From the NCBI GenBank assembly GCA_035999765.1, contig CP108521.1, forward strand, positions 4,588,001 through 4,652,000: a stretch of 64,000 bases of DNA, read 5' to 3'. The notes below the pieces were generated by a model that did no database searches, was not told the origin of the DNA, and worked only from the letters and a program-made list of their open reading frames with translations. This DNA is from Streptomyces sp. NBC_01231. GTDB taxonomy: Bacteria; Actinomycetota; Actinomycetes; Streptomycetales; Streptomycetaceae. Position numbers and translations under genes: made by a program. This document shows positions 1-64,000 of this stretch, in pieces; the stretch's first letter is position 1, and every line of letters begins with the position of its first letter.

Positions 1-1
1 G

Positions 2-2323
2 CGCGAGCTGCTGATGCTGGCCCTGTACCGCAGCGGTCGTCAGGCGGAGGCGCTGGCGGTGTACGCCGACACCCGCCGGCTGCTGGCCGACGAACTGGGC
101 GTGGATCCGCGCCCGGGCCTGAGCGAACTCCAGCAGCGCATCCTCCAGGCGGACCCGGGCCTGGCGGAACCGTCCGTGAAGAAGGCGGAACCGGACGCCG
201 TACCGGTGCGCCCCGCCCAACTCCCGGCCACCGTCCCGGACTTCACCGGGCGGTCCTCGTTCGTCACGGAACTCGGCGAGGTGCTCGCCTCCGCGGAGGG
301 CCGGGTGATGGCCGTGTCCGCGCTGGCCGGCATCGGCGGCGTCGGCAAGACCACCCTGGCGGTGCACGTCGCCCACCAGGCCCGCGGCGTCTTCCCCGAC
401 GGCCAGCTGTACGTCGATCTGCAAGGCGCGGGATCGAGGGCGGCGGAACCGGAGACGGTCCTCGGCTCCTTCCTGCGCGCCCTGGGGACCCCGGACTCGG
501 CCATCCCCGACTCGCTGGAGGAACGGGCGGCGCTGTACCGCTCGGTGCTGGACGGCCGCCGGGTCCTGGTGCTGCTGGACAACGCGCGGGACGCGGCCCA
601 GATACGCCCCCTGCTGCCGGGCACCGAGGGCTGCGCCGCCCTGATCACCTCCCGCGTCCGCATGGTCGACCTCGCCGGGGCCCACCTCGTCGACCTGGAC
701 GTGATGTCCCCGGACGAGGCCCTGGCCCTGTTCACGAAGATCGTCGGCGAGGAACGGGTCCGCTCCGAGAAGGAGGCCGCGCTGGACGTGGTGGCGGCGT
801 GCGGTTTCCTGCCCCTGGCGATCCGTATCGCGGCGTCCCGCCTGGCCGCCCGCCGCACCTGGACGGTCTCGGTCCTGGCGGCGAAGCTGGCGGACGAGCG
901 GCGCCGGCTGGACGAGCTCCAGGCCGGCGACCTCGCGGTGAAGGCGACCTTCGAGCTGGGGTACGGGCAGTTGGAGCCGGTCCAGGCCCGCGCGTTCCGG
1001 CTGCTCGGCCTGGCGGACGGCCCGGACATCTCCCTGGCGGCGGCCGCGGCGGTGCTGGACCTGCCGACCGACGACACGGAGGACCTTCTGGAGTCCCTCG
1101 TCGACACGTCTTTACTGGAATCGGCGGCGCCGGGCCGCTACCGCTACCACGATCTGGTCCGGCTCTACGCGCGTGCGTGCGCGGAACGGGACGAACGGCC
1201 GCCGAGCGAGCGGGCGGCGGCGATGTCCCGGTTGCTGGACTTCTACCTGGCGACGGCGTCGGCGGTCTACGCGATCGAACGGCCCGGCGAGCGGGTACTG
1301 GACCACCTGAGCCCGGTCGACTACCCGGGGCTGACCTTCACCGACCGGGACAAGGCACTGGACTGGCTGTTCAGCGAGGCGAGCGCACTGCTCGCGGCGG
1401 TACAGCAGGCAGGTGGCGAAGGCCTGTTGAGGCGGGCCGCGGATCTGCTCGTGGTGGGGATCGACCTCGGCGAGTCGGGCGTCAACTCGCGCCAGTACGT
1501 CAGATCCTGCGCCGCGGTGATCACGGCGGCCCAGCAGGCCGGTGACGCCCTCGCCGAGGGCCGGGCCCGCCTCATGCACAGCCATCTGCTCGGCATCGCC
1601 GGTCAGTTCGCCGACTCCAGCCTGGAGGCCGGCCGGGCCCTGCGGCTCGGGCTCGTCGCGAACGACCCGGTCGTCTGCGCCCAGGCCCCCAACCAGCAGG
1701 GGATCATCGCCCTGTACGACGGCCGGCACGACGAGGCCGAGGAGCATCTGACGCAGGCGCTGACCGCGTTCCGCGACGACCGGAACAACCCGGGCGAGGC
1801 CAGCGCCCTGTGCAACCTGTCCCGGGTGCACCTCGCGACGGGGCGTACCGACAGTGCCGTCTCGCTGGCGCGCCAGGGCGTCGCCATGTACGAGCGCGAC
1901 GACACCGGCATGGCGCTGCGGCTCGCCAACGGCAAGTACGCGCTCGGTCTCGCCCTCACCAGCCTCGGCCGGACCCGGCTGGCCCACGACACGCTCACCG
2001 AGGCCCTGCACATGTTCCAGGCCGCCCGACAGCGCCTGTGGCACGGCATGACGCTGTTCCGCATCGCCGAGGTCCACCTGGCCGACCAGCGCGCCACGCA
2101 GGCCGCGGCCTGTGCCGAGCAGGCGCTCGTGGTGCTGCACGGGATCGGCGGCGACTGGCGCCGCGCCAACGTGCTGACGGTGCTGGGCCGCGGCCTGCAC
2201 GGCATCGGCCAGACCGACCGCGCCAAGGTCTGCTGGCAGGAAGCCCTGTCCATCTTCGAGAGCTCGGGATCGCCCGAGGCCAAGGACGTGAGAACGCTGC
2301 TCAGCGCCGCCCCGGTGGCCTGA
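2..2323 (+). CDS. afsR: AfsR-type SARP transcriptional activator, C-terminal part (5' end outside window)
   Basis: The reading frame is open from the first bases, so the gene is cut by the window edge; about 773 residues remain of a family usually near 990. What is left starts in the bacterial transcriptional activation domain, then has an NB-ARC ATPase with P-loop GIGGVGKTTL about 105 residues in and a Walker B-like VLVLLDNARD, and ends in TPR-like repeats. The SARP DNA-binding domain lies outside. AfsR is known to be phosphorylated by AfsK and to activate afsS, and both partners are present here (afsS directly downstream, afsK near 16-19 kb). A rare TTA leucine codon lies at 1112-1114, so translation may depend on the bldA tRNA. 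Identity rests on domain order, recalled sequence and neighbours. Confidence 0.9.
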   Translation, partial: RELLMLALYRSGRQAEALAVYADTRRLLADELGVDPRPGLSELQQRILQADPGLAEPSVKKAEPDAVPVRPAQLPATVPDFTGRSSFVTELGEVLASAEGRVMAVSALAGIGGVGKTTLAVHVAHQARGVFPDGQLYVDLQGAGSRAAEPETVLGSFLRALGTPDSAIPDSLEERAALYRSVLDGRRVLVLLDNARDAAQIRPLLPGTEGCAALITSRVRMVDLAGAHLVDLDVMSPDEALALFTKIVGEERVRSEKEAALDVVAACGFLPLAIRIAASRLAARRTWTVSVLAAKLADERRRLDELQAGDLAVKATFELGYGQLEPVQARAFRLLGLADGPDISLAAAAAVLDLPTDDTEDLLESLVDTSLLESAAPGRYRYHDLVRLYARACAERDERPPSERAAAMSRLLDFYLATASAVYAIERPGERVLDHLSPVDYPGLTFTDRDKALDWLFSEASALLAAVQQAGGEGLLRRAADLLVVGIDLGESGVNSRQYVRSCAAVITAAQQAGDALAEGRARLMHSHLLGIAGQFADSSLEAGRALRLGLVANDPVVCAQAPNQQGIIALYDGRHDEAEEHLTQALTAFRDDRNNPGEASALCNLSRVHLATGRTDSAVSLARQGVAMYERDDTGMALRLANGKYALGLALTSLGRTRLAHDTLTEALHMFQAARQRLWHGMTLFRIAEVHLADQRATQAAACAEQALVVLHGIGGDWRRANVLTVLGRGLHGIGQTDRAKVCWQEALSIFESSGSPEAKDVRTLLSAAPVA

Positions 2324-2342
2324 CGCCGGGGCGCGGGCGCCG

Positions 2343-2376
2343 CGTTCATCATTCGTTTATCGCCACCCGGCACTCT
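2343..2376 (+). promoter_or_regulatory. candidate AfsR/PhoP-type direct repeat and -10 of the afsS promoter
   Basis: CGTTCAT (2343-2349) and CGTTTAT (2354-2360) are direct repeats with an 11-base period, the spacing used by SARP and PhoP proteins. CACTCT (2371-2376) could be the -10 element. AfsR and PhoP are known to bind overlapping 11-base repeats in the S. coelicolor afsS promoter. The assignment here is inference. Confidence 0.45.
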
Positions 2377-2456
2377 CATGGATGCCGGACCGTCGTGTCG
2401 GGGGGCAGACGGCTCGGCACCAGGGTCGCACCACTAAGGTGAACGGCTCTGTGACG

Positions 2457-2492
2457 CCCGCCCGGCGGCCCGCGGGGGAGCTGCCGGGCGGG
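2457..2492 (+). other. GC-rich hairpin between afsR and afsS
   Basis: Ten perfect pairs, CCCGCCCGGC (2457-2466) with GCCGGGCGGG (2483-2492), extended by three more with one wobble. No strong T-tract follows. It could end afsR transcripts or form part of the afsS leader. Confidence 0.4.
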
Positions 2493-2542
2493 TTCTCATC
2501 AGTCTCGTTCGTCCTATGTACCACGTCCCAAGGAGCAGTCTC

Positions 2543-2725
2543 ATGGCCGAGAACACCGGCGACGTCAAGCCCGACGACTTCCACGCCACCGGCGAGGAGA
2601 CCGTGGTCGCTGCCGCGGACTCCGAGAAGAAGAAGACCGACATCACGACCAAGGACTTCCACGCCACCGGTGGCGAGACGGTGGAGCCGGACGACTTCCA
2701 CGCCACCAGCGAGCCGTCCAACTGA
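2543..2725 (+). CDS. afsS: AfsS-like small repeat protein (sigma-like protein)
   Basis: A 60-residue acidic protein, started at ATG 2543 behind AAGGAG. It carries three copies of a D-F-H-A-T motif: KPDDFHATGEE near residue 9, TTKDFHATGGE near 36 and EPDDFHATSEP near 48. AfsS of S. coelicolor is a 63-residue protein with repeated T-x-x-D-N-H-x-P-x-x-P-A motifs, encoded directly downstream of afsR and activated by it. Position, size and repeat layout match, although the core is DFHAT rather than DNHxP. AfsS stimulates antibiotic production by an incompletely understood mechanism. A RiPP precursor was considered because a ThiF-like gene is near, but AfsS explains the repeats and position better. 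A strong terminator follows. Confidence 0.75.
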   Translation: MAENTGDVKPDDFHATGEETVVAAADSEKKKTDITTKDFHATGGETVEPDDFHATSEPSN

Positions 2726-2743
2726 GCTTTCACCTCACGGGGT

Positions 2744-2792
2744 TCGACCGCGGCGGCGCGGATGGGGGAGCCGCCGCGGTCGATGCTTTTTT
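2744..2792 (+). terminator. intrinsic terminator of afsS
   Basis: Fourteen perfect pairs, arms at 2744-2757 and 2770-2783 (TCGACCGCGGCGGC and its complement), followed by TTTTTT at 2787-2792. Polarity fits the plus strand only, so it ends the afsR-afsS transcript before the convergent transporter gene. Confidence 0.9.
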
Positions 2793-2848
2793 CGACCAGC
2801 TACCGAAGAGCTGGGTGACAGACGATCGTGGGCGCGAGAGGGCGCACG

Positions 2849-4150
2849 TCACCGGCGGCCTGCGAGGCGTACGAAGAAGCCGAGGCTCACCACACAGGCC
2901 AGGGCCACGTAGCTCGCGTACAGGCTGGAGTGCCCCGAGTGCCCGGCGGCTGCCGCCAGGTAGGGGGCGGTGCCGCCGAACAGCGACACGGTCAGTCCGT
3001 AGGGGACGCCGATGCCGGTGGCCCTGGCGTCGGCGGAGAACTGCTCCGCCATGACGAGCGGGGCGGTGGCGCCATAACCGCAGAACAGAATGAGGCCCAG
3101 GCACTCGATGCCCAGAAGCCAGCCGAAGGACCTGGGGGCCAGGGCCTGCAGCGGCACTGTCAGCACGGCGAAGGACGCGGCGAACACGATGAGCAGTGGT
3201 TTCGTCCCGACCCGGTCGGCGAGCAGGCCCGCGAGGGGCAGGGCGATCACGAACAGGAGCTGCGCCAGGGTGGTGGCCAGGAGGGCGGCGGATGCCGTGA
3301 GGTTCCCGTCGGCGGCTGCGTACGAGGGCAGGAAGACCACCCAGGTGTAGTACACGATGGTGCCGGCCAGCGTGTAGCCGACGACCCTCACAAGCGCTCC
3401 GGGGTGGCGCAGCCAGGTGTCCCGGGCGCTTTTCCACCACGATCGCCCGTCCGCGGGCGCGTCGACCCTGCCGTCTCGCCTCCGTGGGGCCCGCGCCGGG
3501 TGCGTCTCGGTCATGCGGCGCCGGAGCACGTACGCGTAACAGGCGAGGCCGGTACCGAGCAGGAACGGTATGCGCCAGCCCCAGGACGTCATGTGGTCAC
3601 GCGTCAGCACGGTGGTCAGCACCGTGCCGAGCCCGGCCGCCAGCAGATTGCCCAGGGCGTTGCTCACATAGATCGCGCTGGAGTAGAGGCCCTTGCGCCC
3701 CGCGGGGGCGATCTCCACCACATAGGCGGAGGAGGCGGCGAACTCGCCGCCGGCGGACAGGCCTTGGGCCAGCCGTGCCACGAGAATGGTCAGCGGGGCG
3801 AGCCATCCCGCCGCGTCGTAGGTGGGACACACGGCGATGAGCAGGCTGCCCGAGGCCATGAGCACCATGGAGAGGGTCAGCGCGGCGCGTCGCCCGAAGC
3901 GGTCGCCCCAACGCCCGAGGACGAGGCCTCCCACGGGACGGGTGAGAAACCCGACGGCGAACACCATGAGGCTCTGCAGCAGGGCGCCCGCCGGGTCCTC
4001 GGCGTCGAAGACGCGCGGGGCGAAGAACGGGGTGAAGACGGCGTAGGCGTTCCAGTCGTACCACTCCAGGACGTTGCCGATGGTCGCGCCGCGCAGGTTT
4101 CGCCGACGTGCGGGGAGGGCCGGGGTCGGCAGCGCAGCCGTCGTGGTCAT
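2849..4150 (-). CDS. MFS transporter, metabolite:H+ symporter (MHS) type
   Basis: A 433-residue integral membrane protein with about 12 hydrophobic segments. MHS hallmarks are visible: an N-terminal NVLEWYDWNAYAVF stretch, the GRWGDRFGRR loop between helices 2 and 3, and LAQGLSAGGEFAASS in helix 4. The family includes KgtP, ProP and ShiA and usually moves carboxylates, betaines or other small polar metabolites with protons. The start at 4150 has GGAAAGGA eight bases upstream. It is the last gene of a minus-strand run ThiF, formyltransferase, transporter, with a 92-base gap after the formyltransferase. It may import a precursor or export the product of those two enzymes; direction cannot be told from sequence. 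Confidence 0.9.
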   Translation of the reverse strand: MTTTAALPTPALPARRRNLRGATIGNVLEWYDWNAYAVFTPFFAPRVFDAEDPAGALLQSLMVFAVGFLTRPVGGLVLGRWGDRFGRRAALTLSMVLMASGSLLIAVCPTYDAAGWLAPLTILVARLAQGLSAGGEFAASSAYVVEIAPAGRKGLYSSAIYVSNALGNLLAAGLGTVLTTVLTRDHMTSWGWRIPFLLGTGLACYAYVLRRRMTETHPARAPRRRDGRVDAPADGRSWWKSARDTWLRHPGALVRVVGYTLAGTIVYYTWVVFLPSYAAADGNLTASAALLATTLAQLLFVIALPLAGLLADRVGTKPLLIVFAASFAVLTVPLQALAPRSFGWLLGIECLGLILFCGYGATAPLVMAEQFSADARATGIGVPYGLTVSLFGGTAPYLAAAAGHSGHSSLYASYVALACVVSLGFFVRLAGRR

Positions 4151-4242
4151 GCGGGGTCCTTTCCAAGGGGCGGCACGCGCGAGGGCCGGGAGCCGACGGC
4201 TCTCGCCTCAGCTCTCCGGCCCCAGGGGCTCGGGAGTCGCGC

Positions 4243-5256
4243 CTATTTGGTGTGGGCGGCCAGGAGTTCGGCGAGGCCTGAGGCGAGGTCCGAGTTCGCC
4301 GTCGTCCGGCCCGTCGTTCCGTGCGGGGTGGACAGCTCGTCCAGCGGATGCCAGCTGAGGGAGCCCACCTGAATCCACGCGTCGGCGCACGCGATCAGCA
4401 GTCCGTGCCGGTCGTCGGAGCGCACCGTCCCAGGTGACACGGCCCGCCCCGGGACGACGTCCATGGACAGCGGACGCGCCTGGTGTACGCGCAGGCCGGT
4501 GCCGTCGGCCGCGATCAGGGCTCCCGGCTGCGGATGGCAGGCCCGTACGACCCGCAGCACTTCTTCCGCGTCCCACGACCAGTCGATCGTGGTGTCCTTG
4601 GCGGTGGGAGCGGAGAAGTAGCTGCGCTGTCCGAGGTCCTGGGGCACCGCGGTCAGGTCCCCCGACACCAGGCGCGGCACCACGTCGTGGAGCAGCCTGC
4701 GGGATTCGGCGAACAGCCGGTCCCGGATCTCGCCCGCCCCTTCGGTCGCGTCGAGGGGCACCGGCCGCTGGGCGAGTACCGGACCGTCGTCGATCCCCGG
4801 TGTGGTGATCAGCGCTGTGACTCCCGCGTCGCGCTCGCCCTTGCGGGCCATCCAGAAGAACGGGGACAGGCCGGCGTACCGGGGCAGCGGGCTGGGGTGG
4901 AAATTGACCACCGCCTTACGGGGGACGTCGAGCACCGCCTTCCGCAGTATCTGCTGATAGTTGGCGATCAGCAGATAGTCGGGCGCGAGTGCGGTGAGCG
5001 CCGCGACGGATTCGGGGCTGTTGATGCTCCGCGGGCGTAAGACGGGGAGGTGCGCGGCGGTCGCCTGTTCCGCGAGATCCACCGGGTCCTGTTCGCCCAC
5101 GTAATAACCGCAGAGCCTGCCCGGCTCGCGGGTGACGACGCCCACCACCTCGACATGGGGGTGCGCGAGCAGGTCGGTCAGCAACGGCGCCCCGAACTTG
5201 GAGTTGGTCTCGGAGAGCAGCACCACCCTCGCCGGGGCGGTCACCTCGCCCACCAT
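4243..5256 (-). CDS. methionyl-tRNA formyltransferase-like N-formyltransferase
   Basis: A 337-residue protein with two domains of the Fmt family. The N-terminal N10-formyl-tetrahydrofolate domain carries NFHPSPLPRYAG near residue 118 (family HxSLLPxxxG) and PGIDDGPVL near 154, which holds the conserved Asp. The C-terminal domain has the IDWSWDAEEVLRVVRACHPQPGA pattern in segments typical of Fmt C-domains. Because it sits in a transporter/ThiF cassette and not beside def or rpoZ-type genes, formylation of a small amine or sugar amine is more likely than of initiator tRNA. The start at 5256 overlaps the ThiF gene by 16 bases, so the two are translationally coupled. A rare TTA codon is at 5038-5040, suggesting bldA control. 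Confidence 0.85.
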   Translation of the reverse strand: MVGEVTAPARVVLLSETNSKFGAPLLTDLLAHPHVEVVGVVTREPGRLCGYYVGEQDPVDLAEQATAAHLPVLRPRSINSPESVAALTALAPDYLLIANYQQILRKAVLDVPRKAVVNFHPSPLPRYAGLSPFFWMARKGERDAGVTALITTPGIDDGPVLAQRPVPLDATEGAGEIRDRLFAESRRLLHDVVPRLVSGDLTAVPQDLGQRSYFSAPTAKDTTIDWSWDAEEVLRVVRACHPQPGALIAADGTGLRVHQARPLSMDVVPGRAVSPGTVRSDDRHGLLIACADAWIQVGSLSWHPLDELSTPHGTTGRTTANSDLASGLAELLAAHTK

Positions 5257-6119
5257 GCCCGCTCGACGAGCTTCGACTCCCAGGTGAGTGAGTCGAACAC
5301 GGCGTACCCGGGCTGCACCGGCAGCGTCGCACGGCCGGGCAGCTCCATGATCTCCTGGGCGAGCCGCTCGACGAGGATGCCCTCGGCCAGGGGCGGACAG
5401 GCGCCGAAGATGGGCATGCGCTGCATACCCACGAACCACTCGTCGAGCATGTTGGCGCCGGGGTACTCCGGCATCTCCGGGATGATGCGCTCCATGAGGC
5501 GGCGGGCCGCCGCGTCGTCGATCGGGCCGTCCTCGGGCAGGTCGTAGACCTCCTCGATGGGCATCGAGTCCTTGGTGTAGGTGAAGACGAAGACTTTGTG
5601 GGAAACCGTGGGGATCTTGAACATGAACTGACAGCGGTCACTCGCGCGAAATGCCCGGTGCAGCGCATATCGGTTCTCGACCTGGTAGAACTCCATCTGG
5701 TCCATGACGTAGTCGCAGTCAGCCATGAAGTGTTCCGCGGTTCGTGGGGTAATTCCCTCGGGGTAGACGTCTATATTCACGTCCTTCGCGAGTTCGAACG
5801 CCATCTCCGCGACCACTTCGGCTTTGTTGCGACCCACGGTGTCGACGGATGCACCGAGTTGCCGCTGAATGTTGCTGATGTCGAATTCGTCCGGGTCGGC
5901 GAGCTTCAGGTTCCGCGCGCCCATGCGGACCAGGCGGGTGGCCACGGCGCCGCCGATGCCGCCGGTCCCGACGATGCCGATGACGGAGTCCCGCAGCTTC
6001 TCCTGGCGTTCACGCTGCTCTTCGCTCGTGTCGCCCAGCCAGCCCAGGCTGCGGTCGACGCGCTCCCAGTAGAGCTTGTCGTCGTAGTCGCCCCGGTACT
6101 GGATTACCTTCACGGCCAT
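5241..6119 (-). CDS. ThiF/MoeB/E1-like adenylyltransferase
   Basis: A 292-residue protein with the E1-type Rossmann fold: GTGGIGG at residues 51-57, ADPDEFD near 74, NIQRQ (arginine finger motif) at 83-87 and a Lys near 99. No CxxC zinc pairs or obvious catalytic Cys motif are visible, so it looks like an adenylating enzyme without the sulfur-relay end. Members of this family adenylate C-terminal carboxylates of ubiquitin-like proteins, or small peptides and amino acids in pathways such as microcin C (MccB) and pantocin (PaaA). The substrate here is unknown and no ThiS-like partner lies nearby. Base composition is visibly poorer in GC than the flanks, suggesting transfer. Confidence 0.85.
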   Translation of the reverse strand: MAVKVIQYRGDYDDKLYWERVDRSLGWLGDTSEEQRERQEKLRDSVIGIVGTGGIGGAVATRLVRMGARNLKLADPDEFDISNIQRQLGASVDTVGRNKAEVVAEMAFELAKDVNIDVYPEGITPRTAEHFMADCDYVMDQMEFYQVENRYALHRAFRASDRCQFMFKIPTVSHKVFVFTYTKDSMPIEEVYDLPEDGPIDDAAARRLMERIIPEMPEYPGANMLDEWFVGMQRMPIFGACPPLAEGILVERLAQEIMELPGRATLPVQPGYAVFDSLTWESKLVERAWWAR

Positions 6120-6240
6120 CGCGATCCCACCCTGGTAGTTTTATGGGGAATTCCTTTACTCCCCCTATGCCTTTGATTTACGTGACTTCCTCCGCGGAGA
6201 CTGTCGCGCGTCCAAGAAGCTACCGAGTAACGTGTTCGGC

Positions 6241-6969
6241 ATGAGCCGAACTGTGGTCGACGGTCCTGACATAGCGGTTGTCGCCTCGTTGTTGGGCGAC
6301 GCCTCGCGGGCCGCGATGATCACCGCCCTGATGGATGACCTGCGGCTGCCCGCGAGCGAACTGGCGCGCATCGCCGCCGTCAGCAAGTCGACGGCGAGCG
6401 AACACTTGGGCCGGCTCGTGGACAACGGCCTGCTCGCCACCGAGCGCTGCGGCCGGCACACCTACTACCGCATCGCCGACCCGCTGGTGGGGCGTGCCCT
6501 GGAGAGCCTGGCCGTCCTCGCCCCGCAGCGCGAACCCAACTCCCTGCGTTCGGCCCGCCGTCAGGACGAACTGGCCAGGGCACGGCTGTGCTACGACCAC
6601 CTCGCGGGCCGCCTGGGCGTCTCGATCACCGACACCCTGCGCGGCCGGGGGCTGCTCCGGGAAGCCGACGGTGCGCTCCATCTGGTGCCGGGCGCCTGGG
6701 ACGACGACCCGCCGCTGGGCATCACCTGCGACACCGCCCGCAAGGGCCGCAGACCACTGGCGCGTGGGTGCGTGGACTGGACGGTGCGCCGCCACCATCT
6801 CGCGGGCGCGCTGGGCGCGGCCCTCACCCAGCGCATGTTCGAACTCGGCTGGATCCGTCGCCGCCGCGACAAGGAGCGTTCCCTCACTCTGACCGACAGC
6901 GGTGCGGCCGGGGTACGGAAGGCGTTCGGGTTCGACGAGGAGCTGACGGCGGCTGTCATCTCGGGCTGA
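6241..6969 (+). CDS. winged helix-turn-helix regulator, ArsR-like, divergent from the ThiF operon
   Basis: A protein of about 242 residues. The N-terminal 90 residues form an ArsR-like winged helix (LLGDASRAAMITALMDDLRLPASELARIAAVSKSTASEHLGRLVDNGLL in order). The C-terminal part is an unassigned domain with ARGCVDWTVRRHHLAGALGAALTQRMFELGWI, seen in ArsR proteins linked to transporters. A GTG at 6232 is an alternative start; neither has a convincing ribosome binding site. The 120-base AT-richer divergent spacer to the ThiF gene suggests it controls that operon, though no clean operator was found. Confidence 0.75.
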   Translation: MSRTVVDGPDIAVVASLLGDASRAAMITALMDDLRLPASELARIAAVSKSTASEHLGRLVDNGLLATERCGRHTYYRIADPLVGRALESLAVLAPQREPNSLRSARRQDELARARLCYDHLAGRLGVSITDTLRGRGLLREADGALHLVPGAWDDDPPLGITCDTARKGRRPLARGCVDWTVRRHHLAGALGAALTQRMFELGWIRRRRDKERSLTLTDSGAAGVRKAFGFDEELTAAVISG

Positions 6970-6990
6970 GCTCGGACGGCGCCTGCGGCC

Positions 6991-7308
6991 TCAGCGCTCG
7001 CGGGAGGGCAGCGCCGCGAGGAGCCGCAGGGACTCCAGCGCCGACCGCACCTCTTCGCCGGCCAACCGGTACACCCGGCTGCGCCCCCGCTGGTCCACCG
7101 TGAGCAGGCCCCGATCGAGCAGATAGGCGAGGTGGCTGCTGGCCGTGGGGGCGGACACCCCGGCCAGCGCAGCGAGCTCACCCGCCGAACTCTCCCCCCG
7201 GGTCTCCAGGGCCAGCAGCATCTCCGCCCTGGCGGGCACCGCGAACAGCGCTGCCGCCTTGGCCAGATCCAACTGCGGCTTCTTCCGGGGGAGGCGGGAG
7301 GCGGTCAT
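6991..7308 (-). CDS. ArsR-family repressor
   Basis: A compact 105-residue winged helix protein with the helix-turn-helix SSAGELAALAGVSAPTASSHL and wing LLTVDQRGRSRVYRLAGEEV. The start at 7308 has AAGGGATC upstream. Genes of this kind usually repress the divergent gene, here the exporter at 7374. No metal-binding Cys cluster is visible, so the ligand is likely organic rather than a metal. Confidence 0.8.
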   Translation of the reverse strand: MTASRLPRKKPQLDLAKAAALFAVPARAEMLLALETRGESSAGELAALAGVSAPTASSHLAYLLDRGLLTVDQRGRSRVYRLAGEEVRSALESLRLLAALPSRER

Positions 7309-7325
7309 GGCGGGGATCCCTTGTC

Positions 7326-7339
7326 GTCGATGATTCGAC
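7326..7339. promoter_or_regulatory. candidate operator in the ArsR/exporter divergent promoter
   Basis: GTCGA-TGAT-TCGAC is a perfect 5-base inverted repeat in the 65-base gap between the ArsR gene and the exporter, a natural place for ArsR binding. Binding is inferred. Confidence 0.35.
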
Positions 7340-7373
7340 CTGCACCGAACGGTCTGCGAGCGACGATGACGGC

Positions 7374-8789
7374 ATGTCCACATCGCCCAGCGCTTCCCCC
7401 GAGCCCCGCTCGCGTCCAGTAAATACCACACCGGCGGGCGGACGCTCGCTGGTCCTGGCCGTGATGTGTGCGGGCATGTTCCTCGTCCAGCTCGACGTGA
7501 CGGTCGTCAACGTCGCGCTCCCGCACATCGGCCGCGCACTCGACGCGGACCTGGCGGGTCTGCAATGGGTCGTCGACGCCTACACCGTCGTGCTCGCGGC
7601 CCTCCTGCTCGGAGCCGGTGTGGTCGGGGACCGCTGGGGGCACCGCAACGTGGCCGTCGCGGGCCTGGCCCTCTTCGGCCTCACCTCGCTGTTCTGCGGC
7701 GTCGCCCCCGACACCCTCACCCTGGTGATCGCCCGCGCGCTGCAGGGGGCGGCCGCCGCGCTCCTGCTGCCCAGCACGCTGGCCGTGGTCAACCGGACGT
7801 TTCCCGACCGTGCCGAGCAGGCCCGCGCGCTGGGCATCTGGGCGGGCGTCTCCGCTCTCGCGCTGCCCGCCGGCCCGCTCCTGGGAGGCGCCCTGGTCAC
7901 GGCGGCCGGCTGGCGTGCCGTCTTCCTGGTCAATCTGCCCGTGGTGGCGGTGGCGCTCGTCCTGACGCTGCGGGCGGTCAAGAAGGACGAGCCCGCCCGC
8001 ACCGGCCGGTTCGACCTGCCGGGGGTGCTCGGCGCCGCGTTCGTCCTCACCGCGCTCGTGTACTGCGCGATCAGCTCGGGCCACTCCGGGGCGGCGGCAC
8101 CAACGCTGGCCGCCGGGGCGATGGCGGTGGCCGGAGCGATTCTGCTGGCTGTGTGGGAACGGCGAGCGGTCAGCCCGATGTTCCCGCCGACGCTGCTGCG
8201 CGAGCGGGACTTCGTGGGCGCCAACGTCGTGGCCGCGGCCATGAACTTCGTGGGGATCGGCGCGGTGTTCGTCGTGACGCTCTATCTCCAACAGGTCCAG
8301 GATCACGACGCACTCACCGCGGGCACGATGCTGCTGCCGCTGTTCGTCCCGCTCGCCGTGTGCGCCCCTTTCACCGGCCGCCTGGCCGCCAAGTACGGTC
8401 CGCGGCCGCCCATGCTCGGCGGCCTGCTCCTCGGCATCGCGGGGGCCTCGAGCCTGCTGCTGCTCGAAGCCGACGCCTCCTACCTGCGGCTGGTGCCCGT
8501 TCTGCTCGGCCTCGGCCTCGGCATGGGTCTCCTGACGCCTTCGGTGGTCGCCGCGGCCCTGCGAGCGGGCCCACCGGACCGGCCAGGGCTCTCCTCCGGC
8601 GTGAACAACACCGCCCGCCAGGCGGGCGGCGCCCTGGGTATCGCCGTCTTCGGTGCCATGGCGCAGGACGCCGACGACGCCACCCGGTTCACCGCGGGTC
8701 TGCACCATGTCGCTGTGCTGTCCGTGGTCCTCTGGTTGGCCGCCGCGGCGCTGACGCTGGTCTGCGTGCCGCGCCTGGACCGACGATGA
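7374..8789 (+). CDS. MFS drug exporter, DHA2 (EmrB/QacA) family
   Basis: 471 residues with about 14 hydrophobic segments, as in the DHA2 proton antiporters. Visible motifs are LDVTVVNVALPHI in helix 1, GDRWGHRNVA (motif A) and a motif C-like ALPAGPLLGG after helix 5. It likely exports an amphipathic drug or metabolite. The stop overlaps the next start by ATGA (8786-8789), so transporter, hydroxyacid oxidase and RidA gene form one operon, probably under the divergent ArsR protein. Confidence 0.9.
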   Translation: MSTSPSASPEPRSRPVNTTPAGGRSLVLAVMCAGMFLVQLDVTVVNVALPHIGRALDADLAGLQWVVDAYTVVLAALLLGAGVVGDRWGHRNVAVAGLALFGLTSLFCGVAPDTLTLVIARALQGAAAALLLPSTLAVVNRTFPDRAEQARALGIWAGVSALALPAGPLLGGALVTAAGWRAVFLVNLPVVAVALVLTLRAVKKDEPARTGRFDLPGVLGAAFVLTALVYCAISSGHSGAAAPTLAAGAMAVAGAILLAVWERRAVSPMFPPTLLRERDFVGANVVAAAMNFVGIGAVFVVTLYLQQVQDHDALTAGTMLLPLFVPLAVCAPFTGRLAAKYGPRPPMLGGLLLGIAGASSLLLLEADASYLRLVPVLLGLGLGMGLLTPSVVAAALRAGPPDRPGLSSGVNNTARQAGGALGIAVFGAMAQDADDATRFTAGLHHVAVLSVVLWLAAAALTLVCVPRLDRR

Positions 8790-10018
8790 TCACTACGGCG
8801 GACTTCCGCTCCCGGGCGCGTTTCCTGCTCTCCCCCGAGGTCTTCGACTACTTCGACGGAGCGGCGGGTCAGGAACGCACCGCCCGCGACAACGAGGCCT
8901 GTTTCCAGCGCTGGTGGTTCCGGCGCACGGTCCTCACGGACGTCTCCGCCCCGCGCACGGAAACCACCGTGCTGCACCGCGTGGCCGCCGCTCCCCTGCT
9001 CCTCGCCCCCACGGCCCTGCAGCAACTCGCCCACCCGGCAGGCGAGTCGGCCACAGCGGCGGCGGCCCGGCGCGCCGGGCTGCCGTTCGTGATGTCGACC
9101 CTCTCCTCCACGGACATCGCCGAGGTGGTGGAGGCGGGCGGGGACGTGTGGTTCCAGCTGTATCTGCACCGAGACCGGGCCATCACCACAGAGTTGGTGC
9201 GCAGAGCGGAACACGCGGGCGTCCGCGCCTTGGTCCTCACCGTCGACACTCCGGCACCGGGCCGGCGCCTTCGTGATCTGCGCCGGGGCTTCAGCCCGCC
9301 GCCCGGGGTGCGGGCCGTGAACCTGGAGGCCGCGGTGGCGGCTACGAGGGCCGGCAGTGCCGAGGCCTCCGGTACGGCCGACGCAGACGGTTCTGGCGGC
9401 GGCGCGGCGTCCTCCCTGGCGGACCTCTTCGCGGTCACCTTCGAACCGAGCCTGACCTGGCGTGACGTCGACTGGCTGCTGTCCATCACCGCCCTGCCCG
9501 TAGTGATCAAGGGCATCGCCACGGCCTCGGACGCCCGCCGGGCGATCGACGCCGGCGCGCTCGCGGTCATCGTGTCCAACCACGGGGGCCGCCAGCTCGA
9601 CGGCGATCGGCCCACATTGGACTGCCTCCCCGAGATCGTCGACGAGATCGGGGAGAGGGCCGAGGTCTATCTCGACGGAGGCATACGGTCCGGCGGCGAC
9701 ATCCTCAAGGCCGTTGCCCTGGGAGCCCGGGCGGTGCTCATCGGCCGCCCCTATCTGTGGGGACTGGCCGTCGACGGGGAAAACGGCGTACTGCGCGTAC
9801 TCCATCTCCTCCTCGACGAGCTGCGGCTCGACATGCGCCTGACCGGCCTCGCCCACACCGCGGACGCCGGGCCCGGCCTGCTCGCCCCCTCGACACCGCC
9901 CCACCCGCATCCTGCGGCGGGCCCGGAAGACCACCGCCCCGGCCCGCGCGGCGCTTCGCACCCCCGGCACACCCCGCCCACCACCACCCACCGGTACGAC
10001 TACGAGGAGACGTCATGA
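8786..10018 (+). CDS. FMN-dependent 2-hydroxyacid oxidase/dehydrogenase
   Basis: A 410-residue TIM-barrel flavoprotein of the lactate/glycolate oxidase family. It oxidises 2-hydroxy acids to 2-keto acids. The active-site signature SNHGGRQLD supplies the catalytic His and substrate-binding Arg, and DGGIRSGGDILKAVALGARAVLIGRP forms the FMN phosphate site. A Gly/Ser/Ala-rich insert (residues about 190-215) lies in the variable loop 4 region, and a Pro/His-rich tail of about 45 residues is unusual for the family. It is coupled at both ends through ATGA overlaps with the exporter and the RidA gene. The exact substrate is unknown. Confidence 0.9.
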   Translation: MITTADFRSRARFLLSPEVFDYFDGAAGQERTARDNEACFQRWWFRRTVLTDVSAPRTETTVLHRVAAAPLLLAPTALQQLAHPAGESATAAAARRAGLPFVMSTLSSTDIAEVVEAGGDVWFQLYLHRDRAITTELVRRAEHAGVRALVLTVDTPAPGRRLRDLRRGFSPPPGVRAVNLEAAVAATRAGSAEASGTADADGSGGGAASSLADLFAVTFEPSLTWRDVDWLLSITALPVVIKGIATASDARRAIDAGALAVIVSNHGGRQLDGDRPTLDCLPEIVDEIGERAEVYLDGGIRSGGDILKAVALGARAVLIGRPYLWGLAVDGENGVLRVLHLLLDELRLDMRLTGLAHTADAGPGLLAPSTPPHPHPAAGPEDHRPGPRGASHPRHTPPTTTHRYDYEETS

Positions 10019-10542
10019 CGCACACCGCCACCGAGAGCGTGAGCAGCCCCCTGGTCCGGGAACGGCTCGCGGAGCAGGACCTGGAGATGCCCGTGGCCTG
10101 GCAGGTGCCCGCCCCCGCGGGGGCCCGCATCCCGGCCGGTCTCGTGCGGCGGGTCGACAGCCACCTCTACGTCTCCGGGCACATCCCCACCAGCGGGGAC
10201 GGCATGGTCACCGGCCCGTACGGGACTGTCGGCGACAAGGTGGTCCTGCCGGACGCCCAGAGCGCGGCCGTCCGCACCGTCCTCTCCCTCATCGCGAGCG
10301 TCGAGCGGGCCGTCGGCGACCTCGCCGCGGTGCGGGCCTGGTGCAAGCTGCACTGCATGGTCAACTCCGCCCCGGACTTCACGGACTTCCCCCAGGTGTT
10401 CAACCCGGCCTCGCAGCTGGTCGTCGACCTCTTCGGCGAGGAGATCGGAAGCCACGCCCGCGTCGCTGTCGGCGTCGCCGGGCTCCCCTGGGACCTTCCG
10501 GTGGAGATCGAGGCGGAGCTGGAGCTGCACCACGGGTCCTGA
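10015..10542 (+). CDS. RidA/YjgF family protein
   Basis: 175 residues with the family core YVSGHIPT near the N-terminus, then ERAVGDLAAVRAWCKLHCMVN and a conserved ARVAVGVAGLPWDLPVEIEAE end. RidA proteins hydrolyse reactive enamine/imine intermediates to keto acids; several subfamilies lack the key Arg and serve other roles. The start ATG overlaps the oxidase stop (ATGA) with GAGGAGA upstream. Being coupled to a 2-hydroxyacid oxidase suggests clean-up of an imine or keto product of the same pathway. Confidence 0.85.
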   Translation: MTHTATESVSSPLVRERLAEQDLEMPVAWQVPAPAGARIPAGLVRRVDSHLYVSGHIPTSGDGMVTGPYGTVGDKVVLPDAQSAAVRTVLSLIASVERAVGDLAAVRAWCKLHCMVNSAPDFTDFPQVFNPASQLVVDLFGEEIGSHARVAVGVAGLPWDLPVEIEAELELHHGS

Positions 10543-10558
10543 GCGAGTGACTCCGTGG

Positions 10559-12163
10559 TTATCCCGCCCGCCCCCGCAACGCGCCCTTCACCACCTTCCC
10601 GCCGGCGTTTCGCGGGAGTTCTCCCAGGAACTGAACCGATCTCGGGACCTTGTAGTTCGCCATCTCGCGGCGGGCCCAGGCGATGAGGTCGTCGCCCGTC
10701 ACCACCGACCCGGCCCGCCGCACCACGTACGCCCTGCCGACCTCTCCCAGGCGGGCGTCCGGGACGCCGATCACCGCGACGTCGGCGACATCCGGGTGCA
10801 GGCCCAGGAGTTGCTCTATCTCCGCCGGGTACGCGTTGAAGCCGCCGACGATGAACATGTCCTTGATCCGGTCGGTGATACGGAGGTTGCCCGCGTCGTC
10901 GAGTACACCCACGTCGCCCGTGCGCAGCCAGCCGTCCTCGCCCAGTACCTCCGCCGTGGCCGGCTCGTCCTGGTAGTAGCCGCGCATGACGTTGAAGCCG
11001 CGGACCAGGACCTCGCCGGGAACACCGGTCCCGACCGGCCCGCCCTCGGCGTCCACCACCCGTATCTCGGTGCCCGGGATCGCCCGGCCGGACGTGGACG
11101 CGATCACCGACGGGTCGTCGCCGCGGCGGCACATCGTGACGATGCCGCTCGCCTCGGAGAGGCCGTAGGCGGTCAGGACGGTGTCCACGCCCAGTTCGCC
11201 GCGCAGGCGTTCCACCAGCCGCAGCGGGACCACCGCGGCACCGGTCACCACCAGGCGCAACGCCGACAGGTCGTGCGCGTCGCGGGCCGGATGGTCCAGC
11301 AGCGACTGGTGGAGGGTGGGCGGGCCCGGCAGCACCGACACCCGCTCCGCCGCGATGTTCGCCAGCACCGTGTCCACGTTGAACACCGGCTGCGGGATCA
11401 TCGTCGCGCCCCGCATCAGGCAGGCGATCACTCCCGCCTTGTAGCCGAAGGTGTGGAAGAAGGGGTTCACGATCAGGTAGCGGTCGCCGTGCCGCAGACC
11501 CGCCAGGTCGGTCCAGATCCCGTACGCCCGCAGGGTCTGGGCGTGGGTGATGACGGCCCCCTTGGGGCGGCCCGTCGTCCCGGACGTGAAGACGAGGTCG
11601 CAGGGCTGATCGCCGTGCACGGCCGAGGCCCGGGCCCGCACCCGCTCCGGCCCCACCTCGTCGCCGGCCGCCAGGAACTCCTTCCAGGCGCGGAAGTCCG
11701 CCGGGGCGTCGTCGGACAGCACCACCACCTGCTCCAGCGCCGGCAGGCCTGGCAGCGGGCCGGAGCCGGTCCCCTCCCCCGCCGCCCGCCGCAGTGACGC
11801 CACATACGACGTCCCGAGGAACGTGCCCGTCACGAACAGCAGCCGGGCCCCGCTCCTGGCCAGCACGTCCGCCGCCTCGGCCCCTTTGAAGCGGGTGTTC
11901 AGCGGCACCAGGACCGCGCCCGCCGACACCGCACCCAGGGCCGAGACGATCCAGTCGAGCGAGTTGGGGGCCCAGATCCCGACCCGGTCGCCCGCCCGCA
12001 GCCCGCTCGCGACGCACGCCGCCGCCGCGCGTTCCACCCGGGCGCCCAGTTCGCCGTACGAGACCCGGGTCCGGCCGTCCACCACCGCCTCGGTGTCCGC
12101 GTACCGCTCGGCCGCCGACCGGACCAGGTCCGGGATGCTGTCCCACTCCATGTCTGCGCGCAC
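10559..12163 (-). CDS. FadD-type acyl-CoA synthetase (AMP-forming)
   Basis: A 534-residue ANL-family ligase. It contains the P-loop-like FTSGTTGRPKGAVITH, YGLSEASG, GDVGVLDDAGNLRITDRIKDMFIVGGFNAYPAEIE and the C-terminal catalytic Lys in NAGGKVVKG, so it should adenylate a carboxylate and transfer it to CoA. The overall pattern resembles FadD3-type ligases acting on cyclic propionates, but the substrate cannot be read from sequence. GTG 12163 was chosen because AGGAGG lies six bases upstream. A CTGAC-N5-GTCAG box lies 24 bases upstream. It is divergent from the thiolase-like gene and convergent with RidA. Confidence 0.92.
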   Translation of the reverse strand: MRADMEWDSIPDLVRSAAERYADTEAVVDGRTRVSYGELGARVERAAAACVASGLRAGDRVGIWAPNSLDWIVSALGAVSAGAVLVPLNTRFKGAEAADVLARSGARLLFVTGTFLGTSYVASLRRAAGEGTGSGPLPGLPALEQVVVLSDDAPADFRAWKEFLAAGDEVGPERVRARASAVHGDQPCDLVFTSGTTGRPKGAVITHAQTLRAYGIWTDLAGLRHGDRYLIVNPFFHTFGYKAGVIACLMRGATMIPQPVFNVDTVLANIAAERVSVLPGPPTLHQSLLDHPARDAHDLSALRLVVTGAAVVPLRLVERLRGELGVDTVLTAYGLSEASGIVTMCRRGDDPSVIASTSGRAIPGTEIRVVDAEGGPVGTGVPGEVLVRGFNVMRGYYQDEPATAEVLGEDGWLRTGDVGVLDDAGNLRITDRIKDMFIVGGFNAYPAEIEQLLGLHPDVADVAVIGVPDARLGEVGRAYVVRRAGSVVTGDDLIAWARREMANYKVPRSVQFLGELPRNAGGKVVKGALRGRAG

Positions 12164-12186
12164 AACCAGCCTCCTGAAACCGGTAG

Positions 12187-12201
12187 CTGACTGACCGTCA
12201 G
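12187..12201. promoter_or_regulatory. CTGAC-N5-GTCAG box 1 (fadD side)
   Basis: CTGAC-TGACC-GTCAG, perfect arms, 24 bases upstream of the FadD start. One of eleven such sites in the window. Confidence 0.75.
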
Positions 12202-12213
12202 ATTAGCGGTAGC

Positions 12214-12228
12214 CTGACGACCTGTCAG
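12214..12228. promoter_or_regulatory. CTGAC-N5-GTCAG box 2 (thiolase side)
   Basis: CTGAC-GACCT-GTCAG, perfect arms, 33 bases upstream of the thiolase-like start at 12261. Centre-to-centre distance to box 1 is 27 bases. Confidence 0.75.
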
Positions 12229-12260
12229 CTCGCTCGTCCGTCTGCGGAGGTGTGCGTACC

Positions 12261-13418
12261 GTGCCCGGAGGCCCAGGACTGAAAGACGCCACCGCCATCG
12301 TCGGCATCGGGCAGACGCCCTTCGCCAAACACCTCCCCGAGGACGAGCGGACCCTCGCCTGCCGTGCGGTCCTCGCCGCCCTCGACGACGCCGGGATCGC
12401 CCCCGGCGAGGTCGACGCCCTCGCCTCCTACACCATGGAGGAGACGGACGAGGTGGAGCTGGCGAAGGCCGTCGGCTTCGGGGACCTGACCTACTTCAGC
12501 AAGGTCGGATACGGGGGCGGCGGCTCCTGCGCCACCGTCACCCACCTCGCCTCCGCCATCGCCTCCGGGCAGGCCACGGTGGGCGTCGCGTGGCGGTCGC
12601 GGAAGCGGGGCAGCGGGCCGCGCCCCTGGACCAACACCACCGTCCAGCTCCCCACCCCCGCCCAGTGGACCCGGCCCTTCGGTCTGCTCCGGCCCGTCGA
12701 CGAGATAGCCGTGCTGGCCCGCCGCTACATGCACGAGTACGGCGTGACCCGCGACCACCTCTTCAACGTCGCCCTCGCCTGCCGCAACCGCGCCAACCAG
12801 AACCCCGCCGCCGTGATGTACGAGCGCCCCCTGACCCGCGAGATGTACATGTCGTCCCGGTGGATCAGCGAGCCCCTGTGCCTGTACGACAACTGCCTGG
12901 AGACGGACGGCGCGTTGGCGTGCGTGGTGGTGAGCAGCGAGCGGGCCCGGGACTGCCGCCGCACCCCCGTGTACGTCCACTCCGCCGCCCAGGGCCTGCC
13001 CGCCCAGCACCACGGCATGGTCAACTACTGGAACGACGACCCGCTCACCGGTCCGGCCTGGACCGCCGCCCGGCACCTGTGGAAACACGCCGACTTCACC
13101 CCACAGGACGTGGACGTCGCCCAGATCTACGACGCGTTCACACCCCTGGTCCCCCTCTCCCTGGAGGGCTACGGGTTCTGCGGCCGGGGAGAGGGCGGGG
13201 CGTTCACCGAGCAGGGCGCCCTGGAGAGCGGCGGACGGCTGCCCCTCAACACCGGCGGCGGCGGGCTCAGCGAGGCCTACGTGCATGGCTTCAACCTCAT
13301 CAACGAGGGCGTGAAGCAGCTGCGCGGGACGAGTACGGCACAGCTGCCCAGAGCCTCGACCTGCCTGGTCACCGCCGGCGAGGGCGTCCCCACGTCCGCC
13401 CTTCTCCTGAGGACATGA
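12261..13418 (+). CDS. thiolase-like/lipid-transfer protein (Ltp2/SCP-x N-domain type)
   Basis: About 385 residues of the non-classical thiolase fold. Features are AIVGIGQTPFAKH at the N-terminus, GGGGSCATVTHLASAIASG around the position of the thiolase nucleophile, and IYDAFTPLVPLSLEGYGFCGRGEGGAF in two segments near residue 300, the signature of SCP-x/Ltp proteins. Ltp2-type members pair with an OB-fold DUF35 protein and catalyse retro-aldol cleavage of side-chain CoA thioesters; a DUF35 gene follows directly. GTG 12261 was chosen (GGAGG ten bases upstream) over GTG 12252, which is too close to it. Whether it is an aldolase, thiolase or acyl carrier is open. Confidence 0.85.
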   Translation: MPGGPGLKDATAIVGIGQTPFAKHLPEDERTLACRAVLAALDDAGIAPGEVDALASYTMEETDEVELAKAVGFGDLTYFSKVGYGGGGSCATVTHLASAIASGQATVGVAWRSRKRGSGPRPWTNTTVQLPTPAQWTRPFGLLRPVDEIAVLARRYMHEYGVTRDHLFNVALACRNRANQNPAAVMYERPLTREMYMSSRWISEPLCLYDNCLETDGALACVVVSSERARDCRRTPVYVHSAAQGLPAQHHGMVNYWNDDPLTGPAWTAARHLWKHADFTPQDVDVAQIYDAFTPLVPLSLEGYGFCGRGEGGAFTEQGALESGGRLPLNTGGGGLSEAYVHGFNLINEGVKQLRGTSTAQLPRASTCLVTAGEGVPTSALLLRT

Positions 13419-13473
13419 GGGCGCGAGGGCACGACGACCCGAAGACCCGGGACCCCGAGGAGTTGACCCCGTC

Positions 13474-13893
13474 ATGCTGACCCCCGTCACCGACACCGAC
13501 GGCGCCCCGTTCTGGGAGTACGCCGCCCAGGGTGAGCTGCGCGTCCAGGCCTGCGCCGACTGCGGTGAGCTCCGCTTCCCGCCCCGGCCGTGCTGCCCGC
13601 ACTGCCAGTCCTTCGCGAGCGAGTGGCGCCGGATGTCCGGGCAGGGCCGCGTCTGGTCGTACAGCGTTCCGCACCCGCCGCTCCTTCCGGAGTACGCGGC
13701 GCGGGCGCCGTACAACGTCGTGGTCGTCGAACTCACCGACGCGCCACGCATCCGGCTGGTCGGGAACCTGGTCGGCGCGGCCGGGGATCCTCTCGACTCC
13801 CTTGATCCGCAGGGGGTTCGCATCGGCCAACGGGTGCGGGTCGCCTTCGACCGGGCGACCGGGCTTCCCCAATGGGTCCTGGAGCGGCCGTGA
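13474..13893 (+). CDS. Zn-ribbon OB-fold protein (DUF35)
   Basis: A 139-residue protein with an N-terminal helix, a rubredoxin-like zinc ribbon (CADCGELRFPPRPCCPHC, four Cys near residues 27-45) and an OB fold beginning WSYSVPHPP. DUF35 proteins bind thiolase-like partners and, in the ChsH2/Ltp2 system, present acyl-CoA to the aldolase. It follows the thiolase-like gene at 55 bases and overlaps the hydratase start by GTGA, so all three are probably one operon. Confidence 0.88.
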   Translation: MLTPVTDTDGAPFWEYAAQGELRVQACADCGELRFPPRPCCPHCQSFASEWRRMSGQGRVWSYSVPHPPLLPEYAARAPYNVVVVELTDAPRIRLVGNLVGAAGDPLDSLDPQGVRIGQRVRVAFDRATGLPQWVLERP

Positions 13894-14660
13894 ACGTCCA
13901 GGTCAGTCCCGACAAGGACACCGGCGTCGCGGTCGTCACCCTCGACCGGCCCGAGCGGCTCAACGCCATCGACCTCGCCATGGTGGGCGAACTCCGCGAC
14001 GTCTGGCGGGAGTTGCGGTTCGACGACGCGGTGCGGGCCGTGGTGCTCACGGGCCGCGGGGAGCGCGCGTTCTGCACCGGGATCGACCGGGACGCGGTCG
14101 TGCCGCAGCCGGGCTCCCCCTACATGGCGGACGATCCGCTGCTCCGGGTCGGGCCCAAGGCGAACGACCTGTGGAAGCCCGTCGTCGCGGCCGTGCGGGG
14201 CATGGCCTGCGGCGGGGCCTTCTATCTGCTCGGCGAGAGCGACTTCCTCGTCGCGGACACCACGGCCACCTTCTTCGACCCGCACACCACCTACGGCATG
14301 GTCAGCGCGTACGAGGCGGTCCTGATGGCCCAGATGATGCCGCACGGGGAAGCCGCCCGGACGGCGCTCATGGGGACGGCCGAGCGGATGTCGGCGCGAC
14401 GGGCCCACGAGGTCGGGCTGGTCACCGAACTCACCGAGCCTGGCCAGGCGTTGGCAGCCGCAACCGCCGCCGCCGCGGTCATCGCCGGGTATCCGACCGA
14501 GGGCGTCCAGGGCACCGTGCGCGCCCTGTGGGCCGCCAAGGAGGCCTCGCTGGCGCAGGGGTACGCCCAGGCTCCGCATCTGGTGGCGCTCGGGAACCTG
14601 CCGGGCGAACGGCAGGCCGGGCTGTTCCGGGCACGGCAGCGCGAGTTCAGGTTGCGATAG
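13890..14660 (+). CDS. enoyl-CoA hydratase/isomerase family protein
   Basis: About 256 residues of crotonase fold. AVVTLDRPERLNAID starts the domain, GRGERAFCTGIDRDA forms the CoA-adenine loop, and AAVRGMACGGAFYLL supplies the oxyanion hole. The usual first catalytic Glu appears replaced (FFDPHTTYGMVSAYEA), so hydratase activity is not certain; C-C hydrolase or isomerase roles are possible. GTG 13890 was preferred over ATG 13872 because it follows GGAGCGG and gives a GTGA overlap with the upstream stop. Confidence 0.85.
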   Translation: MNVQVSPDKDTGVAVVTLDRPERLNAIDLAMVGELRDVWRELRFDDAVRAVVLTGRGERAFCTGIDRDAVVPQPGSPYMADDPLLRVGPKANDLWKPVVAAVRGMACGGAFYLLGESDFLVADTTATFFDPHTTYGMVSAYEAVLMAQMMPHGEAARTALMGTAERMSARRAHEVGLVTELTEPGQALAAATAAAAVIAGYPTEGVQGTVRALWAAKEASLAQGYAQAPHLVALGNLPGERQAGLFRARQREFRLR

Positions 14661-14697
14661 CAATATACGTGTACCGCACAGGCGTATGCTCGCGGGC

Positions 14698-15663
14698 ATG
14701 GTTGAACATCGCGTGATCGACGTGAACGGCATCCGTCTGCACATCGCGGAGGAGGGCACGGGACCGCTCGTCGTGCTGCTGCACGGCTTCCCCGAGTCCT
14801 GGCACTCCTGGCGCCACCAGTTCGGCCCGCTGGCCGCGGCCGGGTTCCGGGTGGTCGCACCGGACCAGCGCGGTTACGGCGGCAGCGATCACCCCGAGGA
14901 CGTGAACGCGTACAGCATCCTCCACCTCGTCGGCGACGTGGTCGGGCTGATCCACGCGCTGGGCGAGGAGCGGGCGTTCGTCGTGGGCCACGACTGGGGT
15001 GCGCCGGTGGCCTGGCACACCGCGCTGCTGCGGCCGGACGTGGTGCGCGGGGTGGCGGGGCTGAGCGTGCCGCCGCCGTTCCGTGGGGAGCGGCCGCCGC
15101 TGCGGGCCATGCAGGAACGGTTCGGCGGCCGCTTTTACTGGAACTATTTCAACCTGCCGGGCGTCGCCGACGCCGAGTTCGCGCTGGACACCCGCGCGAG
15201 TCTGCGGCGGCTGCTGTTCTCCGCCTCCGGTGACGCCCCGGACGCCGGCGGCTGCGAGGGTGCCCTGGTCGACCTGGAGCGGGGCTGGCTCGCGGACATG
15301 ACCGACCCCGAGGTGCTGCCGGGCTGGCTCACCGAGGAGGACCTCGACGAGCTGACCGAGAGCTACGCGAAGGGCTTCACCGGCGCCCTGAACTGGTACC
15401 GCAACCTGGACCGCAACTGGGAACTGACCGCGGCCTGGCACGGCGTCGTCGTCAGCCCGCCCGCGCTGTACATGTACGGCGACCGCGACCTGGTCCCGGC
15501 CTTCCCGGGCACGCCCGAACTGATCGCCGGGCTGCCCGAGTTGATGCCGAACCTGCGCCGCGACCCGATCGTGCTGCCCGGCTGCGGTCACTGGACCCAG
15601 CAGGAGCGGCCGAACGAGGTGAACGAGGCCCTGGTCGACTTCCTCACCGGGCTCAGCGACTGA
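14698..15663 (+). CDS. epoxide hydrolase-like alpha/beta hydrolase
   Basis: A 321-residue alpha/beta hydrolase. HGFPES is the oxyanion-hole HGxP motif, GHDWGAPVAW holds the Asp nucleophile typical of epoxide hydrolases and haloalkane dehalogenases, and GCGHW near the C-terminus holds the catalytic His. Soluble epoxide hydrolases also use two cap-domain Tyr, consistent with Tyr residues near 135 and 225-240. It follows the catabolic operon by 37 bases and may belong to it, though it has no CTGAC-N5-GTCAG box. A hydrolase of unknown function is also known between afsK and afsS in S. coelicolor, so it may belong to the ancestral locus. Confidence 0.85.
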   Translation: MVEHRVIDVNGIRLHIAEEGTGPLVVLLHGFPESWHSWRHQFGPLAAAGFRVVAPDQRGYGGSDHPEDVNAYSILHLVGDVVGLIHALGEERAFVVGHDWGAPVAWHTALLRPDVVRGVAGLSVPPPFRGERPPLRAMQERFGGRFYWNYFNLPGVADAEFALDTRASLRRLLFSASGDAPDAGGCEGALVDLERGWLADMTDPEVLPGWLTEEDLDELTESYAKGFTGALNWYRNLDRNWELTAAWHGVVVSPPALYMYGDRDLVPAFPGTPELIAGLPELMPNLRRDPIVLPGCGHWTQQERPNEVNEALVDFLTGLSD

Positions 15664-15667
15664 CCGC

Positions 15668-16318
15668 TCAGTTCGCGAGCTCGGCCTCCGGGTCGACCTG
15701 GCAGTGGTCGACCGACGCCAGGAACCGCTCCCCGAGCTTCACCTTGGTGTTCGCCCAGCCCTTCGCCGGCACGCTGACGGTGACGGAGCTGTTCCTGAGG
15801 AGCTCCGTGCCCTCGGCGTCGTAGAAGGTGACCTCGGCCTGGAACTCGGCCTCGCGCTTGTTCGGGTTGGTGATCTCGACCGTGGCGTACGGAGTGGTCG
15901 CGGTCGCACAGCTGACCAGCTTCGCCGTGCCGTCCTTCAGCGCCGTGCCGGAGCCGGTGCTGGAGGAGGTGGGCGTGGAGCGGTAACCGGGCCGCCGGTT
16001 GTAACCGCTCCCGCTCCCGCTGCCACCACTGGTGCTGCTGCTGCCGTAGCTGTCGCCGCTGGTGCTGCTGCTCCCGTAGCTGTCGCCGCTGGTGCTGCTG
16101 CCGTACGTGGAGTCGTCGTCATCGGAGTCGTACGAGCCCGACGAACCGCCCGAACTCGACGACGAGCTGCCGTGGTTCTGGCTGGAGCTGCTGCAACCGC
16201 CGCCGTCACCGCTGCCGCTGTGGCTTCGGCCGTGCCGCCCCGACGAGAATCCGGTCAACGCGAGTACGACCATGGCCAGTACCGCCGTGAACTTGAGTGT
16301 GCGCCCCCGTGAATGCAT
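15668..16318 (-). CDS. secreted Ser/Gly-rich protein with FxLYD-like C-terminal domain
   Basis: A 216-residue exported protein. Residues 1-28 form a signal peptide (basic start, then FTAVLAMVVLALTGF) with no lipobox Cys. Residues about 30-125 are low-complexity Ser/Gly with imperfect DSYGSSSTSG repeats. Residues about 126-216 form a compact domain with VEITNPNKREAEFQAEV and VTVSVPAKGWANTKV, resembling the FxLYD/immunoglobulin-like domains of actinobacterial surface proteins. Two Cys (near 137 and 207) could make a disulfide. It lies upstream of afsK in the reverse direction of afsR; its function is unknown. Confidence 0.75.
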   Translation of the reverse strand: MHSRGRTLKFTAVLAMVVLALTGFSSGRHGRSHSGSGDGGGCSSSSQNHGSSSSSSGGSSGSYDSDDDDSTYGSSTSGDSYGSSSTSGDSYGSSSTSGGSGSGSGYNRRPGYRSTPTSSSTGSGTALKDGTAKLVSCATATTPYATVEITNPNKREAEFQAEVTFYDAEGTELLRNSSVTVSVPAKGWANTKVKLGERFLASVDHCQVDPEAELAN

Positions 16319-16370
16319 GCGATCACTCTAGTCACTCACGCGATCGCTCACGCAAACTTGTTCCCAACTC

Positions 16371-18788
16371 TCAGGTGGTCCTGGCCGTTCCGGTGCCCTT
16401 CTCCGCGTCCAGCGCGTACACGCACCGGTCCTTGCTGCACGCGTACACGACCCCCTCCTTGACGACCGGGGAGCCGGTGATCTCGCCACCGGTGGCGAGT
16501 TTCCAGCGCAGGCGGCCGTCGTCGGCCTTGAGCGTGTACAGCAGGTGGTCGGTGGAGCCGAAGTGGATACGTCCCTCCGCCACCACCGGGGCGCCAACGA
16601 TGTCGCCGCCCGCCTGGAAGCGCCATTTCGGGGTGCCGGTGACGGCGTCCAGGGTATAGAGCCCCTTGCCGCTGCCCACGTGCACATGGCCCGCGGCCAC
16701 CAGGACCGAGTCGACGGACGAGCGGGCCTCGGTGGCGATACGCCAGCGGTCGCGGCCGTCGGTGGCGTCGAGGGCGTACACCGTGCCGAGGTAGTCGGTG
16801 AGGTAGATGCCGCCGCCGGTCACCGCCGGGCCCGGTACGAAGGTCGGCGGGCACAGGAAGACCGCCGGTGCCTCGAAGTGCCAGCGGACATGGCCGCTGA
16901 CCACGTCCAGCGCCATCACCCGGGTTCCCGCGGACACGTACACATAGCCGTCGTGGGCCGGCGCCAACCGCACCGGCACACCGCCGCAGGAGGCCGTGTC
17001 GCCGATCGGGTACGACCAGCGCTCGTCGCCCGTGCGGGCGTCCAGGGCCCGCACCCGGGCGTCCTGCCAGACGTACACCGTGCCCTCGTGCAGCACGGGT
17101 CCCGCCTCCGGGGACTCGAAGTCGGTCTGGCAGCCCGAGATCTCCCACAGCTTCTGCCCGCCCGAGGCCTCCCACGCCTGGACGCCGCCGCCGCGGGTGC
17201 CGGTGATCACGGTCCCCCGCTCGGCCTTCAGGGAGTACACCCAGGCGTCCGTGGACAGCCGCCACAGGTCGCCGCCCTCACGGGCGTCCAGGGCGAACAG
17301 GGTGGGCCCGTCGGAGGCGTGGATACGGCCGTCCGCGACCGCCATCGACCAGGCCACGTCCCGCGTCTTGAAGCGTCGGCGGCCGGTGGCCACGTCCAGG
17401 GCGTGCACCTCGAAGGAGGTGACGTAGACCAGGTCGCCGGCGACCGAGGGGGTCCCCCAGACGTCGTTCGACATGCGGAAACGCCAGGGCCGCCAGCCGC
17501 TCGCGCTCTCCGGCGCGGGCGCCGGGACGGCGGGTACGGCAGGGCCCACGGCAGGCTCTGTGCCGTTGACGCCGGGGCGGGGCCTGGACCAGGAGGCGAC
17601 CAGGCCGGCCTCCGGCGGAGGCGCCTGCACGGCGGCGGCGCGGGCGTCGGCGACGCGCGGGCCGGGCCCGATCGGGACCTGGGCGCCGGCCAGCCGGACG
17701 GGGCCGGTGTCGGGGCCGCCGACGGACACGGGCGGCGCGGACAGCGGCGACGGCACCGGGCCGGGGCCGGGAGCCGGGACGACGGGATCGCGGGACGGCG
17801 GGGGCGGCAGGGGGGCGACCCGGCCACCCTGTAGGGGTGCGACCCGGCCGCCCCCGCTGCGAGCGCCGCCCTGCGCGGGCTGCATCGCCGTACGGCCGCC
17901 GCGCCGCGTCTCGATCAGGCCGACCGCCGGCTCGGGCAGCCACGCCGAGGCCGTACCGCTGTCGTCGGAGCCGGAGCCGAAGAGGTGCGGGGCCAGCTGG
18001 GCCTGGAGGTCGGCCGGGTTGGGCCGGGCCGTCGCCTCCATCTGCATACAGGACTCGATCAGCGGACGCAGCTCGTCCGGGAGGCCTTCGAGGTCCGGGC
18101 CCTCGCGGAGCAGCATGAAGACCGTCTCGACCGGGTTGGCGCCGTGGAAGGGCGGGTGTCCGGTGGCGGCGAAGACCAGCATGGAGCCGAGCGAGAAGAC
18201 ATCGCTCGCGCCGGTCACGCTGCGGGAGTCCTTGGCCTGCTCCGGGGACATGTAGGCGGGCGTACCGACGGCGACGTTGGTCATCGTCAGACGTGTGTTC
18301 GAGACGCCGGAGGCGATGCCGAAGTCGATCACCCGGGGCCCGTCCTCCACGACGAGCACGTTGGAGGGCTTGAGGTCACGGTGGACCAGCCCGGCGCCAT
18401 GGATCGACTGCAGCGCCTCCGCGACGCCCGCCGCCAGCCAGCGCACCGCCTGGGCCGGCATCGGCCCGCACTCGTTCACTATCTCCTCTAGCGAGGGCGC
18501 GGGAACGTACGCGGTGGCCAGCCAGGGCACGGCCGCACGAGGGTCGGCGTCGACCACGGCCGCCGTGTAGAAACCGGAGACCGCGCGGGCCGCCTCCACC
18601 TCCCGGGTGAAGCGGACGCGGAAGAGCTGGTCCTCGGCGAGCTCCGTCCGGACCGTCTTGATCGCCACGCGCCGGCCGGACGCCGAGCGCGCGAGATAGA
18701 CCAGCCCCATGCCGCCGGCACCCAGCCGTCCCAGCACCTCGAACGGCCCGATCCGCCGCGGATCGTGCTGCGTCAGCTGATCCACCAC
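16371..18788 (-). CDS. afsK: AfsK serine/threonine protein kinase
   Basis: About 805 residues. The N-terminal kinase domain has [12 protein letters not shown] (glycine loop), VAIKTVRTE (Lys), HRDLKPSN (catalytic loop), DFGIASG and a [13 protein letters not shown] activation segment. A Pro/Ala-rich linker (about 290-430) follows, then a C-terminal PQQ-like beta-propeller with repeats such as [14 protein letters not shown] and [15 protein letters not shown]. This layout and the opening [22 protein letters not shown] (in two parts) match AfsK, which autophosphorylates and phosphorylates AfsR. There is no membrane helix, as in AfsK. The GTG at 18788 gives the known MVDQL start with GGGAGG upstream; a start at 18821 is also open. 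Confidence 0.92.
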
Positions 18789-18971
18789 TTGCCTGCCACC
18801 TCCCCGTACGAGCCGCGTCACCTATGTACGCGACCCCGTGCAGCGTCTCACCACCGCACCGCCATGGCGGCACGCACCCTGATTCTTCCTGGCCGGAGCG
18901 CTGCTGGCGAACCCGAGGACAAATGGGATGTCCCACATGAATAAGGGTTGCCTGCCGTCGCCCGTCACCGT

Positions 18972-19718
18972 CTAGCGCTCCAGTACCGCGAACGACGCTC
19001 CTTGATTGTCCGTGACGACGGCCACTTTTCCGTACGACGTCTCAAAGGGCGGCGCCTGCACCCGCCCGCCGAGCCGGTGCACCGCCTCGAGAGCCCTCTC
19101 GCAGTCCGCCACCGCGAAGTGGACGAGGAAGTGCGCCGGCATCTCGGGCGGGAAGACGCCGGCGACCAGGGCGCGGCCGAAGTCGGGGTGGGCCTCCGGT
19201 CCGAAGAGGGCGTCGTGGAAGAGACCGCCGTAGAAGGTGTCGGCGGACTCGGTGTCCCGGGCGTACAGCTCGGCCCAGGCGAAGGTGCCCGGCTCGTGGC
19301 GTCTGCCGAAGCCGTGGTGGGAGCCCGGCTGCCAGAGGCCGAAGACGGCCCCCTCCTGGTCGGTGACCAGCGCGGCCGTGCCCAGCTCGCCGACCGGCAC
19401 GGGCGCGGTGACGACCTGCCCGCCGGCCGCCCAGACCCGGTCGGCGAGGCCCTCGATGTCCGGGGTGGAGAAGTACACCGTCCACACGGTCGGCAGGCGG
19501 CCGTCCGCCTTGCGGGCGAGCGCGGCGACGGGTTCGCCCTCACTCCGGGCCCATACGGCACCCCCGTACGCCTCCGAGGTGGCCTCGAAGGTCCACCCGA
19601 AGAGCTCGCCGTAGAACCGCTTGCCCGCCTCGACGTCCGGAAGCTGCGCGTCCACCCAGCAGGGGACGCCCTCGCCGTAGACGTCCTCTCCGTACCCCGA
19701 TGCCCTATTTTCGGCCAT
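18972..19718 (-). CDS. tandem glyoxalase/VOC family protein
   Basis: 248 residues made of two VOC-fold halves. The first begins GVPCWVDAQLPDVEAGKRFY and the second GTFAWAELYARDTESADTFY, both followed by FYGELFGW or FYGGLFHD type turns, as in the hydroxylase-like 27 kDa antigen (CFP30B) group. Metal or substrate cannot be assigned. It lies between afsK and the TetR gene; a similar gene occupies this place in the S. coelicolor afsK region, to the best of recall. Confidence 0.85.
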   Translation of the reverse strand: MAENRASGYGEDVYGEGVPCWVDAQLPDVEAGKRFYGELFGWTFEATSEAYGGAVWARSEGEPVAALARKADGRLPTVWTVYFSTPDIEGLADRVWAAGGQVVTAPVPVGELGTAALVTDQEGAVFGLWQPGSHHGFGRRHEPGTFAWAELYARDTESADTFYGGLFHDALFGPEAHPDFGRALVAGVFPPEMPAHFLVHFAVADCERALEAVHRLGGRVQAPPFETSYGKVAVVTDNQGASFAVLER

Positions 19719-19832
19719 GTCGCCAAAGTAACGGTGACCGTCGCACGCCGCAGACCAGGAACAGCAGCCTCCGTGCCCCCGTGCACCCCATTTGCAGTCG
19801 GCCGAATCGCGCTCCCATCACCCCTCGGTAAG

Positions 19833-19847
19833 CTGACGTCATGACAG
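19833..19847. promoter_or_regulatory. degenerate CTGAC-N5-GTCAG site over the TetR start
   Basis: CTGAC-GTCAT-GACAG matches nine of ten arm bases of the shared box and overlaps the ATG at 19841. It might be an autoregulatory site. A chance match is possible because TGACGTCA is itself palindromic. Confidence 0.35.
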
Positions 19848-20488
19848 GACAAGTGCGTACCGTCGACGGCCGCGTGGCCGGCCGGCGTGGGCAGGCGACC
19901 CGACAGAAGCTGCTCGACTGCCTCAGCGAGATGCTCAGCTCCTCCCCGTACCGGGACGTCAAAGTCATCGATGTCGCCCGGAAGGCGGGCACTTCGCCCG
20001 CGACCTTCTACCAGTACTTCCCGGACGTCGAAGGCGCCGTCCTGGAGATCGCCGAGCAAATGGCCGCCGAGGGCGCCGAGTTGACCGAACTGGTCGCCGG
20101 CCGCTCCTGGGTCGGCAAGGCCGGCTGGCAGACCGCGCAGGAACTCGTCGACGGGTTCCTGGAGTTCTGGCGCCGCAACGACGCGATCCTCAGAGTCGTC
20201 GATCTCGGTGCCGCCGAGGGCGACAAACGGTTCTACAAACTCCGAATGAAGATCCTCAACTCGGTCAACAACTCCCTCTCGGACGCGGTCGCGGAACTAC
20301 AGGCCAAGGGCAGAGTCGACAAGGACGTGAACCCGGCAGCCGTCGCCGGTTCGCTCGTCGCGATGCTCGCGGCCGTCGCCTCGCACCAGAAGGGCTTCCA
20401 GACCTGGGGTGTGAAGCAGGCCGAACTCAAGCCGAACCTGGCGCTGCTGGTGCACCTGGGCGTGACCGGGAAGAAGCCCACGAAGTAA
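19841..20488 (+). CDS. TetR-family regulator, candidate controller of the dispersed catabolic genes
   Basis: 215 residues. The N-terminal helix-turn-helix is VIDVARKAGTSPATFYQYFPDVEGAV, close to the TetR consensus, preceded by RGQATRQKLLDCLSEML. The C-terminal domain (about 80-200) carries WRRNDAILRVVDLGAAEGDKRFYKLR. Regulators of this group often respond to acyl-CoA thioesters. It is the only TetR gene close to the catabolic blocks, lying between two of them, and a near-match to their shared box covers its own start. That it binds those boxes is inference. Confidence 0.88.
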   Translation: MTGQVRTVDGRVAGRRGQATRQKLLDCLSEMLSSSPYRDVKVIDVARKAGTSPATFYQYFPDVEGAVLEIAEQMAAEGAELTELVAGRSWVGKAGWQTAQELVDGFLEFWRRNDAILRVVDLGAAEGDKRFYKLRMKILNSVNNSLSDAVAELQAKGRVDKDVNPAAVAGSLVAMLAAVASHQKGFQTWGVKQAELKPNLALLVHLGVTGKKPTK

Positions 20489-20598
20489 CCCACGCCGCCA
20501 CCGACGACGTCAGCGACGACGTTTTTGGTGCGGCCCCAAGTCCTGTCACGCGGGCGGCAGCTCACCCAGGTGGGCTGCCGCCCGCCGCGCTGCGCTGG

Positions 20599-21159
20599 TC
20601 ATCGCCCTACGGCTCTCTCGATCCTGAAGACCCGGATCTCCCGCTCCACCCGCTCCTGGTACGTGGCGTACGGCGGCCAGAAGGCCAGCACCGCCCGCCA
20701 GGCGGCCGTCCGTTCCGCGCCCTCCAGCAGCCGGGCCGCGACGGGGATGTCCCGCCCCTTCCAGTTGACCGTGGCATCGGGATGGGCGAGCAGGTTGGCG
20801 GTCCAGGCGGGATGGCCGGTCCGTCCGAAGTTGGAGCCGACCAGGATCCAGCTCGCGCCGTCCCGCTCCGGCATGCAGGCCAGCGGGGTCCGCCGGGCCA
20901 GCCCGGTCCGCGCCCCGGTCGAGGTCAGGATCACGCCCGGCAGCAGCTGGGCGCTGAGCAGCACCCGGCCCCGGGTGAGCCGGTGCACGGCCCGGTCCAG
21001 GGCGGGGATCACATGCGGGGCGACCTTGGCGAATCCGGGCGTCGACGACACCTTCTGGACCAGGTAAACTGCACGCCGTGCGTTGCGAGAACCAAGCGCG
21101 TACACCGTGTTGATCGAGAGCCAAGACAGCACATGCACCTCCAAGCTTCGCCGTATCAA
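20599..21159 (-). CDS. deazaflavin (F420)-dependent nitroreductase family protein
   Basis: 186 residues of the split-barrel DUF385/Ddn family. Diagnostic segments are ILTSTGARTGLARRTPLACM, WILVGSNFGRTGHPAWTANLLAHPDA and the closing F-W-P-P-Y-A-T-Y-Q-E-R stretch. Members use F420H2 to reduce quinones, nitro groups or enones. The first 30-odd residues are weakly conserved and may be spurious; a GTG start near residue 37 is possible. It ends the minus-strand run after the acyl-CoA dehydrogenase, 12 bases from it. Confidence 0.82.
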   Translation of the reverse strand: MIRRSLEVHVLSWLSINTVYALGSRNARRAVYLVQKVSSTPGFAKVAPHVIPALDRAVHRLTRGRVLLSAQLLPGVILTSTGARTGLARRTPLACMPERDGASWILVGSNFGRTGHPAWTANLLAHPDATVNWKGRDIPVAARLLEGAERTAAWRAVLAFWPPYATYQERVEREIRVFRIERAVGR

Positions 21160-21171
21160 ACCGGGCTGGTT

Positions 21172-22452
21172 TCAACCCGGCTGGTGTTGATCGTGGAAGA
21201 CCTGTCGGGTCGCTGACCCGCAGGCTGCGTGAGCCAGGAATCCCCCTGCTTCAGCTGGGGGAGGATTCAACTCCCGTTCCGTGAAGAGCCGGGCCGCCTC
21301 GGCGGCGTGCGCCCGCAGCCGGTGCGCCGGTCCGAACAGCAGCTCGTCGCCCGAGGCACGCTTGAAGTACAGGTGCGCCTCGTGCTCCCACGTGAAACCG
21401 ATGCCGCCGTGCAGCTGGATCCCCTCGGCGGCGGCGCCACGCAGGGCCTCCAGGGCCTGCGCTAGGGCCAGCCCCCCGACCCGTTCCCCCTGGGCAGCGG
21501 CCCAGGCCGCGTAGTACGCCGCCGAGCGCGCCGCCTGCACCTGGACGTACACATCGGCGAGGCGGTGCTGCACCGCCTGGAAGGAGCCGACCGCCCGCCC
21601 GAACTGCTCGCGCTGCCGGACGTACTCCACGGTCAGCCCGAGCATCTGATCGGCGGCCCCGACGGCCTCGCAGGCGATCAGGGAGGCGGCCGTGTCACCG
21701 GTCCCGGCGAGTGCGGCCGGCACGGCGGCCGCGTCGACGCTCTCGTTGCCCAGCAACTCGGCCTCCACGTCGCGCAGTTGCAGCCGTGCCTGCGGCCGGG
21801 TCGCGTCCAGAGCGGTCTGCCGCACGCGGACGACTCCGTCGGCGTCCCCGGACACGAGGAAGAGCAGGGTCCGCGACCGGGCGAACCCGCCGGCGTGGGC
21901 GGCGACCAGCAGCAGCCCCGCGTGGTGCCCGTCGAGGACCTGGTCGACCTGTCCGTACAGGCGCCACCCCGTGCCGGCCTGCCGGGCCTGCACCCCTCCC
22001 GCGCGCCCGCCGCCGGCCCACCCGCCGCCGTTGTCGCCGGTCAGCGCGAGGGCGGTGGCGAGGCAGGTGCCGGGTACCGCGAGCGCGGCGGTGAGCGTGC
22101 CGGAGGCGATGCGCGGCAGCAGCACGGTGCGCTGGGCCTCGGTGCCCAGGGCCAGCAGCAGGGGTGCGGCGAGCCCGGCGGTGGCGAGCAGCGGGGAGGG
22201 GGCGAGGAAGCGGCCGGTCTCCTCGCAGGCGAGGGCGAGGTCGGTCACCGAGCCGCCGACACCGCCGTAGGTGTCGGGGAGCGCGAGCCCGGGCAGGCCG
22301 AGCTGTTCGGCGAGGGCGCTCCACAGGGCGGGATCGTGTCCGGCCGGGGTGTCGACGGCGGCCCGTACCTCCGCCGGACCGCAGCGATCCCGCAGCAGTG
22401 CGCGCAGGGTGCGGCGGATCTCGTCCTGCTCGGCGGTGAAGTCGGTGTCCAT
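21172..22452 (-). CDS. acyl-CoA dehydrogenase (small-subunit type), 3' end altered
   Basis: About 426 residues. It has FTAEQDEIRRTLRALL, then DTYGGVGGSVTDLALACEETGRFL, a shortened beta domain with Gly/Ala-rich stretches, VRQREQFGRAVGSFQAVQHRLAD and IQLHGGIGFTWEHEAHLYFKRA. Proteins of this subgroup usually form heteromers with a second acyl-CoA dehydrogenase and oxidise ring or side-chain CoA esters. The last 30-odd residues, beginning LNPPPAEAGGF, are read through an IS605-like right-end hairpin and are foreign to the family. Box 3 lies 76 bases upstream of ATG 22452. Confidence 0.88.
   Translation of the reverse strand: MDTDFTAEQDEIRRTLRALLRDRCGPAEVRAAVDTPAGHDPALWSALAEQLGLPGLALPDTYGGVGGSVTDLALACEETGRFLAPSPLLATAGLAAPLLLALGTEAQRTVLLPRIASGTLTAALAVPGTCLATALALTGDNGGGWAGGGRAGGVQARQAGTGWRLYGQVDQVLDGHHAGLLLVAAHAGGFARSRTLLFLVSGDADGVVRVRQTALDATRPQARLQLRDVEAELLGNESVDAAAVPAALAGTGDTAASLIACEAVGAADQMLGLTVEYVRQREQFGRAVGSFQAVQHRLADVYVQVQAARSAAYYAAWAAAQGERVGGLALAQALEALRGAAAEGIQLHGGIGFTWEHEAHLYFKRASGDELLFGPAHRLRAHAAEAARLFTERELNPPPAEAGGFLAHAACGSATRQVFHDQHQPG
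21230..21270 (+). mobile_element. relic of an IS200/IS605 (TnpB-type) right end
   Basis: An imperfect hairpin, GAATC-CCCC (from 21238) pairing with GGGG-gag-GATTC (to 21268), followed by AA. This sequence pattern, with the same 3-base bulge, is typical of the right end of IS605-family elements in actinomycetes. No tnpB frame survives to its left, so only the end remains, fused into the 3' end of the acyl-CoA dehydrogenase gene. Confidence 0.5.
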
Positions 22453-22527
22453 GGGGCCTCTTCTCCGCGGGGTCCGGATATCGCCCGGACCGGCAGGCGG
22501 CGAACGACGATGCCGCCCAGCCGCGAT

Positions 22528-22542
22528 CTGACGGTGCGTCAT
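22528..22542. promoter_or_regulatory. CTGAC-N5-GTCAG box 3
   Basis: CTGAC-GGTGC-GTCAT, one arm mismatch, 76 bases upstream of the acyl-CoA dehydrogenase start (minus strand). Confidence 0.65.
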
Positions 22543-22600
22543 ATTAGGGCGGTGGGGGCGGGATGCCCAGCCCCATGACACCTGCCGCCGGGCACCAGAT

Positions 22601-22615
22601 CTGATGTACCGTCAG
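22601..22615. promoter_or_regulatory. CTGAC-N5-GTCAG box 4
   Basis: CTGAT-GTACC-GTCAG, one arm mismatch, ending five bases before ATG 22620. It occupies the place of a ribosome binding site, suggesting a leaderless message. Confidence 0.7.
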
Positions 22616-22619
22616 ATTC

Positions 22620-23804
22620 ATGACGCGCAGAATCATGACGCGCTCCCGGAAGGTCGCGATCGTCGGCGTCTCCCTCTCCGACTGCGGCCGCGTGGACGAC
22701 GCGACCCCGTACGCCCTGCACGCCCAGGCCGCCCGCCGCGCCCTCGCCGACGCGGGACTGGACCGCTCGGTGGTCGACGGCTTCGCCTCGGCGGGCACCG
22801 GCGTCCTGGCGCCCGTCGAGGTCGCCGAGTACCTGGGCCTGCGCCCCACCTGGGTCGACTCCACCTCCGTCGGCGGCTCGACCTGGGAGGTGATGGCGGG
22901 CCATGCGGCGGACGCGATCGCCGCCGGCCACGCGAACGCGGTCCTGCTGGCCTACGGCTCGACCGCCCGTGCGGACATCAGGGCGGGCCGGCGGACCGGC
23001 AACCTCTCCTTCGGCGCGCGCGGCCCGCTCCAGTTCGAGGTGCCCTACGGCCACACCCTGATCGCCAAGTACGCCATGGCGGCCCGCCGCCACATGCTCG
23101 AACACGGCACCACGGTCGAACAGTTGGCGGAGGTCGCGGTACAGGCGCGGGCCAACGCCGCTCTGAACCCGGAGGCGATGTTCCGCGCACCGATCACGGT
23201 GGACGACGTCCTGTCCGGCCCGATGATCGCGGACCCCTTCACCAAGCTGCACTGCTGTCTGCGCTCCGACGGCGGGGCCGCGGTGCTGCTTGCGGCCGAG
23301 GAGTACGTGGCCGACTGCCGCACCGCACCGGTGTGGGTCCTCGGCACCGGAGAGCACATCTCGCACTCCGCGATGTCGGAGTGGCCCGACTTCACCGTGT
23401 CCCCGGCGGCGGTGAGCGGACGGCTCGCCTTCGAGAGGGCCGGGGTGCGGCCGACGGAGATCGACTTCGCGGAGATCTACGACGCGTTCACCTACATGAC
23501 CCTGGTGACGCTGGAGGATCTCGGCTTCTGCCCCAAGGGCGAGGGCGGGGCCTTCGTGGAGAAGGGCCGGCTGCGGGTCGAGGGCGGGGAGCTGCCGGTG
23601 AACACGGACGGAGGCGGACTGTCGGCCCAACACCCGGGAATGCGGGGGCTGTTCCTGCTGGTGGAGGCGGTGCGGCAGCTGCGGGGAGAGGCGGGTGATC
23701 GTCAAGTGCGGGGTATGGGTGGGCAGTTGCCGCGGTTGGGGGTGGCCTCGGGGACGGGTGGCTGGTTCTGTTCGTCGGGGACGGTCGTGCTGGGAAGAAG
23801 CTGA
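22620..23804 (+). CDS. thiolase-like/lipid-transfer protein (second copy)
   Basis: 394 residues of the SCP-x/Ltp thiolase-like family. It shows VAIVGVSLSDCGRVDD, VDSTSVGGSTWEVMAGHAADAI around the nucleophile region (the usual Cys is replaced by Ser or Thr), and IYDAFTYMTLVTLEDLGF followed by CPKGEGGAF. Loss of the thiolase Cys fits an aldolase or structural role rather than thiolysis. It is related to the protein at 12261 but clearly divergent. The box directly precedes the ATG; ATG 22635 is an alternative start. Its OB-fold partner may be the DUF35 gene at 27.9-28.5 kb. Confidence 0.85.
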   Translation: MTRRIMTRSRKVAIVGVSLSDCGRVDDATPYALHAQAARRALADAGLDRSVVDGFASAGTGVLAPVEVAEYLGLRPTWVDSTSVGGSTWEVMAGHAADAIAAGHANAVLLAYGSTARADIRAGRRTGNLSFGARGPLQFEVPYGHTLIAKYAMAARRHMLEHGTTVEQLAEVAVQARANAALNPEAMFRAPITVDDVLSGPMIADPFTKLHCCLRSDGGAAVLLAAEEYVADCRTAPVWVLGTGEHISHSAMSEWPDFTVSPAAVSGRLAFERAGVRPTEIDFAEIYDAFTYMTLVTLEDLGFCPKGEGGAFVEKGRLRVEGGELPVNTDGGGLSAQHPGMRGLFLLVEAVRQLRGEAGDRQVRGMGGQLPRLGVASGTGGWFCSSGTVVLGRS

Positions 23805-23931
23805 GCGGCGGGGAACACGGGAGCCGGGGCCGGTGTTGTGGTGCGGCAATCGGCGCCGCGGTCGACGCAGACTGTCGGTGCGACGCCGACCATGCCGGTC
23901 CACGTCCGAGCCGCCCGGAGGAAACCCACTC

Positions 23932-24357
23932 ATGGCCCTGACCCACGAAGAGCGTGCACAGTTCCTGGCCGAGCCCCACATCGCCGCACTCGCGGTGAAC
24001 GCGGGACCGGGACGCGCCCCGCTGACCGTGCCGATCTGGTACCAGTACGAGCCCGACGGCACCGTGTGGATCATGACGGGACTGGAGTCCCGTAAGAACG
24101 AACTGATCAGCGCGGCGGGCCGGTTCACCCTGATGATCGACCGGCTCGAGCCCACCATCCGGTACGTGTCCGTCGAGGGGCCGGTCCTCGACACGACCCC
24201 CGCCACCATCGAGCAGCTCCGGGAGATGTCCGCACGGTACCTCCCGGCCGACAAGGTGGACGGATACGTGAACACCGCGTGGAAGGAGCACGGCGAGCAG
24301 GTCGTGATCCGGATGCGGCCCGAGCGCTGGCTGTCGTCTGACCTGGGGACGGTCTGA
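23932..24357 (+). CDS. PPOX-class flavin/F420-binding protein
   Basis: 141 residues of the split-barrel pyridoxamine phosphate oxidase-like fold: HIAALAVNAGPGRAPLTVPIWYQYEPDGTVWIMT, then KNELISAAGRFTLMIDR and RYVSVEGPV. Such small proteins bind FMN or F420 and reduce a range of substrates or heme. ATG 23932 has CGGAGGAAA upstream. Role in this locus unknown. Confidence 0.82.
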   Translation: MALTHEERAQFLAEPHIAALAVNAGPGRAPLTVPIWYQYEPDGTVWIMTGLESRKNELISAAGRFTLMIDRLEPTIRYVSVEGPVLDTTPATIEQLREMSARYLPADKVDGYVNTAWKEHGEQVVIRMRPERWLSSDLGTV

Positions 24358-24402
24358 CGGACGCGCCCTGCGCCGGCCACTGATCGCGGTGGCCTCCCCA
24401 CC

Positions 24403-25443
24403 TTGATCCTTGCCGGGATGCACACGCGCAGCGAGCTGTTCGGTGACACGGTCAACCCGTGGGACAGCAGCCGGACCCCGGGCGGCAGCAGCGGGGGCGA
24501 TGCCGTGGCCGTCGCCACGGGCATGGCATCGCTCGGGCTCGGCAACGACTCCGGCGGGTCCGTGCGCATCCCGGCCCAGTTCTGCGGTGTGGCCGGGCTG
24601 AAGCCGTCCACGGGCCGGTTCCCCGCCGACCACCGCGTTCTCGGCCCGGACGACCCGGGCCCGGCGTCCCAGATGCTGGTCACCGACGGCCCGCGGGCCC
24701 GGAGCGTGGGCGATCTTCGGATTGCTTACGAGGTGCTGGCCGGGACCGATCCGCGAGACCCGCGGGCCGTGCCGGTGCCCGCCTACGGCGAACCGCTCCC
24801 CGGACGCGTGACGGTCGCTGTCGTGGCGGACCCCGGCGGACACGGCGTCCACCCCACGGTTCGCGGAGCCGTCGCCACCGCGGCCGACGCGCTCCGCGAC
24901 GCCGGATACGACGTGCGCGAGGTACAGGACGTACCGCGGATGGAGGAGGCCCTCGAGGCCTACGGCCGGATCACCGTGACCGAATTCGCCCCGACCTGGC
25001 CGGTGGTGCGCGGGCTGCTCGGCAAGGGCGGGGACCGCTATATCGAGATGGCGATGGAGAAGACCCCGCCCGCGAGCGTGGAGGAGTTCATGAAGTTGAT
25101 GGGCACCTGGATGAACATCCGCCGCTCATGGGCCGAATTCCTCGACGAGTACCCGCTGTTGCTCGGCCCGGTCTTCACCGAGCCACCGGTCGAGCCGGGG
25201 CTGGAGTCGCGTGACAGGTCGGGTAGGGACCGGGTCGGGTCGGCCATGCGTCTGTGCACCGTGACCAGCTTCGTGGGCGTACCCGGTGTGGCCATACCCA
25301 CCGGGATGGTCGACGGGCTTCCCTCCGGAGTACAGATCGTCGGGCGCGCGTTCCGGGAGGACCTGTGCCTGGACGCGGCCCAGGCGATCGAGGACCGGCT
25401 GGGAGTTCTCACACCGGTCGACCCGCGTGGGAGGCCGGACTGA
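24403..25443 (+). pseudogene. amidase-signature enzyme lacking its N-terminal catalytic part
   Basis: The frame opens directly into TPGGSSGGDAVAVATG and LGNDSGGSVRIPAQFCGVAGLKPS, the amidase-signature core with the cis-Ser and nucleophilic Ser. The usual 100 or more preceding residues, which carry the catalytic Lys of the Ser-cisSer-Lys triad, are missing, and no matching frame is found in the 45 bases back to the PPOX gene. The rest runs to a normal C-terminus (SGVQIVGRAFREDLCLDAAQAIE). Start options are TTG 24403 and ATG 24418. It is therefore a 5'-truncated remnant, unlikely to be active as an amidase. Confidence 0.75.
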
Positions 25444-25533
25444 TTGAGCCATGGCGTACGCCTCCAGCGTGTACGGCGAGTGTCGGTCTGATGCGCCGCG
25501 CGGGGCTCACGGGGCCCGCGTGACAATTGGGCC

Positions 25534-26202
25534 ATGAGAACGGATCTGCACGAGCTGCTGAGGTCACTGCGGGTGTGGGACCCGGAGGTCACCGCGCTGC
25601 CCTCCTTCGACCCGGGCACCGCCCCCGACGACCCCCTCGCCCTCTTCACCGACTGGTTCGCGGCGGCGGTCGCGGCGGGGCAGACCGAGCCGCACACCAT
25701 GTCCCTCGCGACGGCCGACGAGGACGGCCTGCCGGACGTACGGATCGTCATGCTGCACGGCGCCGACGCGGACGGCTGGTCCTTCGCGACCCATGCGACC
25801 AGCAGCAAGGGCGGCCAGCTGGCGGCCCGCCCATACGCCGCCCTCGCCTTCTACTGGCCGGTCCTGGGCCGCCAGGTGCGGGTCCGCGGGCCCGTCACCG
25901 CCGCCCCGTCCGAGGAGGGCCAGGCAGACCTGCACGCCCGCTCCACGGGCGCACTGGCGGCTGCCCTCACCGGGCGGCAGAGCGAACCCCTCACCTCCCT
26001 CGACGAGTTGGCACGCACCTCGCAGGACGCGTGGGAGCGGGCGCAGCGCGAGCCGGAGGCCCCGGTGTCCTCGTGGACGCTGTACCGCCTGCGGCCGCGC
26101 GAGGTGGAGTTCTTCCAGGGGGACGAGCGGCGGCAGCACGTACGGCTGGTGTACCGGCGGGAGGAGGCGGGAAGCTGGACCAAGGGTCTGCTGTGGCCCT
26201 GA
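25534..26202 (+). CDS. pyridoxamine 5'-phosphate oxidase family protein (PdxH-like)
   Basis: 222 residues with a PdxH layout: DPLALFTDWFAAAVAAGQTEPHTMSLATADEDGLPDVRIVML at the start of the barrel (in segments), SSKGGQLAARPYAALAFYWPVLGRQVRVRGPV for the FMN site, and a C-terminal SSWTLYRLRPREVEFFQG. The family oxidises pyridoxamine or pyridoxine phosphate, but actinobacterial relatives also act on other substrates, and the final PdxH Arg-Leu-His region is modified (QHVRLVYRRE). Monocistronic by spacing. Confidence 0.82.
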   Translation: MRTDLHELLRSLRVWDPEVTALPSFDPGTAPDDPLALFTDWFAAAVAAGQTEPHTMSLATADEDGLPDVRIVMLHGADADGWSFATHATSSKGGQLAARPYAALAFYWPVLGRQVRVRGPVTAAPSEEGQADLHARSTGALAAALTGRQSEPLTSLDELARTSQDAWERAQREPEAPVSSWTLYRLRPREVEFFQGDERRQHVRLVYRREEAGSWTKGLLWP

Positions 26203-26224
26203 CCGCCGGCCGGCGCTCCGGCGG

Positions 26225-27094
26225 CTACTCCGAGTCACCCGCCGCGAAGTCGTACACCGCGAAGTCGCTGACCGGCCGGTACCCGATCCGCTGGTACAGC
26301 GCGTTGCTGGTCGGGTTCGCCAGGTCGGTGAAGAGCAGCACCTCGTCCGCGCCCGCGTCCCGCGCGGCCCGGCTGACCTCGGCGGTGACGGCGCCGGCGT
26401 AGCCCCGGCCGCGCAACTCGGCCGGGGTGTAGACGGCGGCGACCCGGACCTGGCCGGCGACCTGCGGAGTCACGCCGGCCATGGCGACGGGGGTGCCGTC
26501 CGGGGTCTCCCAGAAGGTGGCTCCTCCGTAGGCGATACGGGCGTCGGCCCAGGCGTTCCCGTCGATGCCGGGCTCGCCGATGGCCTGGGTGAACTCGTCG
26601 TACCACTTGGCGAGTTGGGCCCGGTCCGACGCGGTGGCGATGCGCGCCCGGCCGGCCGGAACGGGCTCCGGCACGGTCAACGTGCCCAGGCGGTACAGCC
26701 GTTGCCGCTGACGGAGGCTGACCGTGGCGCCCGTACGAGCCTGCCAGGCCGCGGCAACGGCGGCGGCGGACTCACCGTCTCCCCCGACGCCGGGGACCGG
26801 GCGACCGAGTCCGGCCAGGTGGACGGCCAGGGAGTCGGCCTCCTCGGTGGTCAGTGAGGTGACCTGGAGCTGGTACGGAGGTGTCTGGAAGTAGGCCGCC
26901 CGCACGGCGCCGTCCCGCTCCAGAGTGCCGTAGACGGGAGGTTCGTCGCCGTACGCCCCTGGTCCGCGTCTTCGTACCGCCTCGGTCACCGACAGCACGA
27001 CGGTGTGCTGGGCGGGCCGGGAACGCAGGAAGTCTCCGGCACGGTCGAGGAATCGGTCGAGGTCTCCGGTGCGGTGCCAGTGTTCGGGGCGCAT
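26225..27094 (-). CDS. GNAT-family N-acetyltransferase
   Basis: 289 residues. The GNAT core is in the C-terminal half: VAAVYTPAELRGRGYAGAVTAEVSRAARDAG is motif A for acetyl-CoA (R-G-R-G-Y-A), then LFTDLANPTSNALYQRIGYRPV is motif B. The N-terminal half (1-130) is the variable domain found in two-domain GNAT proteins. Substrate unknown. It ends 22 bases from the convergent PdxH-like gene. Confidence 0.85.
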   Translation of the reverse strand: MRPEHWHRTGDLDRFLDRAGDFLRSRPAQHTVVLSVTEAVRRRGPGAYGDEPPVYGTLERDGAVRAAYFQTPPYQLQVTSLTTEEADSLAVHLAGLGRPVPGVGGDGESAAAVAAAWQARTGATVSLRQRQRLYRLGTLTVPEPVPAGRARIATASDRAQLAKWYDEFTQAIGEPGIDGNAWADARIAYGGATFWETPDGTPVAMAGVTPQVAGQVRVAAVYTPAELRGRGYAGAVTAEVSRAARDAGADEVLLFTDLANPTSNALYQRIGYRPVSDFAVYDFAAGDSE

Positions 27095-27168
27095 GCCCCA
27101 TGGTCACGCGTGAGGGCCGGTAACGCCCGTGATTTTCCGACGGGTTGCCTTTCCCTCCGGACCCACGA

Positions 27169-27855
27169 CTACGACACATCCCACTCCGGGTCCGTCGCCA
27201 GGCGTGCGTGCAGGTGCATGTCCCGGAACGCGTCGTGGCGGCCCGCCTCGAACATGGCGCCCCGCAGGGTCCCCTCGTACCGGAATCCGCACCGCTCGGC
27301 GATCCGGCAGGAGGCGTCGTGGCCGAGGGCGTGATCGAGTTCGAGGCGGTGCAGGCCCAGCTCGGTGTGGGCCCAGTGGGAGGCGAGGGCCAGGGCGCGG
27401 GTGGCGACGCCACGGCCACGCGCCTCGGGAAGCACCCAGTAACCGACGCGGGCCTGACGCAGGTCGGGGTGGATGGCGTTGACGCCGATGTGCCCGAGGG
27501 TCGTACCGGTGTCCACGTCCGTCACGCGATACGACGCCGAGATGCCGTCAGCGGCCTGCGCGGCCTTGGAGCGCAGCGACTCGCGTGCGCTGTCTGCGTC
27601 GGTGATCGACATGATCGGCGTGTTCCAGCGCCGGAACTCCGGATCGGCGCAGCCGCGCTGCCAGGCGTCGACATCGGCCTCGGAGTCCGGATCCCAGGAG
27701 CGCAGGCGCAGTCCGTGGCCGAGCAACTCGGGGAAGGGGAAGGGAATGCGGAGGGGGACGGAGACAGCGGCGGGGGCGGGGACGAAGGCGGCGGCGGGGG
27801 TGGGGGCGGGGCACGGACGTGGGTGGGCGCTGTGCTGGTCGTCGAGGTGGGCCAT
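27169..27855 (-). CDS. RimJ/RimL-type GNAT N-acetyltransferase
   Basis: About 228 residues. After a Pro/Ala-rich N-terminal 40 residues comes LRLRSWDPDSEADVDAWQRGC, then VGYWVLPEARGRGVATRALALASHWAH (acetyl-CoA motif) and HDASCRIAERCGFRYEGTLRGA, the RimJ/RimL signature. Substrates may be ribosomal protein N-termini or small amines. ATG 27855 was chosen; the open frame continues further upstream into the DUF35 gene. Confidence 0.82.
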   Translation of the reverse strand: MAHLDDQHSAHPRPCPAPTPAAAFVPAPAAVSVPLRIPFPFPELLGHGLRLRSWDPDSEADVDAWQRGCADPEFRRWNTPIMSITDADSARESLRSKAAQAADGISASYRVTDVDTGTTLGHIGVNAIHPDLRQARVGYWVLPEARGRGVATRALALASHWAHTELGLHRLELDHALGHDASCRIAERCGFRYEGTLRGAMFEAGRHDAFRDMHLHARLATDPEWDVS

Positions 27856-27878
27856 CAGGACATTGAAGCGGCTCCGTC

Positions 27879-28475
27879 TCACCGACGCGGCCGGAAGACC
27901 GGCACCGCCAGGGCCCCCGCTTGTACGGCAACCCCGTCCTGGGCGCCCTCCCCCTGCTGGACGTGAGCCCCGTCCTGGACGTCGGCCCCGCCATGGACCC
28001 CGGCCCCGTCCCTGAAGGCGACCTCCAGTGCCATCCCGGCTCGCAGTTCCTCGTGCGGGCACTCCACGACCTCCGTCATCATCCGCGGGCCCTCGGCGAG
28101 GTCGATGACGGCGGCGACGTACGGGGTGCGCCCGCCGAACGGTGGCAGGTCGTTCCGGTGGACGACGGACCAGGTGTAGAGCGCGGCCCGGCCGCTCGCG
28201 GGCTCCCAGACGACGTCCTCGCTCCAGCAGTGCGGGCAGAACTCGCGCGGGTAGTGGTGGGCCCGCCCGCACGCCCCGCAACGCCGCAGGAGCAGCCGGC
28301 CCCGCGCGGCGGCGTCCCAGTAGACGCGGGTGAAGGCGTCCGGCTCGGGCAGGTCGTGACGGGTACCGGCGGCGCTCTCGGACGGGACCTGGCGCGGGGC
28401 GGCGATGCTCTCGGACGGGACCTGGCGCGGGGCGGCGATGCTCTCGGACGGGACCTGGCGCGGGGCGGCGCTCAT
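27879..28475 (-). CDS. Zn-ribbon OB-fold protein (DUF35), extended ends
   Basis: 198 residues. The core has a zinc ribbon CGACGRAHHYPREFCPHC near residues 66-83 and an OB fold starting ALYTWSVVHRNDLPPF and continuing YVAAVIDLAEGPRMMTEVV. The N-terminal 34 residues are three copies of an 11-residue repeat (PRQVPSESIAA) from a tandem DNA repeat. The C-terminal tail is rich in DG/VQ repeats. It overlaps the DoxX stop by ATGA and so is translated with it, under box 5. It probably partners a thiolase-like protein, such as that at 22620. Confidence 0.85.
   Translation of the reverse strand: MSAAPRQVPSESIAAPRQVPSESIAAPRQVPSESAAGTRHDLPEPDAFTRVYWDAAARGRLLLRRCGACGRAHHYPREFCPHCWSEDVVWEPASGRAALYTWSVVHRNDLPPFGGRTPYVAAVIDLAEGPRMMTEVVECPHEELRAGMALEVAFRDGAGVHGGADVQDGAHVQQGEGAQDGVAVQAGALAVPVFRPRR
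28375..28473. repeat. 33-base tandem repeat, three copies, inside the DUF35 gene
   Basis: Copies at 28375-28407, 28408-28440 and 28441-28473 are identical except for the last three bases of the third copy (ctc instead of atg). Period 33 keeps frame and adds 11 residues per copy to the protein N-terminus. Confidence 0.95.
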
Positions 28476-28921
28476 TGAAACAGCCCCAGCACCGCGTCGA
28501 CCGACCAGTCCTGCCACGACATCCCGAACAGGGCGACCAGCGAGATGAGGGCCATCATCGAGTTCTGCCCCTGCTCGGCCCAGTCGTGGATCATGAGGGT
28601 GAAGTAGAGGACGTTGAGCAGCAGACCGCCGATCAGGGCCAGCGGGGTCAGGAATCCGAGGATCAGGCCGAGGCCCAGGGCGAGTTCGGCGTAGGCGACG
28701 ACGTACGCCATCGTCCTCGGGCGCGGGGTGACCACCACGTCGAAGCCGCTGCGCACCGCCGTCCACCGGTGGTTGGCGGCGATGTCGGCCGCCCAGGTGA
28801 TCCCGCCGCCCTCGAACCAGGTGCTCTTGTCCTTGTGCCGCCAGCTCTCCAGCCACCACAGCCCGAGCCCTATGCGCAGGACGGCCAGCCACTGCGCCCC
28901 GGTGAGCCAGATCGTGTCCAT
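28472..28921 (-). CDS. DoxX-family membrane protein
   Basis: 149 residues with four hydrophobic segments: AQWLAVLRIGLGLWWLESW, TMAYVVAYAELALGLGLILGF, a third around LIGGLLLNVLYFTLMI and a fourth around MALISLVALFGMSW. DoxX-like proteins occur in thiosulfate:quinone oxidoreductases and, in actinobacteria, as redox-associated membrane components of unclear role. The ATG lies five bases from box 5 with no Shine-Dalgarno, so the message is probably leaderless. Confidence 0.82.
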   Translation of the reverse strand: MDTIWLTGAQWLAVLRIGLGLWWLESWRHKDKSTWFEGGGITWAADIAANHRWTAVRSGFDVVVTPRPRTMAYVVAYAELALGLGLILGFLTPLALIGGLLLNVLYFTLMIHDWAEQGQNSMMALISLVALFGMSWQDWSVDAVLGLFQ

Positions 28922-28925
28922 GAAT

Positions 28926-28940
28926 CTGACGGTACGTCAG
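28926..28940. promoter_or_regulatory. CTGAC-N5-GTCAG box 5
   Basis: CTGAC-GGTAC-GTCAG, perfect arms, five bases upstream of the DoxX ATG. Read on the minus strand, GTACCGTCAGATTCATG is identical to the box 4/start junction at 22606-22622. Confidence 0.75.
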
Positions 28941-29116
28941 ATGTCTGGTTCCGGGAACCCCGTGGGTCTCCGATGAGAGACCGCCGTGCGCTCACCTGAA
29001 GCTGTGCGCACGCCATGAAGCTGTGGGTCCTCCATGAATGCCGCAGGATTGTTGGCAATTTTGTTTGCACTCCGGCTAGCTTCAAGACGCCAACCGAAAC
29101 AGCGAGGGAGTCGAAC

Positions 29117-30757
29117 GTGAAGCACAGGGCACTCAAGCGCAGGTCGGTCGTCCTGGGCATCGGCGCCACCGCCGGTGTCGCGGCGGTGGGCGGCATCACT
29201 CTGAACGCGGAGGCGTCCGACTCCACGTCGGCCGCGTCGGCCACGGGGCCCGCCTCAGGCTCCCTGGTCTTCGACCCCGCCGGCTACACGGAGCTGACGA
29301 CGACCGTCACGGACACCGACGGCGACGACCACACCGTCAAGTACCACTTCTGGAAGGCGATCACCTACGTCGCCAAGCCGGTCGACGAGAAGTACCAGAG
29401 CCTCAACGTCAGCGTGCCGGTCGAGATCGACGGCGTGGCGGTCGACGCCTCCGACGCCCCGATCCTGCTCGCCAACTCCGTCGGCGGGTACATGCCCTCC
29501 TCCGTCGCGGACGCCACCGGCATCGGCGGCGGGGGCATGTCCGGCGGGCCGGGCGGCGGCGCCCCCGGTGGCTCGGCGGCCCCCAGCGCCGCGCCCAGCG
29601 CCTCGGCCTCCAACGCCACCGGGAACACCAACCCCACCGGCGGCGCCCTCCCCACCAACCAGCTCCTGGCTCTGGCCGCCGGGTACGTCGTCATCGAGCC
29701 CGGCGCCCGCGGCCGTACGCTCAAGAACTCCGCCGGCGAGTACTACGGCGTGGCCCCCGCCGTGATCGTCGACCTCAAGGCCGCCGTGCGGTACGTCCGC
29801 TCCAACAAGGGCCGCGTCCCCGGCGACACCGACCGGATCGTCTCCGCCGGGACCAGCGCGGGCGGCGCCGTGTCCGCGCTGCTCGGCGCCTCCGGCGACA
29901 GCAAGCTCTACGACAAGCTCCTCAAGGAGATCGGCGCGGCCGACGCCTCCGACGCGATCTTCGCGACCGGCGCCTGGTGCCCGATCACCGACCTGGAGCA
30001 CGCCGACAGCGCCTACGAGTGGAACTGGGGCACCAACGCGCTGAGCACCGGCAAGCAGGTCGACCGGACCGTCTCCAAGCAGCTGGTCTCGCAGTTCGCC
30101 GAGTACCAGGCCGGTCTCAAGCTGAAGGGACTGAGCGGCTTCGGCCCGCTGACCGCCCGCAACTACGACGCGTACCTGGTCAAGCAGTACCTGGAGCCGT
30201 CCGCCACCAAGTACCTCGCGGCGCTGTCGGACTCCGACCGGGCGGCTTACCTCGCCGCCAACACGTTCATCTCCTGGTCCGGCGGCAGGGCGACCTTCGC
30301 GTGGGCCGACTTCCTCACCCACGTCGGCGCCCGCAAGAAGGACGTCCCGTCCTTCGACGCCTTCGACCTGTCGACGGGCGAGAACAACCTGTTCGGCGCG
30401 GGCACGACCGAGGCCCGCCACTTCACGGCGTACGGCGCAAAGAACGACACCACGGGCCTCAGCTCCAAGCGGGTCGCGAGCGACATCCCCGAGACGCTGA
30501 ACCTGATGAACCCGATGTTCCACCTGGCGCGGAAGAACCCGAACCGCTCCAAGCACTGGTGGATCCGCCTCGGCACCAAGGACTCCGACACCTCGCTGAC
30601 GGTCTCCGCCAACCTGGCCGCCGCGGCGGCGGGCCTGGGCGACGACGTCAGCCACCTCTACTACTGGGACGAGGGCCACGGCGCCAACACCGACCCGGGC
30701 GACTTCATCACCTGGATCGCCAAGGTCACGGGCCACAGGCCGGCCAAGAAGAAGTAG
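29117..30757 (+). CDS. exported tannase-like (subtype B) alpha/beta hydrolase
   Basis: About 546 residues from GTG 29117 (GAGGGAG upstream). The N-terminus has a twin-arginine-like signal, LKRRSVVLGIGATAGVAAVG, ending near NAEA. The mature part has a long Gly/Ser/Ala insert (about 135-180), the nucleophile elbow GTSAGGAVSALLG, and DEGHGAN near the C-terminus with the catalytic His. This order resembles bacterial subtype B tannases and feruloyl-esterase relatives that hydrolyse galloyl or other phenolic esters. Substrate remains unproven. The divergent spacer to DoxX is 195 bases, with TTGGCA (29052) and TAGCTT (29077) as weak promoter candidates. Confidence 0.72.
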   Translation: MKHRALKRRSVVLGIGATAGVAAVGGITLNAEASDSTSAASATGPASGSLVFDPAGYTELTTTVTDTDGDDHTVKYHFWKAITYVAKPVDEKYQSLNVSVPVEIDGVAVDASDAPILLANSVGGYMPSSVADATGIGGGGMSGGPGGGAPGGSAAPSAAPSASASNATGNTNPTGGALPTNQLLALAAGYVVIEPGARGRTLKNSAGEYYGVAPAVIVDLKAAVRYVRSNKGRVPGDTDRIVSAGTSAGGAVSALLGASGDSKLYDKLLKEIGAADASDAIFATGAWCPITDLEHADSAYEWNWGTNALSTGKQVDRTVSKQLVSQFAEYQAGLKLKGLSGFGPLTARNYDAYLVKQYLEPSATKYLAALSDSDRAAYLAANTFISWSGGRATFAWADFLTHVGARKKDVPSFDAFDLSTGENNLFGAGTTEARHFTAYGAKNDTTGLSSKRVASDIPETLNLMNPMFHLARKNPNRSKHWWIRLGTKDSDTSLTVSANLAAAAAGLGDDVSHLYYWDEGHGANTDPGDFITWIAKVTGHRPAKKK

Positions 30758-30831
30758 CCGCCCTGAGGCGTCCCGAGGACGCCTCCCCAGAACGCGGTAC
30801 CGGTTTCCCGTCAGTCACCGGCCACCGCCCA

Positions 30832-30875
30832 CCACGGCGCCGAGCCCCTCCACCTGGTGGGGCCCGGCGCCGTGG
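30832..30875. terminator. hairpin between convergent genes
   Basis: CCACGGCGCCG (30832-30842) pairs perfectly with CGGCGCCGTGG (30865-30875) around a second GCCCC/GGGGC stem. No T-tract, as is common in Streptomyces. It could serve the tannase-like gene and the opposing ATPase gene. Confidence 0.6.
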
Positions 30876-30936
30876 CATGTCCGTTCTCAGCCGGACGCCG
30901 GGACATCGGACGGCAGACGCGGCAGCGGCCGGGTTC

Positions 30937-31446
30937 TCACCATCGTGGTCCTTTAGAGAGGGCGCCCCTCGCACCGAAGCACGAGGATCCGCGATCCGGC
31001 TCCGGTTCCGGTTCCGGTTCCGGTACGAGGTTCAGTTCCGCCCAGACCGTCTTGCGCGGGTGCGGCCCCTGGGCGACGCCCCAGCGGTCGGCGAGCGCCT
31101 CGACCAGGACGAGACCCCGGCCCGATTCGGCGTCGGGGGCTGGGCCTTGGGGGCAGGGCAGGAGGTCCCCGCAGGTGTCGGTCACCTCGATGCGCAGGGT
31201 GCCCGCGACCACGTAGAGGGTGACCCGGAAGTCCCGACCGGGGACCCGGCTGTGCGTGGCCGCGTTGGCCGCGAGCTCAGCGACGATCTGACGCGCAGGA
31301 TCCAACGGAATTCGCCAGGTACGGAGTTGCTCGGTGGCGAGCAGCCGGGCCAGCCGCGCTCCGCGGGGCGTGGGAGACAGCTGCACGCTGAAGCTGCGGA
31401 TGTGGTGGTCGGATCGAGCCTCGGGGGCGCCGGTTTCTTGGATCAC
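30937..31446 (-). CDS. anti-sigma type ATP-binding protein (HATPase)
   Basis: 169 residues with a GHKL ATPase fold: N-box ELAANAATHSRVPGRDF, DTCGDLLP in the G1 position and ESGRGLVLVEALADRWG as the G2 box. Such RsbW/SpoIIAB-like proteins are numerous in Streptomyces and often sit beside WhiJ-type regulators, as here. The tail contains PEPEPEPEP, coded by a six-base GGTTCC-type repeat. No anti-anti-sigma gene is adjacent. Confidence 0.85.
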   Translation of the reverse strand: MIQETGAPEARSDHHIRSFSVQLSPTPRGARLARLLATEQLRTWRIPLDPARQIVAELAANAATHSRVPGRDFRVTLYVVAGTLRIEVTDTCGDLLPCPQGPAPDAESGRGLVLVEALADRWGVAQGPHPRKTVWAELNLVPEPEPEPEPDRGSSCFGARGALSKGPRW

Positions 31447-31603
31447 GTCACTCAGAGTGGCCGCACACGCCTACCGTGAACAGTGACGACTCCGTTGCGT
31501 ACGGTCACTGTCCGGAGCTTGTCCGGTCGTGTCCGGGCTGTCGGGACCGGCCGTACGGGTAGGGGGCGTCGCGGCACGGTCGTACGACGGAGGGGTGTGC
31601 GGG

Positions 31604-32479
31604 ATGTCGGTAGAGGCTGGAGTGGACCGGCTCAAGACCGAGGCGGACGAGCCGGGTTGGGAGGTGGATCCGGATGACGACTGGGGTGTGGCGGTCATCG
31701 CGACCGTGGGACGGCAGCTGAAGCTGCGGCGAGAGGCCGTGGGGATGCGGGCCGCCGACTTCGGGGATGCCGTCGGGTACGGCGAGGACATGGTCTACAA
31801 AATCGAGGGCGGGAAGAGGATTCCCCGACGGGAGTACCTGGACAGGTCTGATGAGGTCCTGGGCGCAGGCGGGCTGATCTCCGCGACATGGGAGGACGTG
31901 AAGAAGGTCCGGTACCCGAAGAAGGTGCGGGAATTGGGCAAGTTGGAGGCCATGGCAGTCGAGATCGGAGTGTACGAGTGCAACATCATCGCCGGGCTGT
32001 TGCAGACGCCGGAGCATGCGCGGGCCGTGATCGGTGCGGCACAGCCGCCGTACTCGCCGGACGACGTGGAACGCATGGTGGCGGCTCGTCTGGCCCGGCA
32101 ATCGGTCTTCGGACGGGACCCTGCCCCGTCGATCCACTTCGTACTGGAAGAGGCACCGCTGCGGCGCGAAGTCGGGGGCACAATGGTGTGGCGGCAACAG
32201 CTCGAACGCCTGCTGAAGGTGGGGCGGTTGCGTAACGTCACGCTTCAGGTCATGCCGACGAACACCGAAGCCCATCCGGGTCTGGACGGCCGGATCGAGT
32301 TGTTGAAGTTTCCGGACGGGACAGCGGTGGGGCGCGCTGATGGTGTCTTCAACGGTCGCCCGACCACTGACCCGAAACAGCTCCGCATCGTCGAACTGCA
32401 ATATGGGACCATCCGGGCGCAGGCTCTCCCGCCACGAGAGTCGATGGCCTTCATTGAGCAACTGCTGGGAGAGACATGA
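31604..32479 (+). CDS. XRE-family regulator with DUF5753 (WhiJ-like)
   Basis: 291 residues. The helix-turn-helix spans about residues 35-90 (VGRQLKLRREAVGMRAADFGDAVGYGEDMVYKIEGGKRIP in segments). The C-terminal DUF5753 starts near EIGVYECNIIAGLLQTPEHARAV. It overlaps the DUF397 gene by ATGA. XRE-DUF5753/DUF397 pairs, usually near an anti-sigma ATPase, include whiJ and abaA-type loci that tune development; the group is also described as Scr1-like toxin-antitoxin systems. ATG 31604 follows CGGAGGGG. Confidence 0.9.
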   Translation: MSVEAGVDRLKTEADEPGWEVDPDDDWGVAVIATVGRQLKLRREAVGMRAADFGDAVGYGEDMVYKIEGGKRIPRREYLDRSDEVLGAGGLISATWEDVKKVRYPKKVRELGKLEAMAVEIGVYECNIIAGLLQTPEHARAVIGAAQPPYSPDDVERMVAARLARQSVFGRDPAPSIHFVLEEAPLRREVGGTMVWRQQLERLLKVGRLRNVTLQVMPTNTEAHPGLDGRIELLKFPDGTAVGRADGVFNGRPTTDPKQLRIVELQYGTIRAQALPPRESMAFIEQLLGET

Positions 32480-32685
32480 TCCACAAGGCCCACACCGGGG
32501 ACGCCTCCGAACTGGCGTGGTTCAAGAGCACCTATAGCGGCGGCACCAACGGAGAGTCCTGCGTCGAACTCGCCACCACCCCCACCACCATCCACGTCCG
32601 CGACTCGAAGCACACCGAAGGCCCCCGCCTGGCCTTCTCCCCCACCACCTGGTCGGCCTTCCTCCCCTACGCGTCCGAAGACTGA
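32476..32685 (+). CDS. DUF397 small protein
   Basis: 69 residues with the family signature WFKSTYSGGTNGESCVELA and HVRDSKHTEGPRLAFSPTTWSAF. It is translationally coupled to the XRE gene (ATGA at 32476-32479). DUF397 proteins are proposed toxin-like or modulating partners of the DUF5753 regulators. Confidence 0.92.
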   Translation: MIHKAHTGDASELAWFKSTYSGGTNGESCVELATTPTTIHVRDSKHTEGPRLAFSPTTWSAFLPYASED

Positions 32686-32748
32686 CCGCGCACCCGCTGT
32701 CACCAGGGATAGGGTCGTAACTGACCGTTGTCAGTGGAGGGGGATCCG

Positions 32749-33294
32749 ATGATGAGCGCGATGGTTACGGCAGTCAGCAGCAACGGCGAGTACTCGTTCA
32801 CCAAGCCGAACCGGGACAGCATCACGCTGCTCGCCGGGCTCGGCGTGGAGGGTGACGTACACGCCGGCGTGACGGTCAAGCACCGCTTTCGGGTGGCGCA
32901 GGACCCGACCCAGCCGAACCTGCGCCAGGTCCACCTCATCCACGAAGAGCTCTTCGCCGAGGTCGGTGCTGAGGGCTTCAGTGTGGCGCCCGGCGCCCTC
33001 GGCGAGAACATCACCACCCGCGGCATCGATCTGCTCGGCCTGCCGGTCGGCACGCTGCTGCGGATCGGCGACGACGCGGTGCTGGAGGTGACCGGCCTGC
33101 GCAATCCCTGCCAGCAGATCGACAACTTCCAGAACGGGCTGCTGAAGCAGGTCGTCGGCCGCGATGACGCCGGGAACATTGTGCACAAGGCCGGGATCAT
33201 GACCATCGTCAAGGAGGGCGGCGTGGTGCGCCCGGGCGACGCGATCAAAGCGGAGCTTCCGAGCGGGCCGCATCGGCCCCTGGAGCGGGTCTGA
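32749..33294 (+). CDS. MOSC domain protein
   Basis: About 181 residues. MOSC hallmarks are GALGENITTRGIDLLGLPVGTLLRIG and VTGLRNPCQQID, with the conserved Cys that carries sulfur for the molybdenum cofactor or coordinates Mo. Stand-alone MOSC proteins such as YiiM and YuaD reduce N-hydroxylated compounds. ATG 32749 follows GGAGGGGG; ATG 32752 is equally possible. Its 3' end overlaps the opposing transporter gene by 50 bases. Confidence 0.88.
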   Translation: MMSAMVTAVSSNGEYSFTKPNRDSITLLAGLGVEGDVHAGVTVKHRFRVAQDPTQPNLRQVHLIHEELFAEVGAEGFSVAPGALGENITTRGIDLLGLPVGTLLRIGDDAVLEVTGLRNPCQQIDNFQNGLLKQVVGRDDAGNIVHKAGIMTIVKEGGVVRPGDAIKAELPSGPHRPLERV

Positions 33295-34504
33295 CCTCTC
33301 TCCAGCGGGCAGACCGTGTGGGCAGCAACAGCGGGGTGGCCAGCAGGAGTACGCCGGACATGGTGATCGCGGCGAGCGGACTGGTGAGTGTGGCGAGAAC
33401 GCCCCAGATCACCATCAGGGCAGCTTGCACGAGTTTGCTGATGGCACTCCACGTACTGAGGACCCGGGCGGTGTGATCCGCGGGAGTCCGTTGCAGGCGT
33501 TCTGTCGCGTAGATCGGGTTGAAGACGCCCATGCAGGTGATCAGCAGGCCCTCGACGACGATCACGGTGAGGAGTCCTGGGATGCCGGGACGGACGAACG
33601 CGAGACCGAGTGGGAACAGCGATCGCAGCCAGCCGGAGACGATCATGACCCGGTGCCGGCCGTAGCGGGTCACGAGGCGTGCGGAGAGGCGGGCGCCCAC
33701 GAAGCCGCCGAGTGCCGGGATGCCGAAGGCAAGACCGTACTGCCAGGCCGGGAAGTGGTACTGGCCCAGCAGGAGGACGGACAGGAGCGGGGCGGTGGCC
33801 ATGATGAGGCCGCTGACCAGGATCGAGTTGAGGAACAGGCCCCTCAGTACGCGGTCACGGAGGATGAACCGCCAGCCGTGGAGAAGGCCGGCTCCGCGCA
33901 CCCTGGTGGCCGGGGAGCGGGGTGCGGCGACGTCGCCTCCGCGGATGCGGAGGACCGCGAGCGCGGACAGCAGGTAGCTGAGGGCGTCGGCCATGACGGT
34001 GACGACCGGGCCGAGCAGCCCTATGAGTGCACCACCGAGGGGCGGGCCCGCCGCGGTCGCCACCCAGCTCGTGCCCTCGAACCTCCCGTTCGCCACCAGG
34101 AGGTGATCGCCCCGGACGAGATGCTTCAGATACGCGCCGGACGCGGCGCTGAAGGCGATGCTCGCGGTCCCGGAGATGACCGAGACGACCAGCAGTTGGC
34201 CGTATGAAAGCACGCCGAGGACGTAGGTGATCGGGACACTCGCCAACGCGACGAACCGGATCAGGTCCATCGCGATCATCACCGGCCGCTTGGCGCGGTG
34301 CTCGACCCACGGCCCGAGTGAGAACGCGACAACCGCCGCGACGGCAAGTCCGGCCGCCTCCAGGAGCGACACGGCGAAGGCCGGCGAGTGCAGCACCCGC
34401 ACCGCGATCAGCGGGAACGCGCCGAAGGCGATCCACGTACCGTACGTACTGACGGCGTAGGCCGACCACAGCCAGCCGAAACCGCGGCCCAACTGCACGC
34501 GCAT
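33245..34504 (-). CDS. MFS transporter (MFS_3/enterobactin-exporter-like)
   Basis: About 419 residues with 12 hydrophobic segments, starting GFGWLWSAYAVSTYGTWIAF, typical of the EntS/MefA-like MFS_3 group. A DALSYLLSALAVLRIR segment follows helix 6. It is probably an exporter of an antibiotic or siderophore. ATG 34504 has GAGGGAG upstream. It is divergent from a LysR gene that likely controls it. Confidence 0.85.
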   Translation of the reverse strand: MRVQLGRGFGWLWSAYAVSTYGTWIAFGAFPLIAVRVLHSPAFAVSLLEAAGLAVAAVVAFSLGPWVEHRAKRPVMIAMDLIRFVALASVPITYVLGVLSYGQLLVVSVISGTASIAFSAASGAYLKHLVRGDHLLVANGRFEGTSWVATAAGPPLGGALIGLLGPVVTVMADALSYLLSALAVLRIRGGDVAAPRSPATRVRGAGLLHGWRFILRDRVLRGLFLNSILVSGLIMATAPLLSVLLLGQYHFPAWQYGLAFGIPALGGFVGARLSARLVTRYGRHRVMIVSGWLRSLFPLGLAFVRPGIPGLLTVIVVEGLLITCMGVFNPIYATERLQRTPADHTARVLSTWSAISKLVQAALMVIWGVLATLTSPLAAITMSGVLLLATPLLLPTRSARWREVRPAPGADAARSEAPL

Positions 34505-34627
34505 GCGACTCCCTCGCGACAACCGATGTTCGGGTCTCCGCATCACACCGGCCGCAGCCGTCAGGGATCAAACAACCGGCTCCCGGGCGAGCCACAACCA
34601 TCAGTTGAGCGCCTCTACGCTGCCTCC

Positions 34628-35596
34628 ATGGATACCGAGGCAGTGCGCTCGTTCGTCCGCGCGGCCGAGCTCGGACAGCTGCAGCACGCGGCCGACGAGC
34701 TCGGCGTCACGCAACAGGCCGTGTCGAAGCGGATCGCGACCCTCGAGCGGCAACTCGATGTCCGGCTGTTCACCCGTACCGCCCGAGGAGTCGAGCTGAC
34801 ACTCGACGGCCAGGCCTTCCTCCCGCACGCCCGGAACATCATCACGGGCGTCGACCGTGCCGTCACCGCGATCAGACCGGGTTCGCGGGCGCTTCGGATC
34901 GACGTGCTCGGCCTGCGAACCGCGCAGGCCGTCGTCCTGCACGACTATTGGCGGTCGCATCCCGAAACCGACCTCGACGTGGTGACCCTCAAGGTCAACG
35001 ACCCGCAGGCGGCGGTCTCCGCCGTCCAGGCAGGCGATGTCGACGCTTCGTTCCGCTCGGTCACCGACCCGGCCACCCTGCCGCGCGACGTGCGGATGAT
35101 CCACGCCTTCGATTCGCCGCTGGAACTCGTCGTCGGCCCGAGGCATCCGCTCGCCTCCGCGCGGACACTGACACCGTCCCAGCTGCGGCGGCACCGGATC
35201 TGGGTGCCGGGTATCGCGCCGCGCAGCGAATGGGCGGAGTTCTACGATCAGCTCACCACCGAATTCGACCTCCGCGTCGACGCCGCGGGCCCGAACTTCG
35301 GCAACGAGGTACTCCTCGACATCCTCGCGGACTCCGCGGACGTGGCAACCCTCGTGGGCTCGCGCGACCGGTACATCTGGCCGACCAACCACGACCTGCG
35401 CCGCATTCCGATCGTGAACCCGACGCTCGCCTACCCGCTCTCGCTCATCCTCCCCCGAGCGAACCCGCACCCAGGACTCCGGGCGATCATCGACCACTTG
35501 GCAAGCCTGACACCCCTGCCCGAGGCAGCCTGGCTCCCGTCCTGGGCGACCACACCACGCCGCGGCGACGGACACACCGAAGGCACCCGACGCTGA
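34628..35596 (+). CDS. LysR-family regulator
   Basis: 322 residues. The N-terminal winged helix runs AVRSFVRAAELGQLQHAADELGVTQQAVSKRIATLERQLDVRLFTRTARGVELT in order, and the substrate-binding domain follows from about residue 85. LysR proteins usually activate the divergent gene, here the MFS transporter at 124 bases. ATG 34628 is the first start consistent with the domain. Confidence 0.9.
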   Translation: MDTEAVRSFVRAAELGQLQHAADELGVTQQAVSKRIATLERQLDVRLFTRTARGVELTLDGQAFLPHARNIITGVDRAVTAIRPGSRALRIDVLGLRTAQAVVLHDYWRSHPETDLDVVTLKVNDPQAAVSAVQAGDVDASFRSVTDPATLPRDVRMIHAFDSPLELVVGPRHPLASARTLTPSQLRRHRIWVPGIAPRSEWAEFYDQLTTEFDLRVDAAGPNFGNEVLLDILADSADVATLVGSRDRYIWPTNHDLRRIPIVNPTLAYPLSLILPRANPHPGLRAIIDHLASLTPLPEAAWLPSWATTPRRGDGHTEGTRR

Positions 35597-35691
35597 GGGT
35601 GGCTTTCAGCAGCACACCGCCGACGTCCCTCTTCCGGCTTCGTCGTGACGTCGGGCCCTGTGCGAAGCCTCGTCACCGGACGACGTCGAAG

Positions 35692-36264
35692 TCAGCGGAC
35701 GACGTCGAAGACGTTCTTCTGCAGACCGTTGGCGTAGACCTCGTGCTCGACGAGCTTCAGCTTCTGGGTGTCCTTGTCCGTGGTGCTGAAGAGCCGCTTG
35801 CCCGCCCCGAGCAGCAGCGGGAAGACGAGCAGGTGGTATCTGTCGATCAGGCCGGCGTCCGAAAGGGCCTGGTTCAGGGAGGCGCTGCCGTGGACGATGA
35901 CCGGGCCGCCCTCGGTCTCCTTCAGGGCGGCGACCTCGTCGAGCGAGCGCAGGATCGTCGTCTCGCCCCAGTTCGACACCAGGTCGTCCTCGGTGAGGGT
36001 GGTGGAGACGACGTACTTCGGCATCACCTTGTAGTCGGCGAAGTCCTCCATGTCGGGCCACACCGGACTGAACGCCTGATAGCTGGTCCGGCCCAGCAGT
36101 ATCGCGGTGGCTTCCGTCTGCTCCCGGCCCTTGATCTCGAATGCCTCGGGGAGGAACTCGATGTCCTTGAAGGTCCATCCGGCGTTCCGGTAACCGGGCT
36201 CGCCGCCGGGGGCCTCCACGACGCCGTCGAGCGAGATGAAAGCGGTGCTGATCAGGGTACGCAT
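35692..36264 (-). CDS. dihydrofolate reductase-like (RibD C-terminal) protein
   Basis: 190 residues with MRTLISTAFISLDGVVEAPGG, LLGRTSYQAFSPVW and VHGSASLNQALSDAGLIDRYHLLVFPLLLGAGKRLF, diagnostic of the RibD_C/YwjB-like reductases. They are NADPH-binding and usually of unknown substrate. A 19-base duplication covers the 3' end: GGACGACGTCGAAG occurs at 35678 and 35697. Confidence 0.88.
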   Translation of the reverse strand: MRTLISTAFISLDGVVEAPGGEPGYRNAGWTFKDIEFLPEAFEIKGREQTEATAILLGRTSYQAFSPVWPDMEDFADYKVMPKYVVSTTLTEDDLVSNWGETTILRSLDEVAALKETEGGPVIVHGSASLNQALSDAGLIDRYHLLVFPLLLGAGKRLFSTTDKDTQKLKLVEHEVYANGLQKNVFDVVR

Positions 36265-36276
36265 CTGGGGTTCCTC

Positions 36277-36315
36277 GGTGTCTCGTGTCCGTCAGCGGAT
36301 GGTGTCTCGTGTCCG
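36277..36315. repeat. 24-base-period direct repeat upstream of the RibD-like gene
   Basis: GGTGTCTCGTGTCCG occurs at 36277-36291 and 36301-36315, each followed shortly by TCAGCGG. It lies 13 bases upstream of the start at 36264 and may be a regulatory duplication. Confidence 0.6.
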
Positions 36316-36480
36316 GTTCTCAGCGGTCGGTGCGCTTCGATCACATTCGCACCCGCCGGCGCACCAACCATGACCTCTGACTGCACAACACGGAGAAACT
36401 CATCGGACTTCGGACGGACGACCCGGGCCCGGCATGCCTACCTGCGTCGGCGCAACGCCAATGTCCGAGCAGGCTGTGGG

Positions 36481-36864
36481 TCAGGTAGTGGGACGAGGGC
36501 CCCACGCGTTCTGGAGAGCTGTCCGCACGTCCTTCCCGAGCATCACGTGCGTGCTCCCGCCTGGCAGGGTGGGCAGCTCAGCCCAGTGCGTCACCGTTTC
36601 ATCGCTCGCGAGGCCGTAGGGCAGACGGACGATCCCGTCGGAGTCGACGAAGCAGTCTCTGTGCTCGCTCCCGTCCTCACTGAAGTGCAGGGTCGTGAAG
36701 TACATCGGCCGCACCAGCCAGAACTCCTCACCTGACGCCGTATCGGACTCGGTGACGCTGTCAGCGGGATAACGACCCGTGATCGCCGCTGCCACCGGTA
36801 TACCGCTCGGAGGCAGTCCGTCGTGTACGTCGACCCACGTCACCACGGTGTTCAGATGCGTCAT
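36481..36864 (-). CDS. hypothetical protein, 127 residues
   Basis: Not recognised. The protein starts MTHLNTVVTWVDVHDGLPPSGIPVAAAITGRYPADS and contains FWLVRPMYFTTLHFSEDGSEHRDCFVDSDGIVRLPYGLASDETVTHWAELP in parts. It is acidic, soluble and without a signal. ATG 36864 has GAGGG six bases upstream; GTG 36870 is an alternative. Codon use is normal for the genome, which supports it as real. A perfect palindrome lies 41 bases upstream. Confidence 0.65.
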   Translation of the reverse strand: MTHLNTVVTWVDVHDGLPPSGIPVAAAITGRYPADSVTESDTASGEEFWLVRPMYFTTLHFSEDGSEHRDCFVDSDGIVRLPYGLASDETVTHWAELPTLPGGSTHVMLGKDVRTALQNAWGPRPTT

Positions 36865-36904
36865 CTCCACCCTCGCTCAGGCACTCGGCAGGTCGTCTTC
36901 CGTC

Positions 36905-36928
36905 CCTGTGCCGACCCGTCGGCACAGG
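36905..36928. promoter_or_regulatory. perfect 24-base palindrome, candidate operator
   Basis: CCTGTGCCGAC (36905-36915) and GTCGGCACAGG (36918-36928) are exact complements with CC between. A two-base loop suits a dimer-binding operator better than an RNA hairpin. It lies 41 bases upstream of the hypothetical gene at 36864. Confidence 0.5.
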
Positions 36929-37138
36929 CACTCCCCCGACCTCTGCACCCCAGCAAGACCGCTTGGCGTTCGCGGAGGTTGCTCGAGGCTCCTGCCACCG
37001 AGGCGAGGGCCGCCCGTCTCGGTCAACCGCTCGCCATCCGCTCGTGCCTCACCCGTACCGCACCCCCACGTCCCCCCAATCTTTCTCGAATCGCCGGACG
37101 CGCTCCCTTGCCATCGGCCGACGACCCCCATATGGTCG

Positions 37139-37164
37139 TACGAACGTAAGGCATACGAACGTAA
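37139..37164. promoter_or_regulatory. two TACGAACGTAA repeats, candidate TetR operator of the SDR gene
   Basis: TACGAACGTAA at 37139-37149 and 37154-37164, period 15. Each contains TACG-AA-CGTA, an inverted repeat. They lie 21 bases before ATG 37185. The TetR gene downstream of the SDR gene is the obvious candidate binder. Confidence 0.45.
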
Positions 37165-37184
37165 TTCAAGCCAAGGAGCAGGCA

Positions 37185-38000
37185 ATGGCGACACATCGGC
37201 CGGTGGCACTCGTGACGGGAGCCTCATCGGGAGTCGGGAAGGAGACGGCCCGTGCCTTCGCCGCGGCGGGCTTCGAGGTGATCGGAACCGCTCGCAACAC
37301 CGCGCGAGTCACCGCGCCCGCCGGAGTGACCTACCTCGACCTCGACGTGACCAGCGACGAATCGGTCGCCTCCGTGGTCAAGCAGGTGATCGACCGGTTC
37401 GGGCGCATCGACGTCCTGGTCAACAACGCGGGCGTCGGCGCCAACGGCGCGGCCGAGGAGTTCTCCGTCGCCCGGACGCAGGAGGTCTTCGACGTCAACG
37501 TCTACGGCATCATGCGGATGACCAAGGCGGTTCTGCCGCACATGCGCACTCAACGGCGCGGACGCGTCATCAACGTCTCCTCCCTCAGCGGGTTCGTCCC
37601 CAGCCCGTTCATGTCCATCTACACCTCGACCAAGCACGCGGTCGAGGGCTACTCCGGGTCGCTGGACCACGAGGTCCGCGAGCACGGCGTCCGGATCCTG
37701 CTCGTCGAGCCCGGCCCGATCAACACCCCGTTCGGGGACCACAGCGTGCAGGGCGACACCCCCTTGCCGCTCTACGCGTCGGGACGGCGCACCTTCGACG
37801 AGGTACTGGCCAAAAACACCAGCGGCGGCGACGATCCCGCCACCGTGGCCAAGGTGATCGTCGCGGCGGCCACCGACCGCAACCCGAAACTGCGGCGCAC
37901 CGCCGGCACGACGGCCGCCGGCATCAGCGTGTTCCACCGTGTCCTTCCGGCCCGGATCTTCGACCGCATCGTCCGCAGGTTCAACCGGATGCCGAACTGA
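37185..38000 (+). CDS. short-chain dehydrogenase/reductase
   Basis: 271 residues of the classical SDR fold. TGASSGVGKETA is the NAD(P) loop, NNAGVGANG the stabilising motif, and INVSSLSGFVPSPFMSIYTSTKHAVEGY supplies the Ser and YxxxK catalytic residues. C-terminal length fits classical SDRs acting on small carbonyls. ATG 37185 has AAGGAG upstream. It is followed by a gene fragment and a TetR gene. Confidence 0.9.
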   Translation: MATHRPVALVTGASSGVGKETARAFAAAGFEVIGTARNTARVTAPAGVTYLDLDVTSDESVASVVKQVIDRFGRIDVLVNNAGVGANGAAEEFSVARTQEVFDVNVYGIMRMTKAVLPHMRTQRRGRVINVSSLSGFVPSPFMSIYTSTKHAVEGYSGSLDHEVREHGVRILLVEPGPINTPFGDHSVQGDTPLPLYASGRRTFDEVLAKNTSGGDDPATVAKVIVAAATDRNPKLRRTAGTTAAGISVFHRVLPARIFDRIVRRFNRMPN

Positions 38001-38009
38001 CGCTTCCTC

Positions 38010-38214
38010 CTCGGACAGAGTCGTCGTCATCTCCCCGAACGGCACCTACAAGCCCGTCCTGACCAGCCACGACGGTCTCGCCTCGCCCTCCGCCACCGCC
38101 GTTCGCGGCGACCGGCTGTACATCACCGACGGCGGTGTCCCCGAGCCCCACGACCCGAAACTGCAGACCGCCAGGATCAACTTCCCTGCCCTTCTTACAG
38201 TCGCGGCACATTGA
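38010..38214 (+). pseudogene. C-terminal fragment of an SMP-30/NHL-type beta-propeller protein
   Basis: In one frame this stretch encodes DRVVVISPNGTYKPVL, GLASPSATAVRGDRLYITDGGVPEPHDPKLQ and NFPALL before a TGA, the look of the last propeller blade of an exported SMP-30/gluconolactonase-like protein. There is no upstream part in frame, because the SDR gene ends immediately before. It is a decayed 3' remnant. Confidence 0.55.
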
Positions 38215-38267
38215 CCTGACCAGCGGCAGCCGGGGCGCAGGCCCCGGCTGCGACGGAGGAACCCATC

Positions 38268-38855
38268 GTGCGGTACGCGAAAGAACACAAACAGCAGACA
38301 AGGCAGCGGATCATCGCGACGGCCGGTCGCCGGCTCAAGCGCAACGGCATCGACGGTTCCGGAGTCGCGACGCTGATGAAGGACGCGGGGCTGACCAACG
38401 GCACCTTCTACGCCTACTTCGCCTCCAAGGACGAACTCGTCGCCACCGCGGTCGCCGACCAGATGCGCGCACAGCACGAGAACATCGTCGCGCAGGCGGC
38501 ACCCGGCCGTGCCGGACTCGAACAGTTGATTCGCTGGTACTTCTCCCCCGAGCAGCGCGACAGCATCGAGGACGGCTGTCCCAACGCGGCCCTGCTCGAC
38601 GAGATCGCACGCTCCACGGATCCCACCAGGCAGGCGTACACCAACGGCGCGCTGACCCTCATCGACGGCTTCGCCGCCCGCCTGGCACCCCACGACCCGC
38701 CCTCGGCACGCCTGAAGTCACTCAGCCTCCTCGGCATGATGGCCGGGACCCTGCAACTCTCCCGCGCCCTGACCAACCGACAACTCGCCGACGAACTCCT
38801 CGAACAGGGCATCCGCAACACCCTCGCACTGCTGGATGCGGAACCGCACGACTGA
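38268..38855 (+). CDS. TetR-family regulator
   Basis: 195 residues. The helix-turn-helix is GVATLMKDAGLTNGTFYAYFASKDELV. The C-terminal part contains IEDGCPNAALLDEIARS, typical of the TetR_C group that regulates SDR or aldo/keto reductase genes. GTG 38268 follows GGAGGA. It probably controls the SDR gene upstream through the TACGAACGTAA repeats. Confidence 0.88.
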   Translation: MRYAKEHKQQTRQRIIATAGRRLKRNGIDGSGVATLMKDAGLTNGTFYAYFASKDELVATAVADQMRAQHENIVAQAAPGRAGLEQLIRWYFSPEQRDSIEDGCPNAALLDEIARSTDPTRQAYTNGALTLIDGFAARLAPHDPPSARLKSLSLLGMMAGTLQLSRALTNRQLADELLEQGIRNTLALLDAEPHD

Positions 38856-39004
38856 GACGCCATCCGCGTATCGATCACGGGGCCGGTCTGGTCGAACAGT
38901 ACGCTCACGTTCGGAGAGCGGATGGTGTCTGGGCGTTGGGCGAGGTGTCGCCCCCGCCGAGCCTGGGAGGCGCGTTCGTCCGCCCCGACTACATGCCGCC
39001 GATG

Positions 39005-40063
39005 TCAGGCAGCAGACAGAGGCGCGGCCTCACCCACTGGCGGGTTGAGGCGAGCGAAGCCTTCCTGGCGTTGGTAGGGGAAGTACGGGTAGGCCGCTGT
39101 CCTGCCGCTCGCCGCATTGAGCTTTGCCAACTGGTCGGGCGTAAGTGTCCAGCCGACGGCACCGAGGTTCTGACGGAGCTGCTCCTCGTTGCGGGCTCCG
39201 ATGATGACGGAGGAGACGGTCGGCCGCTGCAGCAGCCAGTTGATGGCGATTTGCGGAATGGCCTTGCCGGTCTCCTGCGCGATCTCGTCGAGGGCGTCGA
39301 CCACGCGGTAGAGGTGTTCGTCCTCGACCGGCGGGCCGTAGTCCGCGGTGCGATGCAGTCGGCTACTGGCCGGCAGGGGCTGGTCGCGGCGGACCTTACC
39401 GGTGAGCCGTCCCCAGCCGAGGGGGCTCCAGACGAGGGCTCCGAGGCCCTGATCCAGCCCGAGGGGCATCAGCTCCCATTCGTAGTCGCGGCCGATGAGG
39501 GAGTAGTAGACCTGATGTGCGACGTAGCGCGGGTGGCCGTACCTCTCCGCGATCGAGAGGGACTTCATCGCCTGCCACCCAGAGAAGTTGGAGATGCCGA
39601 GGTAGCGGACCTTTCCTGCTCATACGAGATCGTCGAGGGTGGACAGGACCTCCTCGATCGGCGTGCCGGCGTCAAAGGCGTGCAACTGGAACAGATCGAG
39701 GTAGTCGGTACCGAGCCGGCGCAGGGCGCCCTCGCATGCGGTGATCAGACGCGAACGGGAGGAGCCCGCGTCGCCCGGCCCGTCACCCATCGGCAGGCTG
39801 GTCTTGGTGGACACGATCACCCGATCCCTGCGGCCTTTGATCGCTTCGCCCAGCACCTCCTCCGAGGCGCCGCCGGAGTAGACGTCGGCGGTGTCGAACA
39901 TCGTGATCCCGGCATCCAAGCAGATGTCCACGAGCCGGCGTGCTTCTCGCGCATCCGTGGTGCCCCAGGCGCCGAACAGCGGTCCCTGGCCGCCGAACGT
40001 GCCGGCGCCGAAGCTCAGTGCGGGGACCTTGAGGCCGGATGCACCCAGCCGCCTGTATTCCAT
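39005..40063 (-). pseudogene. aldo/keto reductase interrupted by an in-frame TGA
   Basis: Two frames in the same phase together make a full 352-codon aldo/keto reductase. The N-terminal part (to 39623) has MEYRRLGASGLKVPALSFGAG, DTADVYSGGASEEVLGEAI with the catalytic Asp/Tyr, the Lys in STKTSLPM and LDLFQLHAFD. The C-terminal part has LLQRPTVSSVIIGARNEEQLRQNLGA for NADP. Between LDDLV and AGKVRYLGISNFSGW the codon at 39620-39622 is TGA where relatives have Arg, consistent with a CGA to TGA change. It is either a recent nonsense mutation or a sequencing error. Confidence 0.8.
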
Positions 40064-40096
40064 GGCTGTTTCCTCTCTCGAGCTACCTGACCTGAC

Positions 40097-40118
40097 TAAT
40101 GGATCTGTAGTTCCGTTA
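40097..40118. promoter_or_regulatory. 22-base TetR operator, copy 1
   Basis: Arms TAATGGATCT and AGTTCCGTTA flank a GT centre; the ideal arm is TAACGGAACT. It lies 33 bases upstream of the aldo/keto reductase start. Confidence 0.6.
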
Positions 40119-40150
40119 AGATGTTCCTCAACGTAGCAGATGCGAGTGAT

Positions 40151-40172
40151 TAACGAAACTGGAGTCCCGTTA
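40151..40172. promoter_or_regulatory. 22-base TetR operator, copy 2, overlapping the TetR start
   Basis: Arms TAACGAAACT and AGTCCCGTTA flank a GG centre. It is the same palindrome as copy 1 and ends on the first base of ATG 40172. Autoregulation by the TetR protein is likely. Confidence 0.6.
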
Positions 40173-40861
40173 TGGGGATTGAGGGTGCGGATCCGGGGAC
40201 CGTTCGCCCTGGAGGGCGCACGGCGCGGGTGCGGGCGGCGGTGCTGCAAGCGACAGGAGATGCCTTGGCGGAGCATGGCTTTGCCCACCTGGACCTTGCC
40301 GACATCGCACGCCGCGCCGAGGTGGGCAAGACGACCGTTTATCGCCGCTGGGGAACAGTGAGCAGCCTGGTGGCCGACTTGCTGTTGGACATGGCCGAAC
40401 AGTCACTGCCACGGACCGAGACCGACTCACTGATCGGCGATCTGAAGGCCAACGCCCGGCTCGTGCAGCGCACCCTGGCCGACCCGCGGCAAGGAGCGCT
40501 GTTCAGGGCGGTGATCGCCGCGGCCACCTGCGAGACGAAGACAGCCGAGGCCCTGCACCGCTTCTACGACATCCGCGTCAAGGAATGGGCACCCTGCGTT
40601 CAGCAAGCCATCGACCGGGGCGAAGTACCCGAGGGCACCGATGCCCACGAGGTGATCCGCGCCGTTTCCGCCCCCCTCTACTACCGCCTGCTCACCACCG
40701 GCGACCGCCTCGACGAGGCCGCCGCAGACCAAGCCGCCGAGGCCGCCGCAGCCGCGGCGCGGGCGGGAGCGTACCTGCGAAGCAGGACCACCGCGCCCAC
40801 TCCCCCCACACATCCACCCTCCCCACAGCACGAGCCCCACCCCCACCCCCCACAGCCGTGA
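40172..40861 (+). CDS. TetR-family regulator, divergent from the aldo/keto reductase
   Basis: 229 residues. The helix-turn-helix is LADIARRAEVGKTTVYRRWGTVSSLVADLL, preceded by RTARVRAAVLQATGDALAEHGF. The ligand domain belongs to the TetR_C group with VIRAVSAPLYYRLLTTGDRLDE, and the tail is Pro/His-rich. The start codon overlaps operator copy 2 and has no Shine-Dalgarno, so translation is probably leaderless. It should repress itself and the aldo/keto reductase. Confidence 0.9.
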   Translation: MGIEGADPGTVRPGGRTARVRAAVLQATGDALAEHGFAHLDLADIARRAEVGKTTVYRRWGTVSSLVADLLLDMAEQSLPRTETDSLIGDLKANARLVQRTLADPRQGALFRAVIAAATCETKTAEALHRFYDIRVKEWAPCVQQAIDRGEVPEGTDAHEVIRAVSAPLYYRLLTTGDRLDEAAADQAAEAAAAAARAGAYLRSRTTAPTPPTHPPSPQHEPHPHPPQP

Positions 40862-40928
40862 TCAATCCGCAACCAATTCCGGTCTTGACCGAGACCCATC
40901 AATCGCGCCCGGGATTACGCTCGCGCTC

Positions 40929-42218
40929 ATGGCCGACTCCCCAGCCTCCGCAAGCCCCGCGGAGCCGACGCACGACACGACGAGCCCAGCGACGACCCAC
41001 GCGACGGACCCAGCGGATTCAGTGACGAGCCACGCGACTGCCCCCGCCGCTGCCCACGCGGAACAACACCCCGTCTACGTCATCGGCGGCGGCCCCGGCG
41101 GGCTCGCCACCGCGTACGCCCTGCGCGCCCGGGGCATCCGGGCCGTCGTGCTGGAGAGGTCGGACCGCGTCGGGGAGTCCTGGCGGCGCCACTACGACCG
41201 GCTGCACCTGCACACCACCCGCCGGCTGTCGGCCCTGCCGGGGCTGCCGATGCCGCGCCGGTTCGGGCGCTGGGTCGCCCGGGACGACGTGGTGCGCTAT
41301 CTGGAGAAGTACGCCGAGGTCCACGAGCTGGAGATCGTCACCGGTGTCGAGGTCTCCCGGGTGGAGCGCTCCCCCGACAACACCGGCTGGCTGCTGCACG
41401 CCACCGGCGGACGTGAGCTGACCGGCGCGGCGGTGGTCGTCGCCACGGGCTACAACCACACGCCCCGGGTTCCTGACTGGCCGGGCCGCGACACCTACAC
41501 CGGCGAGTTCCTGCACGCCGGCGACTACCGCGACCCGAAGCCCTTCGCCGGCCGTGACGTCCTGGTCGTCGGTGTCGGCAACACCGGTGCCGAGATCGCC
41601 GTCGACCTGGTGGAGGGCGGTGCCTCGCGGGTACGGCTGTCCGTGCGTACCGTCCCGCACATCGTGCGCCGCTCGACGGCCGGCTGGGCCGCCCAGTACA
41701 ACGGCATCGCCGTCCGCCGGCTGCCGGTCGGGCTCGTCGACCGGCTCAGCGAGGTGTTGGCCAAGGTGAGCATCCCCGATCTGGCGGCACACGGGCTGCC
41801 CCGCCCCGACACCGGCCTCTACAGCCGGACCAAGGAGGGCGCGATCCCCGTACAGGACGTCGGTCTCGTCGACGCGGTGCGCACGGGCCGGGTCGAGGTG
41901 GTGGCCGCCGTGGAGGGGTTCGAAGTTGGCGAGGTGCTCCTCGCCGACGGTGGCCGCGTCTCCCCGGACGCCGTGATCGCGGCCACCGGCTACGTCCGGG
42001 CCCTGGAGGACATCGTCGGCCACCTCGACGTCCTCGGCGCGGACGGCAACCCGGTCGTCAACGGCGCCCACACCCCGCGGAACGCGCCCGGCCTCTACTT
42101 CACCGGCTTCGTCACCCCCATCAGCGGCACGTTCCGCGAGCTGGCCATCGACGCCGAGAAGATCGCGAAGAGCATCGCCAAGGACACCGCGCGACAGGTC
42201 TCCCGGCTGCCCGCCTGA
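40929..42218 (+). CDS. flavin-containing monooxygenase-like oxidoreductase
   Basis: 429 residues. After an Ala/Thr-rich N-terminal extension of about 45 residues comes VYVIGGGPGGLATAYALRARG (FAD), then VLVVGVGNTGAEIAVDLVEGG (NADPH) and FTGFVTPISGTFRELAID at the end. It fits the YUCCA/CzcO-like group of single-component flavin monooxygenases; the strict FMO fingerprint is not fully present. It may oxygenate N or S atoms or act in Baeyer-Villiger reactions. No CTGAC-N5-GTCAG box precedes it. Confidence 0.87.
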   Translation: MADSPASASPAEPTHDTTSPATTHATDPADSVTSHATAPAAAHAEQHPVYVIGGGPGGLATAYALRARGIRAVVLERSDRVGESWRRHYDRLHLHTTRRLSALPGLPMPRRFGRWVARDDVVRYLEKYAEVHELEIVTGVEVSRVERSPDNTGWLLHATGGRELTGAAVVVATGYNHTPRVPDWPGRDTYTGEFLHAGDYRDPKPFAGRDVLVVGVGNTGAEIAVDLVEGGASRVRLSVRTVPHIVRRSTAGWAAQYNGIAVRRLPVGLVDRLSEVLAKVSIPDLAAHGLPRPDTGLYSRTKEGAIPVQDVGLVDAVRTGRVEVVAAVEGFEVGEVLLADGGRVSPDAVIAATGYVRALEDIVGHLDVLGADGNPVVNGAHTPRNAPGLYFTGFVTPISGTFRELAIDAEKIAKSIAKDTARQVSRLPA

Positions 42219-42384
42219 GGCACATCCGACGTAGACACCTCTCAACTCTCCTACGTACACCTCTTGTTACTTGTGGGTCAGATGTGACGGGAGAGCTGTA
42301 CGTCGCCACCGCACGGGGCCAGAATGTGAGCACTGTTCACCTTTCCGGCTCCACCCCCACCTCTCGCTACGACGGAGGACGCAC

Positions 42385-43908
42385 GTGGCACGCGAAAGTC
42401 AGCACCCCCCGCGCCCCCAACTCACCCCGCGCCCCCAGCTCTCCCGACGCCTCCTGCTCGGCGGTGCCGCAGCGGCGGCGGGCGCCGCGACCCTCACCAC
42501 CACCGCCGCCGGTACGGCCGCCGCGGCCACCCGCAGGGTGGACGTCGCCGTCGTCGGCGGCGGCCTCGCCGGGCTCACCGCGGCCCGGGACCTGGTCGCG
42601 GCCGGCAAGACCGTGGTCGTCCTGGAGGCCCGCGACCGGGTCGGCGGCCGGGTGGTGAACCTGCCGCTGGGCAACGGCCAGGTCACCGAGGGCGGCGGCG
42701 AGTTCATCGGCCCCACCCAGGACCGCATCAAGGCGCTCGCCGACTCCCTGGGCGTGGCGACCTTCCCCACCTACAACACCGGCAAGAACCTCCTCAACAA
42801 GGACGGCAAGAAAACCGCCTACGCCACCGACGGACTGCTCGGCTCGGTCCCGCCGATCGACGCGGCCGGCCTCGCGAACGCGGCGATCGTGCAGGCCTCG
42901 CTCGACGACATGGCCAAGCAGATCCCGGTGGACGCGCCCTGGACCGCCGCGAAGGCCGAGGAGTGGGACCGCCAGACCTTCGAGAGCTGGCTGCGCGCCA
43001 ACGCCGTCGTTCCGTCCGCCAAGTTCCTTCTGGACGTGGCCTGTACGTCGATCTTCTCGGCCGAACCCCGGGAACTCTCGCTCCTGTTCGTCCTCTTCTA
43101 CATCGCCGCCGCCGGCAACGAGTCGAACGTCGGCACCCTGGAACGCCTCACCGAGACCGCGAACGGCGCCCAGGAACTGCGCTTCGTCGGCGGCTCCCAA
43201 CTGGTGCCGATCAAGCTCGCCGCCACGCTCGGCGAGCGGGTGGTGCTGAACGCCCCGGTGCGCACGATCGCCCGGTCCGGCGGCGACTACGTCGTGACGG
43301 CCGACGGCATCACCGTCACCGCCAAGAAGGTCGTCGTCGCCCTGCCCCCGCCCCTCGCGGCGCGCATCACGTACAGCCCTCTCCTTCCCGCCGCCCGGGA
43401 CCAGCTCACCCAGCGCCTGCCGATGGCCTCGGTCGGCAAGGCGATCGCGATCTACGACACCCCCTTCTGGCGTGCCGACGGGCTCAACGGCCAGGTCGTC
43501 AGCGACACCGGCGTGGTCAGCTCCACCTTCGACAACTCCCCGCCCGACGCCTCGTACGGCGCGTTGATGGGCTTCATCGAGGCCGACGAGGCCCGGAAGC
43601 TGGACGCGGCGAGCGAGGCGGAGGTCCGGGCGGCCGTGCTGAAGGACTACGTGACGTACTTCGGCGAGAAAGCGGCCTCCCCCACGTCCTTCGTCCTGCA
43701 ACGCTGGAACAACGAGGCCTACACCCGCGGCGGCCCCGTCTCCATCGCCGCGCCGGGCGTCCTGACCCAGTACGGTCCCGCCCTGCGCGCGCCCGTGGGC
43801 GGTATCCACTGGGCCGGGACGGAGACCTCCACCCACTGGATGGGCTTCATGGACGGTGCGGTGCGGTCGGGCGAGCGGGTGGCGAAGGAGGTGGTGGCGG
43901 CGCTGTAG
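42385..43908 (+). CDS. exported flavin monoamine oxidase
   Basis: About 507 residues from GTG 42385 (CGGAGGA upstream). A twin-arginine signal LSRRLLLGGAAAAAGAATL leads the protein. VDVAVVGGGLAGLTAARDLVAAG and LEARDRVGGRV bind FAD, EGGGEFIGPTQDRI follows, and the C-terminal GIHWAGTETSTHWMGFMDGAVRSGERVA closes the FAD site. It oxidises primary or secondary amines outside the cytoplasm, releasing aldehyde, ammonia and peroxide. It runs in the same direction as the monooxygenase gene, 166 bases upstream. Confidence 0.9.
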   Translation: MARESQHPPRPQLTPRPQLSRRLLLGGAAAAAGAATLTTTAAGTAAAATRRVDVAVVGGGLAGLTAARDLVAAGKTVVVLEARDRVGGRVVNLPLGNGQVTEGGGEFIGPTQDRIKALADSLGVATFPTYNTGKNLLNKDGKKTAYATDGLLGSVPPIDAAGLANAAIVQASLDDMAKQIPVDAPWTAAKAEEWDRQTFESWLRANAVVPSAKFLLDVACTSIFSAEPRELSLLFVLFYIAAAGNESNVGTLERLTETANGAQELRFVGGSQLVPIKLAATLGERVVLNAPVRTIARSGGDYVVTADGITVTAKKVVVALPPPLAARITYSPLLPAARDQLTQRLPMASVGKAIAIYDTPFWRADGLNGQVVSDTGVVSSTFDNSPPDASYGALMGFIEADEARKLDAASEAEVRAAVLKDYVTYFGEKAASPTSFVLQRWNNEAYTRGGPVSIAAPGVLTQYGPALRAPVGGIHWAGTETSTHWMGFMDGAVRSGERVAKEVVAAL

Positions 43909-44001
43909 GCGCCGTGGGAGTCGTTCGCCGGTCCGCCGGGCGTCCCGCGCCGAGGAGTCCTCTGCGGGCAAGCCGGTCATCCTTTGCGTGCAGGCCCATT
44001 C

Positions 44002-44016
44002 CTGACAACCCGTCAG
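44002..44016. promoter_or_regulatory. CTGAC-N5-GTCAG box 6
   Basis: CTGAC-AACCC-GTCAG, perfect arms, 59 bases upstream of the CoA ligase start at 44076. Pairs with box 7 at 24-base spacing. Confidence 0.75.
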
Positions 44017-44025
44017 GTCTGTAAT

Positions 44026-44040
44026 CTGACAGTGCGTCAG
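44026..44040. promoter_or_regulatory. CTGAC-N5-GTCAG box 7
   Basis: CTGAC-AGTGC-GTCAG, perfect arms, 35 bases upstream of the CoA ligase start. Confidence 0.75.
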
Positions 44041-44075
44041 TTACTTGCCAGTCACTCAGGAGCGGGCGGAGACCG

Positions 44076-46301
44076 ATGCTTGGATCAACCCACGGCACCT
44101 TCACCACCGACTCCCGTCGGGCCCGGGTCATCGCTTGCGGCGAGCAACCCGGGCCCGCCGTACACGGCCGGCCCGCGGAGGTGGACGACCTCGACGTCAG
44201 CGGGCGGCCGTTGTACGCCGCCGTCCCCGATCTGGACCGCTTCTTCCGACCGGAGTCCGTCGCCGTGATCGGCGCCTCGGACACCGAGGGCCGGCCGAAC
44301 ACCGGGGTCACCCGGCAACTGCTCGCCTGGGCCGAGCGGGTCGGGGCGCGACTGCACCCGGTGCACCCCACCCGTCCGTCCGTCTTCGGCATCCCCTGTT
44401 GCCCCTCCGTCGCCGACCTGCCCGAACAGGTCGATCTCGCCGTACTGCTGGTCTCCGACCCCCTTCCCGTGATCGAGGAACTGGCCGAGACCAAGGTGAA
44501 GTTCGCGGTCGTCTTCGCGTCCGGGTTCGCCGAGACGGGCGAGGCGGGAGCGGCCGCCCAGGCCCGGCTCGCCACCGCCGTCGAACGGTCCGGGATACGA
44601 CTGCTCGGCCCCAACACCAACCTCAACGCCTTCGAGGAGTTCCGGGACGACCTGGACGGGCCGGCCATCGCCCTGATCACCCAGTCCGGCCACCAGGGCC
44701 GCCCGGTCTTCGCCCTCCAGGAACTCGGCATCCGTCTCTCCCACTGGGCGCCCACCGGCAACGAGGCCGACCTGGAGACCGCGGACTTCCTGTCCTACTT
44801 CGCCGAGCGGCCCGAGGTGGGCGCCATCGCCTGCTATGTCGAGGGGCTCAAGGACGGCCGTTCCTTCCTGCTCGCCGCCGACCGGGCCGCCCGGCGCGGG
44901 GTGCCCGTGGTCGCCGTCAAGGTGGGCCGCACCGAGACCGGCGCCCGCACGGCCGCCTCCCACACCGGCAAACTGACCGGCGCCGACGCGGTGGTGGACG
45001 CGGCGATGCGGCAGTACGGGGTGATCCGGGTCGACGGCCTGGACGAACTCCAGGACACCGCGGCCCTGTTGGCCCGCGCCCGGCCACCCGTCGCCGAAGG
45101 GGTCGTCGTCTATTCGATCTCGGGCGGCACCGGCGCGCACTTCGCCGACCTGGCCACCGAGGCGGGCCTCAGGCTGCCGGAGCTGTCGCAGGGCAAGCAG
45201 GCCGAGCTGCACCAGTGGATACCCGAGTACCTCAGCGTGGCCAACCCGGTCGACAACGGCGGCCACCCGGTCGGGGACTGGCGCGGCCGGAAGATCATCG
45301 ACGCGATCCTCGACGACCCGGAGGTGGGCGTTTTGATCTGCCCGGTCACCGGGCCCTTCCCGCCGCTCAGCGACCGGCTGGTGCGGGACCTGGTGGACGC
45401 GGCCGAGCGGACGGACAAGCTGGTGTGCGTGGTGTGGGGCTCCCCGGTCGGCACCGAGCCGGCGTACCGGGAGGTCCTGCTCGGCTCCTCCCGGGTGGCC
45501 ACCTTCCGCACGGTCGCCAACTGCATCACGGCCGTCCGCGCCCATCTCGACCACCACCGCTTCGCCACCCGCTACCGCTCCCCGTTCGACTCCGCGGCCC
45601 GCACCCTCTCGCCCTCCTTCCGTAAGGCGCGGGCGCTGATGCGGCCGGGACAGCAGCTGAGCGAACACGCGGCGAAGCAGCTGCTGCGGGCGTACGGCAT
45701 CCGCGTACCGCGCGAGCAGCTGGTGACCAGCGCGGCGGCGGCCGTGCGTGCGGCGGGGCTGGTGGGCTACCCGGTGGTGATGAAGGCGTCCGGCGCGCGG
45801 ATCGCCCACAAGACCGAGCTCGGGCTGGTGAAGATCGGGCTGACCTCGGCCAGCCAGGTCCGGGACGCCTACCGGGAGTTGACCGACATCGCGCGCTACG
45901 AGGACGTGCCGCTGGACGGTGTCCTCGTGTGCCAGATGGTCGAACGGGGCGTCGAGATGGTCGTCGGCGTCACGCACGACGAGCTGTTCGGCCCGACCGT
46001 GACCGTGGGGCTCGGCGGGGTGCTGGTGGAGGTGCTGCGGGACACCGCCGTACGCGTGCCGCCGTTCGGCGAGGAGCAGGCCCGGGACATGTGCGCCGAA
46101 CTGCGCGGCCGGGCCCTCCTCGACGGGGTCCGCGGGCGCCCGCCGGCGGATGTCGACGCCTTGGTCGAGGTCGTGCTGCGGGTGGAGCGCATGGCCCTGG
46201 AGCTCGGGGACGACCTCGCGGAGCTCGACATCAATCCGCTGATGGTGCTGCCCAGGGGGCAGGGAGCGGTGGCACTGGACGCGCTGGCGGTGTGCCGGTG
46301 A
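44076..46301 (+). CDS. ADP-forming acyl-CoA (acetate-CoA) ligase family protein
   Basis: 741 residues, with alpha and beta modules fused. CoA-binding domain from about 55 (RFFRPESVAVIGASDTEGRPN), succinyl-CoA-ligase-like flavodoxin domains to about 480 with the phospho-His in AASHTGKLTGADAV, then an ATP-grasp domain from about 520 with YPVVMKASGARIAHKTELGLV and LAELDINPLMV. It makes an acyl-CoA from acid, CoA and ATP, or the reverse. ATG 44076 follows GGCGGAGACCG. It overlaps the enoyl-CoA hydratase by GTGA, and two boxes precede it. Confidence 0.9.
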   Translation: MLGSTHGTFTTDSRRARVIACGEQPGPAVHGRPAEVDDLDVSGRPLYAAVPDLDRFFRPESVAVIGASDTEGRPNTGVTRQLLAWAERVGARLHPVHPTRPSVFGIPCCPSVADLPEQVDLAVLLVSDPLPVIEELAETKVKFAVVFASGFAETGEAGAAAQARLATAVERSGIRLLGPNTNLNAFEEFRDDLDGPAIALITQSGHQGRPVFALQELGIRLSHWAPTGNEADLETADFLSYFAERPEVGAIACYVEGLKDGRSFLLAADRAARRGVPVVAVKVGRTETGARTAASHTGKLTGADAVVDAAMRQYGVIRVDGLDELQDTAALLARARPPVAEGVVVYSISGGTGAHFADLATEAGLRLPELSQGKQAELHQWIPEYLSVANPVDNGGHPVGDWRGRKIIDAILDDPEVGVLICPVTGPFPPLSDRLVRDLVDAAERTDKLVCVVWGSPVGTEPAYREVLLGSSRVATFRTVANCITAVRAHLDHHRFATRYRSPFDSAARTLSPSFRKARALMRPGQQLSEHAAKQLLRAYGIRVPREQLVTSAAAAVRAAGLVGYPVVMKASGARIAHKTELGLVKIGLTSASQVRDAYRELTDIARYEDVPLDGVLVCQMVERGVEMVVGVTHDELFGPTVTVGLGGVLVEVLRDTAVRVPPFGEEQARDMCAELRGRALLDGVRGRPPADVDALVEVVLRVERMALELGDDLAELDINPLMVLPRGQGAVALDALAVCR

Positions 46302-47119
46302 CGGGGGAGAGGGAGGAGACGGGGAAGGCGGAGGAAACGGGGCTGCGGCATGAGACCGAGGGCCAGGTCTCGTACCTCACGCTCGACCGGCCCGAAGCTC
46401 TCAACGCCCTTACGCCGCACCTGCGGGACCGTGTCATCGGACTGCTGTCGGACGCCTCGGCCGATCCTGACGTACGGGCTGTGGTGATCACCGGCGCGGG
46501 CCGCGGGTTCTGCGCGGGCGCGGACCTTCGTAAGGCTCCCTCGGCCGGGGAACCGGTCGCCGGGGACGTCGCCCGCACGATCCGGCTCGGCGCGCAGCGT
46601 CTGATCGCGGCCGTCCTCGACTGCGAGAAGCCGGTGATCGCGGCGGTGAACGGCACGGCGGCAGGCCTCGGCGCGCATCTCGCGTTCGCCTGCGACCTCG
46701 TACTCGCCGCCGAATCGGCCAGATTCATCGAGGTGTTCGTACGGCGGGGCCTCGTCCCCGACGGCGGCGGCGCGTATCTCCTTCCCCGCCTCATCGGCCC
46801 GCAGCGCGCCAAGGAGCTGATGTTCTTCGGCGACGCGCTCTCCGCGACCGGCGCCAACCGCCTGGGCCTGGTCAACCGTGTCGTACCGGACGCGGAGTTG
46901 GACAAGACGGCACGCGAGTGGGCGGCCCGTCTCGCCACCGGCCCGACCCGCACCCTCGCCCTCACCAAGCAGCTGGTCAACGCCTCCCTCGACACCGACC
47001 GCGCCACCGCGTTCGCCGCGGAGGCCGCCGCACAGGAGATCAACATGACGACGGCGGACGCGCGGGAGGGAGTGCGGAGCTTCGTGGAGCGCAGGAGCCC
47101 GGAGTACGGGGGGCGTTAG
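46298..47119 (+). CDS. enoyl-CoA hydratase
   Basis: 273 residues. VSYLTLDRPEALNALT opens the crotonase domain, AGRGFCAGADLRK binds CoA, and AVNGTAAGLGAHLAFACDLVLAAESA forms the oxyanion hole. The first Glu is present in FIEVFVRRGLVPDGGGAYLLPRLIG, and Asp takes the place of the second Glu. GTG 46298 overlaps the ligase stop. The N-terminal 20 residues are Glu-rich. It is probably a hydratase or isomerase step after activation by the upstream ligase. Confidence 0.9.
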   Translation: MTGEREETGKAEETGLRHETEGQVSYLTLDRPEALNALTPHLRDRVIGLLSDASADPDVRAVVITGAGRGFCAGADLRKAPSAGEPVAGDVARTIRLGAQRLIAAVLDCEKPVIAAVNGTAAGLGAHLAFACDLVLAAESARFIEVFVRRGLVPDGGGAYLLPRLIGPQRAKELMFFGDALSATGANRLGLVNRVVPDAELDKTAREWAARLATGPTRTLALTKQLVNASLDTDRATAFAAEAAAQEINMTTADAREGVRSFVERRSPEYGGR

Positions 47120-47159
47120 ACCTTCCTGTCCCTTCCCGACCCTTCCCGTCCCTTCCTAT

Positions 47160-47174
47160 CTGACACACCGTCAG
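47160..47174. promoter_or_regulatory. CTGAC-N5-GTCAG box 8
   Basis: CTGAC-ACACC-GTCAG, perfect arms, five bases upstream of ATG 47180, in the leaderless arrangement seen at boxes 4 and 5. Confidence 0.75.
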
Positions 47175-47179
47175 CTTCA

Positions 47180-47809
47180 ATGAGGGACATGATGGGACAA
47201 GCAGGGATGGCCGAAGCCGCCGTCCGCTACCTCAGGTCGGCCGGGACCGCGCCGCTCGCGCGACCCGTCGAGGCGCTCCCGCGACCGGAGTTGCGGTGCG
47301 TCCGGGAGAACGAACGAGCGCCTGTCGACCAGACCGAGTTCCGTCGCGTACTGGGCACCTTCGCCACGGGAGTCACCGTCGTCACAGCACCCCCCGCCGG
47401 CCCCGGCACCTCCCCTGACAGCTCTCCCGCCGGCTTCGCCTGCCAGTCCTTCTCCTCCCTCTCCCTCGACCCGCCCCTGATCGCCTTCATGGTCGGCCGC
47501 ACATCGACGACGTGGCCGCGCATCGCCCGTGCCGGGGTCTTCTGCGTGAACGTCCTCAGTGCCGGACAGGGCGAGCTGTGCCGCGCGTTCGCGGTGCGCG
47601 GCGCGGACAAGTTCGCGGGCGTCGAGCACACCCCGGCCCCCGTCTCCGGATCTCCCCGGCTCACCGGCGCCCTCGCGTGGATCGACTGCACGATCCACGC
47701 GGTGCACACCGGGGGCGACCACCTCATCGTGGTGGGCCGGGTCGACGCGCTGGGCACGGGCGACGAGGACGCGGCCCCTCTGCTGTTCCACAAGGGGCGA
47801 TTTCTCTGA
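47180..47809 (+). CDS. flavin reductase family protein (HsaB/NmoB-like)
   Basis: 209 residues. The FMN-binding split barrel begins FRRVLGTFATGVTVVTA, then GFACQSFSSLSLDPPLIAFMVGRTSTTWPRIARAGVFCVNVLS, as in two-component monooxygenase reductases, and it ends GGDHLIVVGRVDALGTG. It should supply reduced flavin to an oxygenase, but no such oxygenase component is in the window. The N-terminal 45 residues are outside the conserved domain, so a later start is possible. Regulated by box 8. Confidence 0.88.
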   Translation: MRDMMGQAGMAEAAVRYLRSAGTAPLARPVEALPRPELRCVRENERAPVDQTEFRRVLGTFATGVTVVTAPPAGPGTSPDSSPAGFACQSFSSLSLDPPLIAFMVGRTSTTWPRIARAGVFCVNVLSAGQGELCRAFAVRGADKFAGVEHTPAPVSGSPRLTGALAWIDCTIHAVHTGGDHLIVVGRVDALGTGDEDAAPLLFHKGRFL

Positions 47810-48292
47810 CGGGGACATCGATGAAGCCGGACGGATGGGTCCTCACCTGCCTCAAGCGGCCGCATTGCCGACGCAGACCCGCTTGAGGGTTCATCGCCCA
47901 GACCGGACTAAACACGACGTCGCCACGACGCCGACCCGAACCGAATCTTCAGCAGTGAGTCTCTCCTGGCTTCCGAACCAATGTTACCGAAGAGTAATGC
48001 TCACGGCCCCCAGGCCTCGCGGGTTCACCTGTAGACACAAATGCGCAGGTCGGCCACCCTGCCTGAGTCAATACCCGGGAGTCAACGACGCAAATACTCC
48101 TACGGGAGATCACTCAAACGCATGAATGCCCAAATCTCGACGTGTAGTATCGCCCGCGGCTGGTTACAGTTTTAGTTACAGGTCCGGGTTGGATGCCCAC
48201 GAGGCGAGCATGGGTCGGGAGCTGCCATCACGCTTCCCGGTGCCGTTTGGGGGTTCGCCGACCGAGGGACGATCACACGGAGGAGCGAGTGC
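47810..48292. other. 483-base AT-richer intergenic region
   Basis: No coding frame with Streptomyces codon pattern. Base composition drops here and stays lower through the following operon, suggesting an island boundary. It contains direct repeats of GTTACAG near 48163 and a TAGTAT -10-like hexamer at 48145; otherwise nothing recognisable. Confidence 0.55.
48163..48181. repeat. GTTACAG direct repeat upstream of the TIGR04255 operon
   Basis: GTTACAG at 48163-48169 and 48175-48181, period 12, with TTTTA between. It lies about 110 bases upstream of the operon and could bind the operon's own helix-turn-helix protein. Confidence 0.35.
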
Positions 48293-49099
48293 ATGTACCC
48301 AAGACGCGAGGCCTTCCCACGCTCCCCGCTGGTCTACGTCACCGCAGAGGTCGCCCTCGCCTACGAGCCATTCATCAACAAGGTTGAGACCAGGGATCGC
48401 TTCGCGGATGCGATCCGGGACCGGCTGCCAATCCTGTCCCAGGAAATGTCCGTGTCGCTTCCTCTACTTCAAACCAGCGACGACATGCCCGCCCAAACCC
48501 TGCCGGCCCTGAGAGCCTTCAATCAGGACCGGACCTCATCAGCTCTCCTCAAGGCTACGTCCTTGACCTTCGACACGGTCGCGTACACGGACTTCCCTGA
48601 ATTCCTGGACTGTGCGTCGGCGGCGCTGACAGCCCTCGCCGAATGTGCGCCGCAGGCTCTGGTGCAACGTGCGGGAATCCGGTTCGTCAACGAGCTGCGC
48701 CAACCTCACGCGCAAGCCGATGATGGCTTCAACTGGGAAAAATGGGTGGCTCCTGAGCTGTTGGCCAGTGCCGGCTTGCTTTCGGTCGGCCATCCCGCGG
48801 GATCCATGGGGCACACGCTCTACCACTTGGATTCAGACGAATGGATCGGGTTCCGCTGGGGCGACGTGGTCGGCACCTCAATCATTGACCGAGATGTTCC
48901 TTTGCAACGTAAAGAATCGATCAGTGGTCCGTTCTTCGCACTGGACATCGACAGTTTTTGGGAACCTGCAACGCCAGGGCCCCTGGATCCGGATGCGCTA
49001 CTGACGCACTTCCGACGACTACGGCCCCTTGCTGGGGAGTTGTTCCAGTCCGCGATCACAGATGACGCAAGAGAGTATTTCCGGGGGGAAAAGACATGA
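48293..49099 (+). CDS. TIGR04255-family-like protein
   Basis: 268 residues. PRSPLVYVTAEVALAYEP at the start and ALVQRAGIRFVNELRQP in the middle match the sporadically distributed TIGR04255 family, whose function is unknown. No membrane segment or signal is seen. ATG 48293 follows GGAGGAG. It overlaps the helix-turn-helix gene by ATGA (49096-49099). Wobble positions are notably less GC-rich than in neighbours. Confidence 0.7.
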   Translation: MYPRREAFPRSPLVYVTAEVALAYEPFINKVETRDRFADAIRDRLPILSQEMSVSLPLLQTSDDMPAQTLPALRAFNQDRTSSALLKATSLTFDTVAYTDFPEFLDCASAALTALAECAPQALVQRAGIRFVNELRQPHAQADDGFNWEKWVAPELLASAGLLSVGHPAGSMGHTLYHLDSDEWIGFRWGDVVGTSIIDRDVPLQRKESISGPFFALDIDSFWEPATPGPLDPDALLTHFRRLRPLAGELFQSAITDDAREYFRGEKT

Positions 49100-49746
49100 G
49101 GCCTATCGGTAGACATGAGCTCGATGAGTTGTTACGCGAGACGATCAAGCCACGAGCTGAGTGGGCAGTTGAACTGAAACCGTCCACCAACTATCGAGCC
49201 ATGGACGCCCAGTGGCGTGAAGACGCCGCTCTGGCTCGCGGGCGTCACCGCCAGGTGGAACGCAGCAGGCATCGCAATCGCCACGACTGGCTGACGGACA
49301 AGCACCAGGAGTTGCTTCGCACCAAGACGGTGAAAGAGCTGCTTCACGATCTCTCCGATGATCAGGGGATGACGTGGGTCGACATGTCGCGCATGCTAGG
49401 GGTGAGTGTCCCCGCACTGCGTAAATGGCGTAAGGCCGGCGGCGTCTCCCCGGAGAACCGAAGCCGTCTTGCTCAGCTCGCCGCCTTCCTGCATGTGCTT
49501 GCCGACGCGGGTGTCAGTGATCCGGCGCAATGGATCACTCAGCCGATGGTTGACGGTTTCACGGTGACCGTCATGGATCTTTACTCGCCTGAAATCGCTG
49601 CAGAGTTCATCGACTTGGGTGCCGGTGACGTCACGTCAGTTATGCTGTTGGATCGGATCGTGCCCCAGTGGCGTGAGACGTACAAGAGTGAGTATGAGGT
49701 CGTCATCGCGGAGGATGGTTTGCCCTCCCTGCGGCCTCGCGGCTGA
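49096..49746 (+). CDS. helix-turn-helix protein, possible antitoxin-like partner
   Basis: 216 residues. The first 80 are basic and charged. A helix-turn-helix is visible at about 92-115 (WVDMSRMLGVSVPALRKWRKAGGVSPENRSRLAQLAAFL, in order). The remainder, with WITQPMVDGFTVTVMDLYSPEIAAEFI, resembles the Xre/MbcA/ParS antitoxin C-domain in layout, but this is a weak likeness. A TTA codon at 49132-49134 makes bldA dependence likely. It is coupled to the TIGR04255-like gene and followed by the third operon gene at 18 bases. Confidence 0.75.
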   Translation: MRPIGRHELDELLRETIKPRAEWAVELKPSTNYRAMDAQWREDAALARGRHRQVERSRHRNRHDWLTDKHQELLRTKTVKELLHDLSDDQGMTWVDMSRMLGVSVPALRKWRKAGGVSPENRSRLAQLAAFLHVLADAGVSDPAQWITQPMVDGFTVTVMDLYSPEIAAEFIDLGAGDVTSVMLLDRIVPQWRETYKSEYEVVIAEDGLPSLRPRG

Positions 49747-49764
49747 CGCTGACGGAGGGCCCGT

Positions 49765-50502
49765 ATGGGTGCGCAGCTCGACCCCGTACCTGATATCGCA
49801 AGGCTATACGCCTACAGGGGCGCCCTCGGGAGCGAGGACGCCCCTCCGCGCTATCACCCGTATCACCAGGGAGACGTCTTTTCGAACGTAGAGTTACCTG
49901 GCCTCTCTGAACACTATGACCACGCCATGCTCTTTCTGCACCCGTGCACGATGAGGCAGGGGGCCGGGCTCGCACCCGAAGTCACAGTGATCGGCGTAAA
50001 GGTCAAGTCAGCCAAGAAGGTGATGACCGGCCCCGAGGCATGGGAAAGACATTGGTCAAATTCGTTCAGCGTCATGCCCCTTCCCGACATGTACAGCCAA
50101 GGGAAGGGTACGCATGTGGCGGAGTTCATGAAGATGGCCACCGTATCGTCTTCGGCACTGGTCCGCGACAACCGGATATCGACCCTCAGCCCGGAAGGCA
50201 GACTCCACCTTCTGCAGCGCGCTTTCCATCATTTCTCACGCACCATTGTGCCCCTGCGTGACATTCGCCCCAGCATGCGCCCGGTCGAGCGCGAGATCGA
50301 ACTGCAGACGGACTGGGTGGAGGCGTGCTGCGAACAGCAGGACAGCGAGTCGGATGAAGTCATAGCCGAGGCCGAACGCGCGTTCAACGACTTCGTGAGC
50401 GCCGATGGACGCAGGGAGCAACTGCGGGACGGCATAAGCGAGTTCGAGGTGTCACGTGCGGTGAAAAAGGAGATCGAGATGCGCTATGGCGGTCGCGACT
50501 GA
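49765..50502 (+). CDS. uncharacterised protein, third gene of the island operon
   Basis: 245 residues, not recognised. The N-terminal half has YHPYHQGDVFSNVELPGL, then AMLFLHPCTMRQGAG and VTVIGVKVKSAKKV, a beta-rich pattern that could suit a small barrel of the PemK/SH3 kind. The C-terminal half is helical and charged (SVMPLPDM, LLQRAFHHFSRTIVPLRDIRPSM, ending EVSRAVKKEIEMRYGG). A TTA codon occurs at 49894-49896. It would be the effector if the operon is a toxin-antitoxin or defence module; that is conjecture. Confidence 0.7.
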   Translation: MGAQLDPVPDIARLYAYRGALGSEDAPPRYHPYHQGDVFSNVELPGLSEHYDHAMLFLHPCTMRQGAGLAPEVTVIGVKVKSAKKVMTGPEAWERHWSNSFSVMPLPDMYSQGKGTHVAEFMKMATVSSSALVRDNRISTLSPEGRLHLLQRAFHHFSRTIVPLRDIRPSMRPVEREIELQTDWVEACCEQQDSESDEVIAEAERAFNDFVSADGRREQLRDGISEFEVSRAVKKEIEMRYGGRD

Positions 50503-50509
50503 GGGAGTG

Positions 50510-50549
50510 CCGTAGCCGGCGTGGTGGTTGGTGGGTTCGCCGGCTACGG
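50510..50549 (+). terminator. hairpin after the island operon
   Basis: CCGTAGCCGGCG (50510-50521) pairs perfectly with CGCCGGCTACGG (50538-50549) eight bases after the stop codon. No T-tract. Probable factor-independent or structural terminator. Confidence 0.6.
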
Positions 50550-50733
50550 ACGGGCGGGGTTCGGTCAGTGACCCGAAGCGGATCGAGCCGTCTCCGGATT
50601 GACCGAGGTGCAACTCGTCAGCGGGCGGCGTGGGCGTGCTGCCCTGGAGGTGACGTTCACACGAGGCCGGTCGTGGCGGCCACCCCTGCACGACCCGGGT
50701 GTGACGGAAGGAACCGGGCGCCGAGTTCCCGCC

Positions 50734-52056
50734 TCACGCCACCGCCACTGTCTCCACGCCACTAGTCGTCGGCCTCCGGCGGATCACCAGCGCCATCAAC
50801 GCCGCCACCGCGCACAGCGCGCCCGACGCGTACCAGACCATGTCGTACTCCCCGAAGACGTCCCGCACGACGCCGCCGAGGAAGGCCACCAGAGCGGCGC
50901 CGACCTGGTGGGAGGCCAGTACCCAGCCGAAGACGATCGCGCTGTCGTCGCCGTACTGCTCCCGGCACAGCGCCACGGTGGGCGGGACGGTGGCGACCCA
51001 GTCGAGGCCGTAGAAGACGATGAAGAAGATCATCGGTGGGTGGACGCCCGGCGCGAGCGCGAGCAGCATGGGGAGGAACAGCAGGGAGACGCCGCGCAGC
51101 GCGTAGTACACCGCCAGCAGCCGGCGCGGGTCGAAACGGTCCGTGAACCAGCCGGACGCCACCGTGCCGACCACGTCGAACACGCCGATGACCGCGAGCA
51201 GCGAGGCCGCCGCCTGGACGGGCATGCCGTCGTCGTGGGCCGCGGGCACGAAGTGGGTCTGGATCAGGCCGTTGGTGGAGGCACCGCAGATCGCGAAGGT
51301 ACCGGCGAGCAGCCAGAAGGGGCCGGTGCAGGCGGCCGAGAAGAGGACCCGCAGGGTGCGGCGCGCGGCGCCTTGCACCGGCGGCGGCTTCGGTACGAAC
51401 TCCCTTGCCCCGTACGGCTTCAGGCCCACGTCGGCCGGGTGGTCGCGCAGCAGCAGCCAGACGAAGGGGACGACCGCGAGGGCGGCCAGCGCCACCGTCA
51501 CGGCCGCCGGCCGCCACTCGCGGGTCTCCACGATCCAGGACAGCACCGGCAGGAAGATCAGCTGGCCGGAGGCGGAGGCGGCGGTGAGGATGCCGGTGAC
51601 CAGTCCGCGTCGCTCGGTGAACCAGCGGTTGGTGACCGTCGCGGCGAAGGCCAGCGCCATCGAGCCGGAGCCCAGGCCGACCAACAGGCCCCAGCACAAC
51701 ATCAGTTGCCAGGCCGCCGTCATCCACACCGTCAGGCCCGAGCCGATCGCGATCACGGTCAGCGCGACCGCGACCACCCGCCGGATGCCGAAGCGGTCCA
51801 TGAGCGCGGCGGCGAAGGGGGCGGTCAGCCCGTACAGCGCGAGGTTGACCGAGACCGCGGCGCCGATCGTGCCGCGTGACCAGCCGTACTCCGCGTTCAG
51901 CGGGTCGATGAGCAGACCGGGGAGCGAACGGAAGGCCGCCGCGCCGATGATCGTCACGAAGGTGACGGCGGCGACGAACCACGCGCGATGGATGCGGGGC
52001 TTCTTGACCGGCGGGGTTCTCTCTGCGGCGGCTGCGGCCTCGGTTGTCTGGGTCAC
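50734..52056 (-). CDS. MFS transporter (monocarboxylate/oxalate-formate type)
   Basis: About 440 residues with 12 hydrophobic segments. Features are AEYGWSRGTIGAAVSVNLALYGLTAPFAAALMDRFGIRRV and a central loop ending RDHPADVGLKPYG, characteristic of the OFA/monocarboxylate porter group in actinobacteria. It probably imports a carboxylate. GTG 52056 was chosen (GGAAG upstream). It is divergent from the GlxA-type regulator at 71 bases. Confidence 0.87.
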   Translation of the reverse strand: MTQTTEAAAAAERTPPVKKPRIHRAWFVAAVTFVTIIGAAAFRSLPGLLIDPLNAEYGWSRGTIGAAVSVNLALYGLTAPFAAALMDRFGIRRVVAVALTVIAIGSGLTVWMTAAWQLMLCWGLLVGLGSGSMALAFAATVTNRWFTERRGLVTGILTAASASGQLIFLPVLSWIVETREWRPAAVTVALAALAVVPFVWLLLRDHPADVGLKPYGAREFVPKPPPVQGAARRTLRVLFSAACTGPFWLLAGTFAICGASTNGLIQTHFVPAAHDDGMPVQAAASLLAVIGVFDVVGTVASGWFTDRFDPRRLLAVYYALRGVSLLFLPMLLALAPGVHPPMIFFIVFYGLDWVATVPPTVALCREQYGDDSAIVFGWVLASHQVGAALVAFLGGVVRDVFGEYDMVWYASGALCAVAALMALVIRRRPTTSGVETVAVA

Positions 52057-52127
52057 GAGATAGAGCTTCCGTTCCCGAGCGGCCACGAACGAGTGGCCCG
52101 AAGGACAGCAATCGTTAGGATCGGGCC

Positions 52128-53216
52128 ATGCCCCCACGTCGTGAGCCGGAGTTCCGCCCCCACCGCGTCGTCGTCCTCGCCCTCGACGGCCTGCTCCCCT
52201 TCGAACTGGGCATCCCGCACCGCATCTTCGGCCGCACCAAGAACGCCGAGCGCCGACGCCTCTACGAGATCGTCACCTGCTCGATCCGACCGCCGGGCCC
52301 GGTCGAGACCGACGCCGACTTCGCCATCCAGGTCGCCCACGGCCCGGAGATCCTCGCCACCGCCGACACGGTCGTCATCCCGGCGTCGTACGAACTCGGC
52401 CCGGTCTTCGACGAGGGCGTACTGACCGACGAACTGGCCGCCGCCCTCGACCACATCCGGCCCGGCACCCGGCTCGCCGCCATCTGCACCGGCGGATACG
52501 TCCTGGCCGCCGCCGGGCACCTGGACGGCCGCCGGGCCGCCACGCACTGGTCCACCGCGGACCACTTCCAGCGGTTGTTCCCGCGGATCGAGGTCGACGC
52601 GGACGTCCTGTTCGTCGACGACGGCGACGTCCTGACGTCGGCGGGCGTCGCGGCCGGGATCGACCTGTGCCTGCACATGGTGCGCCGCGACCACGGCACG
52701 GCGGTCGCCAACGAGGTGGCCCGCCGTACGGTCGTACCGCCGTACCGCGACGGCGGACAGGCGCAGTACATCCACCGGCCCGTGCCCGATCCGCAGCTGG
52801 CGTCCACGACCGCCGCCCGCGCCTGGGCGCTGGGCCGCCTCCACGAGCCGATCCAGCTGCGGGACATGGCCGAGCAGGAGGCCATGTCCGTACGCACGTT
52901 CACGCGCCGTTTCCGCGAGGAGGTCGGCGTCAGTCCCGGCCAGTGGCTCACCCAGCAGCGGGTGGAACGGGCCCGGCACCTGCTGGAGTCCACCGACCTG
53001 TCCGTCGACCTGGTGGCCCGCGACGCCGGCTTCGGCACGGCCCAGTCGATGCGGCAGCACCTACAGACGGCTCTCGGGGTCACGCCGACCGCTTACCGCC
53101 GCACCTTCCGGGCCGGCGTCGACGGGTCCTGCGCCGACGGGTCCCGCGCTGGCGTGGCCGACGTCAACGGATCCGACGTCAACGGATCCGGCGGCGTGGC
53201 CGGCGCCCTGCGCTGA
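52128..53216 (+). CDS. GlxA-type AraC-family regulator (DJ-1/PfpI-AraC fusion)
   Basis: 362 residues. The N-terminal DJ-1/PfpI domain (about 12-190) has VVVLALDGLLPFELGIPHRIFG and ICTGGYVLAAAGHLDGRRAATHW. The C-terminal AraC domain (about 225-325) has MSVRTFTRRFREEVGVSPGQWLTQQRVERARHLLE, then a second helix-turn-helix DLVARDAGFGTAQSMRQHL. The tail repeats DVNGS. It likely controls the divergent transporter. Its last 156 bases overlap the opposing MFS gene. Confidence 0.9.
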   Translation: MPPRREPEFRPHRVVVLALDGLLPFELGIPHRIFGRTKNAERRRLYEIVTCSIRPPGPVETDADFAIQVAHGPEILATADTVVIPASYELGPVFDEGVLTDELAAALDHIRPGTRLAAICTGGYVLAAAGHLDGRRAATHWSTADHFQRLFPRIEVDADVLFVDDGDVLTSAGVAAGIDLCLHMVRRDHGTAVANEVARRTVVPPYRDGGQAQYIHRPVPDPQLASTTAARAWALGRLHEPIQLRDMAEQEAMSVRTFTRRFREEVGVSPGQWLTQQRVERARHLLESTDLSVDLVARDAGFGTAQSMRQHLQTALGVTPTAYRRTFRAGVDGSCADGSRAGVADVNGSDVNGSGGVAGALR

Positions 53217-54386
53217 ACGGCTCTCGTACCGCGCCTCGCCCCACCACCCGACCGCCGTCAGCACCAGCGTCAGGCCCACGCCCGCCAGGATGGCCGTGGA
53301 CGGCGCCGTCACCCGCAGCAGGGCACCCGCGAACGAACCCGCCGCCGCGTACCCCGCGCCTGCCGCGGCGTACATCACCGAGTAGCCCGCGGCCAGGACG
53401 TTCGCCGGCAGCGCCGCACGCAGGGACAGGTTGCGGGTGATCAGCGCGCCCGACTGGAGCAGACCGCCCACCGCAAGACCGGCGGCGATCGCGGCCCGGC
53501 CCGGTATCAGCGCGACGAGGGTCACGCAGACGGACATCCCGCACATCAGCAGCACACTGCGGGTGCGCAGCCGCCCGGGCCAGGCCCTCAGGCCGTAGAG
53601 GAAGGCGCCCAGTCCCGCGGCCACCGCCATCGCGGCCAGCAGCGGGCCGGACCAGCCGACCCCGATGCCGCGCTGTTCGAGGAGGGCGGGCAGGAGGAGT
53701 TCGGCCAGCCCGAGCAGGGTGAGGCTCGCCGCGCCCGTGACATACACCGGCCAGGCGCCCGCCAGGACGCGCAGCCGCGCGCCGCCCGTCCGCTCCGTGC
53801 CCTGCGGGTCGTCCGTCTTCCAGCCGGCCGGGAGCAGCCACAGACCCGCGACCGAGGACGCCATCAGGGCGGCCGCGAGGAGCAACGGAGCCCGCGGGGC
53901 GACGCCGAGGGCGAGAGAGGCGACGGCGACCGGGGAGACGGCCCAGACACCCGACATGAGTATGGACTCGACGGACAACGCCTGTGCCGCGGCCCGCTCC
54001 GGGACCAGGTCCGTGAGCAGCGCGCGCAACCCGCCGGTGGCCGCGCCCGGGGCCGCGCCCGCGAGGAACGCGAACACCGCGAGCAACGGCACGGGGGCAT
54101 CCGGGAGTACCCCGAGACCCGCGAATCCGGCCGCCCCGGCGGCGAGACCGACGGCCAGGTGCGGACGGGCCCGCTCGGGACGCAGCCGCATGCCGAGGAC
54201 CGGGGCGCCGACGATCTCACCGACCACATAGGCCGCCGCGAGCACCGCGCCCAGGGCGTAGCCACCGGGGCGCTCCCGCACCAGGAAGACCAGGGCCAAC
54301 GGCGCCATGGCCACCGGCATGCGGGCGCTCACGGCGGTGCTTGCCCAGATCAGGACCTGCTTCGAGGCGACGTCGCGGTAGCTCAT
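53061..54386 (-). CDS. MFS transporter
   Basis: 441 residues with 10-12 hydrophobic segments of the sugar-efflux/arabinose-like group, opening SKQVLIWASTAVSARMPVAMAPLALVFLV. The last 40 residues are Gly/Ser/Ala/Val-rich repeats lying in the region shared with the regulator gene on the other strand. The real stop may lie where annotated, but the tail is probably a by-product of that overlap. Substrate unknown. Confidence 0.82.
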   Translation of the reverse strand: MSYRDVASKQVLIWASTAVSARMPVAMAPLALVFLVRERPGGYALGAVLAAAYVVGEIVGAPVLGMRLRPERARPHLAVGLAAGAAGFAGLGVLPDAPVPLLAVFAFLAGAAPGAATGGLRALLTDLVPERAAAQALSVESILMSGVWAVSPVAVASLALGVAPRAPLLLAAALMASSVAGLWLLPAGWKTDDPQGTERTGGARLRVLAGAWPVYVTGAASLTLLGLAELLLPALLEQRGIGVGWSGPLLAAMAVAAGLGAFLYGLRAWPGRLRTRSVLLMCGMSVCVTLVALIPGRAAIAAGLAVGGLLQSGALITRNLSLRAALPANVLAAGYSVMYAAAGAGYAAAGSFAGALLRVTAPSTAILAGVGLTLVLTAVGWWGEARYESRSAQGAGHAAGSVDVGSVDVGHASAGPVGAGPVDAGPEGAAVSGRRDPESRL

Positions 54387-54456
54387 GGAACGACGCTAAC
54401 GGCCCCCACCGACAACGCCCCAGGGGATTTCCGGCGCCTGTGGAAAACCCGCTCGG

Positions 54457-55506
54457 TCAGAACGTCAGCACCCCGCGTGCCACCCGCCCCGCCTCCGCGT
54501 CCGCCACCGCCTTCTCGAAGTCCTCGACCGGATACGTCCTGGTCACCAGCTCGTCGAGGAGCAGCCGGTCCTCCCGGTACAGCTCGGCGTACAGGGCGAT
54601 GTCCCGCTGCGGACGGGAGGATCCGTAGCGGCAGCCCAGGATCGACTTGTCCAGGAACATCGACGAGACGAGGAAGGACGCCTCAGCCGTGGCCGGCGGG
54701 ACGCCGAGCAGGATCGCCTGCCCGTGCCGGTCCAGGGAGTCGATCGCCGCCCGGATCAACTCGACCCGGCCGACGCACTCGAAGGCGTGGTCCGCGCCCG
54801 TCGGCAGCACGTCCCGCACGTTGTCCATGGAGGTCAGGAAGTGTGTCGCGCCGAACCGCCGGGCCACCTCCTCCTTCGCCGGGTTCGCGTCCACGGCGAC
54901 GATCCGCAGCGCGCCCGCGATCCGCGCCCCCTGCAGGACGTTCAGCCCGATCCCGCCCGTGCCGATCACCAGCACACTGTCCCCGCGGTCCACCTTCGCC
55001 CGGTTGAGCACGGCGCCGACGCCGGTCAGCACCCCGCAGCCGATGAGCGCGGCGGACGGCAACGGAATCTCCTCGGGGATCCGGACCGCCTGCACGGCCT
55101 TCACGACGGTCCGTTCCGCGAAGGCCGAGTTGGCCGCGAACTGGAACACCGGCCGCCCGTCCCGCGCGAACGGCTGCCCCGGCCGCCCGATCGACTGCCG
55201 GCACATCGTCGGCCGTCCCCGGTCGCACTGCGCGCACGTACCGCAGTTGGCGAGCGTGGACAGGGCCACGTGATCGCCGGGGCGCACATGCGTGACACCG
55301 GCGCCCACCGCCGCCACCACGCCCGCCCCCTCATGGCCGAGCACCACAGGAACGGGGAACGGTATGGTCCCGTCCACCACGGACAGGTCGCTGTGGCACA
55401 GCCCCGCCGCCGAGACGGCCACCTGCACCTCGCCCGGTCCCGGATCCCGTACGACGAGATCGTCCACGACCTCGATCCGCTTGCCGTCGAACACCACGCC
55501 TCGCAT
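54457..55506 (-). CDS. zinc-dependent alcohol dehydrogenase
   Basis: 349 residues of the MDR superfamily. LCHSDLSVVDGTIPFPVPVVLGHEGAGVV gives catalytic Zn ligands Cys and His-Glu. Structural Zn Cys are in CGTCAQCDRGRPTMC, and VLVIGTGGIGLNVLQGARIAG binds NAD(P). The pattern is close to class III-like and mycothiol/NDMA-dependent dehydrogenases. ATG 55506 shares one base with the stop of the acyl-CoA dehydrogenase. It probably oxidises an alcohol intermediate of the pathway. Confidence 0.9.
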   Translation of the reverse strand: MRGVVFDGKRIEVVDDLVVRDPGPGEVQVAVSAAGLCHSDLSVVDGTIPFPVPVVLGHEGAGVVAAVGAGVTHVRPGDHVALSTLANCGTCAQCDRGRPTMCRQSIGRPGQPFARDGRPVFQFAANSAFAERTVVKAVQAVRIPEEIPLPSAALIGCGVLTGVGAVLNRAKVDRGDSVLVIGTGGIGLNVLQGARIAGALRIVAVDANPAKEEVARRFGATHFLTSMDNVRDVLPTGADHAFECVGRVELIRAAIDSLDRHGQAILLGVPPATAEASFLVSSMFLDKSILGCRYGSSRPQRDIALYAELYREDRLLLDELVTRTYPVEDFEKAVADAEAGRVARGVLTF

Positions 55507-56669
55507 CACACGGCCCCCTGTCGGCCCTTGGGTTCCCTCGGCAGGCCGAGCACCCGCTCGGCGATGATCGTGCGCTGGATCTGGTCGGAGCCGCCGTAGA
55601 TCGTGTCGGCCCGGGAGAAGAGGAACAGGTGCTGCGACACGTCGAGTTCGTACGGCGCCGCGGCCGACCACTCCACCGGGCCCACGGCCGCCGCCGCGCC
55701 CCGCACCCGCATCGCCAGCTCCCCCAGCCGCTGATGCCAGCCGGCCCACAGCAGCTTGGCCACGCTCGACGCACCCGCGTCGGCCGAACCCCCCAGGGTG
55801 CGCAGGGCGTTCCAGCGCATCACACGCAACTCGGCCCACTGACGCACCAACCGGTCCCGTACGACGGGATCGTGCACCGCGCCGGTGGCCACCGCCGTCT
55901 CCACGACCTTGCCCAACTCCTGGGCGAAACCGATCTGTTGGGCGAGCGTGGACACTCCGCGTTCGAAGCCGAGCAGACCCATCGCGACCCGCCAGCCGCC
56001 GCCCTCCGCGCCGACGACATGCTCCACGCGCGCGCGTGCCCCGTCGAAGAACACCTCGTTGAACTCGCTCGTTCCGGTCAGCTGACGGATCGGCCGGACC
56101 TCGACGCGGCCCGGCTGGTCCATGGGCACGAGCAGGAACGTCAGCCCGTGGTGGCGCCGGGAGCCGGGCTCGGTACGGGCGAGCACGAAGCACCAGTCCG
56201 CCTCGTGCGCGAGCGAGGTCCAGATCTTCTGGCCGGTGATCCGGTAGTGCGTCCCGTCCGGTTCGCGTACGGCCGCGGTGCGCACACCGGCCAGGTCCGA
56301 GCCGGCGTCGGGTTCGCTGTATCCCTGGCACCAGAGTTCCTCGCCGGCGGCGATCGGGGGCAGGAAGCGGGCCTTCTGTTCCTCGGTGCCGTGGGCGAGG
56401 AGGGTGGGGGCGAGGAGGTTCTCGCCGATGTGTCCGGAGCGTGGCGGCGCGGGCGACCGGGCGTACTCCTCGGCCCAGGCGACCTGTTGGGTGAGGGTGG
56501 CGGCGCGGTTGCCGTAACCGTCCTGGGACCAGCCGAGGCCGATCCAGCCGGCTTTGCCGAGGGTGCGTTCCCAGGTACGGCGGTCCTGCGTGCCGTCGGC
56601 GTGGGCGGCGAGCCATCCCCTCGCCTCGGCGCGGAAGGCATCGTCCTGCGAGGTGAATGCGAAGTCCAT
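55506..56669 (-). CDS. acyl-CoA dehydrogenase (large-subunit type)
   Basis: 387 residues, full-length family member. WCQGYSEPDAGSDLAGVRTAA and YRITGQKIWTSLAHEADWC form the FAD-binding beta domain; the C-terminus has IYGGSDQIQRTIIAERVLGLPREPKG. It resembles FadE subunits that act in heteromers on steroid-type or branched CoA esters, such as with the small-subunit type at 21172 or 60017. ATG 56669 follows GGAAGG. Confidence 0.92.
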   Translation of the reverse strand: MDFAFTSQDDAFRAEARGWLAAHADGTQDRRTWERTLGKAGWIGLGWSQDGYGNRAATLTQQVAWAEEYARSPAPPRSGHIGENLLAPTLLAHGTEEQKARFLPPIAAGEELWCQGYSEPDAGSDLAGVRTAAVREPDGTHYRITGQKIWTSLAHEADWCFVLARTEPGSRRHHGLTFLLVPMDQPGRVEVRPIRQLTGTSEFNEVFFDGARARVEHVVGAEGGGWRVAMGLLGFERGVSTLAQQIGFAQELGKVVETAVATGAVHDPVVRDRLVRQWAELRVMRWNALRTLGGSADAGASSVAKLLWAGWHQRLGELAMRVRGAAAAVGPVEWSAAAPYELDVSQHLFLFSRADTIYGGSDQIQRTIIAERVLGLPREPKGRQGAV

Positions 56670-56791
56670 GGGTGCGCCTTCCTGGAGGGTGGCCGGAGCC
56701 TGTGGGGTGCCGGGTGCGGTGGGGTGCCGGGTGGCGGTGGGGTCGGGTCACCCCCTCGGCACAGGGCGGCCAACCGCGAATGGCTGTAGCC

Positions 56792-57703
56792 CTACGCGTT
56801 CGGCCGGCCCCCCTCCCGCGCCGCCCGTTCCATCCCCGCCACCCGCTCCAGCAGCGGCATCGGGTCCATGCCCACCGTCCCCGGCAGGAAGTCCGCGATC
56901 TTCTCCGGTGTCCAGGCGCCGTCCGCGTACGCCGCCCGCAGCTCTCTCGGCTGGGCCCAGACCGCGATCTTGGGGCCGGCGATCGTGTACACCTGGCCCG
57001 TGATCCCCTGTTCCCACGCCTTCGCCGACAGCAGGTAGACCACCATCGCGGCCACGTCCTCCGGCTCGCCGATCTCGGTGAGTTCCATGGGGACGTTCGC
57101 CGACATCCGGGTTCGGGCCACCGGGGCCACCGCGTTGGCGGTCACCCCGTACTTGTGCAGCCCCAGGGCCGCGCTGCGGACGAGCGAGATGATCCCGCCC
57201 TTCGCCGCGCTGTAGTTGGCCTGGGACACCGAGCCCTGGTGGTTTCCGCTGGTGAAGCCGATCAGCGTGCCGGACCTCTGCTGCCGCATCACCGCCGATG
57301 CCGCCCGGAACACGGTGAACGTGCCCTTGAGGTGGGTCGCCACGACGGGGTCCCACTCCTCCTCGGCCATGTTGAACAGCATCCGCTCGCGCAGGATCCC
57401 GGCGACACACACGACCCCGTCGAGCCGTCCGTACGAGGCGAGCGCCACGTCGACCACCCGCTGACCGCCGGCCATCGTGGAGATGTCGTCGGCCACGGCG
57501 ACCGCTTCGCCGCCCGCCGCCTCGATCTCCTTGACCACGGACTGGGCGACCTCGCTCGTCGGCGAGGCGCCGTCCATGGCAACGCCGTGATCGTTGACGA
57601 CGACCCGGGCGCCCTCGGCCGCCGCGGCCAGCGCCACCGCCCGCCCGATCCCCCGTCCGGCGCCTGTCACGGCGACCACCTTGCCTGCCAAGAAGTTCCC
57701 CAC
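56792..57703 (-). CDS. SDR-family 3-hydroxyacyl-CoA dehydrogenase-like
   Basis: 303 residues. VVAVTGAGRGIGRAVALAAAAEGARVVVNDHG is the NAD loop of the peroxisomal multifunctional-enzyme-like SDRs. VVCVAGILRERMLFNM, GFTSGNHQGSVSQANYSAAKGG (YxxxK) and an extended C-terminus follow. The VNDHG pattern suggests acyl-CoA substrates. GTG 57703 has GAAGGGG upstream and box 9 lies 21 bases beyond. Probably co-transcribed with the dehydrogenases below it. Confidence 0.9.
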   Translation of the reverse strand: MGNFLAGKVVAVTGAGRGIGRAVALAAAAEGARVVVNDHGVAMDGASPTSEVAQSVVKEIEAAGGEAVAVADDISTMAGGQRVVDVALASYGRLDGVVCVAGILRERMLFNMAEEEWDPVVATHLKGTFTVFRAASAVMRQQRSGTLIGFTSGNHQGSVSQANYSAAKGGIISLVRSAALGLHKYGVTANAVAPVARTRMSANVPMELTEIGEPEDVAAMVVYLLSAKAWEQGITGQVYTIAGPKIAVWAQPRELRAAYADGAWTPEKIADFLPGTVGMDPMPLLERVAGMERAAREGGRPNA

Positions 57704-57724
57704 GCCGGCCCCTTCCCGCGGTTT

Positions 57725-57739
57725 CTGACGGTCCGTTAG
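57725..57739. promoter_or_regulatory. CTGAC-N5-GTCAG box 9
   Basis: CTGAC-GGTCC-GTTAG, one arm mismatch, between the SDR gene (21 bases) and the cyclase gene (46 bases), so it can serve both. Confidence 0.7.
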
Positions 57740-57785
57740 ATTTTTCCCCCGTAGGACAGCCGGAGACAAGCCCCGGGGAGGACGG

Positions 57786-58721
57786 ATGTCACAGCCCGCG
57801 CTCCATCCCGCGTTCCACGACATCGCCAAGCGCGTGAACAACTGGGGCCGTTGGGGGGCGGACGACGAGATCGGCACCCTCAACCTGATCACCGACGAGG
57901 TGGCACGCCAGGCGGCGACCGAGGTCCGCACGGGCCGCCGCGTCCCTCTCGCGCTCCCCCTGCGACAGGACGGGGTGCAGACCGGACTGATCCCCGGGCG
58001 GGTCAATCCCCTGCACGCCATGGTGCAGATCAACCAGGAGATCTTCGGCCCGGGCACGGTGGCGTGCAGCGACGACGCCGTGACCATGGGACTCCAGGCG
58101 GCCACCCACTGGGACGCACTCACCCATGTCTCACACTCGGGCCGGCTCTACAACGGCCGCCCGGCCGACACCATCACCCCGCACGGCGGCGCCGAGTTCA
58201 GCGGCATCGACAAGGCACGGCACATCGTCTCGCGCGGGGTACTGCTCGACGTGGCCCGGGCGCACGGCAGGGACCGTCTCGACGGCTCGTACGCCGTCAC
58301 CCCCGAGGACCTCGACGCCGCCGAGGAACTCGCCGGTACGCGGGTGCGGGCCGGTGACATCGTGCTCGTACGGACCGGGCAGGTGCAGGTGTACCTGGCG
58401 GGCGACAAGGAGGCGTACGGCTATCCGTCACCGGGCCTGTCGATCCGTACACCGGAGTGGTTCCACGCACGCGATGTCGCCGCGGTCGCGAACGACACCC
58501 TCACCTTCGAGGTGTTTCCGCCCGAGATCGAGGATCTGTGGCTGCCCGTACACGCGCTCGACCTGGTGGAGATGGGGATGCTTCAGGGGCAGAACTGGAA
58601 TCTCGAAGAGTTGTCCACAGCCTGTGGACAAGAGGGCCGGTACGCATTCCTGCTGTCGGCGATGCCCGAACCCTTCGTCGGCGCGACGGGAACGCCGGTC
58701 GCGCCCGTCGCCATCCTCTGA
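57786..58721 (+). CDS. cyclase family protein (kynurenine-formamidase-like hydrolase)
   Basis: 311 residues. The metal-binding stretch ATHWDALTHVSHSGRLYNG corresponds to the family HxGTHxDxPxH motif, and a later IDKARHIVSRGVLLDVARAHG is characteristic. Members hydrolyse cyclic amides, lactones or formamides using zinc or manganese. ATG 57786 follows GGGGAGGA. In this setting it may open a lactone or ring intermediate. Confidence 0.88.
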   Translation: MSQPALHPAFHDIAKRVNNWGRWGADDEIGTLNLITDEVARQAATEVRTGRRVPLALPLRQDGVQTGLIPGRVNPLHAMVQINQEIFGPGTVACSDDAVTMGLQAATHWDALTHVSHSGRLYNGRPADTITPHGGAEFSGIDKARHIVSRGVLLDVARAHGRDRLDGSYAVTPEDLDAAEELAGTRVRAGDIVLVRTGQVQVYLAGDKEAYGYPSPGLSIRTPEWFHARDVAAVANDTLTFEVFPPEIEDLWLPVHALDLVEMGMLQGQNWNLEELSTACGQEGRYAFLLSAMPEPFVGATGTPVAPVAIL

Positions 58722-58729
58722 GGACCGTC

Positions 58730-58781
58730 GGATGGCGGTGCGCCATACCCGCCCCGAGCACGGCATCGCGCACCGCCATCC
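58730..58781. terminator. long hairpin after the cyclase gene
   Basis: Fourteen perfect pairs: GGATGGCGGTGCGC (58730-58743) with its complement at 58768-58781, loop 24 bases. It starts eight bases after the stop codon. No T-tract. Confidence 0.65.
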
Positions 58782-59101
58782 GCCTCCGGCGTACCCGCCC
58801 CGGTTCTCCCGGCCCTGAGGGAACCGACGCCGAATCGCGACCCACACTCGCCGAGGGTCCCCGTCACCGGAACCCTCGGCGTCCCCTCGCGGCGAATCGC
58901 TGACCACAATCGTGATCAAACGGTCACGTGGCGTCAACACCCGTTCGGGGATTTATTACGTATGTACTGTTTGCCGTGGGCGCGCACAGAAGCACGTCCC
59001 GGCGCACGGATGCAGCGCCGATCAAGGGCGACAGCGCTTTCTGCGACCGTGCACCGCCGCACTCCGCGATCGCGCACCCGCACATTGCGCGACCCCGCGC
59101 C
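58782..59101. other. convergent intergenic region
   Basis: No gene seen. It holds a nine-pair hairpin, GCCGAGGGT (58850-58858) with ACCCTCGGC (58872-58880), possibly a terminator for the opposing ATPase gene, and an AT-rich stretch around 58948-58975. Nothing else is supported. Confidence 0.55.
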
Positions 59102-59578
59102 TCACACCGCCTCGTACGCCAGCCCCTCGTACGCCGACACATCGCTGCCGCAGGCGGTCACGGCGGACCGGGACTTGGCACACCGGTCCAGTTCGCACCA
59201 GATGCGCTTGCCGGCTCCCTCAGGGATCCAGCCCCAGCGGTCGGCGAGCCCGTCGACGAGGGCGAGACCCCGGCCACCCGTCTCGTCGCCGTCCGCACAG
59301 CGCGGCGCCGGGGCGCGGTCGCTGCGGTCGGCCACCTCCAGGCGGACCGTGGCCCTCTCGGCCGCCGCGGGCGGCAGGGAGAGCCGCAGCACCGCCGGGC
59401 AGCCCGTGTGCACCACGGCGTTGGTCACCAGCTCGGAAACGAGCAGGATCAAGGTCTCGGCGAGCGACTCGTCGGCCGCTATCCCGGACCCGGCCAGGCG
59501 CGAGCGGGCCCAGCTGCGGGCGCGCCCCACCTCTGCGGGGTCGGGCCGAATCTCCAGCTGCACTTGAAGCACCTGCAC
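59102..59578 (-). CDS. anti-sigma type ATP-binding protein (HATPase)
   Basis: 158 residues. The N-box is ELVTNAVVHTGCPAVL, the G1 region VADRSDRAP and the G2 region GGRGLALVDGLADRWG. It is a second RsbW-like ATPase, unrelated in neighbours to the one at 30937. The last 25 residues are unconserved. It sits between two catabolic operons without a box, so it is probably independent of them. Confidence 0.85.
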   Translation of the reverse strand: MQVLQVQLEIRPDPAEVGRARSWARSRLAGSGIAADESLAETLILLVSELVTNAVVHTGCPAVLRLSLPPAAAERATVRLEVADRSDRAPAPRCADGDETGGRGLALVDGLADRWGWIPEGAGKRIWCELDRCAKSRSAVTACGSDVSAYEGLAYEAV

Positions 59579-59771
59579 CGCTCACACCATCCGAACCGGC
59601 GGACACATCACCGCGCGCCTCACAAGGGCCACGATCGTAGCCATTTTTTGCATGACCAGAACAACGGCAAGAGTCAGAGTCACCGAACGTGACTCCCTTG
59701 TGAGACAGCATGGTTGACCTACAGTCACGCCAACAAGCGCTTCGGGCATATTCCAGTGGGAAGGAGTACCC

Positions 59772-60020
59772 ATGCGGCATACTGTGCGACGCTCGTCTCC
59801 AAGGGTCGAACAAACAGGGGTAACACCGGCATGGTTCGTGCTCGGGGCCACTCGCATTTCACCCAAGGTACCGGAGTGGGTGATCGACTCCGGGATCCAC
59901 GAGTCACACGTAGGACACAACCCGATATCAACGCTCCGTGATTCCGGTATGCCACGATCCGCGACATCCGCCCCGGGCGCTCCGGTGATGTCCCAGCCCA
60001 GCGGCGTTCGCGGCCTCTAG
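59772..60020 (+). CDS. small hypothetical protein, 82 residues
   Basis: ATG 59772 has an excellent GGAAGGAG six bases upstream, and a TTGACC lies at 59713, which argue for expression. The product (MRHTVRRSSPRVEQTG, then TPAWFVLGATRISPKVPEWVIDSGIHES) is not recognised. Its position, divergent from an anti-sigma ATPase gene, is where a WhiJ-type regulator is often found, so it may be a decayed regulator. It overlaps the opposing dehydrogenase by four bases. Confidence 0.4.
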   Translation: MRHTVRRSSPRVEQTGVTPAWFVLGATRISPKVPEWVIDSGIHESHVGHNPISTLRDSGMPRSATSAPGAPVMSQPSGVRGL

Positions 60021-60904
60021 TCCACGAGTTCCGCGGCGAGGCATTCCTCACTCTCCGTGACTCCTCCGCCACGTTCTGCCCGCACCCAGGCCCGCTTGAG
60101 ATGCAGGTGCACCTCGCTCTCCCAGGTGAACCCCATGCCGCCGTGCACCTGAAGACAGTCCCGCGTGCTACGCAGCGCGGCCTCGTCGGCCAGCAGCCGG
60201 GCCGCCGCGATGTCGAGGGCGTCGGCGGTGACGGCGGCGGCGTACACGGCCGCGCGGGCCGTCTCCGCCCGCACCAGCATGTCGGCGCAGAGATGCTTGA
60301 TCGCCTGGAAGGCGCCGATCGGCTGCCCGAACTGCTCACGGGTCCGCGCGTGTTGTACGGCCAGCTCGCACGCACGGGTGGCCGTACCGAGCTGCTCGGC
60401 GGCCGTGAGGAGGACGCCGACGGGGTCACAGGGCCACGTCTCCGCGCCGGTCCAGCGGTGCAGCGGCGTCAACGGATCCACCGACCGCAGCGGCACGGCC
60501 TCTTCCGGTCGCGGCAGCGGGGTCCCTCCCCCGCGTACGACGTCCGCCTCCGCCAGCCACTCCACCAGGCCGCCGTCGACATCCGCCACGACCGCCTCGC
60601 CGGCCGCCGCCCCCGGCACGGTGCCCGCCGCGAGGTGCGTGGCGATCAGCGGCCCGGGCAGCAGGACGCGCCCCGCCTCCTCGAACACCAACACCGCCTC
60701 GGGAAGCCCCAGTCCCACCCCGCCGTCCGCCTCCGGCAGCCGCAGCGCGAAGAACCCGGCCTCCCCCAACTCCCGCCACAGCGCACGGTCGAGCCCCGGA
60801 CGCTCCACGGCGGCGCGCAGGGCCTCGGCGTTGAAGCGCCGCGCCAGCAGCTCCCGTACGCCCGCCCGCAAGGCTCGCTGGTCCTCGGACAGATGAAAAC
60901 GCAC
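60017..60904 (-). CDS. short acyl-CoA dehydrogenase subunit
   Basis: 295 residues, about 80 shorter than ordinary family members. The N-terminal helical domain (FHLSEDQRALRAGVRELL) and C-terminal domain (HARTREQFGQPIGAFQAIKHLCADM, then VHGGMGFTWESEVHLHLKRAW) are present, while the central beta domain is reduced. Such short subunits form heteromers with a full-length partner; the gene just upstream encodes one. GTG 60904 starts one base after its stop. Confidence 0.88.
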   Translation of the reverse strand: MRFHLSEDQRALRAGVRELLARRFNAEALRAAVERPGLDRALWRELGEAGFFALRLPEADGGVGLGLPEAVLVFEEAGRVLLPGPLIATHLAAGTVPGAAAGEAVVADVDGGLVEWLAEADVVRGGGTPLPRPEEAVPLRSVDPLTPLHRWTGAETWPCDPVGVLLTAAEQLGTATRACELAVQHARTREQFGQPIGAFQAIKHLCADMLVRAETARAAVYAAAVTADALDIAAARLLADEAALRSTRDCLQVHGGMGFTWESEVHLHLKRAWVRAERGGGVTESEECLAAELVD

Positions 60905-60905
60905 G

Positions 60906-62060
60906 TCAGCGCCCCTTCGGCAGGCCCAGGATCCGCTCGGCCACGATGTTGTGCTGGATCTGCGAGGTACCGGCCGCGATGGTGTACGACAGCGAGGAGA
61001 GGCGGTCGAGCACCCAGGGCCGGTCGAGATCGAGTGCCGCGTCGCCCAGGACGTCGGCGGCTGCGTCGTACAGCTCCTGACGCGCGTGTGAGTACCTCAG
61101 TTTGAAGACCGAACCCCCAACGCCCGGCACCCGGCCGGACGCCTGAGCCTCGCTCACGTTCCACTGGGTCAGCCGCCACAGTGCGCGGAACTCGGCGTTC
61201 AGCCGCCCGAGGCGCCGGCGCAGCACCGGATCGTCCCAGCGGCCGGTCCGCCGCGCCTCCCGGGCGAGTTCACCGAGGACGCGCCGGCAGGCCACCACCT
61301 CGCCGACGAACGCCGTGCCGCGCTCGAAGGCCAGGGTCACCATGGTCACCCGCCAGCCGTCGTTCTCGTCGCCGACCCGGTTGGCGACCGGGACGCGCAC
61401 CTCGTCGAGGAACACCTCGGCGAACTCGGCCGACCCGGCGAGGGTCCGCAGGGGCCGTACGGTGACTCCGGGCGTGTCCATGGGCAGGGCGAGCCAGGTG
61501 ATACCCCGGTGTTTCGTGGCGGCCGGATCGGTTCGCACCAACAGCTCGCACCAGTCGGCCACTTCGGCGTGCGAGGTCCAGATCTTGGACCCGTTCACCA
61601 CGTAGTCGTCGCCGTCCCGCCGCGCGCGCGTGCGCAGTGCCGCGAGGTCGGACCCGGCGTCCGGTTCGCTGAATCCCTGGCACCACACCTCCTCGCCGCG
61701 GAGGATCGGCGGCAGCCAGCGCGCCCGCTGCCCGGCCGTCCCCTCGGCGGCGATGGTGGGCCCCGCGTGCAGCAGTCCGACGAAGCCGGCCCCCACGTAG
61801 GGCGCGCCCGCCCTCTCCGTCTCCTCCAGGAAGATCAGGTGCTGGGTGGGGGTGGCTCCCCGCCCGCCCGCGTCGGCGGGCCAGTGCAGGCCCGCGTACC
61901 CGGCGTCGTACAGCATCCGCTGCCAGCCGAGGTCATGGGCGCGCCGGCCCGGCCAGTCGTCCGGGGACGGCTTCGGCGGCAGCGTGGGCAGCACTATCGC
62001 CAGCCACTCCCGCAGGCGGGCCCGGAACTCCTGCTCCTCGGGTGTGTCGGTGAGGTCCAC
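60906..62060 (-). CDS. acyl-CoA dehydrogenase, full-length partner subunit
   Basis: 384 residues. WCQGFSEPDAGSDLAALRTRA and YVVNGSKIWTSHAEVADWC bind FAD and substrate, and the end has IAAGTSQIQHNIVAERILGLPKGR. GTG 62060 shares one base with the stop of the amidohydrolase gene, so the three genes are translated together. It likely forms an alpha2-beta2 dehydrogenase with the short subunit, as in the ChsE-type steroid enzymes. Confidence 0.92.
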   Translation of the reverse strand: MDLTDTPEEQEFRARLREWLAIVLPTLPPKPSPDDWPGRRAHDLGWQRMLYDAGYAGLHWPADAGGRGATPTQHLIFLEETERAGAPYVGAGFVGLLHAGPTIAAEGTAGQRARWLPPILRGEEVWCQGFSEPDAGSDLAALRTRARRDGDDYVVNGSKIWTSHAEVADWCELLVRTDPAATKHRGITWLALPMDTPGVTVRPLRTLAGSAEFAEVFLDEVRVPVANRVGDENDGWRVTMVTLAFERGTAFVGEVVACRRVLGELAREARRTGRWDDPVLRRRLGRLNAEFRALWRLTQWNVSEAQASGRVPGVGGSVFKLRYSHARQELYDAAADVLGDAALDLDRPWVLDRLSSLSYTIAAGTSQIQHNIVAERILGLPKGR

Positions 62061-63253
62061 TAGCGGTCCAGGTCGAGGCCCAGCATGCGGATGGCGTTGC
62101 CCCGCATCAGCTTGTACACCGTCTCGTCGTCTAGGCCCTTCACATGGTCGAGGGCGACCTCCTTGGTGTGCGGGAAGGTCGAGTCGACGTGCGGGTAGTC
62201 GGTCTCGAAGGTCGCGTTGTCCCGGCCGACGACGTCCAGCGAGGCGACCCCGTGCTTGTCGCGGAAGAAGCAGCAGAACATCTGCCGGTAGTAGTACGTC
62301 GACGGCGGCTCCGGGATCGTGCCGCGGACGCCGCCCCACGCGCGGTGCTCCTCCCAGACGTCGTCGGCGCGTTCCAGGGCGTACGGGATCCAGCCCATCT
62401 GCCCCTCGGAGTAGGCGAGTCCGAGCCGGGGGAACCGCACCAGGACGCCGCTGAAGAGGAAGTCCATCATCGAGGCCATGGCGTTGTTGAAGCTGAGCGC
62501 GGCCTGCACGGCGGGCGGCGCGTCGGGGGAGGCGGCCGGCATCTGGGAGCTGCTGCCGATGTGCATGTTGACGACCGTCCCGGTGTCCTGGCAGACGGCG
62601 AAGAACGGGTCCCAGTAGCCGGAGTGGATGGACGGCAGGCCCAGGTGGGTGGGTATCTCGGAGAAGGTCACGGCCCGCACCCCGCGGGCCGCGTTGCGCC
62701 AGATCTCCTCGACCGCGAGCTCGACGTCCCACAGCGGGATCAGGCACAGCGGGATCAGCCGGCCCCCGCTGTCCCCGCACCACTCCTCGACCATCCAGTC
62801 GTTGTAGGCGCGCACACAGGCCAGCGCGACCTCCTTGTCGTGCGCCTCGGCGAAGGTCTGCCCGCAGAAGCGGGGGAAGGAGGGGAAGCAGAGGGACGCC
62901 TCGACATGGTTGAGGTCCATGTCCGCGAGGCGCGCGACGGGATCCCAGCAGCCCCGCCGCATCTCCTGGCGGGTGATCCCCTCCAGGGTCATCTCGTCCC
63001 GGTCGAAGCCGACGGCGGCGATGTTGCGCTTGTACGGGAACTTCAGGTCCTCGTAGATCCACCAGTCGGTCGGCTGGCCGTCCGGGTCCATCGTGATCTG
63101 GTACTTGCCGCCGACGTAGGCGAGTTCCCCGATGCCGGCGGTGAGGGCCTTGGGGCCGCGGTCCCGGTACTTCTGCGGCAGCCAGGTCTCGAAGAGGTGC
63201 GCGGGTTCGATGACATGGTCGTCGACGCTGATGATGCGGGGCAGTTCGGTCAT
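62060..63253 (-). CDS. amidohydrolase-2 family metal-dependent hydrolase/decarboxylase
   Basis: 397 residues. ISVDDHVIEPAHLFETWLP is the N-terminal metal-binding D-x-H, VVNMHIGSSSQM carries a barrel His, and FETDYPHVDSTFPHTK holds the C-terminal Asp and His. The group includes ACMSD-like decarboxylases and hydrolases of aromatic or cyclic acids. ATG 63253 was chosen; box 10 lies 47 bases upstream. It leads the operon with the heteromeric dehydrogenase. Confidence 0.9.
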   Translation of the reverse strand: MTELPRIISVDDHVIEPAHLFETWLPQKYRDRGPKALTAGIGELAYVGGKYQITMDPDGQPTDWWIYEDLKFPYKRNIAAVGFDRDEMTLEGITRQEMRRGCWDPVARLADMDLNHVEASLCFPSFPRFCGQTFAEAHDKEVALACVRAYNDWMVEEWCGDSGGRLIPLCLIPLWDVELAVEEIWRNAARGVRAVTFSEIPTHLGLPSIHSGYWDPFFAVCQDTGTVVNMHIGSSSQMPAASPDAPPAVQAALSFNNAMASMMDFLFSGVLVRFPRLGLAYSEGQMGWIPYALERADDVWEEHRAWGGVRGTIPEPPSTYYYRQMFCCFFRDKHGVASLDVVGRDNATFETDYPHVDSTFPHTKEVALDHVKGLDDETVYKLMRGNAIRMLGLDLDR

Positions 63254-63300
63254 GGGGGTCCCCTCCGCCTGACACACACAGGTACCTGACACACAGTTAA

Positions 63301-63315
63301 CTGACGGATCGTCAG
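63301..63315. promoter_or_regulatory. CTGAC-N5-GTCAG box 10
   Basis: CTGAC-GGATC-GTCAG, perfect arms. A weaker CTGAC-ACACA-GTTAA adjoins it at 63286-63300 on the side of the amidohydrolase gene. Confidence 0.75.
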
Positions 63316-63391
63316 ATTCGTGACGTGCCCAGCAGGCTAGTCGCGCACCCCTGGACCGACAAGGCGCCGAGCCCTACGCTCTGCCCACCAT

Positions 63392-63406
63392 CTGACTACC
63401 CGTCAG
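63392..63406. promoter_or_regulatory. CTGAC-N5-GTCAG box 11
   Basis: CTGAC-TACCC-GTCAG, perfect arms, 17 bases upstream of GTG 63424. Confidence 0.75.
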
Positions 63407-63423
63407 CTACACAGGGGGCCGCC

Positions 63424-64000
63424 GTGACCGACACCGCCCACGCGCTCAGCACCTCCCGCACCCTCTGGGACCTACTCGCGCGCCGCGCCGAACTCACCCC
63501 CGACCGCCCGGTTCTCCTCCAGGACGACCGTTCCCTGAGCTTCGGGGAGCTGCGCGACCGGGCCGAACGGGTCGCGGCGGGGCTGTACGACATGGGCGTA
63601 CGGCCCGGCACGGTCGTCGCCTGGCAGCTGCCCACCCGGATCGAGACGGCCGTGCTGTCCTTCGCGCTGGTCCGCCTGGGCGCCGTACAGAGCCCGGTGA
63701 TCCCGTTCTACCGGGACCGCGAGGTCGGGTTCGCGCTGCGCGAGTCGAAGGCGGAGTACTTCGCGGTGCCGGGCGAGTGGCGCGGCTTCGACCACACGGC
63801 GATGGCCCGGCGGCTGGGCGCGAAGGGCGTCTTCGAGGCGTACGACGTGCTGCCCGACGGCGACCCGTCGGTCCTGCCCGCCCCGCCCTCGGAGGGCACC
63901 TCGGTGCGCTGGATCTACTGGACCTCCGGGACCACCTCCGCCCCCAAGGGCGTTCTGCACACGGACCGTTCGCTGATCGCGGGCGGGTCGTGTCTCGCTC
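63424..64000 (+). CDS. AMP-dependent acyl-CoA synthetase, N-terminal part (3' end outside window)
   Basis: 192 codons are visible and the frame is open at the right edge. TLWDLLARRAELTPDRPVLL opens the ANL ligase fold, and YWTSGTTSAPKGVLHTD is the ATP-binding P-loop. GTG 63424 follows AGGGGG. It is divergent from the amidohydrolase operon with two boxes between them, so a second CoA ligase belongs to the regulon. Substrate unknown. Confidence 0.9.
   Translation, partial: MTDTAHALSTSRTLWDLLARRAELTPDRPVLLQDDRSLSFGELRDRAERVAAGLYDMGVRPGTVVAWQLPTRIETAVLSFALVRLGAVQSPVIPFYRDREVGFALRESKAEYFAVPGEWRGFDHTAMARRLGAKGVFEAYDVLPDGDPSVLPAPPSEGTSVRWIYWTSGTTSAPKGVLHTDRSLIAGGSCLA

Follow-up and report, generated by a model that had tools for sequence, protein, structure and literature searches.

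Palindromic sites and the genes beside them

The stretch of DNA analysed here, referred to as the window, covers 64,000 nucleotides of Streptomyces sp. NBC_01231 (GCA_035999765.1, contig CP108521.1, positions 4,588,001 to 4,652,000 of the forward strand; genome G000). It carries eleven perfect or near-perfect copies of the palindrome CTGAC-N5-GTCAG, placed beside genes for CoA-linked catabolism, and a TetR-family regulator. The features are as follows.

10559–12163, minus strand: FadD3-family acyl-CoA ligase (NCBIfam PRK07656, 788.9 bits; cut-off 657)
12187–12228, no strand: two putative operator sites, 12187 and 12214, perfect arms (30.9 and 17.0 bits), between the FadD3-family ligase (minus) and the Ltp2-like operon (plus)
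12261–15663, plus strand: Ltp2-like aldolase, ChsH2-type DUF35 partner, enoyl-CoA hydratase and epoxide-hydrolase-like protein
19833–19847, plus strand: degenerate site-like element over the probable ATG of the TetR gene (11.8 bits), partly coding; possible autoregulatory site
19841–20488, plus strand: TetR-family regulator PF19352, proposed reader of the sites (ATG 19841, alternative GTG 19853)
21172–22452, minus strand: acyl-CoA dehydrogenase, IpdE2-like (score below the cut-off of the IpdE2 model)
22528–22615, no strand: two putative operator sites, 22528 and 22601, one mismatch each (28.8 and 31.5 bits), between the IpdE2-like dehydrogenase (minus) and the thiolase-like protein (plus)
22635–23804, plus strand: thiolase/lipid-transfer-like protein
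27879–28921, minus strand: DoxX-like membrane protein and ChsH2-type DUF35 protein
28926–28940, no strand: putative operator site, perfect arms and flanks (36.7 bits), between the DoxX-like/DUF35 pair (minus) and the secreted hydrolase (plus)
29117–30757, plus strand: secreted hydrolase, BD-FAE type
44002–44040, no strand: two putative operator sites, 44002 and 44026, perfect arms (22.3 and 32.7 bits), before the ATP-grasp CoA ligase
44076–47119, plus strand: ATP-grasp acyl-CoA ligase and enoyl-CoA hydratase
47160–47174, no strand: putative operator site, perfect arms (27.6 bits), before the flavin reductase gene
47207–47809, plus strand: flavin reductase, HsaB-like (192 bits, below the cut-off of 230)
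54457–57703, minus strand: SDR, acyl-CoA dehydrogenase and zinc alcohol dehydrogenase
57725–57739, no strand: putative operator site, one mismatch (28.3 bits), between the SDR operon (minus) and the PF04199 cyclase (plus)
57786–58721, plus strand: PF04199 putative cyclase
60017–63253, minus strand: amidohydrolase and a pair of acyl-CoA dehydrogenases, IpdE1/IpdE2-like
63301–63406, no strand: two putative operator sites, 63301 and 63392, perfect arms (36.5 and 23.3 bits), between the amidohydrolase operon (minus) and the CoA ligase (plus)
63424–64000, plus strand: AMP-binding acyl-CoA ligase, extending beyond the window to 64926

The motif is real. Perfect copies number eight in the window (12187, 12214, 28926, 44002, 44026, 47160, 63301 and 63392) against 0.11 expected, a count reached in none of 100 shuffles, and three further sites (22528, 22601 and 57725) have one mismatch. 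An earlier note on this DNA had given all eleven positions correctly but had divided them into nine perfect and two one-mismatch sites. Allowing up to two mismatches yields 38 sites in the window against 41.9 expected, which is chance level, so only the near-perfect class is meaningful. Genome-wide, 46 perfect copies compare with 8 for the reversed control, and the extended form ATCTGAC-N5-GTCAGAT, with at most two mismatches, is found 55 times against 2 for the control. A single 101-kb stretch, starting 38 kb left of the window, holds 12 of the 17 own-genome sites that match the extended form with at most one mismatch. Beyond the left end of the window, four further perfect sites are found over 38 kb, and others are dispersed in the genome; a site at −858 lies between an amidohydrolase gene and an afsR-like gene. 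Among the matches listed, literature searches with several spellings did not find the motif published as an operator, and the text matches examined were primers or cloning oligonucleotides.

Placement follows site strength. None of the 18 perfect sites of at least 20 bits in the own genome lies within a called gene and one overlaps a start, whereas 13 of the 28 weaker perfect sites are within called genes. Sixteen of the 18 are no more than 70 bp from a start or overlap one, and in the window every site has one or more starts no further than 80 bp away, as the earlier note had stated; these distances are based on our simple gene calls. The note had held that occurrence in coding regions or at unrelated genes would speak against a regulon; among the 7 strong sites outside the 101-kb stretch, 3 have neighbours that do not obviously fit. 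Its description of all flanked genes as acyl-CoA or ring-degradation type is mostly right, apart from the DoxX-like membrane protein and secreted hydrolase around 28926. Judged by sequence, the flanked genes resemble those of steroid- or terpenoid-type ring and side-chain catabolism. Two more specific assignments were rejected: the protein encoded at 14686–15663 is epoxide-hydrolase-like rather than HsaD, and a 576-aa protein left of the window is of D-aminoacylase type rather than a 3-ketosteroid dehydrogenase.

As inverted repeats between genes, the sites could also be RNA hairpins, terminators or repeat-element remnants. We regard this as extremely improbable: they occur in divergent promoter regions, their A/T-rich flanks are kept, their spacer varies while the arms are fixed, and they track the TetR gene across families. 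The flanks of the extended consensus proposed in the earlier note are a real tendency, although not an invariant one.

A TetR-family candidate regulator

The best candidate for the protein that would read the sites is the PF19352 TetR encoded at 19841–20488. The earlier note named no regulator, and this gene lies within the window. Read from 19841, the protein scores 26.8 bits for the TetR_N helix-turn-helix (Pfam cut-off 24.0) and 244.2 bits for PF19352 (TetR_C_38; residues 81–215, profile positions 1–135 of 135), and it has the all-helical TetR fold expected for the family. The fold is similar to that of EthR of M. tuberculosis, with 18% identity over the structural match; the phmmer match to EthR (PDB) covers residues 12–74 only. 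Across 14 PF19352 TetRs the recognition region GTSPATFYQYF is nearly invariant.

Presence of the PF19352 TetR and abundance of sites go together across genomes. At least six site matches are found in 31 of 49 genomes with the TetR versus 1 of 247 without it, and outside the own genus 13 of 21 TetR-bearing genomes reach this number; since the genomes are related, p-values for the association are indicative only. Within family f16, seven genomes with the TetR have 6–18 matches and four without it have 0–1. There are also counter-cases. Of the 28 own-genus genomes in the class draw, 8 combine the TetR with no more than two exact matches (four of them with none), so the TetR would outlive its sites or have other targets. 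The TetR is accompanied by just 0–6 matches in families f6, f14, f20 and f24, and one MAG (G200, 68% complete) has 11 matches without a detected TetR. Of 30 sites sampled in family f15, 14 fall within genes; the idea that the numerous f15 sites are placed in a nucleoid-type manner was rejected, with no significant clumping in G063.

The gene's own neighbourhood raises the question of whether AfsR or another regional regulator reads the sites, the TetR being a neighbour kept by synteny with afsK. The PF19352 TetR occurs in 37 of 37 same-genus genomes of the relatives set and stays beside afsK even in own-genus genomes without exact sites, and in G042 and G038, as at −858, sites have afsR-like genes beside them. 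However, Yinghuangia, Actinomadura and Frankiales have TetR-plus-site loci in which no afsR-like gene was called over the 10–20 kb stretches read, and AfsR is set aside because such loci exist. AfsR targets are direct repeats. We consider this reading quite unlikely. It is likewise unlikely, if a little less so, that the PF19352 TetR activates transcription from the sites, or that a second TetR with equal specificity uses them too. TetR-family activators exist, and several promoters carry paired sites (12187/12214, 22528/22601, 44002/44026 and 63301/63392), but the position of strong sites near starts, some only 5–20 bp away, fits a block better, and a search at E 1e-20 gives one close TetR per genome.

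Autoregulation by the PF19352 TetR is only suggestive, because the degenerate element at its gene extends over the start codon or first codons. No strong site adjoins the TetR gene in the window. CTGAC-N5-GACAG is found at the TetR gene in 55 of 56 own-genus loci, and in f14, f15 and most f16 loci a site-like element lies inside its first codons; this overlap, seen in most lineages, weakens the case for clean autoregulation by an element before the gene. In G038, a gene next to sites that had been suspected of encoding an autoregulated TetR encodes a 203-aa protein of the isochorismatase family.

Site-bearing loci in other lineages and known regulators

The PF19352 TetR lies inside site-bearing clusters in four other lineages; in one of these it is surrounded by 16 orthologues of the dispersed genes, which there make up a single contiguous cluster. 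In G038 and G042, from another family of the order, orthologues are contiguous with sites at promoters and the TetR in the middle, and the junction of SDR operon and PF04199 cyclase carries sites as at 57725. The earlier proposal of one regulator joining four blocks over 50 kb thus gains support for a single regulon with one operator from blocks that are contiguous in another family, but the regulon exceeds the window. Sites also occur at the dehydrogenase/thiolase-like junction of S. scabiei (locus L262), equivalent to 22528–22615, and all 30 of the Ltp2-like loci examined have one before the Ltp2-like gene. In Actinomadura the TetR has as neighbours the orthologues of two window genes, those for the ATP-grasp ligase and the amidohydrolase, each preceded by sites, and in Yinghuangia and Frankiales MAGs it adjoins echA20-ipdABC, with a strong site between. 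Among 51 genomes of families f1 and f3, IpdA accompanies the Ltp2-like gene in all 37 that have this gene and is absent from 12 of the 14 that do not. The candidate repressor and its switch are also present in other soil actinobacteria, some of which carry them at genes for steroid-ring breakdown.

KstR2 of mycobacteria and rhodococci, which governs ring C/D steroid catabolism, is likewise a TetR repressor over CoA-dependent ring-catabolic genes, including the same echA20-ipdABC genes that the PF19352 TetR adjoins in Yinghuangia and Frankiales. The two are unrelated beyond the fold: the window TetR gives no meaningful alignment with the KstR2 orthologue of G000 itself, and no KstR2 is among its PDB sequence matches at E 0.01. 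KstR and KstR2 are also not among the 50 fold look-up matches listed, which excludes nothing. KstR2 as reader of the sites was rejected, as G000 has this separate orthologue and its ipd cluster, like that of G009, carries palindromes of a different type. No CTGAC site of at least 12 bits was found in the 30 kb around ipdABC/echA20 of G000, nor was the KstR2 motif, in the one form sought, found at the ipd cluster of G000 or G009. The KstR regulon (sterol side chain, rings A/B) is likewise a large TetR regulon of dispersed lipid-catabolic genes, according to the available parts of its descriptions (PMC1995591, PMC5380842).

Proposed regulon and pathway

A TetR-type repressor whose gene lies among the breakdown genes most likely binds the palindromic switch. 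There is good reason to think that the sites are operators of one such repressor, the PF19352 TetR at 19841–20488, holding down a dispersed catabolic regulon; the earlier note's observation is partly confirmed and its regulon interpretation supported at the level of sequence. The regulon would consist of 15 sites in the 101-kb stretch plus a few elsewhere. The TetR would block transcription by binding the 19-bp palindrome ATCTGAC-N5-GTCAGAT, positioned over promoters or directly behind them, and a pathway intermediate would release the TetR. By analogy with KstR2, whose effector is HIP-CoA according to the available part of its description (PMC5380842), this may be a CoA thioester. The pathway would degrade a steroid- or terpenoid-type alicyclic compound, and the ring remnant may feed this genome's ipd pathway, which is separate and KstR2-linked.

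The window TetR is probably the orthologue of SCO4421 of S. coelicolor, a TetR gene likewise near afsK, the likeness being one of position. The orthologue in S. avermitilis may be SAV3818, a TetR reported to stimulate the production of antibiotics. In the available part of its description (PMC3878966), SCO4421 is expressed in spore chains, its deletion has no detected phenotype, and neither targets nor a motif are given.

A broader and more tentative hypothesis, to which we give slightly less than even weight, is that one undescribed TetR subfamily and its operator code govern a mostly undescribed, F420-linked programme of ring catabolism in several actinobacterial families, with targets traded between lineages. 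In Yinghuangia and Frankiales the target would be the steroid ipd operon, and in Streptomyces a separate set of aldolase, CoA-ligase, amidohydrolase and luciferase-like genes that co-occurs with the KstR2-linked ipd operon. If this is true, the breakdown of a steroid- or terpenoid-like compound in many Streptomyces would be controlled by a repressor so far known only as a sporulation-time gene beside afsK. The proposed regulon itself provides a probable operator, regulon and pathway class for a TetR whose mutant had no reported phenotype, and makes poorly annotated CoA, luciferase-like and amidohydrolase genes around afsR and afsK one testable pathway, linked to catabolism of the steroid-ring type. 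The loci also provide a probable case of two unrelated TetR repressors acting on the same ring-cleavage operon in different lineages.

Putative operators in the window and the genes they flank

The earlier note had placed eleven copies of a putative operator, the palindrome CTGAC-N5-GTCAG, in the window; all eleven are present, but its count of nine perfect and two mismatched sites becomes eight with perfect arms and three with one mismatch (22528, 22601 and 57725). The eight perfect sites compare with a mean of 0.11 in 100 dinucleotide shuffles, which set the chance expectation and none of which reaches eight, while allowing up to two mismatches leaves no excess in the window (38 seen versus 41.9 expected). 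Every listed site has a start no more than 80 bp away, as had been claimed, on simple gene calls of our own with estimated start positions. A weak site at 63286-63300 (15.2 bits of matrix score) directly abuts the strong 63301 site in a tandem arrangement.

Sites and neighbouring genes (window coordinates, negative to the left; last three lines, genome coordinates)
12187/12214: FadD3-family CoA ligase opposite Ltp2-like aldolase, ChsH2-type partner, hydratase and epoxide-hydrolase-like gene
22528/22601: IpdE2-like dehydrogenase opposite thiolase-like protein
28926: DoxX/DUF35 pair opposite secreted hydrolase
44002/44026: ATP-grasp CoA ligase and hydratase
47160: HsaB-like flavin reductase
57725: SDR operon opposite PF04199 cyclase
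63301/63392: amidohydrolase with IpdE1/IpdE2-like pair, opposite CoA ligase
-37944, -6592, -5678, -858: perfect sites left of the window
Site neighbours left of the window: EthD-like protein, two SDRs, luciferase-like enzyme, amidohydrolase, secreted protein without Pfam match
5090909: MaoC-DUF35/Ltp-like operon
3000493, 7170898: luciferase-like genes
10177483: CoA ligase/enoyl-CoA hydratase pair

The Ltp2-like aldolase matches PDB 6ok1, which we take to be Ltp2. The labels IpdE2, PimC and HsaB denote likenesses only, because the matches score below the models' cut-offs, and the EthD-like protein is a reading given to a protein without Pfam match. Two adjoining secreted proteins without Pfam match lie downstream of the -5678 site (L017:14482-16078). 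The 101-kb site-rich stretch, which starts 38 kb left of the window, also includes what domains and sequence lead us to read as afsR, afsS and afsK.

Distribution of sites across the genome

The genome (11.34 Mb, a single contig, of which the window covers 4588001-4652000) contains 46 perfect core sites versus 8 for the reversed pattern, and 55 matches to ATCTGAC-N5-GTCAGAT with up to two mismatches versus 2 for the control. Between 4550054 and 4651408 lie 12 of the 17 extended-consensus sites with at most one mismatch, versus a maximum of 5 in a stretch of such size among 20000 random sets of 17 positions, a test that favours these sites because the extended consensus was derived from them. 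By the plain core, 12 of the 46 perfect sites fall in this interval. Fifteen sites of the stretch served to train a matrix, by which 18 of the 46 score at least 20 bits, 11 of them in the stretch. This genome scan, proposed as a check in the earlier note, favours its reading: none of the 18 strong sites lies within a called gene, with one (6362313) overlapping a start, whereas 13 of the 28 weaker perfect sites are inside genes.

Seven strong sites fall outside the stretch. Four have fitting neighbours (last three table lines); at the other three the link is not obvious, the neighbours being a kinase with an adjacent unmatched protein, a glyoxalase-like gene and a peptidase. The spacer TGTCC of the 5090909 site (L054:2909), which here precedes the MaoC-DUF35/Ltp-like gene set, also occurs in sites of five other genomes (G004, G009, G011, G012, G024).

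A probable common gene set and its likeness to steroid catabolism

The proposal that the separated blocks form one set finds its strongest support in two genomes of the same order and a different family (G038 and G042), where the genes make up a contiguous cluster of about 43 kb; most of its divergent promoters carry sites, and the orthologous TetR is encoded at its centre. Of the called genes in the G038 cluster, 23 have a protein match in the stretch, and in 16 cases the identity is at least 50%; the two amidohydrolases are absent from the matches in the G038/G042 cluster. A CofGH-type F420 gene also has its orthologue in the stretch (71% to G038; family assigned via the G042 protein). A site above 20 bits lies within 200 bp upstream of the Ltp2-like gene in all 30 loci examined (27 of the own genus and 3 of the other family, from 40 matches listed); random positions in the same loci reach 15 bits in 182 of 3000 cases.

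'Steroid' is used for this pathway as a likeness. At about 2.640-2.652 Mb (L227:9971-21570), the genome carries a separate echA20-ipdABC cluster that looks complete and has a KstR2 orthologue (PDB 4w97, 5.8e-56). No CTGAC-type site of at least 12 bits occurs in the 30 kb read around it; its divergent promoters have palindromes of another type, CCTAACAAACGTTTGG and CCAAACACTTGTTAGG, also seen in G009. Among 51 genomes of families f1 and f3, IpdA is present in all 37 with the Ltp2-like gene and absent from 12 of the 14 without it, and site totals have a median of 16 in genomes with IpdA versus 5.5 in those lacking it; p-values for these associations are indicative only, the genomes being related. 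Streptomycete growth on HIP is mentioned in a passage of PMC5380842.

A PF19352 TetR as candidate regulator

The candidate reader of the sites is a TetR of family PF19352 (19841-20488, plus strand), probably the orthologue of SCO4421, judging by its position beside afsK. Passages of PMC3878966, the one paper in the open-access texts searched that names SCO4421, describe it as a TetR gene near afsK with spore-chain expression, lower in a whiA mutant, and report no phenotype detected on deletion. KstR2 was rejected as an identity for the window TetR by sequence comparison, the genome having its separate KstR2 orthologue.

A single TetR match at E 1e-20 is found in each of 51 of 61 related genomes, and none of the ten lacking it has more than one exact hit of CTGACN5GTCAGAT. 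Of 296 genomes drawn from across the class, 49 carry the TetR at E 1e-30 or better (five whose matches are weaker are scored as without), and at least six hits occur in 31 of these 49 versus 1 of the 247 others, the lone exception being a 68%-complete MAG (G200). The figure outside the own genus is 13 of 21 genomes with TetR; hit numbers in family f16 are 6-18 for seven genomes that carry the TetR, 0-1 for four that lack it and 11 for G200. Against this pairing, 8 of the 28 own-genus genomes in the draw with TetR have at most 2 hits, and families f6, f14, f20 and f24 show 0-6 despite the TetR. GTSPATFYQYF is nearly invariant among 14 TetRs compared.

A shorter PF19352-type relative occurs in five genomes (G135, G063, G103, G119 and G085, family f15; L198, L199, L200, L210). 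In such genomes CTGACN5GTCAGAT has 26-171 hits, spread over the whole genome; among 30 sites sampled from two of these genomes 14 are inside called genes, and G063 shows no clumping. A global regulon or another role may account for them.

The TetR gene itself carries CTGAC-N5-GACAG in all but one of 56 own-genus loci, and in that one the spacer is longer. Among 18 distant loci, the TetR upstream region scores at least 15 bits in 9 and above 10 bits in 13; in the same site-rich loci, 43 of 286 other genes reach 15 bits. For the own genus, f3, Yinghuangia and Actinomadura the element scores 11-22 bits and lies across the probable ATG; in f14, as in most f15 and f16 loci, it falls inside the first possible codons, and it is clearly upstream only in a few cases, such as G120, G135 and Parafrankia. 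The arrangement is no more than compatible with autoregulation, the case for which is weakened by these start positions. Window positions 19833-19865 (tcggtaagCTGACGnCATGACAGgaca) include the probable ATG and are nearly invariant in 55 of 56 own-genus loci; no ribosome-binding site is evident there in those loci, and the transcript is perhaps leaderless.

Behind the TetR of Actinomadura (L244, L255) come sites, then an ATP-grasp ligase and an amidohydrolase (66% and 74% identical to the window counterparts), each preceded by sites. The neighbours of the TetR in Yinghuangia (L243) and in Frankiales MAGs (L197, L235) are an SDR and echA20-ipdA-ipdB-ipdC (IpdA/IpdB identified via PDB 6co6/6con, the hydratase via PRK07938), and the divergent promoter carries a site of 23-31 bits. 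G086 has nine sites above 16 bits over 75 kb, with an amidohydrolase and a cyclase 66% and 54% identical to the Streptomyces ones.

The palindrome does not appear as a published operator in the open-access full texts searched, a coverage mostly without subscription journals, and the pairing of operator and regulator is absent from the texts searched; in kind, the system is a TetR catabolic regulon of known type.
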